This document shows positions 1 to 64,000 of a stretch of 64,000 bases of DNA, in pieces (positions within the stretch are counted from its first letter, which is position 1; the number at the start of each line of letters is the position of its first letter). The stretch covers positions 6,064,001-6,128,000 of the forward strand of contig NC_089274.1 of the NCBI RefSeq assembly GCF_963678975.1, given 5' to 3'. The translations under genes were made by a program, and so were the position numbers. The DNA comes from Dysidea avara. Taxonomy: Eukaryota; Porifera; Demospongiae; Dictyoceratida; Dysideidae. The notes beneath the pieces are model-generated. The model saw nothing but the letters and a program-made list of their open reading frames with translations. It was not told the origin of the DNA and did not search any database.

Positions 1-757
1 TTATCTCAAATCAAAAGACAAACAGATAATGTCAATGGTAAGGTGGTTGCTTGCTATGTTTACACTGAACGTGCATCAAAAATAACCAAGGTGGATTTGC
101 CTTGCTTAATCAACAAATAAAGTGGTTAGACAATGAAGTTGACAAAAAACAGATGCCACGTGAAGATACTGGATAGGTATTTACAAGTATTGCCTCATGA
201 CAGCAATGACAGTGATGTTTTCTATCTGAAACCGCTTGCTGAAGTTCCTCCAGATCCGTCTATGCCATGGTATACAAATGTACCTGTTGGAAAAAACACA
301 TTAGGAACAATGATGAAGAGAAAATGTGTCAAAAGGCAGGGTTAGAAAAATACACAAATCATAGCCTCCGGGCTTATGGAACCTCCACTCTCTTCCAAGC
401 AAGTGTTCCAGAGAAGCTGATACAGCAGCATACAGGTCACAGGAAGCATTGCGCCAGTATGAACATATTACCACAGCACAGCTAGTTGATGTCTCTAATA
501 TAATGGCAGGTGCTGTAAGCAACCCACCATCCACCAGTATTGGTCAAGTTGCAGCAGTAGCTGGTAGCAGTTCCATGTCTAGTAGTCTATCACCTGCAAC
601 AACAGGACCAACGTTTATACTAAATGGTTGTACATTTACAGGATGCTCTATTGCATTTTCTGGCCAGGCACTGCATCAATCAACCAGTAAGGAAGAGCAA
701 TGTATTTGTGATGAAACACTGCAAGGTATTGACTGTGACGAAATATTTGATGATTAA
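1..757 (+). pseudogene. Broken Crypton-type tyrosine recombinase (DUF3504-like) C-terminal part
   Basis: Tyrosine recombinases of this type cut and rejoin DNA with a catalytic Arg-His-Arg-His-Tyr set. Three overlapping frames (133-345, 267-485, 449-757) read as successive parts of one domain. The first has a run ending in a WYTNVPVGKNTLGTMMKR-like segment. The second continues with TNHSLRAYGTSTLF (H-x-x-R box) and QQHTGHR (second His/Arg box). The third opens with RQYEH, which carries the expected catalytic tyrosine, then a Ser/Thr-rich tail to a stop. Frame shifts near 310-330 and 440-450 break the coding sequence, and upstream in-frame stops lie near 120. The order of boxes fits the Crypton/DUF3504 family; whether it is a transposon or a domesticated gene cannot be told here. 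The N-terminal part would lie before the window. Confidence 0.68.
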
Positions 758-1204
758 TCATTATGGACTTTTCCCTTTTCATAGTAACTTTTCTTATGCA
801 TAGAATTTAGGAGTTTGTCATTTGTAATAGGAAGGGATTATACTGCTGTACAGTTTGTATTAAAATTAAATCCCACAATTGCTTCACTGAGACTTTAAAA
901 TGTCATTAATACGTTACTATGCTTCAACACATAATGTTAGAAAACTTGTGATTGTAGGATGAAGTTTATATTGTTAACATTTTTGTACTAAGTTAAGCCA
1001 ACTACCTTCGCTATTGGGACAGTAAGTAAGTTATTATATTCTTAGGACTGTGAGTTACTAACCTATTTCAGCATAGCAGTAGTAGTTTTGCCGTTCTGTG
1101 GTCTGTTCAAAGACTGATACATGGTGGGTAGAAATACGCATCCACGATCGCCCAAACACTTATTTTGTGCCTTCATTATCCTTTACTAACAACCAACTAC
1201 TCTA
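758..1204. other. Unassigned, no gene seen
   Basis: AT-rich sequence after the recombinase remnant. I see no convincing coding frame, tandem repeat or terminal inverted repeat. Confidence 0.5.
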
Positions 1205-2036
1205 TCTTAGCTAGAGTCCGCAATGAAAAAATCGATAATCACGAAATTACTCTCCTACTATTTCAACCTGTAGGGCATATCAAAGTATTTTTCTATGTAC
1301 CAATGAACCTTATTATCTTTCTCCATACGACGGGAACCGCGATTGTTTTGTGCTGGAAATCGTGAAAAATTGTGCGCTTTCCGTATGAAGCATGGGTTCC
1401 TTCCCATACTTGGCATATATAGCTAGTCCAGGTCTATACCTGATTATAACCCACAGCAGAGATAAGTCGATTTGCTATTGTGGATTTGGTACGGAGCTAC
1501 TCTTTGCCTAAAATCGTCCGAAAATCGCGTATTTTTGGATTAGGAGCAACCCAGCAATCAACAAAAGGAAAGCTCACAAACCTTCACTGTACAACAATAT
1601 AGTTTGGTTATCACTTCATGCACAGCACAAGTTTTATATGGATCTGAGCTTTCCTTCCATCAAACTAAGCGGCATGAAATTTCTTCCTAGCATGTCTGAG
1701 ACTAAAATGGGAGGCGTGGCTACAATAACTCCAAGGTTTGGTTTTTCCAACAAGTGATTTAGGTTTCAAAATTATGTTTGTACCACCTAATGGTATTAGT
1801 TTCCAACTAGAAAAGGATAACGTGATTGCGGATTGATTTTTCCTGTGTGTTTTAGCTATACATGGTTAACTACGTAGTGGCATAATCAAATTTCACTAGT
1901 ATTTTTATCAACATCTGACTGCGACACCACTGACGAAGCTACTAGAGTTAGGCACAGTAAAACTTTGGTCCTATACCAAAAATGGCAGGGTTGTTTCAAC
2001 TTATTTGCATGTAAGATAGAGATACTCTAATTAGAG
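1205..2036 (+). repeat. 0.83-kb dispersed repeat, copy 1 of an inverted pair
   Basis: This block matches the reverse complement of 10345-11175 along most of its length, including the stretch that reads FQPVGHIKVFFYVP in both copies, the TTCCTTCCATCAAACTAAGC stretch and the end near GAGATACTCTAA. Substitutions and small indels are scattered, so both copies are old. The right end carries a variant of the GACTGCTCTATTAGAG motif (rc). No terminal inverted repeat or target duplication was recognised, so the class of element is unknown. Confidence 0.75.
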
Positions 2037-2447
2037 ATTTCCAACTAAATTAAATAACTAACATTCTATGCATTCATTGGTATGACAAATATTGTGCTAT
2101 TTTTCAGGGTCATTTTAGTGCAAACCCCACCTCAATTGGTGGCTTCTACCAAAAGATATAAGCAAAAGAAGTTGACGGTGTGATGATTTTTGTGTACAGT
2201 ATTTTCAATGCTTTTTATGTATATCACATTGCACCAAACACAATATTCAAAGTGTCATAAATCTAGATAGGAAACTATTAATAACATGAAATTATCACCA
2301 CATGTCTATTTTATGGAGAACAGCATATGAGCTAGGTAAAACCTCTCAAGAGTGACCACTTCTTTGTAGACTGACCACTCAGAATATTACATGAATAAAG
2401 CAAGTGGTTCACAAATAAAACTGTGTATGTTGTGTAATACTAAGTAT
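2037..2447. other. Unassigned, nothing recognised
   Basis: No coding frame or repeat structure supported. Confidence 0.5.
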
Positions 2448-2506
2448 GCACAGGTACACCAGCTGTGCTGACTGCCCAGTAATCATAAATAAAATAAATA
2501 AATAAA
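2448..2506 (+). mobile_element. LINE 3' tail (5'-truncated insert)
   Basis: The sequence ACACCAGCTGTGCTGACTGC followed by CCAGTA and an AAAT-repeat tail matches the 3' end of the LINE at 55694-56630 (CCAGCTGAGCTGACTGCCCAGTA). Only the 3' end of the LINE is present, the usual outcome of incomplete reverse transcription. Confidence 0.65.
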
Positions 2507-2855
2507 CCCAATGCATTTTCAGGGATAGCTAACTAGAAAAATCAGTAATATTATATAACATGGTAAGTAGTGACATCACAAGTCACAATCAACAAATACT
2601 TCGGAAACATGACAATCAGATAACAAAATGTAAGACCAATATTATTGTTAAAATAGATTTGCATGGACATGCTCTGTTCAGCTTTATTTGTCACATTGTA
2701 AGCACTAAGGATGATAATTATTATATAACACAATGACATCACTATACTATAAAGAGAAATTATAAATAGTTTCTGACCAATATTACAATCACTGAAGCTG
2801 TTATAAAATGGAGCAATAAATACACCAGAATATAACAACAGGTAAGTGTGAATCC

Positions 2856-3035
2856 ATGCAAGGCTGGTATCACGTTCCAGTCTCCACTTTTGATAAGATT
2901 ATGCTCAACTTGAACCTTATATTGCAATTCCGCGCAAGACAACAAACTGCTCACCTTCAAACTATACTTGCATCGATGCAGAGGGATGTCTTGAAGTCCC
3001 GGGTGACTGTAATGCTGAATTCTGAACAGTGCTAG
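2856..3035 (+). CDS. Small open frame of unknown status (59 codons)
   Basis: An ATG-started frame begins MQGWYHVPVSTFDK and ends NSEQC before TAG. It is amphipathic, with no domain that I recognise, and has no supporting repeat or splice partner. It could be a real small peptide, an exon, or chance; the opposite strand is also open here. The surrounding 2507-3440 shows nothing else. Confidence 0.15.
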   Translation: MQGWYHVPVSTFDKIMLNLNLILQFRARQQTAHLQTILASMQRDVLKSRVTVMLNSEQC

Positions 3036-3649
3036 ATGGCGATTTACCTTCTAAAGGGCCATATTTTTGTCGTAATCCAACTTCAATGATCCTCCAATCA
3101 GAAAACACGACAGAATCGAAATCAGCTTATAGGGTTTGCCCAGGAACACTTTTTTTCGTCCTCATCAGCCATAGATTCACGCAGAAACTTTGGCTATCAC
3201 TGTTGCCGCATTCTTCCAATTAGAATTACGTACACAATTATTTGTATGGGCTCCCTATGGGGATTTTTATTTCTCAAACTTTGATTTGACATATTATACT
3301 GCATGGATTTTAATCCAGTAAAGTGCATTACGAAGTACAAAGCATTAACTACCATTAACTGGAATGGCAGCTTGTGAAACATTTATTGAAGGTGTGTAAT
3401 TTAAGTAGCAAAAATATGTGTGAAAAATTGGTTGGTTGGAAATCGCTACTCTAATAGAACAGTCATATAACAGACATGCAACGGATTTGAAGCAGACAGC
3501 TGACAAAGAGTATCACATACTAGATATTTTTAGAGCCAACAAAAATCATTTATGTGATCATGATTATGATTGTGATTACATTATATTGGAAAGACAGCAA
3601 TGTGCTGATATACATCCAGTAATATAAATTGGTTTATAAATGTTGGTCC

Positions 3650-3885
3650 AGGAGTTCATCATAACTGGTGGCAGTTCATTCCATTCTTTAACGGTTCTGT
3701 AAAAAAAGCATTCTTGATAATGTTGGGTGTGTGATAATGGTAATGTAAAATGTAATTGGTGGAATTGTCTGGTGGTGGAGATCTGTGGCAAAAAATATTG
3801 TGGCATTTGTATGGCTGGCTCTTGATGGTGAGCAATTCTAGATAAAAGTGACAATCTACTGGCTTTCCGTCTTTCTTCAAGTCAG
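3650..3885 (-). pseudogene. LINE reverse-transcriptase C-terminal fragment
   Basis: On the minus strand a frame beginning around ERRKASRLSLLSRI and running to FFYRTVKEWNELPP shows the typical end of a CR1/jockey-type LINE ORF2 (a basic-Arg start, then the S/Y-F-x-R-T-x-x-x-W-N-x-L-P box). The rest of the polymerase is absent. The frame runs on past the box into the 3' region (to about 3576). A variant of the CTCTATTAGAG motif lies just downstream at 3441-3473. Confidence 0.65.
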
Positions 3886-4084
3886 TGTTATATAAGTTTA
3901 GCTAGTTTGTACTTAATTTCTTCATAAAACTAAGGGAAGTATGTCCTCAATCTTTTTTTTTAACAGCAGGCTGCAGGAAGTTACCTTGTGCTATATTATA
4001 TATGACTAATATGAGCCTTTACAAACAAGAAATTTTAGGTTTTTCACCCATAGCTGAAGGGTATTACTTATTTTTGGCCTTATC

Positions 4085-4846
4085 ATGAGAAACCGCACCA
4101 AAGGCTCATCTATTGAAATTATCTGGACATATCTAAATGTCGGTAAAAACAGTGATGTCATTGTTGGATGCTTTTATTGTCCTCCCCATTCAACTGACAC
4201 AGTTCTTGAGGACTTGCAATCTTCCTTAGTGTCTATAAAGCAGAAATATCCTCATGCCCGTATCATCCTTGGTGGTGATTTTAACTGCCCTGGTATTGAT
4301 TGGGAACATGGTACTCTAACTGAATCATATATTTCATGTCATTTCCGTCAAAAACATATTACACTAGCACACGATACCCAGATGTCACAGCTAGTCACCT
4401 TTCCTACAAGAGCCCATAATACATTAGACTTGTTGTTTACTACTCATCCTGACTCTGTACTATCCTGTCATCCAGCACCAGGGTTAAGTGATCATGATGC
4501 AGTATTAGCAACCATTCAAATTCCCAATCATATGCCGAAGAAACCTTCCCGAACAATCTACCTTTACAAATTGGCAGATTGGGACACAATCAGAGAAAAA
4601 CTATGCAACCTTTCTCATACCTATTTTGAATTAAATCGCATGTCATCTCAAAGCTTGGAAGAAAACTGGACCTTTTTTATGCAGAATCTTCAAATTATTA
4701 CTCCTACCAAAACATCAAGTACTAGAACTCACTTACCATGGATGTCTAACACTTTGAAACGGCTAATCCGAAAGAAGCAAAGACTTTATAATCGAGCCAG
4801 GCGCTGTCATTGTGACACTGATTGGTCCGAATACAAATTGCTGTAA
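4085..4846 (+). pseudogene. LINE endonuclease domain (exonuclease-endonuclease-phosphatase type), partial
   Basis: The 253-codon frame carries the signature boxes of APE-type LINE endonucleases: GGDFNCPGIDW (metal/substrate-binding Asp-Phe-Asn), TLDLLFTT, and GLSDHDAV with the catalytic Ser-Asp-His. Such enzymes nick genomic DNA to prime reverse transcription. The first half of the domain is missing. The frame ends at a stop within the linker to the reverse transcriptase (IRKKQRLYNRARR), after which the linker continues in another frame. I infer it is not functional. Confidence 0.85.
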
Positions 4847-4915
4847 ACCTTAAACTTAAACACCAGCACAAAACATATGTGACAAATCTTTTATATATCA
4901 TCATCACACAACAGA

Positions 4916-6655
4916 AAATCTCTTTGGCACTACCTGAAAACTCGTAAGCAAAATAACGATGGCATTGGTACATTAATACATCCTGAAAATGGCAATGCTT
5001 TAACAGACCCAATTGAAAAGGCAACTGTTTTAAATGATCATTTCAAATCTGTATTCACAACTGATGACAACAGCAGTACCATTCCTGACAAAGGTCCTCC
5101 ATTACATCCATCTCTACCAGCATTTGAAATCACTGAACAAGGAGTTTACAACATTCTAACCAACTGTGATCCATCAAAATCTCCTGGTTCAGACTCTATA
5201 CATCCACTTGTACTAAAGACAACAGCAGCTGAAATTTCTCCTATGCTTACTCACATATTTAAACAATCGCTAGAAACTGGAACTGTACCATCCCAATGGA
5301 AACATGCCTATGTCAGTCCAATATTCAAGAAAGGCCAAAAATCTGACCCAAAAAACTATAGACCCATCTCATTAACATCAGTAATATGCAAATCAATGGA
5401 ACACATTATAGTAAGTCAAATAATGAAACATCTGAAAGATCAAACTATTCTTTCTGACAGACAGTTCGGATTTAAGTCCAAGCACTCTTGTGAGTCACGA
5501 TTATTTATCACCATCAACGACATTGCCAAACAAGTAGACACAAATTTACTAGTTGATGCTGCAATACTAGATTTTTCTAAAGCTTTTGATAAAGTATCTC
5601 ACTCAAGACTCCTCTACAAACTAAGGCACTATGGAATCAGAGGGAATGTATTACACTGGCTTGATCCTTTCTTCATGGTCGCACACAACAAGTTATAGTA
5701 GAAGGTTCTAAATCATCCATTTGTGATGTAACATTTGGTGTTCCCCAAGGGTCTGTTCTTGGACCAGTTCTATTCTTGATTTATATCAATGACATCATTG
5801 CCAACATCCAAAGTGAGATCCGTCTTTTTGCAGATGATATTCTATTTACAAAACCATTAAAACCACAAGACCATAAAATACTTCAAGATGATTTAAACTC
5901 ACTAACAAGATGGGTAACTGACTGGATGATGGAATTCAACATCTCTAAATGTAAAATTTTACAGATAACAACACACCATAACAAGAGTACTTTCACATAC
6001 AAAATGTCCGACATTCTACTGGCTCCAGTATTAGAACACAATTACATTGGAATCCATCTCCACCACAAACTATCATGGGATCCCCACATCAATTACATCT
6101 GTAACAAGGCAAATCAACTCCTTGGATTCTTAAAAAGAAATCTCCACAATGCACCATCAGAAACTAAAGAACACGTCTACAAACAATTGCTCTTACCATC
6201 ATTAGAATACTGCTCAACCATCTGGGACCACTATCATCACACTAGTATTAGAAATGATTCAACTCTGCGCTGCTCGTTTCATTTTGAACAAACCCTGGCA
6301 CAGATCTAACCAAAACCATGATAGCATCACAGACATGTTAACCAGTCTTGAATGGCCTACACTTCAAAACAGAAGAACAATTGCTAGACTCACCTTCCTA
6401 TTGAAGATTGTCAGGAACTTACTAGCAATACCTGATCATTGCTTATTGTCACCAACTCCAGTGTCCTACACTTGTGCTCAACATCCCCTCAAGCTAACTC
6501 AATTGCAAACAAGAGTTGATGTGTACAAATACTCCTTCCTCCCTCGAACAATTATTCAGTGGAACTCCCTTCAAATTCCTAACATCGAAACAATAGATCT
6601 CGAAATATTTAAGAACGCTATAAGTAATATAATATGTGATTGTAATGCTCATTAA
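4916..6655 (+). pseudogene. LINE reverse transcriptase, frame-shifted
   Basis: After WHYLKTRKQ the frame shows conserved RT blocks: PGSDSIHP, FKKGQKSDPKNYRPISLTS, ILDFSKAFDKVSHSRLL (first catalytic Asp), GVPQGSVLGP, and LFADDILF (catalytic Asp pair), then the thumb and a C-terminal domain ending YSFLPRTIIQWNSL. Frames change near 5670 (end of the palm, where one frame stops at 5698) and near 6245. The catalytic residues are still readable, so decay is mainly by indels. Confidence 0.87.
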
Positions 6656-6711
6656 CGTGTTGCCCCTAGTGGGCTTTGCTAATTAACAATTAATAATAAT
6701 AATAATCAAAG

Positions 6712-7084
6712 GCCTGTTGCATAACTGTCATACCAACAGCCACAATGTACTGAGTGCTCTACTATATATGTATAATATGCACTTTGTAGTTCTGTCTATG
6801 CATGTGTATAGCCATTCCTGGATTTATGTGAGGTTTATAAGTCATTGAAGAAAATTACATGTAGTTTAGAAATCACATTTTAAGTCACATTTAAGGTAAT
6901 AGATCCATGGTGGGAAGACATAGGCCATTGAAACTGCATGTTATACCGAGTATCATAAGTCCTTAAACTTATGACTCATAATAAAAAGGATATCTATAGT
7001 AAATGTCTACATCTCACACATGTAATATGTTACCAAATATATACCATACACATGCAGTCTATAGTTCAACATAAAATTGCATGC
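6712..7084. other. Unassigned, nothing recognised
   Basis: AT-rich sequence between the LINE tail and the 275-bp repeat. No frame or repeat structure supported. Confidence 0.5.
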
Positions 7085-7358
7085 TGTCGTCCACAGGGGG
7101 AGAGAAACGTCCGGTGTAAGCTGGGATGGGGAAGACGGGTAACACGATAAAGGTCTACAGAAAGTTTTGGACACATTCGTGTCTTCCTCGGGTAGCTACG
7201 GTGGTTTAAAGGATATTTCCCGTAGTTTAAGGAATCGCCACCAATCCCGGATCAAAAGATTCGCCTCAAATTTTAGATTTGAATGGTACCGATCCGATTG
7301 GAATCCGACCAAGAACGACGGGACAGTGCCGGAAAAGAGTTATAGAATTATTATATAG
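7085..7358 (+). repeat. 275-bp GC-richer repeat, copy 1
   Basis: Nearly identical, in the same orientation, to 9466-9740. Both run from CTGTCGTCCACAGGGGGAG to AGAGTTATAGAATTATTATA with only a handful of differences. The low divergence and short length suggest a recently active non-autonomous element (SINE-like or MITE-like); I see no clear pol III boxes, terminal repeats or target duplication, so the class is open. Open frames inside are by-products. Confidence 0.8.
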
Positions 7359-7365
7359 ACTAGTG

Positions 7366-7392
7366 GTACCCGCGCAAAATGCGCGTGATACT
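7366..7392. repeat. Short GC hairpin next to the 275-bp repeat
   Basis: ACCCGCGCAAAATGCGCGTG contains a perfect CGCGC/GCGCG stem around an AAAAT loop. It lies just after copy 1 only; copy 2 is followed by other sequence. Function unknown. The remainder to 7858 holds nothing I can assign. Confidence 0.4.
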
Positions 7393-7858
7393 AAGACAAT
7401 TGTTATGTCCTATTGTGTGAATACACTTAAATTTGAACATTGCTAATGATCAAGGAGTAATCACATCATTACATACCAACAAAGACATGATTACACATAG
7501 CTACTGATGTGCATACATAATTACCTCAATTGTGTAATGTTGGTGGCCTTGTGCACTGGAATTTCTGCACATCTGTACAGTACTCATGCAGAACACAGTT
7601 CTCATGAAGGTGGCGTATCAAGATGTGTCCCATTACAACCATGCACATACATGAAAAAGATTAGGTTTGAATGGCAGGGATGTACTCAACTTTGATGATG
7701 TTGCATGAACTAACAAAGTCTTTGTGGTATGAGGATCAATTTACCAATAGTTGGTGCGTCACCACAATGAGCTATGTTCTAATTCAACTTGCATTTGGCA
7801 CATTCATTTTGTATATTTATGTAGTCAATTTGAGTAATTGTAGTTTTATTTCTACATC

Positions 7859-8248
7859 CTATAGTACGTTCGCGTTGAGCTGAATCCTCAAAAACATTTA
7901 AGAACTCATGGATGCAATTACACACGATCTTGAAATTTGGCTCATTTGTAGTACTGCTTGACCCGCTAAAAATATTTCCAAATCTTGTTGTTCAAATGTT
8001 TGACATAATATTTACGGACAATCAAATTTTAAACAATACATTTCCTATGGAGAAGCCATATAAGTACAGTGTCCATTAGAGCCCTTTCCTGAACTTGTAA
8101 TGGAGCCAAACCGTACGTGCCTGTTGTTGACACCTTTGCTGTTACCAATAATCATCTGGTTGGCAGAAATGTTAACTCTGTTGAGAAAAAATCCACTTTT
8201 AATTTTTAGCTGTTTTTCAGGGTTCAGTTCAACGTGAACGTACTATAG
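7859..8248. mobile_element. 390-bp MITE, copy 1
   Basis: The ends are inverted repeats of about 28 bp: CTATAGTACGTTCGCGTTGA at the left, and the complementary TCAACGTGAACGTACTATAG at the right. A second copy of exactly the same length is at 13606-13995. Reading the ends as TA-flanked (TA target duplication) fits a Tc1/mariner-like element, but the CTATAG ends leave the exact border uncertain. It has no coding capacity. Confidence 0.8.
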
Positions 8249-8494
8249 TCATGGTAGTGTAATGTTTACTTATTGCATGACCAAGTGTGTATGCAGTACA
8301 GTATTGAGTATGGGTATTCAAGTTTATCAGCTTTACTGAGCAAGGTCAACACAACCATGTGGATTTGGATAAAGAGTTTTTTTTGTTGCTTTCTGAATCA
8401 AGGTGCATTACCAAGATGAATCCTTCATATGAAGAGTGGTTATTCGAGAGAGGTTGAGAGAGAGATTGACTGATTGATTGTTGGTAGAGAGGTT

Positions 8495-8725
8495 GTGTGT
8501 GTTCTATTAGGGTAGATACCGCGATGTATGTTCTATTAGGGTAGTTCAACGGAGATGAGTAATAGAATAAGTAAGAGCTTCTAGAAGTTTCAGCTGTCCC
8601 TGTGGAGTTACCAAGGATCTTATGTCTCCCTACACATTGAAGACTGCAACAGTCACTTCATGATGTTGTCGACGATTCGTAGCCTGGTAAGATAGATGTA
8701 TGTTTTATTAGAGTAGTTGAACGTA
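8495..8725. repeat. Degenerate copies of the CTCTATTAGAG motif
   Basis: Three related strings occur here: TGTTCTATTAGGGTAG twice (about 8495-8550) and GTTTTATTAGAGTAG (about 8700-8720). They resemble the dispersed motif found at about twelve other places, in a more degraded form. Confidence 0.5.
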
Positions 8726-8748
8726 ATTTTCCGTTCTTCATCTCTCAT

Positions 8749-9085
8749 AATGGCGAATCTTCCTTGTTTAGTCTGTTAGGTAGCCTGATTGGAGTGATCA
8801 TAGCTAGTTAAATTGCCACACCTACTACGACTGTTTCCTTCTCTCTTACAGTGGTGTTGCTGGTAATCCTCCGTTTTAGGTCTGTCTGTAGTCCCTGACC
8901 TGCTTATATTCGTGTCGCAGTAGCTGACAATTCTCTATCCTTGTAGTGGACAGCACAGCAGGGTGCAGAGTGTGTATTCATGGCGAGTCTTCCCTATGTA
9001 GACTGTCAAGTAGCCCGATCATAGCGCGTAGACTTGCCACACCCACTACGAAACTCTCCTTTTATACTGGTGGGTTTGATAAAAA
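8749..9085. repeat. Imperfect direct repeat, two units about 230 bp apart
   Basis: ATGGCGAATCTTCCTTGTTT...GCCACACCTACTACGA (from 8749) reappears as ATGGCGAGTCTTCCCTATGT...GCCACACCCACTACGA (from about 8980). This is probably an old duplication inside a mobile element. The remaining 9086-9465 has no assignable feature. Confidence 0.55.
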
Positions 9086-9465
9086 AAATTTTTTAGTTGC
9101 CGGATGATAGCGTACACACCAGATCACATGATCAAATTAGCTGATGTGATTGGTTAAATCATGAAAAAGTGATTGATCCTTTTTCATTGTAAGCTTTTAG
9201 ACCAATACGTCATCTGATTTTCTATTGGCAACGCGTGTATACCGGAACGCCGTACACGCGTATCGTAAACTTATAATGGCCATTGACAGTGATAAGTTAG
9301 TATCTCGCAACCAAGGTTAGCACGTAATGACAGACACGAAAACCACCTTATGATACATTGTTTTGGACGGGTAGTTGGTCTAGCGAGTTTGAAGCTAATC
9401 GGGGGAAAAACCAGGGAGGAGTTTTTGTTTAAAAAATTTTATGGCCTCGATTTTCTGTTTCTCTT

Positions 9466-9740
9466 TCTGTCGTCCACAGGGGGAGAGAAACGTCTGGTGT
9501 AAGCTGGGATGGGGAAGACTGGTAACACGATAAAGGTCTCCAGAAAGTTTTGGACACATTCGTGTCTTCCTCGGGTAGCTACGGTGGTTTAAAGGATATT
9601 TCCCGCAGTTCAACGAATCGCCACCAATCCCGGATCAAAAGATTCGCCTCAAATTTTAGATTTGAATGGTACCGATCCGATTGAAATCCGACCAAGAACG
9701 ACGGGACAGTGCCGGAAAAGAGTTATAGAATTATTATATA
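9466..9740 (+). repeat. 275-bp GC-richer repeat, copy 2
   Basis: Second copy of the repeat at 7085-7358, same orientation, about 2.4 kb away. It differs at only a few positions (for example GTCCGG to GTCTGG and ACGGG to ACTGG). Confidence 0.8.
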
Positions 9741-10344
9741 GATAATTATGTATAGTTATACATTTTTACAATTAAAATTATATAATTGTATTGTATTACT
9801 GTGCAGAGCCTCCACCAGAGAGTATAATTTAAGGCACAGGAAATTACAATTCTGCGCAATAGATTGATATTTCTACCATTAAAATTTGACAGCCAGTTTG
9901 TGTGATGAACTTTTGCTTAGCAGTATACTATAGAAGGACCTATACAAATCATTACAATTGAATGTACAAAAACTTACAGTTACAGTTAGTATGAAGGTAT
10001 AGCTAATTAATCAAAAGTGTGTGTTGTGCCATTTAGTAGAGCAAGGTGCATGGTCAATTCATACCAATATTTATTTTTAAAATACCCCTGCAGCTATTGT
10101 AGTGAATTGAAACTCTAGCAGCATAATTATTCTTATTACCTAATCTTGTCTATAAATATTGCCTCTGGGTATAGCCATGCACTCATAATGTGGATTCATT
10201 TACGGTGTGCCCCCAACCAGTAATCTGATACTGTTGAGGTTTCTTTCCAATTGCACTTTTACCCTGATATTTAATTCTTCCTGTTTATGGATTCCGCTTT
10301 CTTACTAAAGAGAACAGAATAGTAGAGAGACTAGAGACTGTTTG
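9741..10344. other. Unassigned, nothing recognised
   Basis: AT-rich, no supported frame or repeat. Confidence 0.5.
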
Positions 10345-11175
10345 CATGACTGCTCTATTAGAGTATCTTGATCTTACATACAAACAACCCTGCCATTTTT
10401 GGTAGGACTCGAGTTTTACTATGCCTAACTCTATGCTTCACAAGTGGTGTCTCAATCAAATGTTGATTAAAATACTAGTGAAATTTTACCTAGATTATAC
10501 CACTACATAGCTAACCATGTATAGCTATAATGTACACGAAAAATCAATCCATAATCACGTGATCCATGTCTTGCTGGAAAATAATACCATTAGGTGGTCA
10601 CAATATAATTTTGAAACCTAAATCACTTGTTGGAAAAACTAAAACTTGGAGTTATTGCAGCCACGCCTCCCATTTTTTAGTCTCAGACACGCTAGGAAGA
10701 AATTTCATGCCGCTTAGTTTGATGGAAGGAAAGCTCAGATCTATATGAAACTTGCGCTGTGCATGAAGTAGTAACTAAACTACATTGCTGTATAGTGAAG
10801 GTTTGTGGGGTTTCCTTATGTTGGTTGCTCCGAATCCAAAAATAAGTGATTTTCGGACGATTTTCGGACGATTTTCGGCAGAGTAGCTCCGTACCAAATC
10901 CACAGTAGCAAATCGTTTTATTTCCGCTGTGGGTTATAATCGGGTATAGACCTGGACTATATATGCCAAGTATGGGAAGGAACCCACACTTCATACGGAG
11001 AGCGCGCAATTTTTCACGATTTCCAGCATAAAACAATCGCGATTCCTGTCATATGGAGAAAGACAAATAAGTTTTATTGGTACGTAGAAAAATACTTTGA
11101 TATGCCCTACAGGCTGAAATAGTAGGGGGGAGGGCAATTTCGTGATTATCGATTTTTTCATTGCGGACCCTATCT
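10345..11175 (-). repeat. 0.83-kb dispersed repeat, copy 2 (inverted)
   Basis: Reverse-complement partner of 1205-2036. The left end carries the full motif GACTGCTCTATTAGAG plus TATCTTGATCTTACAT. A long minus-strand frame (10692-11036) is not preserved in copy 1, so it is unlikely to be coding. Confidence 0.75.
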
Positions 11176-12117
11176 TAGCAAATATATTCAGCTTAGCTAC
11201 CACCAGGCAACCACTACAAAACGAGTCCCACAATACAAAGTTCTATGTCGCTCAATATAACGAGTCAAAGCGTATCGTTTCTTTGAACTGGCTGGGCATC
11301 AAAGTCATTGGCAAACCGTTTTCCCATGATATTTCCGGGGCAACATCGAGCGGCGCCTTTGAACGCCCACGCTAAAGTGGTATAAAAAGGTATCATAGAG
11401 TACGACAGTACTGCATATTATAGGGACATCGAAGGTGTGTGGGCGATCCGTGATATAATAACCTGCCACAATTTTTCCTCACTACGACATGACAGTATTG
11501 GTTGGGTAAACCAAGCCCAAAGGTGTCTTCAGATCGACCCGAAACGTTTGCGTAAAGTTGCTACAGAATTTTGAAAAAAATTTATTCAACAGAATTTTCT
11601 ACTGCCTGCCTGCCTGACGCCTTCAGTCAAGCGTAGCGGAAAAGTGGTTACAGCTACAGCTCTAATTTTTTCGCAGAAACGTTTCTAGTTCGCTTAAGAA
11701 AAAACCTTTGGTATATTGATAAGCATACAATGCTTGCGTTATTGTCTTACCTTTTATCCTTCTTTACCATGGCCATCAGTCAAGGTTCTACCGCTGAGCA
11801 TTAATAGACTACAGTATGGCTTCCATACCAGTGTATATTGCATCAAACTATTCGAATACACGTAGTCGCCGGTTGCACCAAAAGCACACGCGTACGTGAC
11901 TTGCTGTTGATATCGATCAGAGAGAGCAACTCACGGCGAACTATATAGCAATGTATAAGTCAATAAATATAGTTTATTTAGTAATAATGTTAAACCGAGT
12001 CGGGTCATCCAGGTCCTGCTTTACAGATTATTTGGGTCTGACCCCACGCGCTAAATTAAATGTGGACGTGTAGATACGTGTTACTACACGTCATAGCGTA
12101 GCTCTGCTCCTTCGTGA
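11176..12117. other. Unassigned; isolated TATA-like string
   Basis: No convincing gene. GTATAAAAAGG at about 11381-11391 resembles a TATA box, but no downstream coding frame supports promoter use. Confidence 0.3.
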
Positions 12118-12123
12118 GCCACG

Positions 12124-12281
12124 CCCACTTACGTAAATTACAGTCTGTAGATGTATAGTAGCCACGTCCATTCATCAGTGTGTAGGTATGCACGAATCTA
12201 CACCCACTTACGTAAATTACTGTCTGTAGACATATGGTAGCCACACCCATTCATCAGTCCATAAGTATGCACGAATCCACG
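12124..12281. repeat. Tandem duplication, two units of about 79 bp
   Basis: Each unit starts CCCACTTACGTAAATTAC and includes GTCTGTAGA, a CATTCATCAG box and TATGCACGAATC. The units differ at about ten positions. The flanks (AGCCACGCCCA near 12118 and 12311) hint at an earlier third unit. Confidence 0.7.
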
Positions 12282-12934
12282 TCCATTATTTCCTGCAGGC
12301 TTATGTAGAGCCACGCCCACTGATCAGTTGTTATTGTATGAGTCATAATCTAGTATAATAGTGCTGTGAGTAACTCAGCAGATATTTAGTGGTCATGAGC
12401 TTGCAAAAAAATTCACAAACAAGTGTAGCACAGTAGGGATATTCACTTTTTATTGTTTTACAGTGTTTGGACATTATGTACTACTCCGATCCAGCTTGTT
12501 TCAGTACTTTTTATTGCAGCATTATACACTGTCCCTAATCTAAATTCCAAAATTTTTCTTATACTTGTATATAATATAATTATAGTCATGTGTATTTTGT
12601 ATGTATGCACATAATTATATGAAATCCATGGTAAGTGGTGATTGTACCCAGGGGTGTGCACTGCTTGAATCTGCCAAGTGCATGCACACCACCTGGAGTG
12701 TTGCCACACCAATCAGCATGTTAACACAAGACAGACCAGTGCCTCGTTTTTTCTATAAAGGAGAAATTGACCAATGTGGCCAAAAGATAGGTTTTCAGCT
12801 AGGTCGCGATTTTTCCTTCATTAAACATTTGTGCTATCATGGATCCGTATCAGCATGATGTATGTATGTATGTATGCATACAAAAAATAAAAATTGACTC
12901 ATTATTCTTAGCTTCTGTGTATACTAGCTTTGTC
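12282..12934. other. 3' flank of the kinase gene; short TATG microsatellite
   Basis: Downstream of the minus-strand kinase stop codon. It contains a short run of TATG repeats (12858-12878) and AT-rich sequence. A polyadenylation site could not be placed with confidence. Confidence 0.4.
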
Positions 12935-13075
12935 TCACAAAAGAATTCTCTTAAATACATTTACAGTTTCTTCTGCTGATGGTCTTTCATTGCTGTTCAC
13001 TTTCAAACACCTGCTAATGATGCTGATGAATTCTTTTTCATTAAGAAATGGTTGTGCTCTTTCCAATTCTCTTAT
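12935..13075 (-). CDS. Kinase gene exon 7: C-terminal end
   Basis: 141 bp, acceptor CCTACAG. Encodes IRELERAQPF ... CLKVNSNERPSAEETV with the conserved Arg that pairs with the APE Glu, then a TGA stop. The matching exon in the paralogue (39518-39649) has lost that Arg. Confidence 0.82.
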   Translation of the reverse strand: MRELERAQPFLNEKEFISIISRCLKVNSNERPSAEETVNVFKRILL

Positions 13076-16000
13076 CTGTAGGAAAATAATGTATCATAAT
13101 AAATTGAGTAAAAGATAAGGCAGCAACTACATATATAGTTCATCTGACATAGTGAAAACTGTAAAAGTATACAGCATGCGTAGCTATATGCTAGTGATGG
13201 ACCAATACAACTTTATCACTATCGATCTTATACCAATATAATTATATATTTTATGTGAAAAATTGCTGATACCAATCCAATACGATACTTGTACATAAAC
13301 ACCTTACTATACTAACGCATTTGCTTATCAGGTGCAATTCGCTGGTTTTGTCGCGGAATATATACAGCTAATTTATGGCTTTAATAAATCTTACTTTGTG
13401 GCTTACTGTCCTTATACCACTGTACTAATTAAGTGATTGCTGGCTTCTATTAAATAATTCATGTGTTTATATTAAGCTAAAAGTCAGCAAATTTGCAACA
13501 CAAGTAGTTTATCTGTTTGGTGCACCACTTTGGTAGCTATCCAAGAGTTGAATATTTGGAGGAAACATATCTCAGCAGCTACAGATCTCTTAATTTTGTG
13601 TGCACCTATAGTATGTTCACGTTGAGCTGAATCCTCAAAAACATTTAATAACTCATGGATGCAATTACACATGATCTTGAAATTTGGCTCATTTGTAGTA
13701 CTGCTTGACCCGCTAAAAATATTTCAAAATCATTTTGTTCAAATGTTCGACATAATATTTACGGCCAATAAAAATTTTCACAATACATTTCCTATGGGGA
13801 AGCCATATAAGTACAGTGTTCATTACAGCCCTTTCCCGAACTTGTAATGGAGCCAAACCGTACGTGTCTGTTGTTGACACCTTTGCTGTTACCAATAATC
13901 ATCTGGTTGGCTGAAATGTTAACTCTGTTGAGAAAAAATCCACTTTTAATTTTTAGGTGTTTTTCAGGATTCAGCTCAACGTGAACATACTATAGTAAAG
14001 GAGTGGTACAACCTGTATGCACTCATGACCAAATGCATATTGTTTTGTCATCTCTAAAATGCTAAATGATTAAGTAGCCTACTACAAAGGTGGCCTTTCT
14101 TGAGAGAGTCTTACAATTAAGGTAAGTTGCATTATGGACAATCTACTAGGGTGTTTATTTCAGAAGTTGAAATATACTTTTACAAAGCTGAGTTATGAGC
14201 ATTAGATTTATTGTGCCATGTTTTGATCTACCATTTTAAAGGATACAATTGCCATCCTATAATGGATTTTTGAAAGTGTTTATGTATAGGGCTTTCTATT
14301 ATTTGAATATTTGGTGAATATTCGAATACCAGTTTGGGTATTTGAATATTCGTTTCAAAGGAAATATATAACATCCATGTGTAGAGTACATAGAAATTCT
14401 TGATCCTATAAATAAGTGATCAAATCATGTTGATTCTGAATTGTATTACAGAGGCATCTTGTACAACAGAATTATTGATATCTCATCCATACCAATGCTG
14501 AACAAGAATATTCGGTGGTTGCAAATAAGGAATATTCGAATAGTAAAAACCACTATCCATTTCATAGTGAGCCCTATTTATGTATTCTTTAGAGTGTTTT
14601 ATATACACAAATATATCTAATGAAAATAATTTTAAATTTCCCCCAGGATTATTGACCAACAAACATAATATGATGTTTAATTCATAGTTGTAGTTATTAT
14701 CAAGTCTTACTTTAGTTGTCTTCTCCCAAAGTTCTTTACCAGATGGATGGCTTTTAGATAGAAGAAGAGAGGCTTCTTCCCTCTGTCTCAAAGCTGCAGT
14801 CTTCCCAATACAAATATTCAAACACAGACATCCAAATGACCACATGTCAACTGCAAATGTGTACAGTGTTTCGTAAGGTCCTGATAGGGTGATGTGCATG
14901 GATACCTGTAGTTAATACACATATCAACCAACTACAACACTATAAACACACAACATCACCTCAGGAGCCCGATATCCTGGTGTTCCTAGTGGCAGGATGG
15001 AGGCAAACTTGATCATCTGGTCGGTAGGCTCTTTTATACCAAGTCCTGGTACAGTACCAGCAGAGTCAAAGTCTCCAAGTTTGACTTGGAATTTTGAACT
15101 ACATCTACAACTCAGTGGTTGACACCGACATTGCATCTTAATCATAATGTTGCTGGCTATTAATTTTATGAATTACATTAGGTATAATTATGTGTTACTA
15201 CTTGATGTAAAACTTCACTCACCTTTTACATCCCTGTGCACATAACCATTTGCATGGAGATGTGCAAGAGCTTTAAGTGTCGCTGCCAATATAAATTTTA
15301 TGTTGTTAAAGCCTGTCTGCCACTTCCTAATGTCATTTGAGCAGCTCTTATAAAAGTGTTTTAAGCATCCAATTTCTTTGGCTGATAATACTTGTCTCAA
15401 GTCATAGTCCATCCTTGGCATAAAGTGAAAACAGTAGAATTTTTTGGAATGTTGCTCATGTTTCTCTCCCATCAAGACTGCCAAAAGGGGAAGAATATTT
15501 CTGTGTTTCAATGCAGAGTGGACATTGACTTCATTTGGTCGGTACACAGTCTAATTTATAAACCACATTAATAATGTAATGCCAGCACTGCAACACAAAC
15601 ATGATAGTGCACGTAGGAATATTATATAATCAGCAGAATATTTGCAGTTGATGTACTATATAGTGCATGTACTGCTAACTATGCAACCATATTCTTAAGG
15701 AGAACAGAACTATCATAACACAGTTTTTCAAACTGTAGTTTTGTATTTAATGCTCAACTTAAATTAATTTTCTGTGTATATACACTGTTAAATTGGGGTG
15801 TAATTATAACACTTTTATGGGGTGCTCACTCCACTGTTTAAAAACAGCACCTTATAGTGTCAAATAAGAGTGTTAGTATAATACTCCACAGTGTTCTACA
15901 CTATATATCAGGTTATGGTGACACTTTCATTGTGCAGTGCCATCCTTATGAGCACACCTTTGCAAGGTTATACTACACCCATATTGTCTTGTGGTAGCAA

Positions 16001-19000
16001 CTATGTAGTGTTATGCAACACCTTACTCCACTGTTTAAAAATAGCACCTCATGTGGTGTTAGTTATGGTGACAATTTCACGGTGTTGTCATGGCTTTTCA
16101 CCAAGGGTGTTGTTATATAGCTACAGTGGGGTGTTATAGTGACACACTAGGCATTCATTCTAATTTTCCGAAGCTTTGATGGGGGATAGTGACACACTAG
16201 GCATTCATTATTATTTTTCTGAAGCTTTGATGGGGGTGGAGTCATTTCACTTACATTGATAGTTATTTATTTAAGAAACACAATTGACCTGTGAAATACA
16301 GTAATTCAGTGGGATTATAGATACACCTACTTGCTTGTCTTTCTATACTTTATAGTTGCAAAATGTACTTATAATCTAACCTCCAAAGAAACTTTTAATT
16401 GTGGGATTTCATTCATATATGAGGGTGTTACATATACACTGGTGTGACCATAACACCTCTTAAGGTGCTTGTTATTTTCAGGAGCACTCCCTCAAATTTA
16501 GAAAACTATTGGCGTTGTGTCAATTTTAACAGTGTACTCAACTTCTATGTTTAACTGGGTATTCTACTGTTTACATGCTTCCTCTATAGTTAAGTACAGA
16601 AGATTACTTTGTGGCTTTGTAGCTATACTATTCACTTTTAGTTGTTAATTGGATGGGATAAGGTTGTGTTCTGTATTGTATGTATGAATTTATACTACTG
16701 ATACTACCATGTAAGGTGGAACACTTCTTTAAAAAGGCCACCCCTGAATAAGGGACAGCCTCTATATATAAAGGACATCTGTCTAGGCTCAAAATCAAAC
16801 CAACACATGGTAGCAGTTTGTACACCCATTGAACAAGGATGTCTTTATGATGAAAGAAATACTTGATTGACACAGACACATTTAGGTCGTACTTATTTAC
16901 TTAATAATGTAATTGTACATTAGCGTGTTACCCTTAAGGTTACGGTATAGTCACGGGCAATCATTCAAAATTTTGAATGCCTATCGATTCTTTTTGAGAA
17001 GGCCATAAAACCAGTCTAGCAGCGTGAAAAGTTTTAAATGAAGGTGAAGCCCTTCATATTTAATGTTTTTATCTAGCTACAGTTTAGTTTGAAGCAGGTA
17101 GAACACTTCAATTTGTTGTAGTAACACAAGTAAGCCAGCCCGTACATCGCTCAGTTCCAGCTGTCACTACCATGTTTTTCCGCCGCCAAATACAGCAAAA
17201 GCTGTAGGCTGTATTGGCATTTCTGGGGCATAGTGATACTGTATATTAGATTTATTAGGTCCTGTGGAAGCGTTTTTGGCGTGTTTCTTCTTAGTGCCTC
17301 AGATACAAGCCTTCAAAAAGCTTGTTTCACTCGAAAAAACCACTAAAAGTTCAATAAAACGTCTATACAACCGGTAACTTTAAAAATCACTTCCACAGGA
17401 CCTAGATATTTTAGTTGTTTAATCACTTGTGTTGAAATTTATAAGGATTCAATAATCTGTTAGTCTGGTTTTTGGCGGCGCGTTTTTATAAAACATCGCC
17501 GGCTCTGTTGTGGACCACACACCCAAGAACAGTCATTGTTCTGTAGTAAAAACAAACAAGCACAATTAGTTGTATTGCTAACACAACACAGTTGTTGAAA
17601 TTATTTATCCCTACTTGGGTTAGAGCAGGTTTTGTAATTTGTTCCGCCCACACGTTTTAAACTATTCCGTAACCTTAAGGGTTTTGCTAATCAATAAATA
17701 AATACATAAATAACTTGTTACATTTATTATATCAACCCATAGCACTCTAACATAAGTATTGCTGTTTCCTTTCCAGAGGCGTAGCTAAGGGGGGCATTTG
17801 CCCCCCCATCACTAAATGATTTTTTTAAAACCTTCGTCACAAGTTTACCAGTATTAAACTGACACGCAAATGACTGTAAATTATGTACACTACTACTCGG
17901 TATCACCAGCGGTTGCTAGTGAATGCGCAATTGCGCACACACAACATTCAACTCGCTCGTGAATCCATCGAACGAAAATATTAGAGACATACTTCTATAT
18001 TTAGCCTAGATTACTCGCGTGATAGAACATTTTTGAATCTAAAAAGAGTGACCTGCTTCTCTGTGGCAGGAGTCACAAGTGACAAAGGAGACCAGATGAC
18101 GCTACGAACCTACTGCCTACGAGGTGATAAAGTGTTAGCTAAATAAATGTACCAAGTTTATTTTATCGAGTCGATCACACTGGACCTTTGTACGTACGGC
18201 AGTGCAGTCTGTTTTTACTTTGTCAGTCAGTCAGTCAGTCAGTCAGTCAGGTGGATCAGTCAAGCTTACAAGTTCTGCTAGCAAGACAGGTGGGATTTCG
18301 TGCAATACATGGCATTTCAATTTTGCCGAGTGAAGTGAGTGAATACGTCATCCTGTCAGCAGTGTGCTAGGACTGCAGCACAGGCTGTGGCTAACGTAAA
18401 GTCACCTGTATTTGCACTAAAGTATTAGCTCTACCGGACTGTGGATGAATTTGTTGGAGTACAGTTGTGGCACGTGCGATGATGCTCGACGAATATAGCT
18501 ACCTCGATTGGAAGCAGTCAGTACTGAAATAGTTACGTAGCTAGTTCTTTAAGCTGTAATAATACAACACCGCATGTTGGCTAGCCCACCATTGGGTCAT
18601 TAGCCTTTTTTGCAATCATGAATGATTTTGAGTGTTTCGTGGGGGTATGCCTGCCCCTCCATCACCTTCTGGCTAGCTACGCCCCTGTTCCTTTCTGTAT
18701 AGGTACAATATATATATAAGCTCCAGAATGGAGTGTGAAGTCACTAGTGTTGTCAGCTTGTATAGGTGTTGATAATTGCAAAGTGTTACATTAGCCTAAG
18801 ATTTTTACTCAAAGCACCTTAAATTGCATTAATGGTGTACTGCTATGATCTTTAGGTGCCCATGGTGTTGATTACAAGTATTGCTGCAGCAATTTATCCT
18901 ATAAGAGGTGGAATCCTGACAAACAGTCACTGTGAAAAAGGTGGGATATAAGATGATATTTCCATTGGCTTATTGAATACAAATAAGCCTTAATATAAAC

Positions 19001-21912
19001 CCTGTATTATACTCATGTTATACTTTAGTATAATGCATACTATACTATTACATATATGGTTTCAGTTTATTTACCACATTACCTAAAATAGTTTATATCA
19101 AATATAATGTCCACACTATACCATCACATATATGGTTTCAGTATGTTTAACACATTAACTAAAGCCTTACATGTGATTGTTAGTATACTACAGGTTATAT
19201 CAAGCTTTTTTGTATTCAATAAGCCACTGGAAATACCATCTTATATCCCTCTTTTTTCACAGTGAGTGCTACAGATTAAAAGTGGCATAATATTGGAAAA
19301 GATGCAGTCATTGCCCCTGGCACAATGGTACTACAGAACTAAGGGCATTGCAAAGCATCGTTATTGGGTGTTACAGATAAGGTGCGATCATAGTCCCACT
19401 GATGCATGGTGCTACAGAACTAAAATAATGTTGCAATGCATCTTTTTTGGGTGTTACAGAACAGGTGCAATCATAGCTCCCTGACACATGGTGCTACAGA
19501 ACTAAAGGGGTGTTGCAACACATCACTTTGGGTGCTATAGAATAAGCAGCACCAATGGGTGCAGCCATAATCCTTTTTTGCTTTCGAGGAGTGCGGTCAC
19601 AACACTCCTTTGCTTTTCCAGTTAAACAGGGGTGATACAAGGATACCCAAATTTTAACAGTGTACTTAATTGATTTCTATCAATGTAAATCAGCAGACAT
19701 CTTGTGCTTGCATGGTTTATTTCTGGTCCCTTTTCATCAATGTCCATCTGCGGCTATATACATTAATCAGCCATGTTAGCTTTTGTACTAGCTTATGATT
19801 TACTACCACCACCATATACAATTATAGCTACGATTCATGCCTTATTCTATGTGTATATCAGTTCAATGCAAGGGACCCGGCCACCTTATAAAACTAATTA
19901 AGATTTTGGAATTCATTCAACGTCCAACTCGGCAATTCAATGATTCTGATAGATAGAACAAATTTTAAAGGAATTCAAGAATTTTACTTCGTCATTTGGA
20001 GATTCAACATTAAAGATATGTTAGAGTACTGTATACTTCCCATTATAGCCTTACTACATTTTATCACAAATTCGTTTGCTGGCATACCTTTTTCACAGCA
20101 TACTGCTTTTTTTCATGGTAAATTGTGAAGACAAATCCATTGCCACCCTTGCCAATCTTAGAGTCAGTAGCTCTACCAGCTGGTAAAGGATATTTCATGT
20201 TGCCAGAAAATCTTCGGTCACACTACGAGTATGTATGAACTTATACATAGCAAAGGTATAACTATGACTTACTGTATATATTATGTAGCCAGGAGTTTTG
20301 CAGTTTTGTCGATAATGAATTTGTTCACTATAATTTTCACCAGCTCCATCCTTTTCTATTTCTTCAACTTTATCCTTGGATGGCTTGTCAGAACTGTATT
20401 TGTTGCAATAAGAAGCACATGTACATTGCTGGAGATACCAAAGCATGACCTTATACAGCCTAAAATGGACCTTACTGAAATGGCCATATGTAATGTTGGT
20501 TAGTAAACTATCTGTCATGTACTGCATAATGTCTGGTTTGTGCTTCTACATGCAGCATTAAAATGGTTTTGGGTGTGTTGGAGACTCAACATTAAAAATA
20601 GCACTTTATCTTGAACATATACATTGCTACTGACAGGTTTTAGCCATTTAAACTTTATACAGGGAAAACATATACCATGTATGTATACTGTCATATCAGT
20701 TATAGTAGAGTCCCCTCAAAATAAAATGGCACCCACAAAAATGCTGTTATTAAAACCATCATAGAAATATCATGGGTGACAAAAAGCATGCTTACAGAAG
20801 AGTCTTAGTGCATCTATAACATCAAATCCAGCAATAACACATTATATGAAGTACCTTTCATTATATTTCAAATGTAGTTTTACTTTAATGATACCAGAAG
20901 AATCCTCTTTTTGCTTTTCTTTCACCATGAACTTATTACAATGGGGCAGTGAAGCAAAAATACTTGTGTCATACACTTGTACAGTGTTCCCTACTAATAC
21001 TGCATAAGTAGGTTTTGTATATCCTGTAACTACAGGTTGATCGTGCATTGGCATCTTGGAAATGCCATTTCTTCTATGAGCTGGAATTCTCCAATCATCT
21101 TTGTTTATCACAGTTTTGTAATCATTTTGTATGTAAGGATCTTTACAGCTAACATACCCAGTGTCATTCTGTGTTGACTGCACATTTGAGTCGCATCCTT
21201 TATCCGATACACTGTGTTCCCCTTTTAGAAATGAATGTGTGATGCTGACTTTTCCACCATTAACTCTCCTCGGCTTTTGACTGAAATAGGCACTTCCTCT
21301 ATTGCTACTAGAATAGCTAGTAAATGAACTGGCCAGAGAGAGTTTTTGTGGGCTTGAGGAGTTAAAAGAGTTTAAAAAGTGCATACATGGCTCTTTCTCT
21401 CCACGAAACAGAAACTCTTGCAAGCATGTTATACCGCTGGTTTGTAGATGATCCTCTACTATTTCAGCTCCCATTTCAGCTTGATACCCTACCACTCTTA
21501 AATGCTCAAATATCTTTCTGAGACATATGCACTCAGTACATGTCTGGGAATATCCAAACCACTTGACATAGCTGATCAAAAGCTTCAGTGCAAGCGAAAA
21601 GATGGTAAGAAGCAGCCAGTCAACTGGGCTATTGTGACTAGCAAATTCAAGAAGCTCCTCCACAAAATAGTTTCCTTGCATGACTTTCAATTTGTTGTTT
21701 TGTGCTTTAGTAAACACTTTACACCTTGAGACAACCATGGTGTTAAGTAGTATCAACTGCTTTGCAACATTGCTTAGGTCAACTATCACACGCTGAAATG
21801 TCTGCAGACTGAACAAATTCTCCAACAGAATGAAACACTCCCATGTTAAAATGATTATAGCGGCTGTTACAAAGCTGCTCAGAGTATTAAAGTCGTAAGC
21901 AATTGCAATCAT
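12935..21912 (-). CDS. Membrane-associated protein kinase, 7 exons (best host gene)
   Basis: Model: join of 21912-20855, 20459-20273, 20222-20088, 15550-15223, 15156-14960, 14905-14711 and 13075-12935 on the minus strand. Every junction is GT-AG, phases match throughout, and the total is 2241 nt (746 residues plus stop). Two hydrophobic segments (about residues 11-33 and 97-119) are followed by a Ser-rich, probably cytoplasmic, linker and a kinase domain (about 430-746): glycine loop GKGGNGFV, AVKK lysine, HRDVKASN catalytic loop, DFD in place of DFG, GTPGYRAPE and the late Arg in ERPSAEE. HRDVKxxN and GTPGYRAPE indicate Ser/Thr specificity. Exons 3-5 have exactly the same lengths in the paralogue at 39518-41955. 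I cannot assign a named subfamily. The DFD motif, present in both copies, makes catalytic activity uncertain. Confidence 0.82.
13606..13995. mobile_element. 390-bp MITE, copy 2 (in kinase intron 6)
   Basis: Same family, length and orientation as 7859-8248, with ends CTATAGTATGTTCACGTTGA and the complementary TCAACGTGAACATACTATAG. It lies in the 1.6-kb intron between exons 6 and 7. The rest of that intron (13076-13605, 13996-14710) is AT-rich with no assignable feature. Confidence 0.8.
14711..14905 (-). CDS. Kinase gene exon 6: C-lobe
   Basis: 195 bp, phase 0-0, acceptor CTACAG, donor AAA|GTAAGA. Contains AVDMWSFGCLCLNI, the helix F segment with its conserved Asp and Trp, and an LWEKTTK end. 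Confidence 0.86.
14960..15156 (-). CDS. Kinase gene exon 5: catalytic loop to APE
   Basis: 197 bp. Completes the loop as HRDVKASN, then a Cys-rich insert (MQCRCQPLSCRCSS), then KLGDFDSAG where the usual DFG is DFD, an activation segment, and LPLGTPGYRAPE. Intron 4 upstream is only 66 bp and intron 5 downstream 54 bp. Confidence 0.88.
15223..15550 (-). CDS. Kinase gene exon 4: helix C to HRD loop
   Basis: 328 bp. Starts TVYRPNEVNVHSALKHRNIL (helix C, candidate Glu in NEV), continues with the hinge region FHFMPRMDYDLRQVL, and ends HRDVK at the catalytic loop with donor AAAAG|GTGAGT (phase 1). It is separated from exon 3 by a 4.5-kb intron filled with mobile elements. Confidence 0.88.
15783..16534. 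mobile_element. 752-bp TIR element with TA target (kinase intron 3)
   Basis: Ends CACTGTTAAATTGGGG and CAATTTTAACAGTG are inverted copies flanked by TA on both sides (15781-15782, 16535-16536). The interior has repeats built on GGTGTTATAGTGACAC, including a tandem 52-bp duplication at about 16140-16240. No coding frame. It looks like a Tc1/mariner-style non-autonomous element. The 350 bp that follow (16535-16884) hold nothing recognised. Confidence 0.7.
16885..17712 (+). mobile_element. LINE 3' end, split by a piggyBac-type MITE
   Basis: The outer pieces (about 16885-16937 and 17675-17712) form a LINE 3' end: a coding tail, GCGTGTTACCC..., GGGTTTTGCTAATC and an AATA-repeat tail, as in the LINE ending at 6711. 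The middle is the inserted element described separately. Confidence 0.65.
16938..17674. mobile_element. piggyBac-type non-autonomous element (TTAA duplication)
   Basis: Inverted ends GGTTACGGTATAGT and ACTATTCCGTAACC are flanked on each side by TTAA (16934-16937 and 17675-17678), the target duplication expected for piggyBac-like transposases. It contains an internal inverted pair around TCCTGTGGAAG (17258-17275 and 17388-17405) and no coding frame. Confidence 0.8.
17774..18687. mobile_element. hAT-type MITE, complete copy (914 bp)
   Basis: Ends CAGAGGCGTAGCTA and TAGCTACGCCCCTG form a terminal inverted repeat with an exact 8-bp duplication TTCCTTTC (17766-17773 and 18688-18695), typical of hAT transposons. 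Two further copies make up most of 34272-37007. A CAGT microsatellite (about 18223-18250) sits inside. No transposase frame. It lies in kinase intron 3. Confidence 0.88.
18929..19265. mobile_element. Fold-back element with about 55-bp inverted ends
   Basis: CACTGTGAAAAAGGTGGGAT... at the left is the inverted counterpart of ...ATCCCTCTTTTTTCACAGTG at the right, with the match continuing through GGCTTATTGAATACAAA. Internally there are two related arms with CATATATGGTTTCAGT. No target duplication found. Confidence 0.65.
19315..19550. repeat. Three tandem units of about 80-90 bp
   Basis: Units combine GGTGCTACAGAACTAA, a GTTGCAA(T/C)(G/A)CATC box and GGGTGTTACAGA. The following TTTTAACAGTGTAC (about 19650) resembles the end of the 15783-16534 element, so this may be the interior of a related element. 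The rest to 20087 is intron with nothing assignable. Confidence 0.6.
20088..20222 (-). CDS. Kinase gene exon 3: ATP-binding lobe
   Basis: 135 bp, phase 0-0, acceptor CGTAG, donor AAG|GTATGC. Carries the glycine-rich loop IGKGGNGFVF and the ATP-anchoring lysine in YAVKK. It is too short for most automatic frame calls. The paralogue exon at 41603-41737 has the same length. Confidence 0.85.
20273..20459 (-). CDS. Kinase gene exon 2: linker
   Basis: 187 bp, acceptor TTTTAG, donor ACA|GTAAGT. Encodes LYKVMLWYLQQCTCASYC followed by a Lys/Glu-rich stretch and TPGYIIYT. It joins exon 1 in phase 2 and exon 3 in phase 0. The similar TPGYIIYT/IPGSIIYT end in the paralogue at 41789 supports the border. 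Confidence 0.75.
20855..21912 (-). CDS. Kinase gene exon 1: membrane segments and Ser-rich linker
   Basis: ATG at 21912 (the open frame extends three codons further to a TTG). Hydrophobic stretches around SFVTAAIIILTWECFILL and DWLLLTIFSLALKLLISYV suggest two membrane passes. Then a CTECICLRK cysteine cluster, a Ser-rich stretch, and a conserved block YAVLVGNTVQVYDT that also occurs in the pseudogene at 37308-38500. The exon ends in NE with AG|GTACTT (phase 2), the same position and phase as in the two other exon-1 relatives. Confidence 0.8.
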
Positions 21913-21974
21913 TGTGGCCAAAGCTGTTCAGTGTGCCGTCACTGCACAAATAAAGCCACATGCAGCAACCACAG

Positions 21975-21985
21975 TTAATATATCC
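21975..21985 (-). promoter_or_regulatory. Possible TATA box of the kinase gene
   Basis: On the minus strand GGGATATATTAAC lies about 65-75 bp upstream of the ATG at 21912. Position and sequence are compatible with a TATA element; nothing else supports it. Confidence 0.25.
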
Positions 21986-22142
21986 CCCATCGAGCAGGGA
22001 CTTTTTCAACATGCATATATCTGTCATAATCGTAGTCATAAGTTATACACTGAGTGCTGGCGCATGCATTTGCGTAGTTGACAAAAGTGTTGTGCTGACA
22101 TGGCAAGGGAGAGAAACCACAACAGTGCTCACCTGTTGGATA

Positions 22143-22269
22143 CCGTATAGCTGGAAAGTTAGGCGAATTTGGCGAGTGAACGATGTTTTGCCAAACTAAA
22201 ATCCGCCAAATCGTTTGTTCTCGCCAAAATCCTATCACGGAAAATTCGCCAAAGTTTCCGGCTATACGG
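22143..22269. mobile_element. 127-bp MITE upstream of the kinase gene
   Basis: Inverted ends CCGTATAGCTGGAAA and TTTCCGGCTATACGG, flanked by TA on both sides, with internal inverted GGCGAATTTGGCGAG-type arms. Just beyond it is an ATT microsatellite (22271-22290). Confidence 0.72.
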
Positions 22270-22290
22270 TAATTATTATTATTATTATTA

Positions 22291-22674
22291 GCACTTTACA
22301 GTGACCAGTACTGAAGGTCTGACATGTGCTGCAGCCTTAGGATTACCTAACCTAATTTCAAGGACTTAGACCTAGTAAATGGCGATCACTAGATTTCCTC
22401 ATTGTGCGTAAGGTGCGAGTTTGAACGAGGTAGCCACTCCCACTTATCAATTGAGGAAAGTAAGTTAATCTTCCTTGTGTTTCACTCCGGTACTGACATC
22501 CTTTTTTTAATCAAATCATTTAAAACTCCTACGGATAAGTTCAATATCCTGAACTATATGTCAGCTTAATATATTAACATAATTTTTTTTTCCCGGGGTG
22601 CCTGCACCCCTTGCCACCACCCCCAGCACCAGATGGTAAAAGTGCTGGACAAAAAGACTGTAAACTCAAAAAAA
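22291..22674. other. Probable 3' region of a minus-strand retroelement
   Basis: No frame. The A-rich stretch and GGGTGCCTGCACCCC hairpin near 22595-22615 lie just beyond the stop of the minus-strand frame at 22675 and may be its 3' untranslated region. Confidence 0.3.
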
Positions 22675-23327
22675 TCAATGAGATGGCAACACTTGGCCTT
22701 CCGAAATAGCAAGGTCAAGTGCTCCAATGGTCACAGGGCTGCCACGGTGTGACCTTGCTCCACGCAAGCAGGTCACTGCTGACCTGAGCAAAGAGAAGCT
22801 GGTGGAACATCTAATCCATGACACAACACTGCTGTAAGATTGGCCCCGTTGAGTAGATAGCATAGAAGCTAGACGTTTATAAGCAACTGTAGCCGCACTA
22901 CCCATCCCTCCAAACGTGGAGAAAACCAATGGAGTGAATGAGCCCATTTCAACATCTCTTATTCTCTGTTCATACATCCTTTGTTTATCTCTTTCAAACC
23001 TTCTGTACAAGGAAGAAACCGCTGTGTTTCGATAACTGGGAGCAGTTGGATTGAAAATTCTAACATCAAAGAAAGCCTTCTGATGACGACTTCCCCAAAA
23101 ACCATGTGCACTTACATCTAAACGTGCCTCATCCTCCACATTAGCTGTGGCATAGTGAAAGGACTCACCAGACAGGGGTTGCAGCACTGGTTCAATGGCC
23201 ACATTATGACATACTTCAGACAAAGCAGCAGCAGTGAAGTCCCTAAGTTCATTATGACGTAGAGTAGGGATCCAAACTTTAAAAATAGGGCTGGAATGCC
23301 TACGGCACAAGACAGCCCATATACCAA
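22675..23327 (-). pseudogene. Retroelement ORF C-terminal domain (ARLD...FFDVRIFNP type)
   Basis: A 211-codon frame contains HNELRDFTAAALSEVCHNV, ARLDVSAHGFWGSRHQ, AFFDVRIFNP, GSFTPLVFSTFGGMG and a SFSLLRSAVTCLRGAR end. I recognise this as the conserved C-terminal region of reverse-transcriptase-bearing repeats widespread in sponges and corals. The spaced Asp...FFDVR could be a restriction-endonuclease-like fold, but this is inference. Frame -1 upstream (YGLSCAVG, to 23327) looks like the preceding part after a shift near 23280, so it is broken. The RT itself is absent. Confidence 0.6.
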
Positions 23328-23509
23328 TGCAGCTATGCCGAAACTCCTATGTTTCTCGCCTACCTACACTATGGAACTCTCTACCAATAATTGATCATAC
23401 ACAATCATTAGCTGTAATAAAACAGAAATTGAAGGAATTTTTATGGAATCATTTCTTAGCTAACTTTGACAATTCACCCATTATACCTTTGTGCATCCAA
23501 CAATTTTAA
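23327..23509 (+). pseudogene. LINE ORF2 C-terminal fragment
   Basis: A frame reading SYVSRLPTLWNSLP followed by a Lys/Leu/Phe-rich segment (KQKLKEFLWNHF) and a stop is the usual end of CR1/L2-type LINE proteins. Everything upstream is missing, and it abuts the minus-strand retroelement fragment. Confidence 0.7.
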
Positions 23510-23523
23510 CCACTTGTAACTAA

Positions 23524-25118
23524 GGCCCCTATTCGGTGATTATTAGTTTCTCATCCAGCCTTTCTAATTATTATGATGCGGGCGGGAGGGTATTACCATT
23601 AGGCCACTCCAAGTCATACCTTAGTTTCTGGTCACTCCCAAGCCTACAAATGGATGCGGGCGGGCGGATGATCAGGACTTCAGGACTATAGACTCTACTG
23701 TGACAACATACTGTATGGTATTATTGTTTGCTCAATTTAGCAAATTCATGTTGATTTTGTTTTTAGTCAAACTTAACCAACAACATAAGTAGTTGTGCTT
23801 CGGCAAAAAATGCACTAGGAAAGTTGTTGATGGATCATGGCTAGCTATACACTGATGTATAGCATTTAAGTATATTTATTTATTTATTTATTTAGAATAT
23901 ACTATTGGAAATGTTTTACTCATGTAGCTATACTTATGCTTTCCAAGTGAAATAAATGTCTCATTAGCTATGTCAGGAAAGTATTACTATGACTTATAGC
24001 TAAGTTGTTCAAATGATCATGATCCAAAATGAAATTTAACTTCTATTTTCACATCAGAAATTCTTCATTCAAATGTGAAGTCTTAGCCCACTAGCTATGT
24101 GTTTCCAGCCTTCTATTCAGTAACCTTGAAAAAAGTAACTGTCAAAGTTTTGAGTCATTGAGTGCTCCAGACTAGTGTTTTTTAGTGATCATCTGGGAAT
24201 GTTTAAACTATAAGGGTTTCTACTTACCAATCTAATTTTAGTTATGGAAAAGTTTAAGTTTAAGTTTAAGCTCACCAAATGTTGCCGGCTTTCCATACCC
24301 CTGTAGTGTTCAGTGATAAGGAATTTGAAGTTACTAGACTAATCATTAGAGGACTACATTTGAATTATAAAGTTAAAGCTATGGCCCATCTGCATGGACT
24401 AGTAGTTAATGCTACTGAAATTACTTTGGTTACAGAAGCATTAGTAACAGTTATAATCTGAACAGCTATATAATCAAGGACAAAACTAGCTATAGTTAGA
24501 AACATTTTATTAGTGTGGCATATATACCTAATATTAGAGTTAAGAGTAGTGTGACTGCTCTATTGGAATCCCTGACTGCTCTATTAGAGTATATCGATCT
24601 TTTGCAGTAAAAAATAAGTGTCTTGCTGGGTCACGTGCACTTAAGCACCTGTAATATTAATAATAGTCCTCATAAACTAGGGTTCCAGGTTTACCATGCG
24701 GGCGGGTGACCAGAAACTAAGGTTTGACTTGGTGTGGCCTTATACCATTATTGTATAATATTAACACACTGATGTACAGACCTTGTCCAAATTGTCTTTC
24801 TTTCTTACTACAAACATTTCCTTCACCAGCTGATTCTACTTTTCGTGATCGCCAACTGTATTTCGACAGTCAACTGAAAGCCTGCTTTGATGAAGTCGAT
24901 AGAGCACGATTGCAACTGGCACTACAGCAATTTGCTAAGGAAAACAACAGTTCTCCTGGTGATATATAGCGAATTGTAGCGTTCATCAACAAAAATTATA
25001 ACAGTTTGGTATCACGTGTTCTTCTGAGCATGCGCAGAGTAAATAATGGCTTACCATGCGGTAGCTTAAGAAGGATGCGGGCGGTGGATGAGAAACTAAT
25101 AATCACCAAATAGGGGCC
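23524..25118. mobile_element. PIF/Harbinger-like element (1.6 kb, TAA duplication)
   Basis: Ends GGCCCCTATTCGGTGATTAT and the complementary ATAATCACCAAATAGGGGCC extend as an inverted repeat of about 35 bp and are flanked by TAA on both sides (23521-23523, 25119-25121). A 3-bp TWA duplication and a GGCC(N)TRTT start are typical of PIF/Harbinger. Inner inverted copies of GGGTGACCAGAAACTAAGG (23610s and 24705) and three GATGCGGGCGG strings suggest nested or rearranged ends. Small frames (24279-24461, 24724-24969) show no transposase motif, so it is probably non-autonomous. The 23873-23893 stretch is a TTTA microsatellite. Confidence 0.75.
24552..24600 (+). repeat. CTCTATTAGAG motif inside the PIF/Harbinger-like element
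   Basis: Two units: GACTGCTCTATTGGA and GACTGCTCTATTAGAG, then TATATCGATCT. See the motif finding. Confidence 0.7.
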
Positions 25119-25385
25119 TAAATATGTTACTGTAGATGTTAGTGCATAGTTATTATTTGTATGTTAGGCTGTCAGTGTAGGTCACTGGTAGACCCTCAGA
25201 ATTACTATTCTGTAAAGCATTATATTATTCGAGCGTTATTATTATTGTTATTATTATTGAGTGCTGTAAAAAATGGCGGATTGGTGTCGAAGTCGAGTGG
25301 TTTTGTGGGTCATTCTAGTTATTCTATGGTGTCGTCTAAGCGTTATTAAGAGTTTCTCTTAAGTGGGTTTTACCCTGGACAGCTT
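25119..25385. repeat. Spacer with ATT microsatellite
   Basis: The ATT-rich run at about 25236-25260 could be the 3' tail of an unseen LINE. Otherwise nothing recognised. Confidence 0.4.
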
Positions 25386-25976
25386 TCCTTTTTGTTGAGG
25401 GCTTCCTCGGACACACTGCCCACTGCAGTCAACTTACGTCGTTGGCACATACAGAGTAATGCCAAATGTACCTTGTGTGACTTGATCCGGCCAACTACAG
25501 CCCATACTCTAGGTGGCTGCCCAGTGGCACTATCTCAACAGAGGTACACTTATCGTCACAATCAAGTTTTGCATATTTTAGTCTCCAAGTTGACAACCCT
25601 TTTTGCTGATCACCAAGATGTCAAGGTGTATGCTGACTTAAACCATAGATTTTAGAGGCGCGCAAGCGCCTTACGCGCCTCTAAAATCTATGCTTAAACG
25701 GTTTGTGCTTTAATGAATCGCCATGCACAGGAAATCATTCCTTCAACAGTATTGATCACACCTTATCGTCCTGACCTCATTCTCTATCATTCCCATTCTT
25801 CTTTGACAGGTATTATTGAATTAACTTGCCCTCTTGGCTCACGACAGTACCTTGAGTCTGCTCACTGTCGAAAGCAACAAAAGCCTGAATATTTGCAGCT
25901 GCTTGCAGAGTTGGACTGTTTGAACATCGCTAATTATTACAGTACTGTGGAAGTTAGTGTCTTGGGTCACTTACCA
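25386..25976 (+). pseudogene. R2-like LINE C-terminal part: CCHC finger and restriction-like endonuclease
   Basis: Site-specific LINEs of the R2 group end with a zinc finger and an endonuclease of restriction-enzyme type. Here FLLRASSDTLPTAVNLRRW precedes CTLC-x8-H-x4-C (exact C-x2-C-x8-H-x4-C spacing) and RYTYRHNQVLHIL (R-H-N box). After a 49-bp fold-back insertion (25644-25692) the frame resumes with TPYRPDLILYH, GIIELTCPLGSRQYLESA, RKQQKPEYLQLLAEL and NYYSTVEVSVLGH: a plausible PD-(D/E)xK core (PD, ELT, K). The reverse transcriptase is missing and the C-terminus is cut where the BEL/Pao integrase starts on the other strand. The family's C-terminal end is seen separately at 56780-57013. Confidence 0.72.
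25644..25692. mobile_element. 49-bp fold-back element with 7-bp target duplication
   Basis: Perfect 19-nt inverted arms CATAGATTTTAGAGGCGCG around an 11-nt loop, flanked on both sides by CTTAAAC (25637-25643 and 25693-25699). It interrupts the R2-like coding frame, which shows that it is an insertion. It shares its CATAGAT ends and 7-bp duplication with 48550-48585 and 54860-54899, and more weakly with 39122-39145. Confidence 0.85.
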
Positions 25977-26520
25977 TTAGGGAGAGCAAGTTTCCATTGT
26001 CCTTAAAAACTTTCCTCCATTCTATGTCCACAACTGTACGTACAAGCTTAAATTGAGGAGCATTATCTGAAATGATAACATCTGGTTTGCCTCTACGAGA
26101 GACAAATCTTCTTAAGCAATTGAGAAACTGGCTGGCTGACAAATCTAATGTCCATTCCAAGTGCATTGCTCTTATCGAGAGACATGTAAAAAGCCAGATC
26201 CAAATCTTCTTCAAATCAGATTCATACTTCACATTAATAAGTCCCAAATAATCTAAACCCACAAATTGGAAAGGATCAGATCTGGAAACTCGTTCCCTAG
26301 GCCAAGGCGGCATAGATGGGAGTCGAAATGATGGCCCTTCTAGTCTTAGACACAATAAACATTGAAACAATACTCTTCTGACTTCTGCCCTTACTTGTGG
26401 AATCCAGTACTCTTCTCTTATCTGGGCCAGTGTATGGGCAACACCAGCATGGATTATTCTACAATGCACTTCAGTGATCAATAAACTAGTAAGGTGTTCT
26501 CTTCTAGGAAGTAACTTAGG
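25976..26520 (-). pseudogene. BEL/Pao integrase fragment
   Basis: The frame shows the zinc-binding H-x-H ... CLLCLR pattern (H in EVHCR and IIHAG, C-x2-C in CLLC), FVGLDYLG with the first catalytic Asp, and IISDNAPQF with the second. It stops near WRKVFK, before the region holding the catalytic Glu, so the core is incomplete. Confidence 0.85.
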
Positions 26521-26522
26521 AT

Positions 26523-26836
26523 CTAATCCAAAACAGCCAAGCTGTAAAAAAAGTGTGCGGCCCTCAAAAAGGCTATGGTGAAAAAAGATGTGAAATCCAA
26601 GGTGGCGGCCAAGAAATGGCTGTGATGGTAGGTTAATGGTAAAAATTTTAATAACGACAATTCAGGTGAATTTGGTGCCACTTGGTCAATTGGCACAAAA
26701 TTCACCTGAATTGTTGTTATTAAAATTTTTACCATCACAGCCATTTCTTGGCCGCCATCTTGGATTTCACATCTTTTTTCACCATAGCCTTTTCAAGGGC
26801 CGCACTCCTTTTTCTACAGCTTGGCTGTTTTTAATC
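26523..26836. repeat. Long fold-back arms at one end of copy A
   Basis: Arms of about 145 nt from CCAAAACAGCCAAGCTGTAA to the centre near CACTTGGTCAATTGGCAC and back to TACAGCTTGGCTGTTTTT. A transcript or single strand would form one long hairpin. The equivalent in copy B is 53148-53454. Confidence 0.85.
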
Positions 26837-26871
26837 AGATTTCACTTCTTTTTGTATTTGTATACCCCACC

Positions 26872-26898
26872 CCAAAGCTGGCCTATGACCAGCTTTGG
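26872..26898. repeat. Small conserved hairpin in copy A
   Basis: CCAAAGCTGG and CCAGCTTTGG pair around a 7-nt loop. Copy B has CCAAAGCCGGCC/GGCCGGCTTTGG at 53094-53120: the T-A pair has become C-G on both sides, a compensatory change. Confidence 0.75.
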
Positions 26899-27049
26899 GC
26901 CTTTTTAACCTATATTTTTTTCTTTACCATAGGAAAAAGAAAAAGATGAAGCAGATTTTATAAATACTTTATAACTCATTCTGATTTTATCAGTAAATGT
27001 ACAAATTATATATATAATGCATATATTTATTACATGTCAATTAATCCCC

Positions 27050-28018
27050 ACAGGATAATTTGCAGCTGATCTCTCTACTGGGTGACTTGAAATGTAGCTG
27101 AACTCTCTACAGGGTGATTTGCTTGTACGTAGATGAACTCTTTACAGGATTCTCTCTACAGGGTGACTTGACTCTAGCTGAACTCTCTGCAGGGTTATCT
27201 GTTTGTAGTTGAATTCTCTACAGGGTGATTTGTTTGCAGCTGATCTCTCTGCAGGTTGATTTGTTTTAGCTGAACTCTCTACAGGGTGATTTACTTGTAG
27301 CTGAACTCCTTACATTTCTAGCTGATCTCTCTACAGGGTGATTTGTTTGTAGCTGATCTCTCTACAAGTTGATTTGTGTGTAGCTGATCTCTCTGCAGGT
27401 TGATTTGTTTGTAGCCAATATCTCTACAGGGTAATTTGTTTGTAGCTGAACTCTCTACAGGGTGATTGCTTGTAGCTGAACTCCTTACATTGTGTCTAGT
27501 TTCTAGCTGATGTCTCTACAGGGTGATTTTTTGTAGCTGAGCTCTCTACAGGGTGATTTGTTTCTAGCTTATCTCTCTACAGGTTGATTTGTGTGTAACT
27601 GATCTCTTAACAAGCTGATTTGTTTGTAGCTGATCTCTCTGCAGGTTGATCTGATCTCTCTACAAGTTGATTTGTTTGTTGCTGATCGCTCTAAAGGTTG
27701 ATTTGTTTGTAGCTGAACTCTCTGCAAAGTGTTTTGTTTGTAGCTGATCTCTCTACAGGGTAATTTGTTTGTAGCTGAACTCTCTCCACAGTGACTTGTG
27801 TGTAACTGAATTCTCTAGAGAGTGACTTAATTGTAGCTGAATTCTCTACAGGGTGCATGACTTGTTTATAGCTGAACTCTCTTCAGTGTGACTTGTAATG
27901 TTCTGAATCTCTACAGTGATATATTTGCTTAACTCTCTACATGCAGGGTGACTTGCTTCTTGCTAAACTGTCTATAAGATTAACTGTTTGCAGCTGAACT
28001 CCCTACAGAATAACATAG
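27050..28018. repeat. Minisatellite array of copy A (about 30-bp units)
   Basis: Roughly 30 imperfect units built on TTTGTAGCTGAACTCTCTAC followed by AGGGTGATTTG, alternating AACTC and ATCTC versions. Unit lengths vary through small indels. It is the reverse-complement family of the larger array at 49425-52640. Confidence 0.88.
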
Positions 28019-28048
28019 AATTCTATAATGGAGTAAATAAATTAGCCG

Positions 28049-28093
28049 AATGCTCTATTAGGGTGACTGTTCTATTAGAGTATCTCGATCTCG
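28049..28093 (+). repeat. CTCTATTAGAG motif in copy A
   Basis: Two units, AATGCTCTATTAGGGTGA and CTGTTCTATTAGAGTA, then TCTCGATCTCG. It lies at the junction of the array and the conserved segment, exactly as in copy B (49371-49420). Confidence 0.8.
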
Positions 28094-28866
28094 CATTTGC
28101 TACACGGAGTTGGCTTTCGAATCATAACTCAGTGGTTTGTACTCCGATTCTTCTGTACTACTGCAAGGACTTTCTATGAAGATTATTCCAGCTACACACC
28201 GATTTACAGCTCATTACTCTAAGCGGCTTGCCTAGTAGGCGTGAAAACTAATACTTTTTTATTCATAAAAATCGATCGCGTAATTGTGACACAGGTTGGG
28301 GTTTGTGTCATATCTCCATGGTCTTTATCTCGATTCCTTTCAAACCACCAAAAGGCACTACTACGATGGTTACTCCATCTACATAGCAATTTTCAACTCA
28401 TTCCATGAAGCGATTTACCCTGTAGGCGTGACAACAAATCGGTCTTGTTTTACGCGAATAATCGGTCATAAATCCTGAGCTATTCATCGGATTAGCACCC
28501 AATTTGATGCTAGGATTCGCCTTTGGACTCCCGTTCTGTGTGCCAAATTTCAAGGCGATCGGAATACGCGTTTGCGTTTTATAGCAATTTTTGCAAGTGT
28601 GCGAAAACACGAAGAAAAAAACGAAGGGAAAAATCGAAATATTGGCAGCTCGTATCTCGGAAATGGCTGGAGCGATTTCCTTCAAATTTGGAATGTAGAC
28701 TCCCCTGGCTGGCGGGAAACTCTGTAACAAATTTGATTCCAATCGGATAAGGGATCACCGAGATACAAAGGTGTGAAAATGACGTTTTCTTTTTCCCTGT
28801 TAATATACTCACGGTGTGGCGCGCCGGCTTCTTGGGCCGCACAACACACTACCGTGTGTCTTGATG

Positions 28867-29840
28867 TTTCGCATTCTCAGTTAGAGTGGTATTCAAGAAT
28901 CTTCCGTAACATCTCAGTATACCTAAGTCATCAATCTTCAATCCAAGTAGTCAACAAAACATGTGTCTTTCCAATAATCTCTCTCCAAGTCACTGAGAAG
29001 TTTTCGTAAAGTAGAATATTTTGTTTCATCAAGTCCACATACAGATAATTTCTCATCCTGTTTACCATGAGTCACGACATTAGAACACTCATATAACACT
29101 CTTCCAGTCTTAGTTTCTGCTTCCACATCTTGTAGTACTGGCTGTGGAGGTTGCCACTTAGGCCAAGAATCACGTGAAGACATTAGCCACTCTGGCCCAT
29201 TCCACCAAAGTCTCGACTGTTCAATCTCAGGTACTGTTAATTCCCGAGTTGGAAAATCAGCTGGATTTTCACCTGATGGTACATAATAAAATAAATCACC
29301 TTGCCTTTGAATTTCCTTCATACGGTTATCCACGAACAATGATAGTGGTTTGTTAGTTCGAAGCCAGTACAAAACACAGGTAGAATCTGTCCAGATTGTT
29401 CGTTTTAAAGAGGGGATCTTCAGTTCCCTAGTGACAAAATTAGCAGCACGGACTCCAATAGTCACTGCCAATAACTCTAAATGTGGAAGAGTAATTTCCT
29501 TCTTAGGCTTTTTGCTGTTTTCTGTATCAATCAATACCAATCTCAGTTTTGAAAACACTACATTAACTTTAACATTATCCTGATACTCAGCACGAAGATA
29601 TATCACAGTGGCATATGCCCTTTTGGAGGCATCACAAAACACGACAAGTTCATAGTTACAAGTATCACTCACATGACCAATAAAACGAGGTATCTTCAGT
29701 TGTGAGATTAGCTTCAACTTCTTCAAGACACCGTTCCATCTGTTGTGTAACATCTCAGGTAATGGCTCATCCCATGTTAGTCCCTCTTTCCACAATTCTT
29801 GGATAAATACCTTTCCATAGAACAACACAGGAGTAACCAA
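28867..29840 (-). pseudogene. BEL/Pao connection and RNase H region
   Basis: FIGHVSDTCNYELVVFCDAS (RNase H start with Asp), a PHLELLAVTIGVRAA segment, and IWTDSTCVLYWL (second Asp) mark RNase H. The frame ends at a stop in VDYLD, but a related frame continues (DDLGILRCYGRF) up to the insertion border at 28866, so a shift occurred near 28940. That second part is the usual lead-in to integrase. Confidence 0.82.
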
Positions 29841-30622
29841 CCTAAAGGATCAAAAATTTTACCAATAACTTTCAACATTTCCCTTTTAGTAGGTGTTACA
29901 TCTTCATCAGAAAGAATGATACCTTGAATTTGTAAAAGGTCATCTGTACAATTCCACACTATCCCAAAGGCCTTCACAACACATCCTTCTGATCTCTCAG
30001 CAGTTGGTAACAAATTCAAAAACTCAGAAGAATTAGACATCCACTCTCTTAAATTCATACATGCCTTTTGAAAACTTCTTTGTTCAACTGACGTAGCTCC
30101 CAGCATCACATTGTCAACATATATATTGTCACCAATAGACTGAGCAACTGGAGTTCTTAACTGTTTCAAATGAAAATTAACTGTTCCAGCTAACAAAAAT
30201 GGGCTACAGATGATCCCAAACGGAACATGGCAAAATCTGTACACATCATATTCTGACACTCTCACATCATCAACATCTTTAAACCATAAGAACTTTGTCA
30301 CATCTCTGTCTGGTTCCTGAATTCCCACTTGTAAAAAGGCATTCTCGATATCCGCAAGTACTGCTATGGGATGAAGTCGTAGTCGAAATAAAATTCCACA
30401 AAGATCTGGTAGAAGTACTGGTCCATGATACAAACACTCATTGAGGCTTTTAGCTCCTTTCTTGGACTTCACTGACGCATCATACACCACTTGTAATTTC
30501 GTAGTGTTCTTAGTAGGTGTCAAAATTGGGTGGTGAGGCAGATAATGTTTTAAAGTTTCTTTCATATCTTTAACTACTCTTTCCACCACTCCTTGTTTTT
30601 TTCTGACTTTGAATAACTTCAT
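29777..30622 (-). pseudogene. BEL/Pao reverse transcriptase
   Basis: Contains LQVVYDASVKSKKGAKSLNE, VLADIENAFLQVGI (first catalytic Asp), FGIICSPFLLAGT, and DNIYVDNVMLG at the active site, where the second Asp of the usual YVDD is Asn. Whether that is a family feature or a defect cannot be decided here. Adjacent frames overlap at both ends, meaning at least two shifts. Confidence 0.85.
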
Positions 30623-31112
30623 TGTACCTCATTAAAAGATCTTTATCCCTTTCAAAACGTTTTGCTAAAGACCTCATCCTACTCATAGCAACCTCAAAAT
30701 TTTCCGGAAGATCAGGATACTCACACTTCCAAGGCCAGGTAACGTAGTATCTTCCATTCTCACAATAAATTGACTTGTTAAACTGTTCCAGGGCTCTATC
30801 ATCATTGGTAATGTCCAATGATTCTACAATACCAATTGTTTCCAAGTTCCAGAGATCCTCAACATTAGGATTCCCAGTGACTGGGCTATCAGCAGATGAC
30901 AACAAATTCATTGCTGGTACAACACAGTTAATTTGTGTCATAACAAGACATGATGATACAGGTATCCCCTTCTGACAGCTCTTGGGATCCAGGTAACTTC
31001 CAGTTAAAATATAACCAATCTTAGATGATATAAGGAACAGTCCTGATGGTAACACTATCTTCTCCGTACCAACAACTGACCAAAAATAATCCGAACCTAT
31101 CAATAGATCCAC
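30570..31112 (-). pseudogene. BEL/Pao protease-RT linker region
   Basis: MDLLIGSDYFWSVVG and SSKIGYILTGSY are the conserved blocks between protease and RT in BEL/Pao Pol; a segment with VEDLWNLETIGI and RMRSLAKRF follows. It runs into the RT in another frame near 30600. Confidence 0.8.
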
Positions 31113-31240
31113 AGAATATGGTTCTGAGTTTCCTACAGTAGGAATAGAATCAGCTAATCTATCAGTTGAAATGGACCTCAGAAATCCATGTCTGCAGGTT
31201 GTAGAGGTCCTCTTTGAATTGGTTGTGTTATTTGTTCAAT

Positions 31241-31297
31241 GACATTAGCGTGAAAATATGACATTAGCGTGAAAATATGACATTAGCGTGAAAATGC
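31241..31297. repeat. 19-bp tandem triplication inside the retrotransposon
   Basis: GACATTAGCGTGAAAATAT occurs three times in a row, the last with one change. Since 19 is not a multiple of 3, the expansion shifts the frame and introduces the stop that ends the Gag-protease frame. Confidence 0.9.
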
Positions 31298-32526
31298 ATA
31301 CAACATTTGTCCTTTGTTATTACATTAAACTCAACAACATATGTACTCACATCTTGTGGCTTCCTAGCAGCAAAGGTTGAAACTGATAATGACTCCTTGT
31401 ACTGTGGGGTTAACTGTAATTGTTTTGCTAACTTTTTAGTCATAAAGGAGTGATGGCTGGCACTATCAAGAAGTACCTTGACTAAGATAGTCTTCCTTTT
31501 ATCACTTGACTGCACTGGGACTATAGCAGTCTGAAGTAAAACCCGCTCACCAGAACTGACCAATGTCTGGGTTTGAACACTTGTGGAGTTTAAGACTTCC
31601 ACTTTCTCTGCTTCATTATCGTCTAGTTGAGTAGGTGCTACAACTACATTTTCACTCTTCGGTTGAGGTTGAGCCAAATTTCCAAACCTCAGTGGGCAAA
31701 TAGCCCGATTGTGATGTCTCCTCTTCCCACAGTAATAACATCCACTCTTCTGAACAAATGAACAATCTCTAAACACATGGCCAGTCTTCAAACACAGAAA
31801 ACATCGTCCTTGACTGAGCAATCGTTGCTTACGATCAGACAACTCTCTATATTGATCACACTCATCATTAAAATGCTCACCTTGACAAAATACACAAGGA
31901 TTATACACAAATTTACTTCTCCTTTGAACATTAGTTGTAAAGGTTTCCACAGAAACTGAGGATGGTTTTGTATCCCTGTTATGATCATTCAGGTATCGAT
32001 TATACCTCTGATAACCCTGACAAGTTTCACCATCCCTTACTCCAGTTACATATCCTTTAACGTTAGCAAAGTGTCTCTGAGCATTCTCCTGCGTTTCCAC
32101 ATACTGACTTAGTAACTTTTGCAACAGTTCCATCGTCCACACTTGGCCAAATGTTTTGGTATCCTCTAACTTCAAAATAACATCAAGAGGAAACTTACTA
32201 AGAATCTGATGAATCAATATCTTCTGGCCATTAACATTCTCTCCCTGTGATTCCAATTGTCGAAGAACCCTCTCAATATTTTCATACGTTCTATTAAATC
32301 TCTGTGATGCTGTTGATAAATGCTGAAGCTTAGAATAAAGCATCTCAATGATAGAATCCGGTCTTCCAAACTTCTGCTTCAATAGAGTAACAGCCACATC
32401 ATAATTACCGTTAGTGAGCGCAATTCCCGAAATAGCTGTAACGGCTGCTCCACGAAGGGCTCCCTTCAAAAAACTAAACTTCGACACTAGCAATATTTTG
32501 TTTGTCCACGGACGATTCGAAAGCAT
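31264..32526 (-). pseudogene. BEL/Pao Gag zinc-knuckle region and protease
   Basis: 420 codons. FLKGALRGAAVTAISGI starts the Gag-like domain; cysteine clusters include CFLC-x4-H-x4-C and CYYC-x5-H-x4-C knuckles (nucleic-acid binding). VKVLLDSASHHSFM is the aspartic protease active-site region, with DSA where many families have DSG/DTG. The frame ends in a 19-bp triplication (31241-31297), which brings in the stop. Confidence 0.85.
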
Positions 32527-32558
32527 CCCAAAATTCAGGCCATTTCAAAATATTTCCA

Positions 32559-33085
32559 TCAAAGTTTGGTAGGTAAAGTTTCGGAAGACGCATTGCTGCA
32601 TGTATCAGCTGATAAGGATGTATCTAAAGTTCGAGGGGTCAACTGTGTTAATGACAAACTCTCTTGAACTGCTGCACGTGATGCTTGTACTGCTACGTGT
32701 TCAATCATGCCTGCCTGAGAAGAGGTCAAGGTCGATACACGACTGGCTTCCAGGTTAACCTTGTCGCGTTTTCGAGAAATAAATGTTATTCTAGCTTTCA
32801 GTCTGGCAACTACTCCATTTCCAGTGATGATAGCTTCAATAAATCCTTCATCTCCTTCAGCAGTACGCGCATATTCCTTTTCATCGGTAGCTTTCGCTTC
32901 TCCTTTCAAGTCCTTCATTATTCCCGTCCAGTCTTTGTTGCATCTCTCCAGCATCGATACGTACGTTAAGCGTCAACCTATTCATTAAGGTTTCTGCATC
33001 CATTTCCTCCTTATCCAGGTCTTCTCCTTCAAGTCCAGTTTGCCAGTAGAAGAATGTTTTTTGCTTCTTCAATAGCTCGTTCAAC
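32559..33085 (-). pseudogene. BEL/Pao Gag N-terminal part
   Basis: Two overlapping minus-strand frames (33087-32881, starting MLNELLKKQKTFFYWQTG, and 32954-32559) make a charged, partly coiled-coil-like N-terminal Gag segment with a shift near 32940. Another shift separates it from the knuckle region at 32526. The upstream end coincides with a hAT-like insertion. Confidence 0.65.
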
Positions 33086-33752
33086 ATAGGCGGATCTGAG
33101 GGGGGGCCAAGGGGTGCTGTGCCCCCCCTGGCCCTTCTCTTGCCCCCCTTGGACCTACAGTACTATATTGATACCAGGAACTACTTAACTAGAATCATGC
33201 ATTCACACTGTATTCAGAAGTATAGAAAGCCAATAGGCAAATAGAAGACAGCAGTTATAAATGTACGCTATAGCTAAACTGTACATTGTAAAGAAATCAA
33301 GGAAAATAAATTGAATTTTGTGCAAAGGTCGAGATACTCTAATAGAGCAGTCACTACTCTAACAGAACAGTCGCAATTTACAATTTTTACAAATCATAAC
33401 AAAACTAGCTACTCCTTGTTTTGATTTAGTATACACTTTACCATCAAACAGGTTTATCTCAGATAGGCTATACCAATCTTTGTACGCATTGCAAAGCATA
33501 CACTTTGTTAGCTAAGTGCTATCAAAATTCTCTCAAATTCAACCCTAGGAGGTCTAATTTTTAAAAATTTTCTCCTACTACAGTCTAAAAATTGTATGTC
33601 CATCATTCATCCAGCTATATGTTGAATAAAGTTATGCAAATGAATAAAACTTGTGTACTAGAATTCCATTCTTATCCTCTTAGTGGAATAAACACTGTTG
33701 TGCACTTAAACTTCTTGCCCCCCCTTGACAGTGTCTCCTAGATCCGCCTATG
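33086..33752. mobile_element. hAT-like element with GGCGGATC ends
   Basis: Ends ATAGGCGGATCTGAGG and TAGATCCGCCTAT are inverted copies and belong to the same end type as 53595-54429 and 55278-55580. The flanks share CTCGTT (33077-33082; 33754-33759), a possible degraded target duplication. G- and C-runs follow each end. It contains the CTCTATTAGAG motif (33328-33373). It interrupts the 5' part of the BEL/Pao element. Confidence 0.65.
33328..33373 (-). repeat. CTCTATTAGAG motif in the hAT-like element
   Basis: Reverse orientation: GTCGAGATACTCTAATAGAG then CAGTCACTACTCTAACAGAA. Two units. Confidence 0.75.
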
Positions 33753-33820
33753 ACTCGTTGTACCCGGGACTTCGCTGGTCCTATAAGCCTTCGAATGGGT
33801 CCTGACATCGTGAATGTACC

Positions 33821-34104
33821 TAGTCTGGCGCCGCCCGCCCCTTCGCATAAAGTAAGGGTCTGGTGAAATACAGATACTAAATCATTTCTAGCGCCCAGAT
33901 TCGGCGCTAGCCAATTAGTGCATGCCAATGACGTTCACACAGAAATCGCCTTGGCAACACAATACTTTTGTTCGAATTGAAGTGCAATTATCTGACGTAA
34001 CAAGCATTACGTGCGCTGTCTAATTGAATTCCTTTTGAAATGATTAGGTATTTGTATTTCACCAGACCCTTACTTTTTGCGAAGGGGCGGGCGGCGCCAG
34101 ACTA
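33821..34104. mobile_element. Mutator-type MITE (284 bp, 9-bp duplication)
   Basis: Inverted ends of about 48 bp starting TAGTCTGGCGCCGCCCGCCC, flanked by exact GAATGTACC on both sides (33812-33820, 34105-34113). Long terminal repeats plus a 9-bp duplication are the mark of Mutator-like elements. Confidence 0.9.
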
Positions 34105-34376
34105 GAATGTACCCTGCTCGCAGCGCCACTTTGTCACGAAGACAAGCCGAAAGTTCACTGTAACAGCTGTGATTATTATTGTCAGGACCAAAGAATTGTA
34201 CAGAGAGACAACTTTTATAGGGTACATCACGTGATCTTTATTATATTACATTTATAATTAGCTGATACAATCAGAGGCGTAGCTAAGGGGGGGGCAAACA
34301 GTTGCCCCCCCATCACCAAGTGTTTTTTTTTAAAACCTCCATCACAAGCTTACCAGTATTAAACCGACACGCAAAT

Positions 34377-34788
34377 GGTGGTTGAGTCCTTGGGTTTGTG
34401 GTCTGCTGCTAGTCGTCCTGTCTTGCAGGATATTGCTTTGAGGACAACCACCAGAAGTGGCATTTCTCGTGGCCTAGCATACCACCATCTGCTAGAGCAA
34501 CTCTCTGTTTGTCTGTGGCGCCACAATTCCCGGACATTTTTACACCTATTTAGCCTGTTGCCTGGCGGTCCTTTGTGGGAGTTGAACTCTGTTTCATGCT
34601 CCCACCCCCTGCAGTTTGGCCAGTAGACTGCAGGGCTTTCTTGTTAAGGCCCCTGTCCGGGGGTTTTGCTGTGTGTATGCTGGCGGTCCATGCAGTGTTT
34701 TTGTAGGCCTGTAGGTTTAGCTGCTTTTTCTTTTTTCTGCTTTTTAAATTAAATTAGGTTTAACTTCTAGCTAGAGATCCAAACTATA
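34377..34788 (+). pseudogene. LINE or other retroelement C-terminal fragment inserted in the hAT MITE
   Basis: The frame from 34375 reads VVESLGLWSAASRPVLQDIA, RTTTRSGIS, LEQLSVCLWRHNSRTFL and stops at 34626, then a 3' region with GGCCCCTGTCCGGGGGTTTT. I recognise the VVE-x-G-x-W ... QLSV-x-LW-R-x-N pattern from C-termini of reverse-transcriptase-bearing repeats. The clean interruption of the hAT sequence (compare 17875 and 36905) marks it as an insertion. Confidence 0.55.
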
Positions 34789-35092
34789 AATTATGTGCGC
34801 TACAACGTAGTATCGCCAGGGTTGCTAGTGAATGCACACACAGCATTCAACTCGTTCGTGAATCCATCGAATGAAAATATTAGAGACACACATCTATATT
34901 TAGCCTAGATTTCTCACGTGATAGAGCATTTTTGAGCCTAAGGAGTCAGTGAGTCACCTGCTCAAACTGACCTCGAAGGAGTCACAACTCACAAGTGACA
35001 AAGGAGACCAGATGACGCTACGAACCTACTGCCTACGAGGTGATGAAGTGTTAAATGTACCCGGCAAGATTATTTTCTTGGAGTTGATCACA

Positions 35093-35634
35093 TAGTCTCG
35101 CATGCCAGACGGTTTGTGTGGGGGCGGCAAATAAACCGTCTGGTAACTGTTGCACACATTCCGGGACCACTGCCGGAATGTTGGCAGAGCCAATCAGATC
35201 GCTTCGCGGACTCTGTGACGAAACAACACTAATAATTCAAATTCCTTAGTGTAATAAAGAACTGAATCTCGGCTACAGATTACTTTTTCGAAAGTTAAAC
35301 AACGCCATGGGCTTAGGATCTTTGTTTCCCTAGTACAGGGCTCTTAAAAGCGTAGGTATAAGAACGATTATGGTTTACTACGGATTTGTGAAACAACGAA
35401 AATGTCGAGGAAGACGTTCAGCAATGTTTCGAATATGTCATCAGGACATTACCAGTACAATTATCGTCTTAGTCTGCTCACAGAGGTGATTGGAACAATT
35501 ATTACATCATCCTTGGCGCAAAACAATACCGTGATGTAATCTAATTGCATTCCAGTGAGTTCACGGAAAGTGTGCAACAGTGACCAGACGGTTTATTTAC
35601 CGCCCCCACACAAACCGTCTGGCACGCGAGACTA
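35093..35634. mobile_element. Mutator-type MITE (542 bp, 9-bp duplication) inside a hAT MITE
   Basis: Ends TAGTCTCGCATGCCAGACGG and the complementary CCGTCTGGCACGCGAGACTA continue as inverted repeats for about 70 bp. Exact TTGATCACA flanks both sides (35084-35092, 35635-35643), and the uninterrupted site is seen in the sister hAT copies. The TAGTCT start is shared with 33821-34104. Confidence 0.92.
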
Positions 35635-35827
35635 TTGATCACACTAGATCTTTGTGGCATGCCAGTAAATTTTTTTTTACTTTGTCATCAGGCGGATCAG
35701 TAACAAGGTTACAAGTTCTGTTTGAACAAGACAGGTGTTAAACTGGGATTTCGTGCAATACGTGGCATTTGAATTTCGTCGGTTGAAGTGAGTGAACACG
35801 TAATCTTCACCGCAGTGTGCTAGGACT

Positions 35828-37007
35828 CAGGGGCGTAGCTAGCCAGAAGGTGACGGAGGGGCAGGCAAGCCCCCACAAAATCATTCATGATTGCAAAAAA
35901 GGGGCTAATGACCCAATGGTGGGCTAGCCAACATACGGTGTTGTATTATTACAACATACATAACTAACTACGTAACTATTCCAGTACTGATTACTTATCA
36001 ATGGAGGTATATTCGTCGAGCATCATCGCACGTGCCACAACTGTACTCCAACAAATTCATCCACAATCATTGTTATTTTTAGTGCAAATACAAGTAGCCA
36101 CAGCCTGTGCTGCAGTCCTAGCACACTGCGGTGAGGATTACGTGTTCACTCACTTCAACCGACGAAATTCAAATACCACGTATTGCCCAGTTTAACACCT
36201 GTCTTGTTCAAACAGAACTCGTAACCTTGTTACTGATCCGCCTGATGACAAAGTAAAAAAAATTTACTGGCATGCCACTGCAGTACTGCACTGCCAAAGA
36301 TCCAGTGTGATCAACTCCAAGAAAATAATCTTGCCGGGTGCATTTAACACTTCATCACCTCGTAGGCAGTAGGTTCGTAGCATCAATTCAATTCAATTAT
36401 TAGCTTTATAGTGCAATGTTACAGGTGTACATGGTTGTACAACAATAAAAGTGAGTTTGTATACAATTGCACTAAAGGTAATCTGGTAAGTACCAGATCC
36501 CATAACTTAAATTAAGTACTTATCATTACTTATATAATTACAATTAGCTGCTAAATGTATCAAAGTTAGGTGGCTTGGGATGTTTGGAGCAGATGCTACA
36601 AGGACATGTAAAATGGAAACTATGCTGGTTATCTGGATCGAAGTTTCTCATAAAATGCTGCCATAGGATTTTAATTAGTTGACATCTGGTCTCCTTTGTC
36701 ACTTGTGAGTTGTGACTCCTTCGAGGTCAGTTTGAGCAGGTGACTCCTTAGGCTCAAAAATGCTCTATCACGTGAGAAATCTAGGCTAAATATAGATGTG
36801 TGTCTCTAATATTTTCATTCGATGGATTCACGAACGAGTTGAATGTTGTGTGTGCATTCACTAGCAACCCTGGCGATACTGCGTTGTAGCGCACATAATT
36901 TATAGTCATTTGCGTGTCGGTTTAATACTGGTAAGCTTGTGATGGAAGTTTTTAAAAAAAACACTTGGTGATGGGGGGGCAAATGTCCCCCCTTAGCTAC
37001 GCCTCTG
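35828..37007 (-). mobile_element. hAT-type MITE copy 3 (inverted), with one insertion
   Basis: Full-length from CAGGGGCGTAGCTAGCC to CTACGCCTCTG, in reverse relative to copies 1 and 2. Interrupted by 36384-36680. The flanking 8-mers do not match, unlike copy 1, which supports a rearrangement at the junction with copy 2. Confidence 0.8.
36384..36680 (-). mobile_element. Short LINE 3' insert in the hAT MITE
   Basis: A 297-bp stretch absent from the sister hAT copies starts with AATTC repeats, which on the minus strand form a 3' GAATT-type tail. No coding left. This is consistent with a heavily 5'-truncated LINE copy. Confidence 0.5.
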
Positions 37008-37307
37008 GGTGAGTGGTACATAACAATTATACAACGAGCACTCGTGGCCGTTGTATAACTATATAATGTGTGTGTGCACATACATACTGGACTATCAATC
37101 CCAAGCTGTGAAAAGGTAGCATATTAAATAGTTGTGAAATCAAAGGTGGCACCCAAGAAATAGCTGAGGTAATTTTAAATTTACAGGGCATCATATTTCC
37201 ACAGCTTGGCTGTTTTAGCATGGATATGTATATATGCACAGTCTACTGAGTTTCTTAGTATATACATTTCTATATACATATGAACCATTAAGCATATATA
37301 TATATAC

Positions 37308-38500
37308 CTTTCATTGCCAGACTTCAACAAAAGTTTTACTCTAGTAGCACCATATTGATCTTTCATTCGTTCCTTGACCATGTAGCTACTTGTTCTGTTG
37401 TGGTAAAGATGCATGCAATTTGGTGTTGCATACTCTGACAGTGTTCCCTATTAACACTGCATAACACATTTTATCATAAACTCCTTTTAGGGTTGCTTGT
37501 TGCCTTTTTGTTACATCTGGTGACTGGACACCTTCTGTTCCAGTACTTGGCAGAGTAGTAGATAATTTCTTTGAGCTTGGTGGAAAATGTGTATTTGAGT
37601 TATCGAGACCAGCTTCAATGAATGGTGAACCTGTTGCTGCCAGATTGTGTTTCTGGCTATTCTGTCCAAGGAACTTACTACCGTAAATCAGGAAATTTTC
37701 GTTCGAGATAATTTAGTTTAACAATAAATTCAATGTGTTATATTTTCGTGGACAGCCTAAGCCACAAAAATATTTTACTAGCGAATTTTTCTGTACAGCA
37801 AATAATTTCACTGGTGTGCCAGAAATGAACATGCAAGATATGATTAGCAGAAGTTGATATACGGGTACCTGTTGTATATTGAACGGGCAATTGTGATGGA
37901 TGCCCAGCTCAGTGTGACTGGCCATGCGAGACTAGATATTGGAACCCTGACGGTAGGCCATTAGTCTTTCTTCTCCAACGGTATACTCATTCCTCAAGTG
38001 CTTTGCATGCTTTGACCTCGGTTTAGATGGCTCAGCCTCCAAAAAATATTTTGCAAATAGAAAATATTCAAGAGTGAACTAAAACATTGCGCGTAATTTA
38101 TTTTCATTGGTATATATAGGCAACCACGAAATATTCTTACTGTCGAATATTTCCCGATCTACGGTAGTATGCAACATGTTATGATGCTGATATCTATGAT
38201 CAGTGCTGGTATGATAGTTTGGTACAATAGTATTAAATTTTTTGCTGCAATTGTGTCCATTTGCAGAAATCAAAAAACTACTAAATTGATTTGTTTTAAT
38301 TGAGCTTTCTGCAAAACACGTTTTGGTTGTGCCTGGTGGCTTATCACCTCTTGAAATGGCATGCATAAATATGCTATGCTCAACAGTGCTAGCACTAAAG
38401 AAAGATGCAAAGTCTAGCCCTCCTTTTTGCACGCACGATTGTGTTAACCACTGTATTGTCTTGAAACGTAAGTAATCTACAAACAACAAACAGAGCAAAG
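37308..38500 (-). pseudogene. Kinase-family exon 1 relative, split by a MITE and frame-shifted
   Basis: The 3' part reads YAVLIGNTVRVCNTKLHASL and, after a stop/shift at about 37390, MVKERMKDQYGATRVKLLLK and GNE with donor AG|GTATAT. This matches the end of exon 1 of the kinase gene (YAVLVGNTVQVYDT ... NE, AG|GTACTT) in sequence, position and phase. A 490-bp MITE (37678-38167) cuts it, and a frame from 38498 (FKTIQWLTQSC..., HSIFMHAISRG) is probably its upstream half. No kinase exons follow on this strand before the transposon-filled 22-37 kb region. I infer a dead N-terminal remnant. Confidence 0.6.
37678..38167. mobile_element. 490-bp MITE with TA flanks inside the kinase-family pseudogene
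   Basis: Ends CTACCGTAAATCAGGAAATT and the complementary AATATTTCCCGATCTACGGTAG, flanked by TA (37676-37677, 38168-38169). No coding frame. Confidence 0.75.
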
Positions 38501-38831
38501 AACACTAATTAGTATAATCAGTACTTTCCGCTATACATTTTGTTTGACTATATAATTATGCATCTGTTAAAAGCTCAGTGTGTAAATTTATCAGGCTAGG
38601 ACTTGAGGAAGTTATTGATGTGAGAGGTCTACAGGGTAGCTGGGGATCATGGCCTTCCAAAAACTGTAGCAATATATTTTCAAATCATGCACGTTTCACC
38701 AGAATTAATTTACAAATTAAACAATATTAAATAAACAACAAATTTCTAGCCAAAAGTAGCTAGTTAAACAGCATGCATTGAGAGCACCTCTTTACCAAGT
38801 TTTCTGTGTGTGTAGCTGTGCCACAATTCTA
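38501..38831. other. Spacer, nothing recognised
   Basis: AT-rich, no supported frame or repeat. Confidence 0.4.
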
Positions 38832-39300
38832 GGGGCGGATCCAGGACCTGGAAAGGGGAGGGGCACAAACAGGCAAGTTGTAGGTGGTTAGGGAAAGCCA
38901 GATCCACATATAGTTGCTGCATTTTTGAAGCAGCAAATAATACATCTCTTAGTAGTATCTCACTTTTGATATTTACCATTTTGGCCTTTTCAGATGATCG
39001 TGAAGTCTTTAAAGCTGTTTAAAAGGCTCAGAATGTCTTAAACAACAGTAACATGATAATTATTTTAGAGGCGCTTAGTACGTACGAAGGTGCTGGGTGA
39101 TAATTTCATAGCTAGTTTAACTATAGAGTGTAGACACACTCTATGGTTTGACTTTAGTTTCTGGTGAAATGCTAGTAAAAAATATGCATATTTTGGTGTG
39201 AGTTTTATTAGCTGATCTTGGCATAAAGTTTAGTATTTTAATCAGAAGTATAGCTATGGCTCCTCCATGAGGGGGGGACATTGCCCAAATGCCCCATCCT
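38832..39300. mobile_element. Partial hAT-like element (GGCGGATCC end)
   Basis: It starts GGGGCGGATCCAGGACCTGG like 55278-55580, and near 39266-39293 has GGGGGGGACATTGCCCAAAT and GCCCCATCC like the right part of that element, but the terminal GGATCCGCC is lost. Contains the 24-bp fold-back at 39122. Confidence 0.45.
39122..39145. mobile_element. 24-bp fold-back element, candidate fourth copy
   Basis: TATAGAGTGT and ACACTCTATG pair around AGAC. Flanks GTTTAAC (39115-39121) and GTTTGAC (39146-39152) match at 6 of 7 positions. It is shorter and less exact than the three other copies, so less certain. Confidence 0.5.
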
Positions 39301-39949
39301 TCAAACATTCTTGGGCACGTTGCTAATCTTATCATAATTATTGATCAATTAATAATACACATATATCCTTTATAAGTTTTAAGCTATATATAAACGTAAA
39401 TTTATCATTGTGTATAGTGGTAAAAATATTTGCACATTATACTCTTCAAATTGAGTTTATTATTAATTATTTATTATCCCAACAGGAATGTACAAGATTC
39501 AGATCCAGTCACAATCACTAATTAAACACCTTGAGAGCATTTGGTGCTGCAGTTGATTGAGCATCTCCACTGACTCGGAGACAATTCTTGATAAAGCTGA
39601 GAAACTCTTTTTCACTTGAGAATGGTTTTCTGTTTTCTAGTTCTTTGATCTGTGAAGAAATAACAAACACCAAAATCACCTACATTATGATTCAAAGGAA
39701 ATTTACCTTGGCAGTTTACTCCCAAAGCTCCTTGCCACATGGATGGGTTTTAGACAAAAGTAGAGAGGCTTCTCTTTGTTTCAAAGAAGCAGTCTTCCCA
39801 ATACAAATATTCAAACACAGACATCCAAATGACCACATGTCAACTGCAAATGTGTACAGTGATTCATAAGGTCCTGATATGGTGATGTGCATGGATACCT
39901 GTAGTTAATACACATATCAGCCAACTACAACACTATCAAAGAACATCAC

Positions 39950-40146
39950 CTCAGGAGCCTGATATCCTGGTGTTCCTAGTGGCAGGATGGAGGCAAACTT
40001 GATCATCTGGTCAGTAGGCTCTTTTATACCAAGTCCTGGTACAGTACCAGCAGAGTCAAAGTCCCCAAGTTTGACTTGGAACTTTGAACTACAATTACAG
40101 TAGAGTGGATTACACTTGCATCTCATCTTGATCATTATGTTGCTGG
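39950..40146 (-). pseudogene. Kinase paralogue exon 5 (DFD and APE)
   Basis: 197 bp, intact frame with a Cys-rich insert (MRCKCNPLYCNCSS), LGDFDSAG and LPLGTPGYQAPE. The DFD variant is therefore shared by both genes. Confidence 0.8.
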
Positions 40147-40195
40147 CTACATGCATAACATGACTATACCATTACTACATTGTGACTTTACCCAC

Positions 40196-40523
40196 CTTTC
40201 ACATCCCTGTGTACACATCCATTATTATGAAGATGTGTAAGGGCTTCAAGAGTCTCAGCAAGTATAAACTTTACATTGTTAAAGCCTGTCTGCCATTTTT
40301 CAATATCTTTTGAGCAGCAATAGTAGAAATGTTTTAGGTAACCAACTTCTCTAGCTGATAAAATTTGTCTCAAGTCATAATCCATTGTTGGCATGAAATG
40401 AAAGCAGTAGGACTTTCTTAAGTGACGCTCATGTCTCTCTCCCATCAGTACAGCCAAAAGAGGTAAAATATTCTTATGATTCAGTGCTGAGTGGACAATG
40501 ACTTCATTGGAATGATAAACAGG
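40196..40523 (-). pseudogene. Kinase paralogue exon 4 (helix C to HRD)
   Basis: 328 bp, PVYHSNEVIVHSALNHKNIL ... DYDLRQILSAREVG ... HRDVK, donor GAAAG|GTGGGT. About three quarters of residues equal those of exon 4 of the intact gene. The reading frame is intact here. Confidence 0.8.
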
Positions 40524-40648
40524 CTGTAATTAATGCACACAAAATAACACCGAGTGACTATCAGTACGTATATTAAATAAGTAACTGCATGGATTTGTGA
40601 ATAGAGCATCAAATTCATGTTACCAACTTTTATAATTGAGTATGATGG

Positions 40649-41396
40649 GCTGTCACTATATTCAGTGGACTACTGGACTGGAATATTAGCTGTTCTGACA
40701 TATTTTACACATTCTATGATTGGATCTACTAGTTAAGGGCCCTTAGAGAAGCTGCAGCCCACTGCGAAGTTAATGCTGAATACGATCGGCGGAATATGTG
40801 AAAACTTGTCTTTCAATAATTACATATTTGTTATACTGCTATACAGCATGCACTTACTCCTTAACCTGGTGTATTATAAAATGTTGCAGAGAATGTGACA
40901 GCAATTGCTAGTTAACAAGCAATCAACTTGCCAGTCCTTCAAACTATATCCTTAAAATGTGAGCTGGAGATGCAAATTTAGATTTGCGTGGCATCAGACT
41001 TCTATTCAGCACAGGTATATACCAATTACAGTGAGGGTGCTTAGTTATAATCTCCAGTTGGTATCGATTAGCACCTGTGCTGAAATATTGGTATGGCCAT
41101 GCAAGACTAACTTGCTCCTTGAGCGTATCACGTTAGTTAACAATCACTATCAGCATTATTAAGTGCTGTATATTATATAGCAACATAACAAACAATAGCA
41201 AAATTATTGAAAGACAGTTTTGTGCACATTCCCATGCACTCATGATTGTATTTAGCATTCAGTAGTGAGCTGCAGCTTCCCTAAGGGTCCTTAACTATAG
41301 TGAGACCCAGTAATCCAATCACAGAATATGCAAAAGCCAAAAATATGTCAGTCCAGTAGTTTAGTGTTCCAGTCCAGTCTACTGAATAGTGACAGC
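40649..41396. mobile_element. Element with about 140-bp inverted ends in the paralogue's intron
   Basis: Left GCTGTCACTATATTCAGTGG... pairs with right ...CTACTGAATAGTGACAGC; the arms also share TTAAGGGCCCTTAG/CTAAGGGTCCTTAA and the GCTGCAGC segment. A central hairpin TTCAGCACAGGT/ACCTGTGCTGAA lies at 41005-41085. No target duplication identified. Confidence 0.65.
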
Positions 41397-41955
41397 TAAG
41401 CTATTTACTTGAAATTCTATCAGTCATGAGCAAGAATATAAGTTGATGAAATAAGAAAATTTCATATTTGTATATGTTACTTTGAATAAAAGATATGGTA
41501 CTCAAGTGCACAGTGTGAGTGAAAGACATCATTTCACAAATCTGATCACAACATGTATTGTCATTTATAGTGGAAATGTAATATATAATATACTGTACCA
41601 ACCTTCTTAACAGCATGTTGTTTTTGCTCACGATAAATTGTGAAGACACATCCATTGCCACCCTTGCCTATCTTACAATCAGTGGCTCTTCCTGTTGGTA
41701 ATGGATACTTGATGTTTCCACAAAATATTCTATCACACTAACAAAGTAATCATAATCAATACCTCAGTAACAGAATCACAACACTTACAGTGTATATAAT
41801 AGAGCCAGGAATCTTAATATTTTCTCGTAAATGCTGCCCTTTACCAATCTTAACTCTTTCTTCTTTACATTGTCTTCCAGTTTCATTTCTCAACTTTTCA
41901 GTTGGCAAGTAGGTGCTATACAAACAGCAACCACGTACAGCCTTAAGTATAGTAG

Positions 41956-42409
41956 CTGTAATAACCTTAACCAACGATATTTATCCCTGGGACTACATCA
42001 TTACATCATGGCTATAGTGTAATAGAATTGTTACATAATCACTATAGCACAGAAGCATAGCTAGTACAAGCACAATAAATACATTTTAGTCTTTAGTAGG
42101 ATAAATAACCAATACCTTACTGGGCTGTATCCATGGTAGTTATACAGTTTTAGTAAACTCTATGAAGTATGTCTTCACAGGGATATAAGTTTGATTGTTG
42201 TATGTTTTCTATTAATGGGCACTGCTGAATGGCCTGATGCTATGAATTAAGTGGTTGTGACTTTTCATAAGTAATTGATCATGATAGAGGCCATTGACAC
42301 AAAATAGGGTAGCTGATAAAAGGGGACCCAGGGACCAAAGACCAGGACCTGCAGGATCCAGCATTTTAAATTTTATACACTTTGCAATATTCTATACTTT
42401 TGCTGAAAA
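41956..42409. other. Spacer upstream of the kinase paralogue
   Basis: No first exon recognisable; nothing else supported. Confidence 0.4.
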
Positions 42410-42853
42410 TAGTCTTGCATGGACAATCCACTTTTTCCCTACCACATGATGTTTTAACCAATTAGAAATTATTGAAGAAGCTGATCTGACTGCATTTATA
42501 GGTCACTCATCACCTGCACAATGAGCATGCTAATCTATTGTGTCGCCTAACTACTAAAGTTCAGGAACACTATGTAAACAAATATTCCGGAGAAACAGTG
42601 ATTACTATAGCTAAGTAAGTTTCAGTCCAACAGCTCAACAACCAAACTTCGTACACTGTGCATGGTGCATTTGTACAATGTTTCTAAACTTTATTAGTAA
42701 CTAGGCAACATATTAGACTAGTATGCTCATTGTACAGCAGGTGAATGGTCTACAAATGCAGTCAGCTTCAGACACTTTCATATAAATTCTTATTGGCTTA
42801 ACATCATGTGAAACACTGTGATGGAAAAAAGTGGATTGGCCATGCAAGACTAC
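42410..42853. mobile_element. Mutator-like fold-back (about 130-bp inverted ends)
   Basis: TAGTCTTGCATGGACAATCC at the left pairs with GGATTGGCCATGCAAGACTA at the right, and the arms run on through ACATGATGTT, GAAGCTGA and ACAATGAGCAT. The TAGTCT start resembles the two Mutator MITEs at 33.8 and 35.1 kb. The 9-mers next to the ends do not match, so a target duplication is not visible. Confidence 0.6.
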
Positions 42854-42922
42854 TTGCAGAGGCACCTAAGTACAAGTATATAATATTGTGAAGTGCATAA
42901 AATTCCAAGAATAGGTCCATGG

Positions 42923-43321
42923 TAAGCTTGAGCCTATTATGCTTTTTAGCAGTGCTCAAAAATCCAGCATATTATATGCTCAAAATTATGCTTCAAAATC
43001 AAGATTATACTCTAGAGTAGGCTGTTTTATTAGAGTATACATCAGCTTTTCCTGACTGCTGTATTAGAGTAAGTGGCTGCTCTATTAAAGTATCTCAATA
43101 ATTATTTTGTACAAGTGTGAATAATCAGCCAAGAACAAATTTTCTTGATATGAAATTCAGTATTAAGGTGTAGTGTGTCCATGTTTTGTTGTAATTTTAG
43201 CACACACATTGTGAATTTAATTATAATCTTGAAAATTGTCCTATTATGTTGGCATAATGTTTGATGCTTTTGCTAGCTTATTATGCTCGAAATTATGCTG
43301 GCATAATTGGTGCAAGCCTAG
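42923..43321. mobile_element. MITE with AGCTTGAGCC ends, carrying the CTCTATTAGAG motif
   Basis: AAGCTTGAGCCTATTATGC at the left and ATAATTGGTGCAAGCCT at the right are imperfect inverted copies. The interior has several ATTATGC strings and the motif as three units (43019-43100). Confidence 0.5.
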
Positions 43322-43962
43322 TCCCTGGCTCCATTGTTTTTACCTACCTACTTACTACAAACTACTAATGCAACCAAACAATTAAAACCAAAGAAGCAAC
43401 AACAGAATTCTAGGAAAACAGAAATGGGACGGGAAAAGAAAGTGGGAACAGGAACGACCAATGGAAAATGGTCATGCATGTTAGGAGTATGCATGCAGCA
43501 GTATGCTTGTCAAGCTGAAGTGAGTCCCCATGCATGAAAGCATTTCACTCTTAGTTTCCTCATTGGGCACCATCTCATATTACCTTTAGTTTCCTCATTG
43601 GCACCATCTGCACATACTGTTACAGTAGCTGTGACATATCCCATCATGTGACTGCTATCCTGAGGTGTATACACAGGCACTGTTAGTCAATTAGAATACT
43701 TTGTAAAATGTTTAAACCGAGGTTAAAATGATTAATGGCGGCAAAACCCACAACAAGACTTACAGTACAAGTTTGCCTAGTACTTGTAAAACATAAAGAG
43801 ATTGTTATGAAATACTCCACACTCATGGAAAGTAGTCCAGAGCAGAAGACACTATTTTGGCCTCATGAACTCACCACAGGCGGAGTGGTTGAATTGTTTA
43901 AAATGTTTATGGTATCAAGAGAGTAGCTAACTTTCAGTGTTGATGACATGGTTAGTCTGTAT
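43322..43962. other. Unassigned; one short frame
   Basis: The frame 43735-43926 (63 codons) has no recognisable motif. A short direct repeat TTAGTTTCCTCATTGG occurs at about 43550 and 43590. Nothing else. Confidence 0.3.
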
Positions 43963-44311
43963 CAAGGGGTCCACAACTCTGAAAAATCCTGTACAAGATT
44001 TCAAATCTTTGCGATTTTTCAAGATTTCAAGCAATTAAAGCAAGATTTTAAGATTTCAGAACATTTGAAATCTTAGATATCCAGAATGATAGCATCACGT
44101 GATATGTAGTATACAGAAATACACGGAATTCTTTCTCAGATTCTCAGTAAACTTGTGGAGATGCTGGATGTAGCATACGTGATGCTGCAAATATGGAAGT
44201 ATACAGGAAATATACAGAATTTTACAACAATTTTCAGATTTCAAAAGCAGAGATTTCAACAAGATTTCAAAGAGGGCTGTACGAGATTTCAAGAGAGTTG
44301 CAGACCCCTTG
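43963..44311. mobile_element. hAT-type MITE with AGATTTCAA repeats (349 bp)
   Basis: Ends CAAGGGGTCCACAACTCT and AGAGTTGCAGACCCCTTG are inverted copies; the flanking 8-mers GTCTGTAT and GTCTGTTT match at 7 of 8 positions. The interior is built from many AGATTTCAA-like words. Confidence 0.72.
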
Positions 44312-44843
44312 GTCTGTTTACCTAATTTATCACAAAAACCCGTAGTCAATCAAATTCACAGGCTTCACAGCAAGAACAGTGTTAGTTTCCAACAGTTTCT
44401 CAATTAGCCCACTTCATGTGTACAAATGCAGTTTACAAAAATTGAGAAACTTCAAGTGTTCAAAGTTGCAAACTCTGTGTACACAACCACAAATGGTTAT
44501 TGAGATAAGCAACTTATGTACTAGTGGTTCCCAAATGTGGAAACTCTGACAGTTAGAATGCTTCATACCACAAGTAATTAGCAAGCAGTTTCCAAATGTG
44601 GAAACTCAGTCAATTAACTTTTCAACCACAACAACCATACAAAGCCTTACAAATACACCTATTAATAGTTGTATGATGTCATAATTAACATACACCATAC
44701 AACACAGTTGGCATTCTTGCAAATCAATTATTATATCATAATCTTCTAAATATTAGACTTACGTATTTACAAATGTAGAGTTATAGATATATGTTATCAA
44801 AATAAATATTATAGTACAGGTGTCATTAATGTCACAGAACATA
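44312..44843. other. Unassigned, nothing recognised
   Basis: Contains a loose repeat of CCAAATGTGGAAACTC (about 44530 and 44592). No gene. Confidence 0.4.
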
Positions 44844-45094
44844 TGTGACCGGATTTGCGAAAAGGTACCTTTTCCACACATTTGACATACCAGCAAACAA
44901 AATGACATAACTGTTGACTCCTTGCACTGATTGACTTTCTTTTCGTATCACAATATAGCCACATACTGTAGGCATACTCGTGGAAAATTACAGTCACGTG
45001 CTTGCAATGATACAAAAGTTACAAAGTTTGAAAAGTGAAAAAATGGGTCACATTTTATGTGTGAAAAAGGTACCTTTTTGCAAATCCGGTCACA
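44844..45094. mobile_element. TGTGACCGG-type MITE, copy 1
   Basis: About 42-bp inverted ends starting TGTGACCGGATTTGCGAAAA, flanked by TA on both sides. Relatives are at 52758-52996 and 62824-63076, and a truncated end at about 52703-52750. Confidence 0.75.
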
Positions 45095-46573
45095 TATGTT
45101 CCTACATTTACCAGGTGGAAAGGATTTTTATTGGGCTTATATGAAGCTGTAGACACTTCTGGGTAGTGGCTGTTGTGCCACCAATCTCCCACCACCTTTG
45201 ACCTTCTATAGCTAGTCTTGCAGTGTGTTAATGAAGACATCAATGTCTGTATTATTATTATGCATACAATAACAATCATAATGAATATACACAATAATGA
45301 TAATTGTGGTACATCAACGTCATACATGCAACTCCAATATATTATCTGCATAATAGTAGCTTGCGTATAAAGTACATTAAAGTTTGAAAAAGTGAGGTTA
45401 AAAATTGCATCTCATGGCATGGCAGTGGTATTCATCTTAACACTGCAAACCTCTGTGGCCATTTTGTCTGTGTTCTGTTAACATGTGGCTTGAATACCAC
45501 GAGTGAAGTCGAGCCAAGCAATAAAGTGCTTTATTGGCACATCCTCAGCCGTAGGAATCAACCCAAAAAAAATATATTCCTTCATAAACATGTGCACTAC
45601 GCACACACACACACACATACACAAAATAGAGCAAAGCTTTTGGTCATATATCGCTATCCGTGAACCAGTTCAGACACCTCTGCGATACTCAGGTGCTAAG
45701 AGTCAGCCCATTCCAATCCTCCAGGGAAAGGACTAGTGACCCACATACAAGAACAACAACAACAACCTTTCCTGGAGAAATGCTCACATGTGCAAGTTAA
45801 GGTACGTAGAACTAGACTAAGTTATGAATCCAAGCTGTACGGTTCTTTGCATATTGCCAAAGGATCAAGCTGATACCTGATCTGTGTGTTCAGTAATTTT
45901 AGTGTCAAAATTTCTGGCTAAACAGATTTAGCCTTCTTTGTGTGATCCCAAGTATAAGCACACAATACAGTATGTGTGTGAGTATACATGCGTACATGCA
46001 CACACAGAGACACAGACACAAATATACACACAAAGGAATTCCAGTAGCTGCAGCTATTGCCACCTAGCAAACACACCACATATCACATCACACATGTACA
46101 CTGGACACACACTTATACTCTATATAGCGCATGTACACACATAGAAACCTAACCAATGTAAGTTGAATTAATGCACAGTAGTTCTGGATGGGAGATGTAT
46201 GAATCCTATAGTACATGCATAGAATGGTTGTTGGCAGGTCAAGTGCTGAGACTATGCTTTAACCTTTACATATGGTTCTAATATAACATACACAACACAG
46301 GACACATAGTGATATTTTGCACTCTAAATGCAAGGGTATATAGTCAAGGGTTTCTGAAGACTCGAAAGCCTCCTTTTTCCAGTATCAGAACATTTTAAAG
46401 TTAAAAGTTACGCCAAACGTAAGTTCTGGAGCTCTGCAGTAGCTATACTTGCACACTGGTGCTGCACTGCACTACTCCTGAGGATCACATACCACTAACA
46501 ATATGAATCAATCATTTCTTCAATAGGTATATCATAATATAATACATTATGAATCAGTGTTATGAATATTTAC
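45095..46573. repeat. CA-rich spacer with a short CA microsatellite
   Basis: CA repeats at 45602-45620 and a wider CA-rich stretch at about 45940-46140. The open frames here (45503, 45938) follow that composition. No gene recognised. Confidence 0.45.
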
Positions 46574-46756
46574 GTTGTGAATGCATGTGGATATTGGAAA
46601 ACAAGAGTAAAGACATCTGGATTTACTTTGACCATCAGCAGGGAAAGGAGCAAGAATAATGTTTATATTTGGAAGAAAGTTTTGCCAACCAAGACACTCA
46701 GACGTGGAGAAAGCAGGAATACTAAACATTAAAGTTGGTTGGCCATCAGTACGTAT
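46574..46756 (-). CDS. Candidate exon of an unidentified gene
   Basis: 183 bp, symmetric phase 0-0, with acceptor CTCTTCCAG and donor AAC|GTAAAT. Encodes a Cys/Trp/Phe-rich segment (IRTDGQPTLMFSIPAF, TSECLGWQNFLPNI). No family recognised and no partner exons found, so it is weakly supported. It could be chance. Confidence 0.25.
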
Positions 46757-47362
46757 CTGGAAGAGAAAGAATATTAGTTCTATATAGGCCTAGAACTGCA
46801 GTGTATATTTCAACTAGAAAGATGCATATGCACTAACTTTAATGTAACCACCTAGAGCTCAGTTTGCATATACATTCATAGGTGCTTCTAAGAGATCACC
46901 CCGTCTCGGATCACCCCAAACTTTCCCCAAAGATAATTTTTTTCTGAATCCCCATGGTCATTCCCTCTTGGCTATGCTCCTGACATATGCATTTGGTGAC
47001 AGTGGCAGCAGAGGGGAGCACAGAGAGGTTGGAGCCATTAACTTTAAGGGGAGAGGGGTAGAGTCCTACGATATTACCTTGCATGACATCATGAGTCTAT
47101 GACATGATTAAATACTGGCATGATTTTTGAATTGGCAGTTATATAATTATTAAATAGGTATGTATGTCTGATAGTCAAATAACTTGACAATATTTTTTTG
47201 TAAAGCCAAAGTGTCACCAACTTCAATTTCAAGGCACCTCAGTATATTTCAACAATTTCATGCCCTCCTATAAGAGGCATGCTATGCTAAGTGTCCATTG
47301 CATGCTGTTGTAATCACTAGTACAAACATAAACAAGTACGTACTACTCCAGCCTCCATTTGA
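46757..47362. other. Unassigned, nothing recognised
   Basis: No frame or repeat supported before the LINE start. Confidence 0.4.
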
Positions 47363-48431
47363 GTGTCAATAGTTTCTGTGAATGGTTCAATGTCTGGTTG
47401 GAGTGATGTAATAAGTGGAATACCTCAAGGATCAGTCTTGGGTCCTCTCTTCTTTGCAATTTTCATCAATGATCTGCCATCATTATTAAGGAATAAAGTT
47501 CTTTTATTTGCAGATGACACAAAAATATATTCCAGCATTAGTCGTGCTAACCCAATATCCTCCCTGCAAGATGATATTAAAGCTTGCATTGAATGGTCAG
47601 TAATGTGGCAGTTGCCTTTCACCATTTCTAAATGTAAAATACTACATATAGGTCAGTTTAATCCAAGATATTGTTATAAGATGGATGGGATGGACATTGT
47701 TAAGGTAAATGAGGAAAAGGATTTGGGGGTGTTGATTGATGGCAATCTCAAGTTTCATAGTCAGTGTTCGGCAGTGGTTAATAAGGCTAATAGACTTCTT
47801 GGCCTTATTAAACAGACCTTTTCGGATATTTCTGTAGATTCATTTACATGTTTATACAAATCAATAGTACGTCCTATTTTAGAATATGGTAACTTGGTTT
47901 GGGGACCTTACTATAAAACAGACATCCAAAAATTAGAAAAAATCCAACGGAAAGCAACTAGAATGATCAAATCTATAAGAAATCTTGACTACGAGGAACG
48001 ATTGAAAGTACTTAACTTGCCATCATTACATTATAGACGTTATAGAGGTGACATGATTGCTGTCTACAATATGCTACATGATAAGTATGATATAGACCAT
48101 TCTGATTTTTTTACTTTTTCACCCATTACCCATACCAGAGGTCATACATTTAAGCTATTTAAATATTTTTCAAGAACAGATGCCAGGAAATATTTTTTTA
48201 CAAGAAGAGTTGTTGAGCCATGGAATAATTTACCCCAAGAAGTAGCATGTGCAGCATCAGTTGATGATTTTAAGAAATTGATTGACCAATATTCATCTAA
48301 CACTATGTATAAATGTATGTAATTAGTCTACTTGTACTTTTTTTACCTGTTGATCAGGTGTAACAGGCTGTTTAGCCTTATAAATTACCTGTAATAAATA
48401 ATAATAAAAAATAATAATAATAATAATAATA
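47363..48431 (+). mobile_element. CR1/jockey-type LINE, 5'-truncated, with open RT C-terminal half
   Basis: A single uninterrupted 319-codon frame: VNGSMSGWSDVISGIPQGSV, LFADDTKIY (catalytic Asp pair), KDLGVLIDGNLKFHSQC, IVRPILEYGNLVWGP, LEKIQRKATRM and a YFFTRRVVEPWNNLPQE end, then a stop at 48322, a short 3' UTR and a TAA-repeat tail. The fingers and endonuclease are missing. The lack of stops and the long simple tail point to a fairly recent insertion, from a different family than the LINE at 4085. Confidence 0.88.
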
Positions 48432-48549
48432 TTTAAGCCTAGTTTCATTCCCAGATCTAGCTACCTCCGTCCCCCAAATTTTTCACATTCCTCAGCCTCT
48501 GAGTTCGCACTTGACACTGACAACCACACACAGTGAGCCACAGATATAT

Positions 48550-48585
48550 CATAGATTATCTACTCACCTGGGTAGATAATCTATA
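48550..48585. mobile_element. 36-bp fold-back element with 7-bp target duplication
   Basis: CATAGATTATCTAC and GTAGATAATCTATA pair around an 8-nt loop (one mismatch at the outermost base). GATATAT lies on both sides (48543-48549, 48586-48592). Same end type as 25644-25692 and 54860-54899. It lies 12 bp from the border of composite copy B. Confidence 0.75.
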
Positions 48586-49370
48586 GATATATGATATCAA
48601 GACACACGGTAGTGTGTCGTGCGGCCCAAGAAGCCGGCGCGTAACACCCGTGAGTATATTGACAGGAAGAAAGAAAACGCAATTTTCGCACCTCCGTAGC
48701 TCTGTGCTTCCTTGCCGATTTTTGCTGTGGACATGCCCTCCAACTGCAGCACTCCACATTCCAAATTTGAGCGAAATCGCTTCGCGCGTTCCCGAGATAT
48801 GCGACTTCAAAAATTGGCTCAGTTTCTTCGTGTTTTTTCTTCTTTTTCTTTTTCTTGTCGCACACTTACAAAAACTGCTATAAAACTCGAACGCCATATC
48901 CGATTGCCTTACAATTTGGCACACAGAAGGGGGATATAAAGGCGCATCTCGGTACCAACTTTGGCTGGAATACGATGAACAGGCAAAGAGTTATGAGCGA
49001 TTATTCACGAAAAATAACACCAATATGTTGTCACGCCTACAGGGTTAACCGCGTATGGGAAGAAGCTGAAAATTGGTGGGTGAATAGGTTAACTATTGAA
49101 CCTCAAACCGTTTGTGGTTTGAAAGAAATCAAGCTAAAAACCAGGAAGATACAACGAAAAAACCAACAGTGTGTAACAATTACGCGATCGAGATTAGCTA
49201 ATAAAAAAACGACTGCTTGCCACGCCTACCAGATAAACCGCTTGGGGTAATGCTTTGAAAATCGTTGTACAGATAGAGTAATCATCTCAGAAAGGCTCAT
49301 CAATGGTGTAGAAGAATCAGACTTAAAGCCACGGAGTTATAACACGAAATCCAAATTGGTGCAGCAAGTG

Positions 49371-49420
49371 CGAGATCGAGATACTCTAATAGAGCAGTCA
49401 TCCTAATAGAGCAGTCACCC
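49371..49420 (-). repeat. CTCTATTAGAG motif in copy B
   Basis: GATCGAGATACTCTAATAGAG is the reverse of the usual unit, followed by CAGTCATCCTAATAGAGCAG. Adjoins the array. Confidence 0.8.
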
Positions 49421-49424
49421 TGAA

Positions 49425-52400
49425 GAGAATTCAAGAGATCAGCTAGAAACTAGAAACCTGTATAGAGATCAGCTACACACAAGTCACCCTGTAGAGAGAT
49501 CAGCTAGAAGAAGTTACCTTGTAGGGAGTTCATGCAACTATGGAAAGGGATAGTTCAGCTAGAAAAAATCACCTTGTAGAGTTCAGCTACAAAGAAACCA
49601 CCATGTAGAGAGTTCAGCTACAAACAAATCGCCCTGTGGAGAGATCAATACAAGAAGTTACCTTGCAGAGAGTTCAGCTACAAAGAAACCATCATGTAAA
49701 GAGTTCAGCTACAAACAAATCTCCCTGTAGAGAGATTAGCTAGAAGAAGTTACCTTGTAGAGAGTTCAGCTACAAAGAAACCATCATGTAGAGAGTTCAG
49801 CTACAAACAAATCTCCCTGTAGAGAGATCGGCTAGAAGAAGTTACCTTGTAGAGAGTTCAGCTACAAAGAAACCATTCTTTAAAGAGCTCAGCTGCAAAC
49901 AAATCACCTGTACAGAATTCAGCTACAAATAAATTACCCTGTAGAAAGATGAGCTAGAAAAAGTTATCTTGTAGAGAGTTCAGTTACAAAGAAACCACCA
50001 TGTAGAGAATTCAGCTACAAACTAGTGACCCTGTAAAGACATCAGCTAGAAGAAGTTACCTTGAGAGAGTTCAGCTACAAAGAAACCATTATTTAAAGAG
50101 CTCAGCTGCAAACAAATCACCTATACAGAATTCAACTACAAACAAATCACCATGTAGAGAGATCAGCTAGAAGAAGTTATCTTGTAGATAGTTCAGCTAC
50201 AAGCAAATCACCCTGTAGAGAGATCAGCTAGAAGTTTACTTGTAGAGAGTTCAGCTACAAAGAAACCATATTTAGAGAGTTCAGCTTCAAACAAATCACC
50301 TGTAGAGAGTTCAGCTACAAACAAATCTCCCTGTAGAGAGATCAGCTAGAAGAAGTTACCTTGTAGAGAGTTCAGCTACAAACAAATCACCCTGTAGAAA
50401 GATCAGCTAGAAGAAGTCACCTTGTAGAAAGTTCAGTTACAAAGAAACTACCATGTAGAGAGTTCAGCTACAAACTAGTCACCTTGTAGAGACATCAGCT
50501 AGAAGAAGATACCTTGTAGAGAGTTCAGCTACAAAGAAACCATTCTGTTTAGAGCTCAGCTGCAAACAAATCACCTGTACAGAATTCAGCTACAAACAAA
50601 TCACCCTGTACAGAGGTCAGCTAGAAGAAATTACCTTGTACATAGTTCAGCTACAAAGAAACCACCAAGTAGAGAGTTCAGCTGCAAAGAAATCACCTTG
50701 TATAAAATTCTGCCACAAACAAATTGCCCTGTAGAAAGATCAGTTAGAAGAAGTTACCTTTTAGAGAGTTCAGCTACAAAGAAACCATTCTGTAAAGAGC
50801 TCAGCTGCAAACAAATCACCTATACAGAATTCAGCTACAAACAAATCACCCTGTAGAGAGATCAGCTAGAAGAAATTACTTTGTAGAGAGTTCAGCTACA
50901 AAGAAACCACCATGTAGAGAGTTCAGCTGCAAAGAAATCACCCTGTATAAAATTCTGCCACAAGCAAATTGCATTGTAGAAAGATCAAACAGATCTCCCT
51001 GTAGAGAGATCAGCTAGAAGAAATTACCTTGTAGAGATTTCAGCTACAAAGAAACCACCATGTAGAGAGTTCAGCTGCAAAGAAATCACCCTGTAGAAAA
51101 TGCAGCCACAAACAAATTGCCCTGTAGAAAGATCAGTTAGAAGAAGTTACCTTTTAGAGAGTTCAGCTACAAAGAAACCACCCTGTAGAGAGATCAGCTA
51201 GAAGAAGTTACCTTGTAGATCGTTCAGCTACAAACAAATCACCCTGTAGAGAGATCAGCTAGAAGAAGTTACCTTGTAGACAGTTCAGCTACAAAGAAAC
51301 CACCCTGTAGAGAGATCAGCTAGAAGAAGTTACCTTGTAGATCGTTCAGCTACAAACAAATCACCCTGTAGAGAGATCACCTAGAAGAAGTTACCTTGTA
51401 GAGAGTTCAGCTACAAAGAAACCATTTTGTAAAGAGCTCAGCTGCAAACAAATCACTTGTACAGAATTCAGCTATGAACAAATCACCCTGTAGAGAGATC
51501 AGCTAGAAGAAGTTACCTTGTAGATAGTTCAGCTACAAACAAATCTCCCTGTAGAGATCAGCTAGAAGAAATTACCTTGTAGAGAGTTCAGCTACAAAGA
51601 AACCACCATGTAGAGAGTTCAGCTGCAAAGAAATCACCCTGTAGAAAATTCTGCCAGAAACAAATTTCCCTGTAGAAAGATCAGTTATAAGAAGTTACCT
51701 TTTAGAGAGTTCAGCTACAAAGAAACCATTCTGTAAAGAGTTCAGCTGCAAACAAATCACCTGTACAGAATTCAGCTACAAACAAATCATTCTGTAGAGA
51801 GATCAGCTAGAAGAAGTTACCTTGTAGATAGTTCAGCTACAAACAAATCTCCCTGTAGAGATCAGCTAGAAGAAATTACCTTGTAGAGAGTTCAGCTTCA
51901 AAGAAACCATCATTTAGAAAGTTCAGCTTCAAACAAATCACCTGTAGAGAGTTCAGCTACAAACAAATCTCCCTGTAGAGAGATCAGCTAGAAGAAGTTA
52001 CCTTGTAGATAGTTCAGCTGCAAACAAATCTCCCTGTAGAGAGATCAGCTAGAAGAAGTTACCTTGTAGAGAGTGAAGCTACAAACAAATCACCCTATTG
52101 AAAGATCAGCTAGAAGAAGTCACCTTGTAGAAAGTTCAGTTACAAAAAGAAACCACCATGTAGAGAGTTCAGCTACAAACTAGTCACCTTGTAGAGACAT
52201 CAGCTAGAAAAGTTACCTTGTAGAGAGTTCAGCTACAAAGAAACCATTCTGTAAAGAGCTCAGCTGAAAACAAATCACCTGTACAGAATTCAGCTACAAA
52301 CAAATCACCCTGTAGAGAGATCAGCTAGAAGAAAATTACCTTGTAGATAGTTCAGCTACAAACAAATCACCCTGTAGAAAGATCAGTTAGAAGAAGTTAC

Positions 52401-52640
52401 TTTGTAGAGAGTTCAGCTACAAAGAAACCGTAAAGAGCTCAGCTGCAAACAAATCACCTGTACAGAATTCAACTACAAACAAATCACCCTGTAGAGAGAT
52501 CAGCTAGAAGAAGTTACCTTGTAGATAGTTCAGCTACAAACAAATCTCCCTGTAGAGAGATCAGCTAGAAGAAATTACCTTGTAGAGAGTTCAGCTACAA
52601 AGAAACCATCATGTAGAGAGTTCAGCTGCAAAGAAATCAC
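49425..52640. repeat. 3.2-kb minisatellite array with higher-order structure
   Basis: About 30-bp monomers of three main types alternate: AGAGATCAGCTAGAAGAAGT TACCTTGT, AGAGTTCAGCTACAAAGAAA CCACCATGT and AGAGTTCAGCTGCAAACAAA TCACCCTGT. Type order repeats in blocks of three to five monomers, so whole blocks have been duplicated. No coding frame. Confidence 0.9.
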
Positions 52641-52757
52641 CACTGCCCAAATTTCAAGGCAATAGCTCTTTCCAATCTGAAGTTATCAATTGTCAAAGTT
52701 GGCAAATTGGATGTGTGGAAGGCCCCTTTTCGCAAATCCGGCCACATATGTATTATA

Positions 52758-52996
52758 TGTGACCGGATTTACGAAAAAGGGTCTTCCACACACATCCAAT
52801 TCTATGAACTTGAATGACCATACCTTTATGCTCAAAGAAGATACTAACCTGAAATTTTGTTCATGTATTAACCTATGTTGTTACTCATCACTGTCCAAAT
52901 TTCAAGGCAATACTATTTTCCTATCTGACATTATGAACTGCCAACGTTCGTAAATAGGATGTGTGTGGAAGACCCCTTTTCGCAAATCCGGTCACA
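52758..52996. mobile_element. TGTGACCGG-type MITE, copy 2, inside composite copy B
   Basis: Ends TGTGACCGGATTTACGAAAA and TTTTCGCAAATCCGGTCACA with TA flanks. Directly before it (about 52703-52750) is the right end of another, truncated copy, so two copies lie in tandem. Absent from composite copy A. Confidence 0.72.
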
Positions 52997-53093
52997 TATA
53001 TAATTTGTACATTTACTGATAAAATATTTAAAGTACATCTACTTCATCTTTTCTTCTTCCTGTAGTAAAGAAAAAAAACAGGTTAAAAAAGTC

Positions 53094-53120
53094 CCAAAGC
53101 CGGCCATAGGCCGGCTTTGG
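53094..53120. repeat. Small conserved hairpin in copy B
   Basis: CCAAAGCCGGCC and GGCCGGCTTTGG, a perfect 12-bp stem around ATA. See 26872-26898 for the covarying counterpart. Confidence 0.8.
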
Positions 53121-53147
53121 GGTATACAAATACAAAAAGAAATGAAA

Positions 53148-53454
53148 TCTAATCCAAAACAGCCAAGCTGTAAAAAAGTGTGCTGCCCTCAGAAAGGCTA
53201 TGGTGAAAAAGATGTGAAATCCAAGGTGGCGGCCAAGAAATGGCTGTGATGGTAGGTTAATGGTAAAATTTTTAATAACGGCAATTCAGGTGAATTTTTG
53301 TGCCGCTTCACAAAATTCACCTGAATTGTCATTATTAAAATTTTTACCATTAACCTACCATCACTTGGCCGCCACCTTGGATTTCACATCTTTTTTCACC
53401 ATAGCCTTTCTGAGGGCCGCACACTTTTTTTACAGCTTGGCTGTTTTGGATTAG
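53148..53454. repeat. Long fold-back arms at one end of copy B
   Basis: Arms of about 148 nt meet at GTGCCGCTTCAC. The right arm has a small deletion relative to the left (near 53363). Both outer ends read AATCTAATCC/GGATTAGAT. Confidence 0.88.
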
Positions 53455-53594
53455 ATATTAACCCCACGTGATCCACTGCACTTTTCAATAAACTTAGTGT
53501 AGAGTCTACTCGTGACGAGATGCTGTAGTTGCCAATCTTCTCCTCAATTTGTCATACTGCCCTGATCTAGGTTTTAGGCTGCTTAGGGGGACTC

Positions 53595-54429
53595 AGGGGC
53601 GGATCTAGGATTTATAAAGGGGGGGGCTAAGTCAAGGTACTAATCTCTTGGGTAGAGGTGTTTCCCAGCATGCGAAGCATGCTGGAACTAGGGGGTCTGG
53701 GGGCATGCCCCCCCAGGAAAATTTTGAAAAATTGATGCTAAAATACTGCAATTTGGAGACATTTCCACATAAAATCCCTAATATTTTCTGCCTGTAGATA
53801 TTTTATATACTGCCTTTAGATTATAGGTATGGCTCTCTGAAGCATTTTGCTAATGGAAAAGTTTGGGTAGGTATGGACAACCAAGAATAGGTGCATGTTA
53901 GAATAATAATGTTGAAAGTAGAAAATTTTGAAATTTGAACAATACAAGATTGAATTTGAGAGCATTTTCAATGGTAATTGTGTACCTGAATTAAGTATTG
54001 CCATACATATTAACTACACAAGTAGATGAATGAAGCCCTTTTAACATGCAGACCAATGCACTTCATTGTATGTAGCTATAGGTGCAGGCAGATTTGGAAA
54101 AATTCCATAACAGAACCAACTACATGTTTCCAGTGAATGTTCTATTAGAGTAGTTAGCTGACTACTCTATTAGAGTATCTCGATCTTGTACGCCTCCAAT
54201 GCTGATCCTGGTCCTTGTTGCATAAACTTTAGCATAAATCCACTGATAATACTTTGGAAAGATGTTTATAAGGTGGTTTTATGAGTATTTGTATTATTAG
54301 TGATCATATAATTATGCTAAGACAAAATTTCATTATAATACTCAGCATATTGATCAAGTAAAGCCTAAATATGAAGGGGGGGGGGGGGGGGGGCTTCAGC
54401 CCCCAAAGCCCCCCCCTGGATCCGCCCCT
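53595..54429. mobile_element. hAT-like element with GGCGGATC ends (835 bp, 7-bp duplication)
   Basis: AGGGGCGGATCTAGG at the left, GGATCCGCCCCT at the right, and exact GGGACTC on both sides (53588-53594, 54430-54436). A run of 15 or more G near 54378 and the CTCTATTAGAG motif (54137-54188) are inside. No transposase frame. Confidence 0.8.
54137..54188 (+). repeat. CTCTATTAGAG motif in the hAT-like element
   Basis: Two units (ATGTTCTATTAGAGTAG, GACTACTCTATTAGAGTA) followed by TCTCGATCTTG. Confidence 0.8.
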
Positions 54430-54436
54430 GGGACTC

Positions 54437-54859
54437 TGATCTTTGGCTTACTCTCGTGACACAAGCAATTAAGTCTGGTTAGAATACTCTACACGTGATC
54501 AAAAACGGCGGTCAGAGGTCAAGCATTTTCCTTGACATACGTGTCTACTGTCATGGCAATTTTGCACGAACTGTTAAGACGGAACGGAAATTCGATGGCG
54601 CAATGTTAGCGCCGTTAAGTGCGTGAACCCAGGCGAGGCTTCTGGACATGTAGTGAAGACTCGACTGAAGAAAAGGAAGCGGTCTGACGTACGAGGGACT
54701 AACTACAGATTTCAGATGCCATGATAGATTCATTTTGTCTTAGTTTGACTCAGTTGACGTAATTTAAATGTTCTAGGCTCTAACTACCTCGCACATCAAC
54801 TGATCAGGTAGGTAGATAGCTACGGCTTGCGTGTGCTTTGATAATGTGCTGTGACGACC
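54437..54859. other. Unassigned, nothing recognised
   Basis: Somewhat GC-richer sequence; the minus-strand frame 54551-54733 has no recognisable motif. Confidence 0.4.
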
Positions 54860-54899
54860 CATAGATAATATATACCTCCGGAGGTATATATTATCTATG
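54860..54899. mobile_element. 40-bp perfect palindrome with 7-bp target duplication
   Basis: CATAGATAATATATACCTCC is followed directly by its reverse complement. GACGACC flanks both sides (54853-54859, 54900-54906). Third member of the small fold-back family. Confidence 0.88.
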
Positions 54900-55054
54900 G
54901 ACGACCATTACATTTGTTTGTTTTTGTAGTGATCAGTGACAAGGCACTTGGATTGGTTGCTTGGTTGATGAAATTGCAATCATTTGAAGATGTTACAGTA
55001 TCAAACGGGCCTTTAGATTTCATAGTAAGATTAAACAGTTGTATACATGCGGGA

Positions 55055-55143
55055 GTGTCTATTTTACGGACCGGACCGGACCGTCGGACCGGAAGTTCCT
55101 GCTTAGCAAGCTAGGTGTTTAGCAGGTCTATTTTACGGACCAC
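55055..55143 (+). repeat. About 90-bp GGACC-rich repeat, copy 1 of an inverted pair
   Basis: Begins GTCTATTTTACGGACC, then GGACC pentamers and AAGTTCCTGCTTAGCAAGC, and ends again with TCTATTTTACGGACC in the same orientation. Matches 59718-59816 in reverse. Confidence 0.75.
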
Positions 55144-55277
55144 ACCGGAAGAGGTATATAATTAAGGCATGTATTCACGTGGATCGATGCTTTCATGATC
55201 GTGCGTGCTTTTTGAATTCCGTGTGCAATGCTCGAGGGCGAGAGCTGATGTTTTCGTGGGTTTTCGGGCCCCATCAC

Positions 55278-55580
55278 AGGGGCGGATCCAGAGTTTGGAA
55301 AGAGGGGGGGCACCTTGCTGAAAAAAGTTGAAGAGCAAAAAAAAAAAGGTCACAACAATAATAGCTAGTTATTCTTTACCAAATATATTATATCATGTAT
55401 ATTATGTAAAATAAAATCCTATTAATTTTATAGCTTCATAAGTAAGCTACACTGCCTCATGAACATTGTGACTGCTTTATTAGAGTAATTGACTGCTCTA
55501 TTAGAGTATCTCGATCTTGTATGCAATTTCTTGAAGGGGGGGGGCATTTGCCCCAAATGCCCCATCCTGGATCCGCCATT
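55278..55580. mobile_element. hAT-like element with GGCGGATC ends (303 bp)
   Basis: AGGGGCGGATCCAGAG and CTGGATCCGCCATT are inverted copies; the flanks CCATCAC and GCATCAG match at 5 of 7. Contains the motif at 55470-55518 and a GGGGGGGGCATTTGCCCC hairpin. Confidence 0.68.
55470..55518 (+). repeat. CTCTATTAGAG motif, best-preserved copy
   Basis: GACTGCTTTATTAGAGTAATT, GACTGCTCTATTAGAGTA, then TCTCGATCTTGTATGC. Two units plus tail. Confidence 0.85.
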
Positions 55581-55624
55581 GCATCAGAGCTAGTGGTGCT
55601 CAGTAGCTATCTCAGCTTAATGTA

Positions 55625-55705
55625 GTGTGCCATTGTGCCATTGAAAACAGTGTGCAATTGTGCCATTGAAAACAGTGTGCCATTGAAAACAGTGTGCCAT
55701 TGAAA
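55625..55705. repeat. Short tandem repeat GTGTGCCATTGAAAACA
   Basis: About four to five units built from GTGCCATTGAAAACA with internal GTGCCATT duplications, directly before the LINE start. Confidence 0.75.
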
Positions 55706-56630
55706 ATATCAGTTACATCTTCAGTTCGATTGTTTGCTGATGACTGTGTTATTTACAAGACTGTTACAACACCGCAAGATTCAGAGCAGTTACAGGAAGA
55801 CTTACATAAAATATGTGAATGGACTCACAAATGGCAAATGAAAATTAATGTTGCTGTGCTGAGGTGTACTCGTTCCCTGAACCCCATACAATATACGTAT
55901 ACCTTATCAGGTCATAATGTCGATATAAAGAAGTGCCATACATACTTAGGTGTAGTGATTGATAACACTATGTCATGGTCATCACATATACAAACAGTAA
56001 GTAACAGAGCAACCAAAGTGCTAAATTTTATTAAACGAAACCTAAACAACTGCCCATCTGATACTAAAAGAACAGCGTATTTAACATTGGTTCGACCAAT
56101 TATGGAATATGCCGCCCCAGTTTGGGATCTGTATTATAACACTGACATTTATAAGTTAGAAAAGGTGCAAAGAAGAGCTGCTCGATGGATTTTATCAGAT
56201 TACTCCAGAAATAGTGTTACGTCATTATTGTCCTCTCTTAGTATACCTACATTACAACAACGCCGTCAGTCATCAAGATTAACACTATTCTATAAAATAA
56301 TTAATAATACACTACCGATCTCCATCCCCTCACATTATCAAAGAACTCAATTTTGTACCAGGCAACATCACCCCAATCATTTCATTCTGTCACAAGCAAC
56401 CCTCAACACCTATAAATATAGTTATTATCCTAGAACTGTTAAAGACTGGCCAATTAATATAGAATCAAGAAATTTGGATGAATTTATTTACGTACTTAAC
56501 CTTCACTACTGTAATTAATTATCAAATTGCATGTATGTATGTATGTATTTGATTGTACCATTTGGGGTTTTCACCCCCTGGGCAAACCAGCTGAGCTGAC
56601 TGCCCAGTACCTAATCTTAAATCTTAAATT
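55694..56630 (+). mobile_element. CR1/jockey-type LINE, 5'-truncated
   Basis: Starts in the palm just before VRLFADDCVIY (catalytic Asp pair) and runs uninterrupted for 274 codons through YLGVVIDNTMSWSSHIQ, LVRPIMEYAAPVWDLYYN, LEKVQRRAARWILSDY and YSYYPRTVKDW to a stop at 56518. The 3' UTR has a GTAT microsatellite and CCAGCTGAGCTGACTGCC. The tail consensus is shared with the insert at 2448-2506, so they are the same family. Confidence 0.87.
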
Positions 56631-56779
56631 GTTTCGAAGTGGACAAGAGTGAAGATTTAGCTGTACTGTGACACGAAGTCGTAAGATGGTTAAAGCTTCA
56701 GTGCAGGTGATTCAGGGACAGAGATTGCAGATTAGCCAAGTGCAATTCATTTGCAAGGCCATGTGTACATGACTTCTCT

Positions 56780-57013
56780 GGGGATCGCCTCAACATCGTT
56801 AATTATTATGAAACAATTGAGATAACAGTATTGGGGCATTACCAAGTCTCTTCTATCCAGAACTTGGTCAATTTGTTTAGATTTATCCTTCCTGAGTTAA
56901 ACACATCAAAAAGTGGAATCAGGAGTTGGTTAGATGAAGCAGCCTCTGCCAGTATCTCTGCCTCTCAGAGGATTTTCATGGCGAGACAATGTAAAGAGTG
57001 GTGTCCGAACTAG
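56780..57013 (+). pseudogene. R2-like LINE, extreme C-terminus
   Basis: LNIVNYYETIEITVLGHYQV overlaps the end of the 25386-25976 fragment (LNIANYYSTVEVSVLGH) and continues with FRFILPELN, a Ser/Ala-rich stretch and QCKEWCPN before the stop. It gives the part of the family missing there. Everything upstream of the overlap is absent, as in a 5'-truncated copy. Confidence 0.65.
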
Positions 57014-57309
57014 ATATGTAGTTAGCTAATATTGTAATTATCATTGTAATTGTATGTGTATAATTGTGTGTGTGTGTTTTTCTTTTTCTTTTTGTACCTT
57101 GCCATGCCCACACTAGTGCTCTAGGCAGCCTACTCTGTGGTCGCATGCAGTCCGAGCTTCTTTCTTTTTCATATTTTCTCATGTAATGATGGCTCTCTCT
57201 CAATTGTAAATTAATTAATTGTAAATTTTGGATAGAGGCGTAGCCTGTTGTACATCCAAATCGCACACACAATTCAGTAGCTATATACCCATTAAAAATC
57301 ATACATTAT
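57014..57309. repeat. 3' region of the R2-like copy; GT microsatellite
   Basis: A GT-rich run at about 57055-57078 and pyrimidine-rich sequence. No gene. Confidence 0.4.
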
Positions 57310-57545
57310 ATTACTATAGTGTCTGTGCAGCAGATTCTTAAATTGATTAGGGGAGTTGGAGTCAATCACTGATTGGGGTAAAGAATTCCAATCGTTAATC
57401 ACTCTAACTGAAAAGAAGGATGATCTCAATCACAAGCAATTTGTATGTGGCTTGAATAATTTCATGTTGTGTCCTCTTGTTGTAATTGTGGAGAATGACA
57501 AAAAAGTTCTCTGTGTTTATGGTATAGAAATTGTTGATCATTTTT
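57310..57545 (-). pseudogene. LINE ORF2 C-terminal fragment
   Basis: On the minus strand pieces in two frames read TRGHNMKLFKPH and SFFSVRVINDWNSLPQSVID, then a NSPNQFK tail, the usual LINE C-terminal end. One shift lies between them. Nothing upstream is preserved. Confidence 0.6.
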
Positions 57546-59717
57546 AAGCCTATATAAGAGTGTAGTCCATGAAAGTAAACTCCCACTGTAGCTATTTGTT
57601 GCTAGTCTGTTGCTAGTTGCTGCCTATAGCTATAGTTAGGTGTCACTGAGCTGCTGAGCAGTTTGAGCAAGAAATTTTTCAGAAGGATATAGTTAGCTAT
57701 ATTGCTGTATGCCAGAGCCAAAACATTGTTTCAGTGTGTATATAACCAATGGCAGACTGATTCAGCATTGATCAAATTAATTAACACTTTTTCTCTTCTG
57801 ATACAGATCAAGGAAAATTGACCAGTCAAAAATAATAGCTATTGCCTTTTTTATAATACTTGCAATTGTGTTTTACGTATGTATAGCATGCTAGACTATA
57901 AAAAACTGCTGCAATATTACACAGTAAGCTATACTGTAACATTTTCATGTGATATTGGTTTGTATAATTATACACAGAGGACTGGAAATCTTACTATGCG
58001 GCATTGCATACTGGTATCAAAATGGAGCAAAAGAACTTTCTGGCAGAGCTCAAGAAGGTTCACAGTATGTGTGTGACACCAGATGGAAAGGACATGTGTG
58101 CAAGTCTTTTTAATGCTTGAATTGTTAAATATTACCTAAGTCTGATTCACGCACAATACCACAGTGTACATATAGCAGTCCAGTTTCCACATGAAACTTA
58201 TAGATACAGGTGTTATAATTGCTCAAAAAATTCAAATCACATAATGGTTACAAAAATACACAGGTACATCCCCACTTCGAGACACAACAGCATGAAACTA
58301 CAGCAATTCTTACACTGAAAACTGAAACTTACATCAAGGTGCATGTATGTGATTTGGTGTAATTACAATTACTAATGTACATGCATTATTACAAGTCATT
58401 AGCTACATCTCCTCCTCCTTTAATTGACAAAGCAGTTATGATTAAATAGTAAATAATTCTTATACCTTTTATAGGTTTAGTACAATTATGTCTTGGGTTA
58501 CGATGTGGCAAAAGGGAGGGAACAGTCTCTGTTATTGGGTCTTCCCCAGATGATCCAAATGACTCAGTGGCTTCTTGATGTTGGTCTTAATGTCTCCTCC
58601 ATATCATGTCCCCATCTAACAAGTAAACCTTAAATGACAATGGGCCACTCATGATTGGGTGTAATTACAATTAATAATATAATGCATGTGTATTATTATA
58701 CAAGTCACTACACTCAGGGTTTCTGATAAAGCATACAGTGATCACCACATCAGCAGTCAGTGCTAGTTATATCTAAAAATTTAATGCTACATGATGGTGA
58801 CAGACATCACTGGCTAACTGTCAGTAACCTGACCAGGAATTACATACGTTTATGTTATATAGCATGTAGCTAGCTCTCATGTTTGAGCTCAAATGGCTTG
58901 GACAGAGAATCCATGCATGCATATTCTAATTTTTGTAGACATGCATGCATACGCGAGAATCTTGATGACTATGGAATATAGATTATTAGCATTACTTATT
59001 CTGTTGCTTTGTGACTTGGTTGACAACCTGGACCTTTACTTTATGACCAGCTGTGGGAATTTATTGAAATGTCTTTAAAATCAGCAATATAGTTTTCAAT
59101 GTTTCCTATAGTAAAGGAATCTTCTATAAGAAGAGGGCATTTGAAGTCTGACAGCAAAACAATGTGATTCTACATTCCAAGGCAACCAGATTTCAATGAT
59201 CTGATGAAAAGTGGTACCCTCAGGCCTCGGTGGTAGCTACTATGGCAACAAAGATGCTTGGAACAGATATGTTCCTTGGTCAGTATTGCTTACAAATTCA
59301 GCCTGTACTTCAAATCATTATCTATACACATGCTTGATTATTTGGTTGTATGAAAAGCTTTCAAGCTGCTACATGTACAGACTGATATATTGTTGAGTAG
59401 CCACTATTTGCAATCATTTGATTTGTTTTATCACCTGAACAGCATGCTCGACACTATTCAGTACTAGAGCTAAACGTTTGCTGCTGCCATGCAGGCAGCT
59501 AAGGGCATTAGCTTGCAAGATTGCTAAGATAATCGTCGTCTCTGATATGAACGAGAAAACTTCACCCGTGAACAGTTGCTTTTGAGGTTGTTATTTACTG
59601 TAAGCTACAGTTGTAGCTTTTGCGGGACTATGTAGCTAGCTAGATACGTACGCCCAGCGCGAGAGTGACTAGAGGCTAGCAAAATGCTCGTGGGCTGGCA
59701 CACAGACTATTTCTAGT
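57546..59717. other. Long unassigned stretch
   Basis: AT-rich. GTGTAATTACAATTA occurs twice (about 58360 and 58660) within a loose duplication. A minus-strand Ser/Pro-rich open stretch at about 58480-58600 ends at AAAAG|GTATAAG and could be an exon of the gene at 61740, but it has an upstream stop. Nothing firm. Confidence 0.3.
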
Positions 59718-59816
59718 CTGGTCCGTAAAATAGACTTGAACGTATTAAACACTTGGCTTGCTAAACAGGAACTTCCGGTCCGACGGTCCGGTCCGGTCCG
59801 TAAAATAGACACACCC
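59718..59816 (-). repeat. About 90-bp GGACC-rich repeat, copy 2 (inverted)
   Basis: Reverse complement of 55055-55143, with GGTCCGTAAAATAGAC at both ends and the CCGGTCCGACGGTCCGGTCC core. Confidence 0.75.
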
Positions 59817-61140
59817 TATACATGCATGCATGTGATCACAAAACAATTATATCCACAGATGAATATTAAAGTAACAGCAGTACATTTCACATTCTGTCCA
59901 TGAGTCAAGTTGATGATTGAGAATCAATAGCTAATAAAAAAAAACAGTGAGCATACAAAATTTAATTCTAAGACTCATTGCTTGCTGTTTATTGTAGGCA
60001 TTATAGGTTGAAGTTGATGAGATGTTTGAGTTAGTGGATGGTAGCACCTCTGACCCTGGTACGTGACATAATTGTATTTTCAAGTATGGAATGTTGTTTA
60101 TACATGTAGGGAGCATCCTTTGGTAGAAACCTGTAACAAGATGATATACACATATAATATGATGGTGTGTGCAGAAATTTATGTGCTTGTTTAGCCTGTG
60201 ATTCGATGACAAACAGATTTTTAGTTTCTAACATCCACCACTATTATCTGCAAGAAATACGGGGTTAGTGTTTTTTAGCAATATGTTTGGTTCAGTGTGT
60301 TACTACATTCTCTTGCAGATGATCACTATAGACAATTCTCAACTGTGTACTGAAGGCTAAAGTGATATCCTACTACTGTTAACTCTTGGTGACACTAAGA
60401 ACTTTTTTTACATTTTTATGTGTGGTATGATTCAGAGATTAATATTCATTGAACAATAACCATATGTAGTGACAAGAATTTAATTAGCTAGTGCTAGCAA
60501 AGTGGAATTTCATTATAGGGGCTGTGAATACATTTGTAAATGCATAAAAAGGCTTCACTTCATGTGTGGTTTGTAGCTGTGACTAAAAGGTTTCCAAAGT
60601 AGTGGACAAATTGAAAATTCTCAGTGTGCAAAATAGGAAACTTCTTTTGGGAATTGAGTTCATTTCCAACCAGTTTGCAAACTGAAACTAGCAGTGTGCA
60701 AACGTGTAAACCCTTGTGTTTACGTACATGCACAAAGCAGTTTCCAATCTGTGCACTGACTCTGTTCTTGCTGTGCTTAACAATGCAGGTTCCTGGTGGA
60801 ATAGTTATAGTTAATGAAACATTCTGACTGCTCTTTTAATGCAAGTGACTGTTAAAATTCTGTTAGAGGGTTGCTCCTCTATTATTAAAGTGCTTTGAAC
60901 ATTTTAGCAGAAGGATCGATGTTGCAAAGAAACATTGTACTGTAAAATCTGACCTGTGTATTCACATGATAACCTTTCACCATGGTCATAATTCCCGTTC
61001 CTATTTTCCTAGCCCGGTATTTTGGGTTGTACTGCATGAAGGAATTTTGGGCTTGCATGGTGCATACCTAACTGATACTATAAGGCACTATGTATTGTGA
61101 GGTGTATGGTCAACATTTTTCATGAGAAAATGCAAAAATC
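59817..61140. other. Unassigned; weak minus-strand exon candidate
   Basis: A minus-strand stretch at 60131-60031 (acceptor TTGTTACAG, then FLPKDAPYMYKQHSILENT to TAA) could follow the exon ending at 61740 in phase 2, but it does not resemble exon 2 of the intact kinase gene. A degraded CTCTATTAGAG motif lies at about 60825-60870. Otherwise nothing. Confidence 0.25.
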
Positions 61141-61141
61141 C

Positions 61142-61500
61142 AGGCCCGTAGCCAGGGGGGGGTTCGGGGGGTTCTGAAGAACCGCCCTCTTGGAAAAAAG
61201 GTCCCCAATTTCAGTAAAAAAGTCCATAATGTAACCAAAAGGTCCACAATATTTGGTATACAAGTCCAAATTTTCAGGAGCAAAAGTCCATAAGCTACAG
61301 TTTACTAGATACCACTAATAAGAAACTAAATTAAGCGCTTTGAGTAACTCATTCATTGCATGGATTAAATGCAATGCAAGATCGAGATACTCTAATAGAG
61401 CAGTCAACCACTCTAATAGAAGTCACAATATTTGGACCTTTACTAAAGGTCCACTTTTGGTCAAAAAGAACCCCCTTTCAAAATCCCTGGCTACGGGCCT
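61142..61500. mobile_element. hAT-like element with AGGCCCGTAGCCAGG ends
   Basis: AGGCCCGTAGCCAGGGGGGG and CCCTGGCTACGGGCCT are inverted ends; the flanks AAAATCC and GAAATCC match at 6 of 7. The interior has repeated GGTCCA-type words and the motif at 61380-61425. Confidence 0.72.
61380..61425 (-). repeat. CTCTATTAGAG motif in the hAT-like element
   Basis: GATCGAGATACTCTAATAGA then GCAGTCAACCACTCTAATAGA. Reverse orientation, two units. Confidence 0.8.
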
Positions 61501-61739
61501 GAAATCCATGATCCCTACCATACTGTATGATGTCAATAACTAAGATATGTCAATAATCAATATACCCCTGTTGTGATGTAACTATAACTTATGATATCCT
61601 GCTCACATTGAATCCTAGAATTTGTGGATGAGAAATAAGTAATCAAGTTTGCTTGTATCTGTATAGCTATAACATGCTGTAGCTATACAAGTATTGTAAT
61701 TATTAACTCTCATGATTAAATTTTGCTGTAAGGACATAC

Positions 61740-62608
61740 CTTTTCATTTCAACAGGTTTCAGAGCTCTAGAATAGCTATTACGCTCATCGTCATTCACGG
61801 TTGCTTGTCGTTTACCAACATACACATTATCAGTTGCCTTATCAGCCACACTCTCCACTTCTGTAAGCTTTGAACACTGTAAACCAACTGCTATCTCAGA
61901 TCTGTAGGCAATCAGGCTATGATTACAATCATTTATAGTTTGAGTAAATAATCCAAAGAAAGTGTTCTTCCTAACATCTGAGTTGATAAATGGACCAGTA
62001 CGTACTTGCTTCATTGATCTGCTCTCTAAAGATTGTCTTCCAAGGGGCTTGTCTCCACGATCTGCTGCTTCAGCCTGTGGAAGTTAGTTTTGATTACTGC
62101 ATTGTTCTGTAATTTCGTGTTCAACTACCACAGTCACCAACCTCGAATTAGTAAATGAAAATGCAAAACAAGAGTACAGTTCAGACTTGTATTTCTTCCA
62201 AGCCATACAACCAATCCGACAAAGTAAATGCAATAGTGGATTAGCACCACAGCAAACACTTTTTTGGACAAGAATCCCGAAGAATTCCGTTATAGTTACA
62301 CCTTTCTTCTGGGGTTTTGCACTTTGTCTTAGGTCTAACTGAGGATTTGGGAGATTTTTACCACAGCAATCCGCATCGTGACTTTTCATTTTCGAACTTG
62401 TCGCCGGAGCATTTGCACTTGTACCTGAGCTATTATCTCTGCTAGCACCATTGTGGCCGAACCGGGGCGAAAAATCCTGGAAAACGACTGCCCACTGCAA
62501 CCAAAACATGACCTTGAAGATATGAACCAAACATCTTTTCAAGGAAGCACCACCAAAGAAAATGGCCCGAACAATATTACCAGATACATCAGTACTAGTA
62601 CAGAACAT
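61740..62608 (-). pseudogene. Kinase-family exon 1 relative with an in-frame stop
   Basis: ATG at 62608 (the frame is open further up to a GTG at 62782). Hydrophobic stretches (HIFKVMFWLQWAVVF; PLLHLLCRIGCMAW) flank a Ser/Ala-rich segment, then a block TITEFFGILVQ ... VVVEHEITE that resembles the VEELLEFAS ... GAEIVE part of the intact gene's exon 1. A TAA at 62084-62086 interrupts one continuous frame, which resumes as AEAADRGDKPLG and ends PVEMK with AG|GTATGT in phase 2, as in the other exon-1 relatives. No matching exon 2-7 was found downstream. I infer a diverged paralogue, probably a pseudogene. Confidence 0.5.
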
Positions 62609-62700
62609 ACTTAGTGCGGCATTAGAGGCGCGGACAAGGAGATCGATCAGTCCTTCTAGGTAAAGGTACAGTAAGGAAAACGAGTTGTTGATCTGCGTAC

Positions 62701-62712
62701 CGGTATATATAT
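62701..62712 (-). promoter_or_regulatory. Possible TATA box
   Basis: TATATATATACC on the minus strand lies about 95-105 bp upstream of the ATG at 62608. It favours that ATG over the upstream GTG, but the evidence is weak. Confidence 0.25.
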
Positions 62713-62823
62713 AGCTACTATTACATTCACGTGACGAGGGGTATTTTATGTGGATTCCCCCCAAAATCTTTGTTGTTTCCACGGGTTTTTCCCCGCATGT
62801 TTACGTCAAGCCTACCACTATTA

Positions 62824-63076
62824 TCTGACCGGGCCTGAGAAAATAGGGTATGTGGGCACAAACTTCACCCTATCACATAACATGTCATGATCATATTTTA
62901 GTACTGGGATGGAATAATTTCATTCTGTAACTTGTATTGTAAAGCCAACTAAATGTTTAATAGCTAAGTGCTGAAAATTCATGGCCACAGAGTCATGGAA
63001 TACAGCGTTATGACACATGCATCAAAGTTTGGCAATTTTATGTGCCCAGATTCCCTATTTCGCAGGCCCAGTCACA
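62824..63076. mobile_element. TGTGACCGG-type MITE, copy 3
   Basis: TCTGACCGGGCCTGAGAAAA and GCAGGCCCAGTCACA are imperfect inverted ends with TA on both sides. A more diverged member than copies 1 and 2. Lies upstream of the 62608 start. Confidence 0.62.
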
Positions 63077-63184
63077 TATTATATTATGATGCATATTTGC
63101 TTGACCTGACCACGGGCAACTAAGACTATCTTAGAAACCTCATCATGAATTAATTACAGTTCACATTAATTGCATTTCTAGCAA

Positions 63185-63780
63185 GGTAAACTGACTTCTT
63201 GGATTCCTGAAAAGGAAATTATATAATGCGCCAATTCAAGTTAAAGAACATTTATACAATTGTTCATTCTACTGAATGAGCAATTGTTCATTCTTCTACT
63301 CAACTATCTGGGACCAAACAACAATAATATTAACAAACTGGACATCGTACAGCCATGCAGATTTGTTTCAAATAAACCATGGTATAGGTCCAGTCAGCAA
63401 CAACACAGTGTTACAGATATGCTGAATTACCTTCAATGGCCTATAGAAGAAGAACTGCTGGTATTATTACAAACTTACTTGACCTAACTGTTGCTTGCCT
63501 CAGCTAACTCCTGTATCATACGCTCATGCTAAAAATTCCTCAAAATTTGCACACACAGTAAAAAATAAGTAGTGAATACTGAACATCACTGGAAATTCTT
63601 AGTGACAGTCACTAAAATGGCCAGTTATTTGCCACAGTATTCACTACTTTTTTTTTTTTTACTGTACAGCTGCAATCAAGGATTGACATTTAGCTACAAA
63701 TACTCCTTTTTTCTAAGAACAATCATTGATTGGAATAACTTAAATGGGTAACTTAACACAAGAAATATAACTAAAGCCAT
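63185..63780 (+). pseudogene. Degraded LINE copy, same family as 4085-6711
   Basis: LLGFLKRKLYN, INKLDIVQPCRFVSNKPWYR, SVTDMLNYLQWP and, after a 109-bp MITE, YKYSFFLRTIIDWNNL follow the RT C-terminal region of the 4085 element in several frames. Many shifts and stops. Confidence 0.68.
63556..63664. mobile_element. 109-bp MITE inside the degraded LINE
   Basis: CAGTAAAAAATAAGTAGTGA and the complementary TCACTACTTTTTTTTTTTTA CTG are inverted ends; TA follows on the right, CA on the left (a likely mutated TA). Confidence 0.68.
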
Positions 63781-64000
63781 GCAGGGATTGCATATCCCAT
63801 GCAAAAGTTGACTTACAATTCCTGCCAAATGTAAATTAAAGACTGTTTTAATTAATAATTGATCGATCTTGGTCTTGCATACAGGATACTACAATTCCTT
63901 TAAAGGGCCAAGGTCCAATAGACTACATCGCTGACTCTGCCAGGCAGTCACTCATTACATGCTGGATGATGCAGGGATCACTCCGCCATCCAAATACTAT
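63781..64000. other. Unassigned to the window end
   Basis: Nothing recognised. Confidence 0.4.

Follow-up and report, generated by a model that had tools for sequence, protein, structure and literature searches.

How do palindromes of a few dozen base pairs come to lie between direct repeats of 7 bp at four places in one stretch of sponge DNA? In the 64,000 nucleotides of Dysidea avara sequence analyzed here (the window), a first-pass annotation had reported three such fold-backs, each between exact repeats unlike those of the others, and a fourth with flanks agreeing at six of seven positions. The sequences and coordinates of all four were confirmed. They are listed with our interpretation, namely that these tiny palindromes are, with high probability, footprints from the excision of larger cut-and-paste transposons.

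25637..25643, strand (.): target duplication CTTAAAC, left copy
25644..25692, strand (.): 49-bp palindrome, probable excision footprint; two arms of one family with a short filler between them
25693..25699, strand (.): target duplication CTTAAAC, right copy
39115..39121, strand (.): flank GTTTAAC, left of the 24-bp palindrome
39122..39145, strand (.): 24-bp palindrome TATAGAGTGT...ACACTCTATG (ends TATAGA...TCTATG), probable aged footprint
39146-39152: flank GTTTGAC, right of the 24-bp palindrome, a 6/7 match to the left copy
48543..48549, strand (.): target duplication GATATAT, left copy
48550..48585, strand (.): 36-bp palindrome CATAGAT...ATCTATA (last base changed), probable footprint
48586..48592, strand (.): target duplication GATATAT, right copy
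54853..54859, strand (.): target duplication GACGACC, left copy
54860..54899, strand (.): 40-bp perfect palindrome, probable footprint
54900..54906, strand (.): target duplication GACGACC, right copy

The palindrome at 25644 breaks a coding frame, which we take by its appearance to be a retrotransposon relic and which remains frame-shifted even when the insert is removed. No similar phage record was matched by window positions 24500-27500.

Abundance and Target Duplications

Genome-wide, the pattern CATAGAT-N(6-36)-ATCTATG occurs 2956 times, compared with 269 occurrences of the reversed-pattern control. The same pair of ends at sizes above 50 bp is found only 360 times in the genome (control 62), and the palindrome sizes concentrate below 51 bp. 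The flanks were read at 50 listed places of the 2956, a non-random sample lying entirely within the first 10.8 Mb of contig C1, and these places collapse to 40 unique sites. Among the sites listed, 20 of the 40 have an exact 7-bp duplication, while the flanks differ by one base in 5, by two in 5 and by three to seven in 10. The duplication is thus kept with at most two mismatches at 30 of the 40 listed sites, and exact flank matches of 8 bp (0/40) or 6 bp (1/40) are absent or rare among them. In a cross-site control, the 7-bp flanks of different sites were identical in 1 of 1560 cases. The 10 sites with three or more mismatches are more than the control share (269/2956) alone explains; they are assumed to result from ageing or from flank deletion. 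The 20 exact duplications lean to GTNNNAC, with G at position 1 in 9, T at position 2 in 16, A at position 6 in 15 and C at position 7 in 11. A duplication of 7-8 bp with a palindromic GT...AC preference is characteristic of the P superfamily.

A scan that made no use of the terminal motif covered 264 kb (the window and loci L009-L028, 4 of these 20 loci adjoining the window) and collected palindromes 18-80 bp long that are flanked by exact 7-bp repeats. It returned 10 palindromes, against a total of 1 over 12 second-order Markov resamples of these sequences. CATAGA...TCTATG ends are found in four of the 10 and are absent among the entries listed with 6-, 8- or 9-bp repeats in the same scan. 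The other six are different short palindromes, and they are what can be said for the reading that all such structures are chance palindromes. That reading, to which we attach almost no probability, is already contradicted by the genome-wide excess and by the agreement of the listed flanks, save for a minority of the listed places. The first-pass observation itself is confirmed.

Shared Arms and Site-Specific Centres

The interiors of the palindromes had been described as differing completely. This has to be corrected, as arms are common to several sites, from the ends inward and over up to 23 nt, and it is the centres that differ between sites. For instance, the arm CATAGATATTAGA is present at five sites, each of which has its own exact duplication and its own centre. 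At 25644 the left arm consists of the 19 nt CATAGATTTTAGAGGCGCG, and the right arm of CATAGATTTTAGAGGCGCG and 4 nt more. The palindrome at 48550 has 14 nt of its left arm in common with the right arm of locus L104, and the one at 39122 shares 10 nt of its right arm with a 20-bp element of locus L020, flanked by GTAGTAC. At some sites the arms are unequally trimmed.

The 19-nt arm of 25644 defines arm family 1, which has 39 exact matches at 36 places. Of these places, 26 represent one 40-bp scar that multiplied as part of a larger repeat, the flank being identical on at least one side. The remaining sites are independent. Four of them have two arms, each with a centre unlike those of the others, and six have one arm; one of these six sits between two copies of GTTCAGG.

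These data bear on the idea that the palindromes are ultra-short MITEs, i.e., non-autonomous elements that are themselves copied and inserted by a transposase acting in trans. A constant 7-bp duplication, conserved ends, a high number and ends common to long elements are all in keeping with it. A MITE should, however, be found as the same whole element at many unrelated sites with a separate duplication at each, and no whole palindrome recurred at two of 50 unique sites. The one multiplied palindrome travels within a larger repeat, and sizes of 20-50 bp are far below the ends of 138 and 216 bp reported as necessary for P elements in the available part of the source (PMC1562414). Ultra-short MITEs are therefore improbable. 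Nor do the data support the first-pass proposal of a transposase that inserts tiny hairpins by recognizing about 6 terminal bases and a stem, as only arms recur and centres vary. The claim that the palindromes are real insertions stands in so far as real events took place and duplicated 7 bp of the target, but the palindrome as such was probably not the inserted unit.

Long Transposons with the Same Ends

The first-pass annotation had suggested looking for a longer element that ends alike, and for one palindrome such an element exists. The arm at 54860 is identical at 23 of 24 nt to the terminal repeat of long elements. The 24-nt version of this arm has 92 matches in the genome (control 0), forming 21 inward-facing pairs, where about 0.04 are expected, no outward-facing pair and 1 same-strand pair. 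Five of the inward pairs are tiny (49-53 bp) and 16 are long (2.0-8.9 kb), mostly near 4.5 kb, with seven near 4.47 kb. The arm of family 1 gave another result, as no long inward-facing pair is present among its 39 exact matches.

Long transposons might have been cut down to their two ends in place by replication or repair errors, without ever being excised. Copies shortened to 2.04 and 2.06 kb do exist alongside those of 4.47 kb, but random deletions should spread across sizes, whereas the palindromes bunch below 51 bp and their arms do not exceed about 26 nt. In the single family examined, that of the 54860 arm, just two exact-ended pairs lie between 53 bp and 4.4 kb. Such extreme internal deletion is considered very improbable. 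Another process that inserts hairpins, e.g., one in which a folded single strand is captured at a break, would also give self-complementary products. A duplication of constant 7-bp length and a target preference are, however, transposase traits, and this process also fits poorly with a conserved terminal CATAGAT (which is also the search pattern) and with identical arms on long elements; we regard it as scarcely credible.

Excision Footprints as the Preferred Reading

Most likely, a long transposon was inserted and, on its departure, left the palindrome behind. A transposon with inverted ends starting with CATAGAT would insert and duplicate 7 bp of the target; the duplication is seen at the palindrome sites, and a long element is its presumed maker. 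Arm lengths of about 22-26 nt suggest a staggered cut deep within the terminal repeat. At excision, the transposase would cut one strand at about that distance within the element, so that stubs of the inverted ends would remain attached to the flanks. Repair by the cell would then unite these stubs, either blunt, through annealing of self-complementary tips of short length, or with a short filler. The 54860 palindrome, for example, would consist of two 22-nt stubs sharing a self-complementary CCGG overlap. The scar would be self-complementary because both stubs copy one inverted repeat, arms would differ because transposon families differ, and centres would be site-specific because of trimming and filler. 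The intact duplication on both sides and the unique junction at each site, with trimming and filler, agree with this scheme.

Against the footprint reading stand the 10 listed sites with poorly matching flanks, the lack of a long pair among the exact matches of arm family 1, the absence of PF12017 matches from the 16 long intervals, and scars that seem more numerous than long copies, which requires frequent excision or loss of the parents. Tentatively, at somewhat below even chances, we advance the possibility of a P-like transposase whose cut lies about 24-26 nt in from the ends, a depth one and a half times that of the fly enzyme, and of germ-line end joining so frequent that scars outnumber surviving transposons.

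Several candidate parents were rejected. Five of the six one-armed sites of arm family 1 were followed as possible element ends, over 1.5 kb (L005, L006), 6 kb (L090 continuing L070) or 5 kb (L091 for L082, L092 for L073), and within these distances no CTATG was followed by a copy of the site's 7-mer, allowing up to two mismatches; the sixth, L071, was covered for 141 bp. At L073, an ATCTATG facing inward occurs at a distance of 225 bp, but its arm and flank do not match. L005 and L006 lie on either side of a Ty3/gypsy-like element and point away from it. The domain PF12017 has 18 matches in the genome, none of them inside the 16 long intervals. Among five of these loci that were examined, the sister pairs L093/L094 and L095/L096 end differently, in (C)GAGGGGTCCG, and contain domains of the Ulp1 and PHD types (in L095, Ulp1 is below the cut-off); L097 has look-alike frames. 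An arm-family-1 match 4.7 kb from a PF12017 match on contig C12 is the multiplied 40-bp scar, and a coincidence. Finally, in the 264 kb, CATAG...CTATG within 8 kb and with an exact 7-bp duplication was found five times; four of these are tiny palindromes, and the fifth (3,746 bp) has no further terminal repeat.

Implications

On the footprint reading, a puzzling hairpin-inserting process gives way to a known reaction at large scale. If the tentative possibility of a deep-cutting P-like transposase with frequent germ-line end joining is true, about 2,700 scars in one genome would document how microhomology-mediated (polymerase theta-like) repair has acted through evolutionary time, and which transposon families are otherwise gone. 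From such footprints, departed families could be counted, arm family 1 being one that has left scars and no long pair among its exact matches. Moreover, genome sequence would reveal how far inside its element a transposase cleaves, and germ-line end-joining junctions of natural origin could be studied by the thousand. The reading also cautions against annotating short palindromes between target duplications as tiny MITEs.

Comparison with Known Systems

In listings and abstract openings of the open-access literature, no genome-scale set of P-type excision footprints was found. In rice, 94 putative natural excisions of several superfamilies were described from a comparison of two species (available part of PMC4423477). 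As here, these are natural excision sites with deletions and fillers; long palindromic stubs do not figure in that part of the account.

Zebrafish Pdre2/THAP9 is an animal P-like element whose ends start with CATA (CATACCTGTCAAC), as they do here. According to the accessible portion of the report, its duplication is 8 bp instead of 7 bp and its excision products have larger flanking deletions (PMC10983969). Galileo, a member of the P superfamily, makes a 7-bp duplication with the palindromic preference GTANTAC, which is GTAGTAC in D. buzzatii, as stated in excerpts of two papers (PMC4168063, PMC2775673). The 7-bp length and the GTNNNAC bias are shared, and the L020 element has GTAGTAC exactly. 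Unlike Galileo as portrayed in those excerpts, with its very long terminal repeats, the elements studied here were recognized by a 24-nt end.

The P element of D. melanogaster makes a staggered cut 17 nt within its terminal repeat. Excision junctions of P{wa} in Drosophila lie between 8-bp duplications and have stubs of up to 17 nt, with microhomology joins, trimming and templated fillers, as far as the available sections go (PMC2895639). The palindromes resemble them in that intact target duplications enclose stubs of the two inverted ends, in their microhomology, blunt or templated-filler joins, in their trimmed and one-sided forms and in ends starting with CAT. They differ in stubs of up to about 24-26 nt and duplications of 7 bp, and in having built up in one genome, whereas the fly junctions came from a laboratory cross. 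The anatomy of the scar would thus be that of a Drosophila P-element excision junction with longer arms and a Galileo-like 7-bp duplication, and the palindromes are best read as a scar type already known from fruit-fly P elements, of which many have accumulated in one genome.

Abundance and flanks of the palindromes

The window occupies C3:6064001-6128000 in an assembly of 108 contigs (550.8 Mb), and its sequence has the character of an animal genome, with CpG at 0.45 of expectation. Retroelement frames are present, which we take to be of the LINE and BEL/Pao kinds. Upon re-reading, the four palindromes of the window have the positions and repeats that the first-pass annotation assigned to them:

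25644-25692, palindrome between exact 7-bp repeats
48550-48585, palindrome between exact 7-bp repeats
54860-54899, palindrome between exact 7-bp repeats
39122-39145, palindrome with 6 of 7 flanking bases repeated

The proposal that such palindromes and their repeats go beyond chance is borne out. The pattern CATAGAT-N(6-36)-ATCTATG occurs at 2956 places versus 269 for the reversed control, an excess of 2687. Flanks of 40 bp were read at 50 listed matches, all within the first 10.8 Mb of contig C1; as 10 of these have flanks matching another's, they were dropped, leaving 40 unique sites. Among these listed sites, an exact 7-bp duplication is present at 20, one mismatch is seen at five and two mismatches at another five, while an exact duplication of 8 bp occurs at none and of 6 bp at one. 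Pairing the flanks of different sites gives exact equality over 7 bp in 1 of 1560 cases. The remaining quarter (10/40) has three to seven mismatches and no recognisable duplication, which does not fit. Seven of the 40 listed sites are perfect palindromes, the median arm identity being 0.86. A motif-free scan of 264 kb found 10 palindromes between exact 7-bp repeats versus 1 in 12 Markov resamples; four of the 10 belong to the CATAGA...TCTATG family.

The 20 exact duplications reveal a palindromic preference, GTNNNAC: nine begin with G and 11 end with C, T is the second base in 16, and A is the sixth in 15. At one fetched locus (L020) the duplication is GTAGTAC, equal to the consensus published for the transposon Galileo in D. 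buzzatii; across six Drosophila genomes, the Galileo consensus is given as GTANTAC (PMC4168063, PMC2775673).

Recurrent arms and unique centres

Two-armed elements were compared in a set of 60 (the 50 listed places, the four of the window, two from L020 and one each from L026, L007, L088 and L003), reduced to 50 unique sites by removing 10 same-flank duplicates. No whole palindrome sequence is repeated among these 50 sites. Arms, i.e., palindrome halves, are shared from the end inward, with 23 nt as the longest agreement of any two sites. Arm CATAGATATTAGA recurs at five sites, each with its own centre and its own exact duplication.

Sites with arm CATAGATATTAGA and their duplications
L037, AGCTAAC
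L061, GTGGGAT
L065, CTTCCAC
L067, ATATATC
L047 (arm on one side only), TTCCTAC

Some elements have arms of unequal length (L044 keeps 24 nt or more on the left and 10 nt on the right). In others (L054, L104) the left arm is unlike the right one, which would be expected if the transposon had imperfect terminal repeats. The palindrome itself is probably not what was copied.

The arm of 25644-25692, CATAGATTTTAGAGGCGCG, has 39 exact matches at 36 places, all of which were read. At 26 of these places, one or both flanks are those of a single amplified repeat (CTGGAGC), so one excision scar was multiplied along with that repeat. The multiplied scar is 40 bp long, has the duplication CTGGAGC and lies inside a larger interspersed repeat (e.g., L003, L072, L113); it could help in dating the excision. 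The other ten places amount to nine sites, since L087 and L088 have common flanks. Counted independently, the family is represented at ten sites: four carry both arms (38, 40, 49 and 52 bp, each with a different centre) and six carry one, among them L071, with its single arm between two copies of GTTCAGG. As no long inward-facing pair occurs among the 39 exact matches, the parental element is either missing or now has different ends. At C1:54301528-54306646 (L005, L049, L006), a Ty3/gypsy-like LTR element separates two stubs of this arm, which point outward and lie 5.1 kb from each other.

Long elements with the same ends

A longer element with the same ends, which the first-pass annotation had suggested looking for, exists for the arm of 54860-54899. 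Its 24-nt version, CATAGATAATATATACCTCCGGAC, matches the genome 92 times versus none for the control and agrees with the window palindrome at 23 of 24 nt; the 40 bp of the latter can be read as two 22-nt stubs overlapping by CCGG. Neighbouring matches less than 12 kb apart form 21 inward-facing pairs (about 0.04 expected by chance), no outward-facing pair and one same-strand pair. Five of the 21 are short (49-53 bp) and 16 are long.

Lengths of the long inward-facing pairs of CATAGATAATATATACCTCCGGAC (bp)
2,043; 2,057
seven copies of 4,467 to 4,488
4,593; 4,601; 4,614; 4,968
6,395; 6,967; 8,882

Such lengths would be expected of a DNA transposon of about 4.47 kb that also has shortened and enlarged copies. 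Fifty of the 92 matches are unpaired. Three single arms (C1:2489682, which is L044, C1:21607520 and C1:63876216) are scars in which the second arm has been trimmed or altered, and some others may belong to long copies of which one end has changed.

A profile search with PF12017, a probe for P-type transposase genes, gave 18 matches, all above the cut-off. When the coordinates were compared by eye, the 16 long intervals contained none of them; the model covers a 73-residue HTH only, and a gene split by introns can escape this search. Of the 18 matches, five were retrieved as candidate parents, and four (L093-L096, on C3, C4, C12 and C1) lie in elements with other ends, (C)GAGGGGTCCG. These are large P-like elements whose frames of 1196-1244 aa include the PF12017 HTH, a PHD finger and a Ulp1-like region, and their copies are near-identical (99.7 and 99.2%).

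Size limit and other short palindromes

Elements of 51-81 bp number 360 genome-wide versus 62 for the control. Among those listed with sequence, self-complementary single elements are mostly 51-60 bp, and longer matches at C1:2811281, C1:21607486 and C1:49846542 are neighbouring scars. C1:38570526, a near-perfect palindrome of 60 bp, exceeds two 26-nt stubs. At C1:37082371 the arm is repeated once more inside the element, which resembles the templated fillers of fly excision junctions. An exception is C2:4414865-4414943 (79 bp), in which two exact 22-nt arms (CATAGATCTTTGACAGAGGGTA) surround 35 bp of unlike sequence, either a long filler or a true mini-element.

A second inverted-repeat family, probably an ordinary MITE of 62-74 bp, has arms TAATAACG...ATTATTA with CAATTCAGGTGAATTT and AAATTT-like flanking repeats:

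window 26649-26722
window 53272-53338
L012:2115-2176
L019:6342-6406

The motif-free scan additionally found tiny palindromes whose ends are of other kinds. They may have been left by other transposons or may be due to chance, and each lies between exact 7-bp repeats (CAGAATT, CTATTAG, TTCTACT and GAATTAT):

window 11571-11589
window 54149-54166
window 63274-63293
L026:6950-6971

Comparison with P elements

P transposase is described as making a staggered cut: one strand is cut at the element's 3′ end and the opposite strand 17 nt into the terminal repeat (PMC7776569), so that tails of 17 nt remain on the donor ends (PMC2895639). According to Table 1 of the latter source, joined tails gave the junction acccagac-CATGATGAAATAAC(AT)GTTATTTCATCATG-acccagac in 14 isolates, and further junctions show other microhomologies, trimming and templated insertions. 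A review describes the end-joining footprint as a joined overhang with target duplications on both sides (PMC3878927). The palindromes have the same anatomy: target sequence is duplicated around them, arms recur between sites and each centre is unique, trimming can be unequal, and size is limited; for one arm family there are also long elements that end in the arm. The long elements would have made the 7-bp duplications, and a P-like enzyme cutting with a stagger of about 22-26 nt may have left the stubs. We claim that these elements appear to work like the P element; membership of the P superfamily is not claimed, because the long intervals hold no PF12017 match and 10 of the 40 sites have no recognisable duplication. 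As weak evidence, the ends of the fly P element (PMC2895639) and of zebrafish Pdre2 (PMC10983969) begin with CAT, as they do here.

Natural excision scars are already known from rice comparisons (PMC4423477), and P-type footprints from experiments; among the matches listed from the open-access literature, no comparable genome-scale set of P-type footprints was found. Compared with these, the apparent novelty lies in how many occur in one genome (2687 above control), in arms that are longer, in the 7-bp form and in the large number of arm families.
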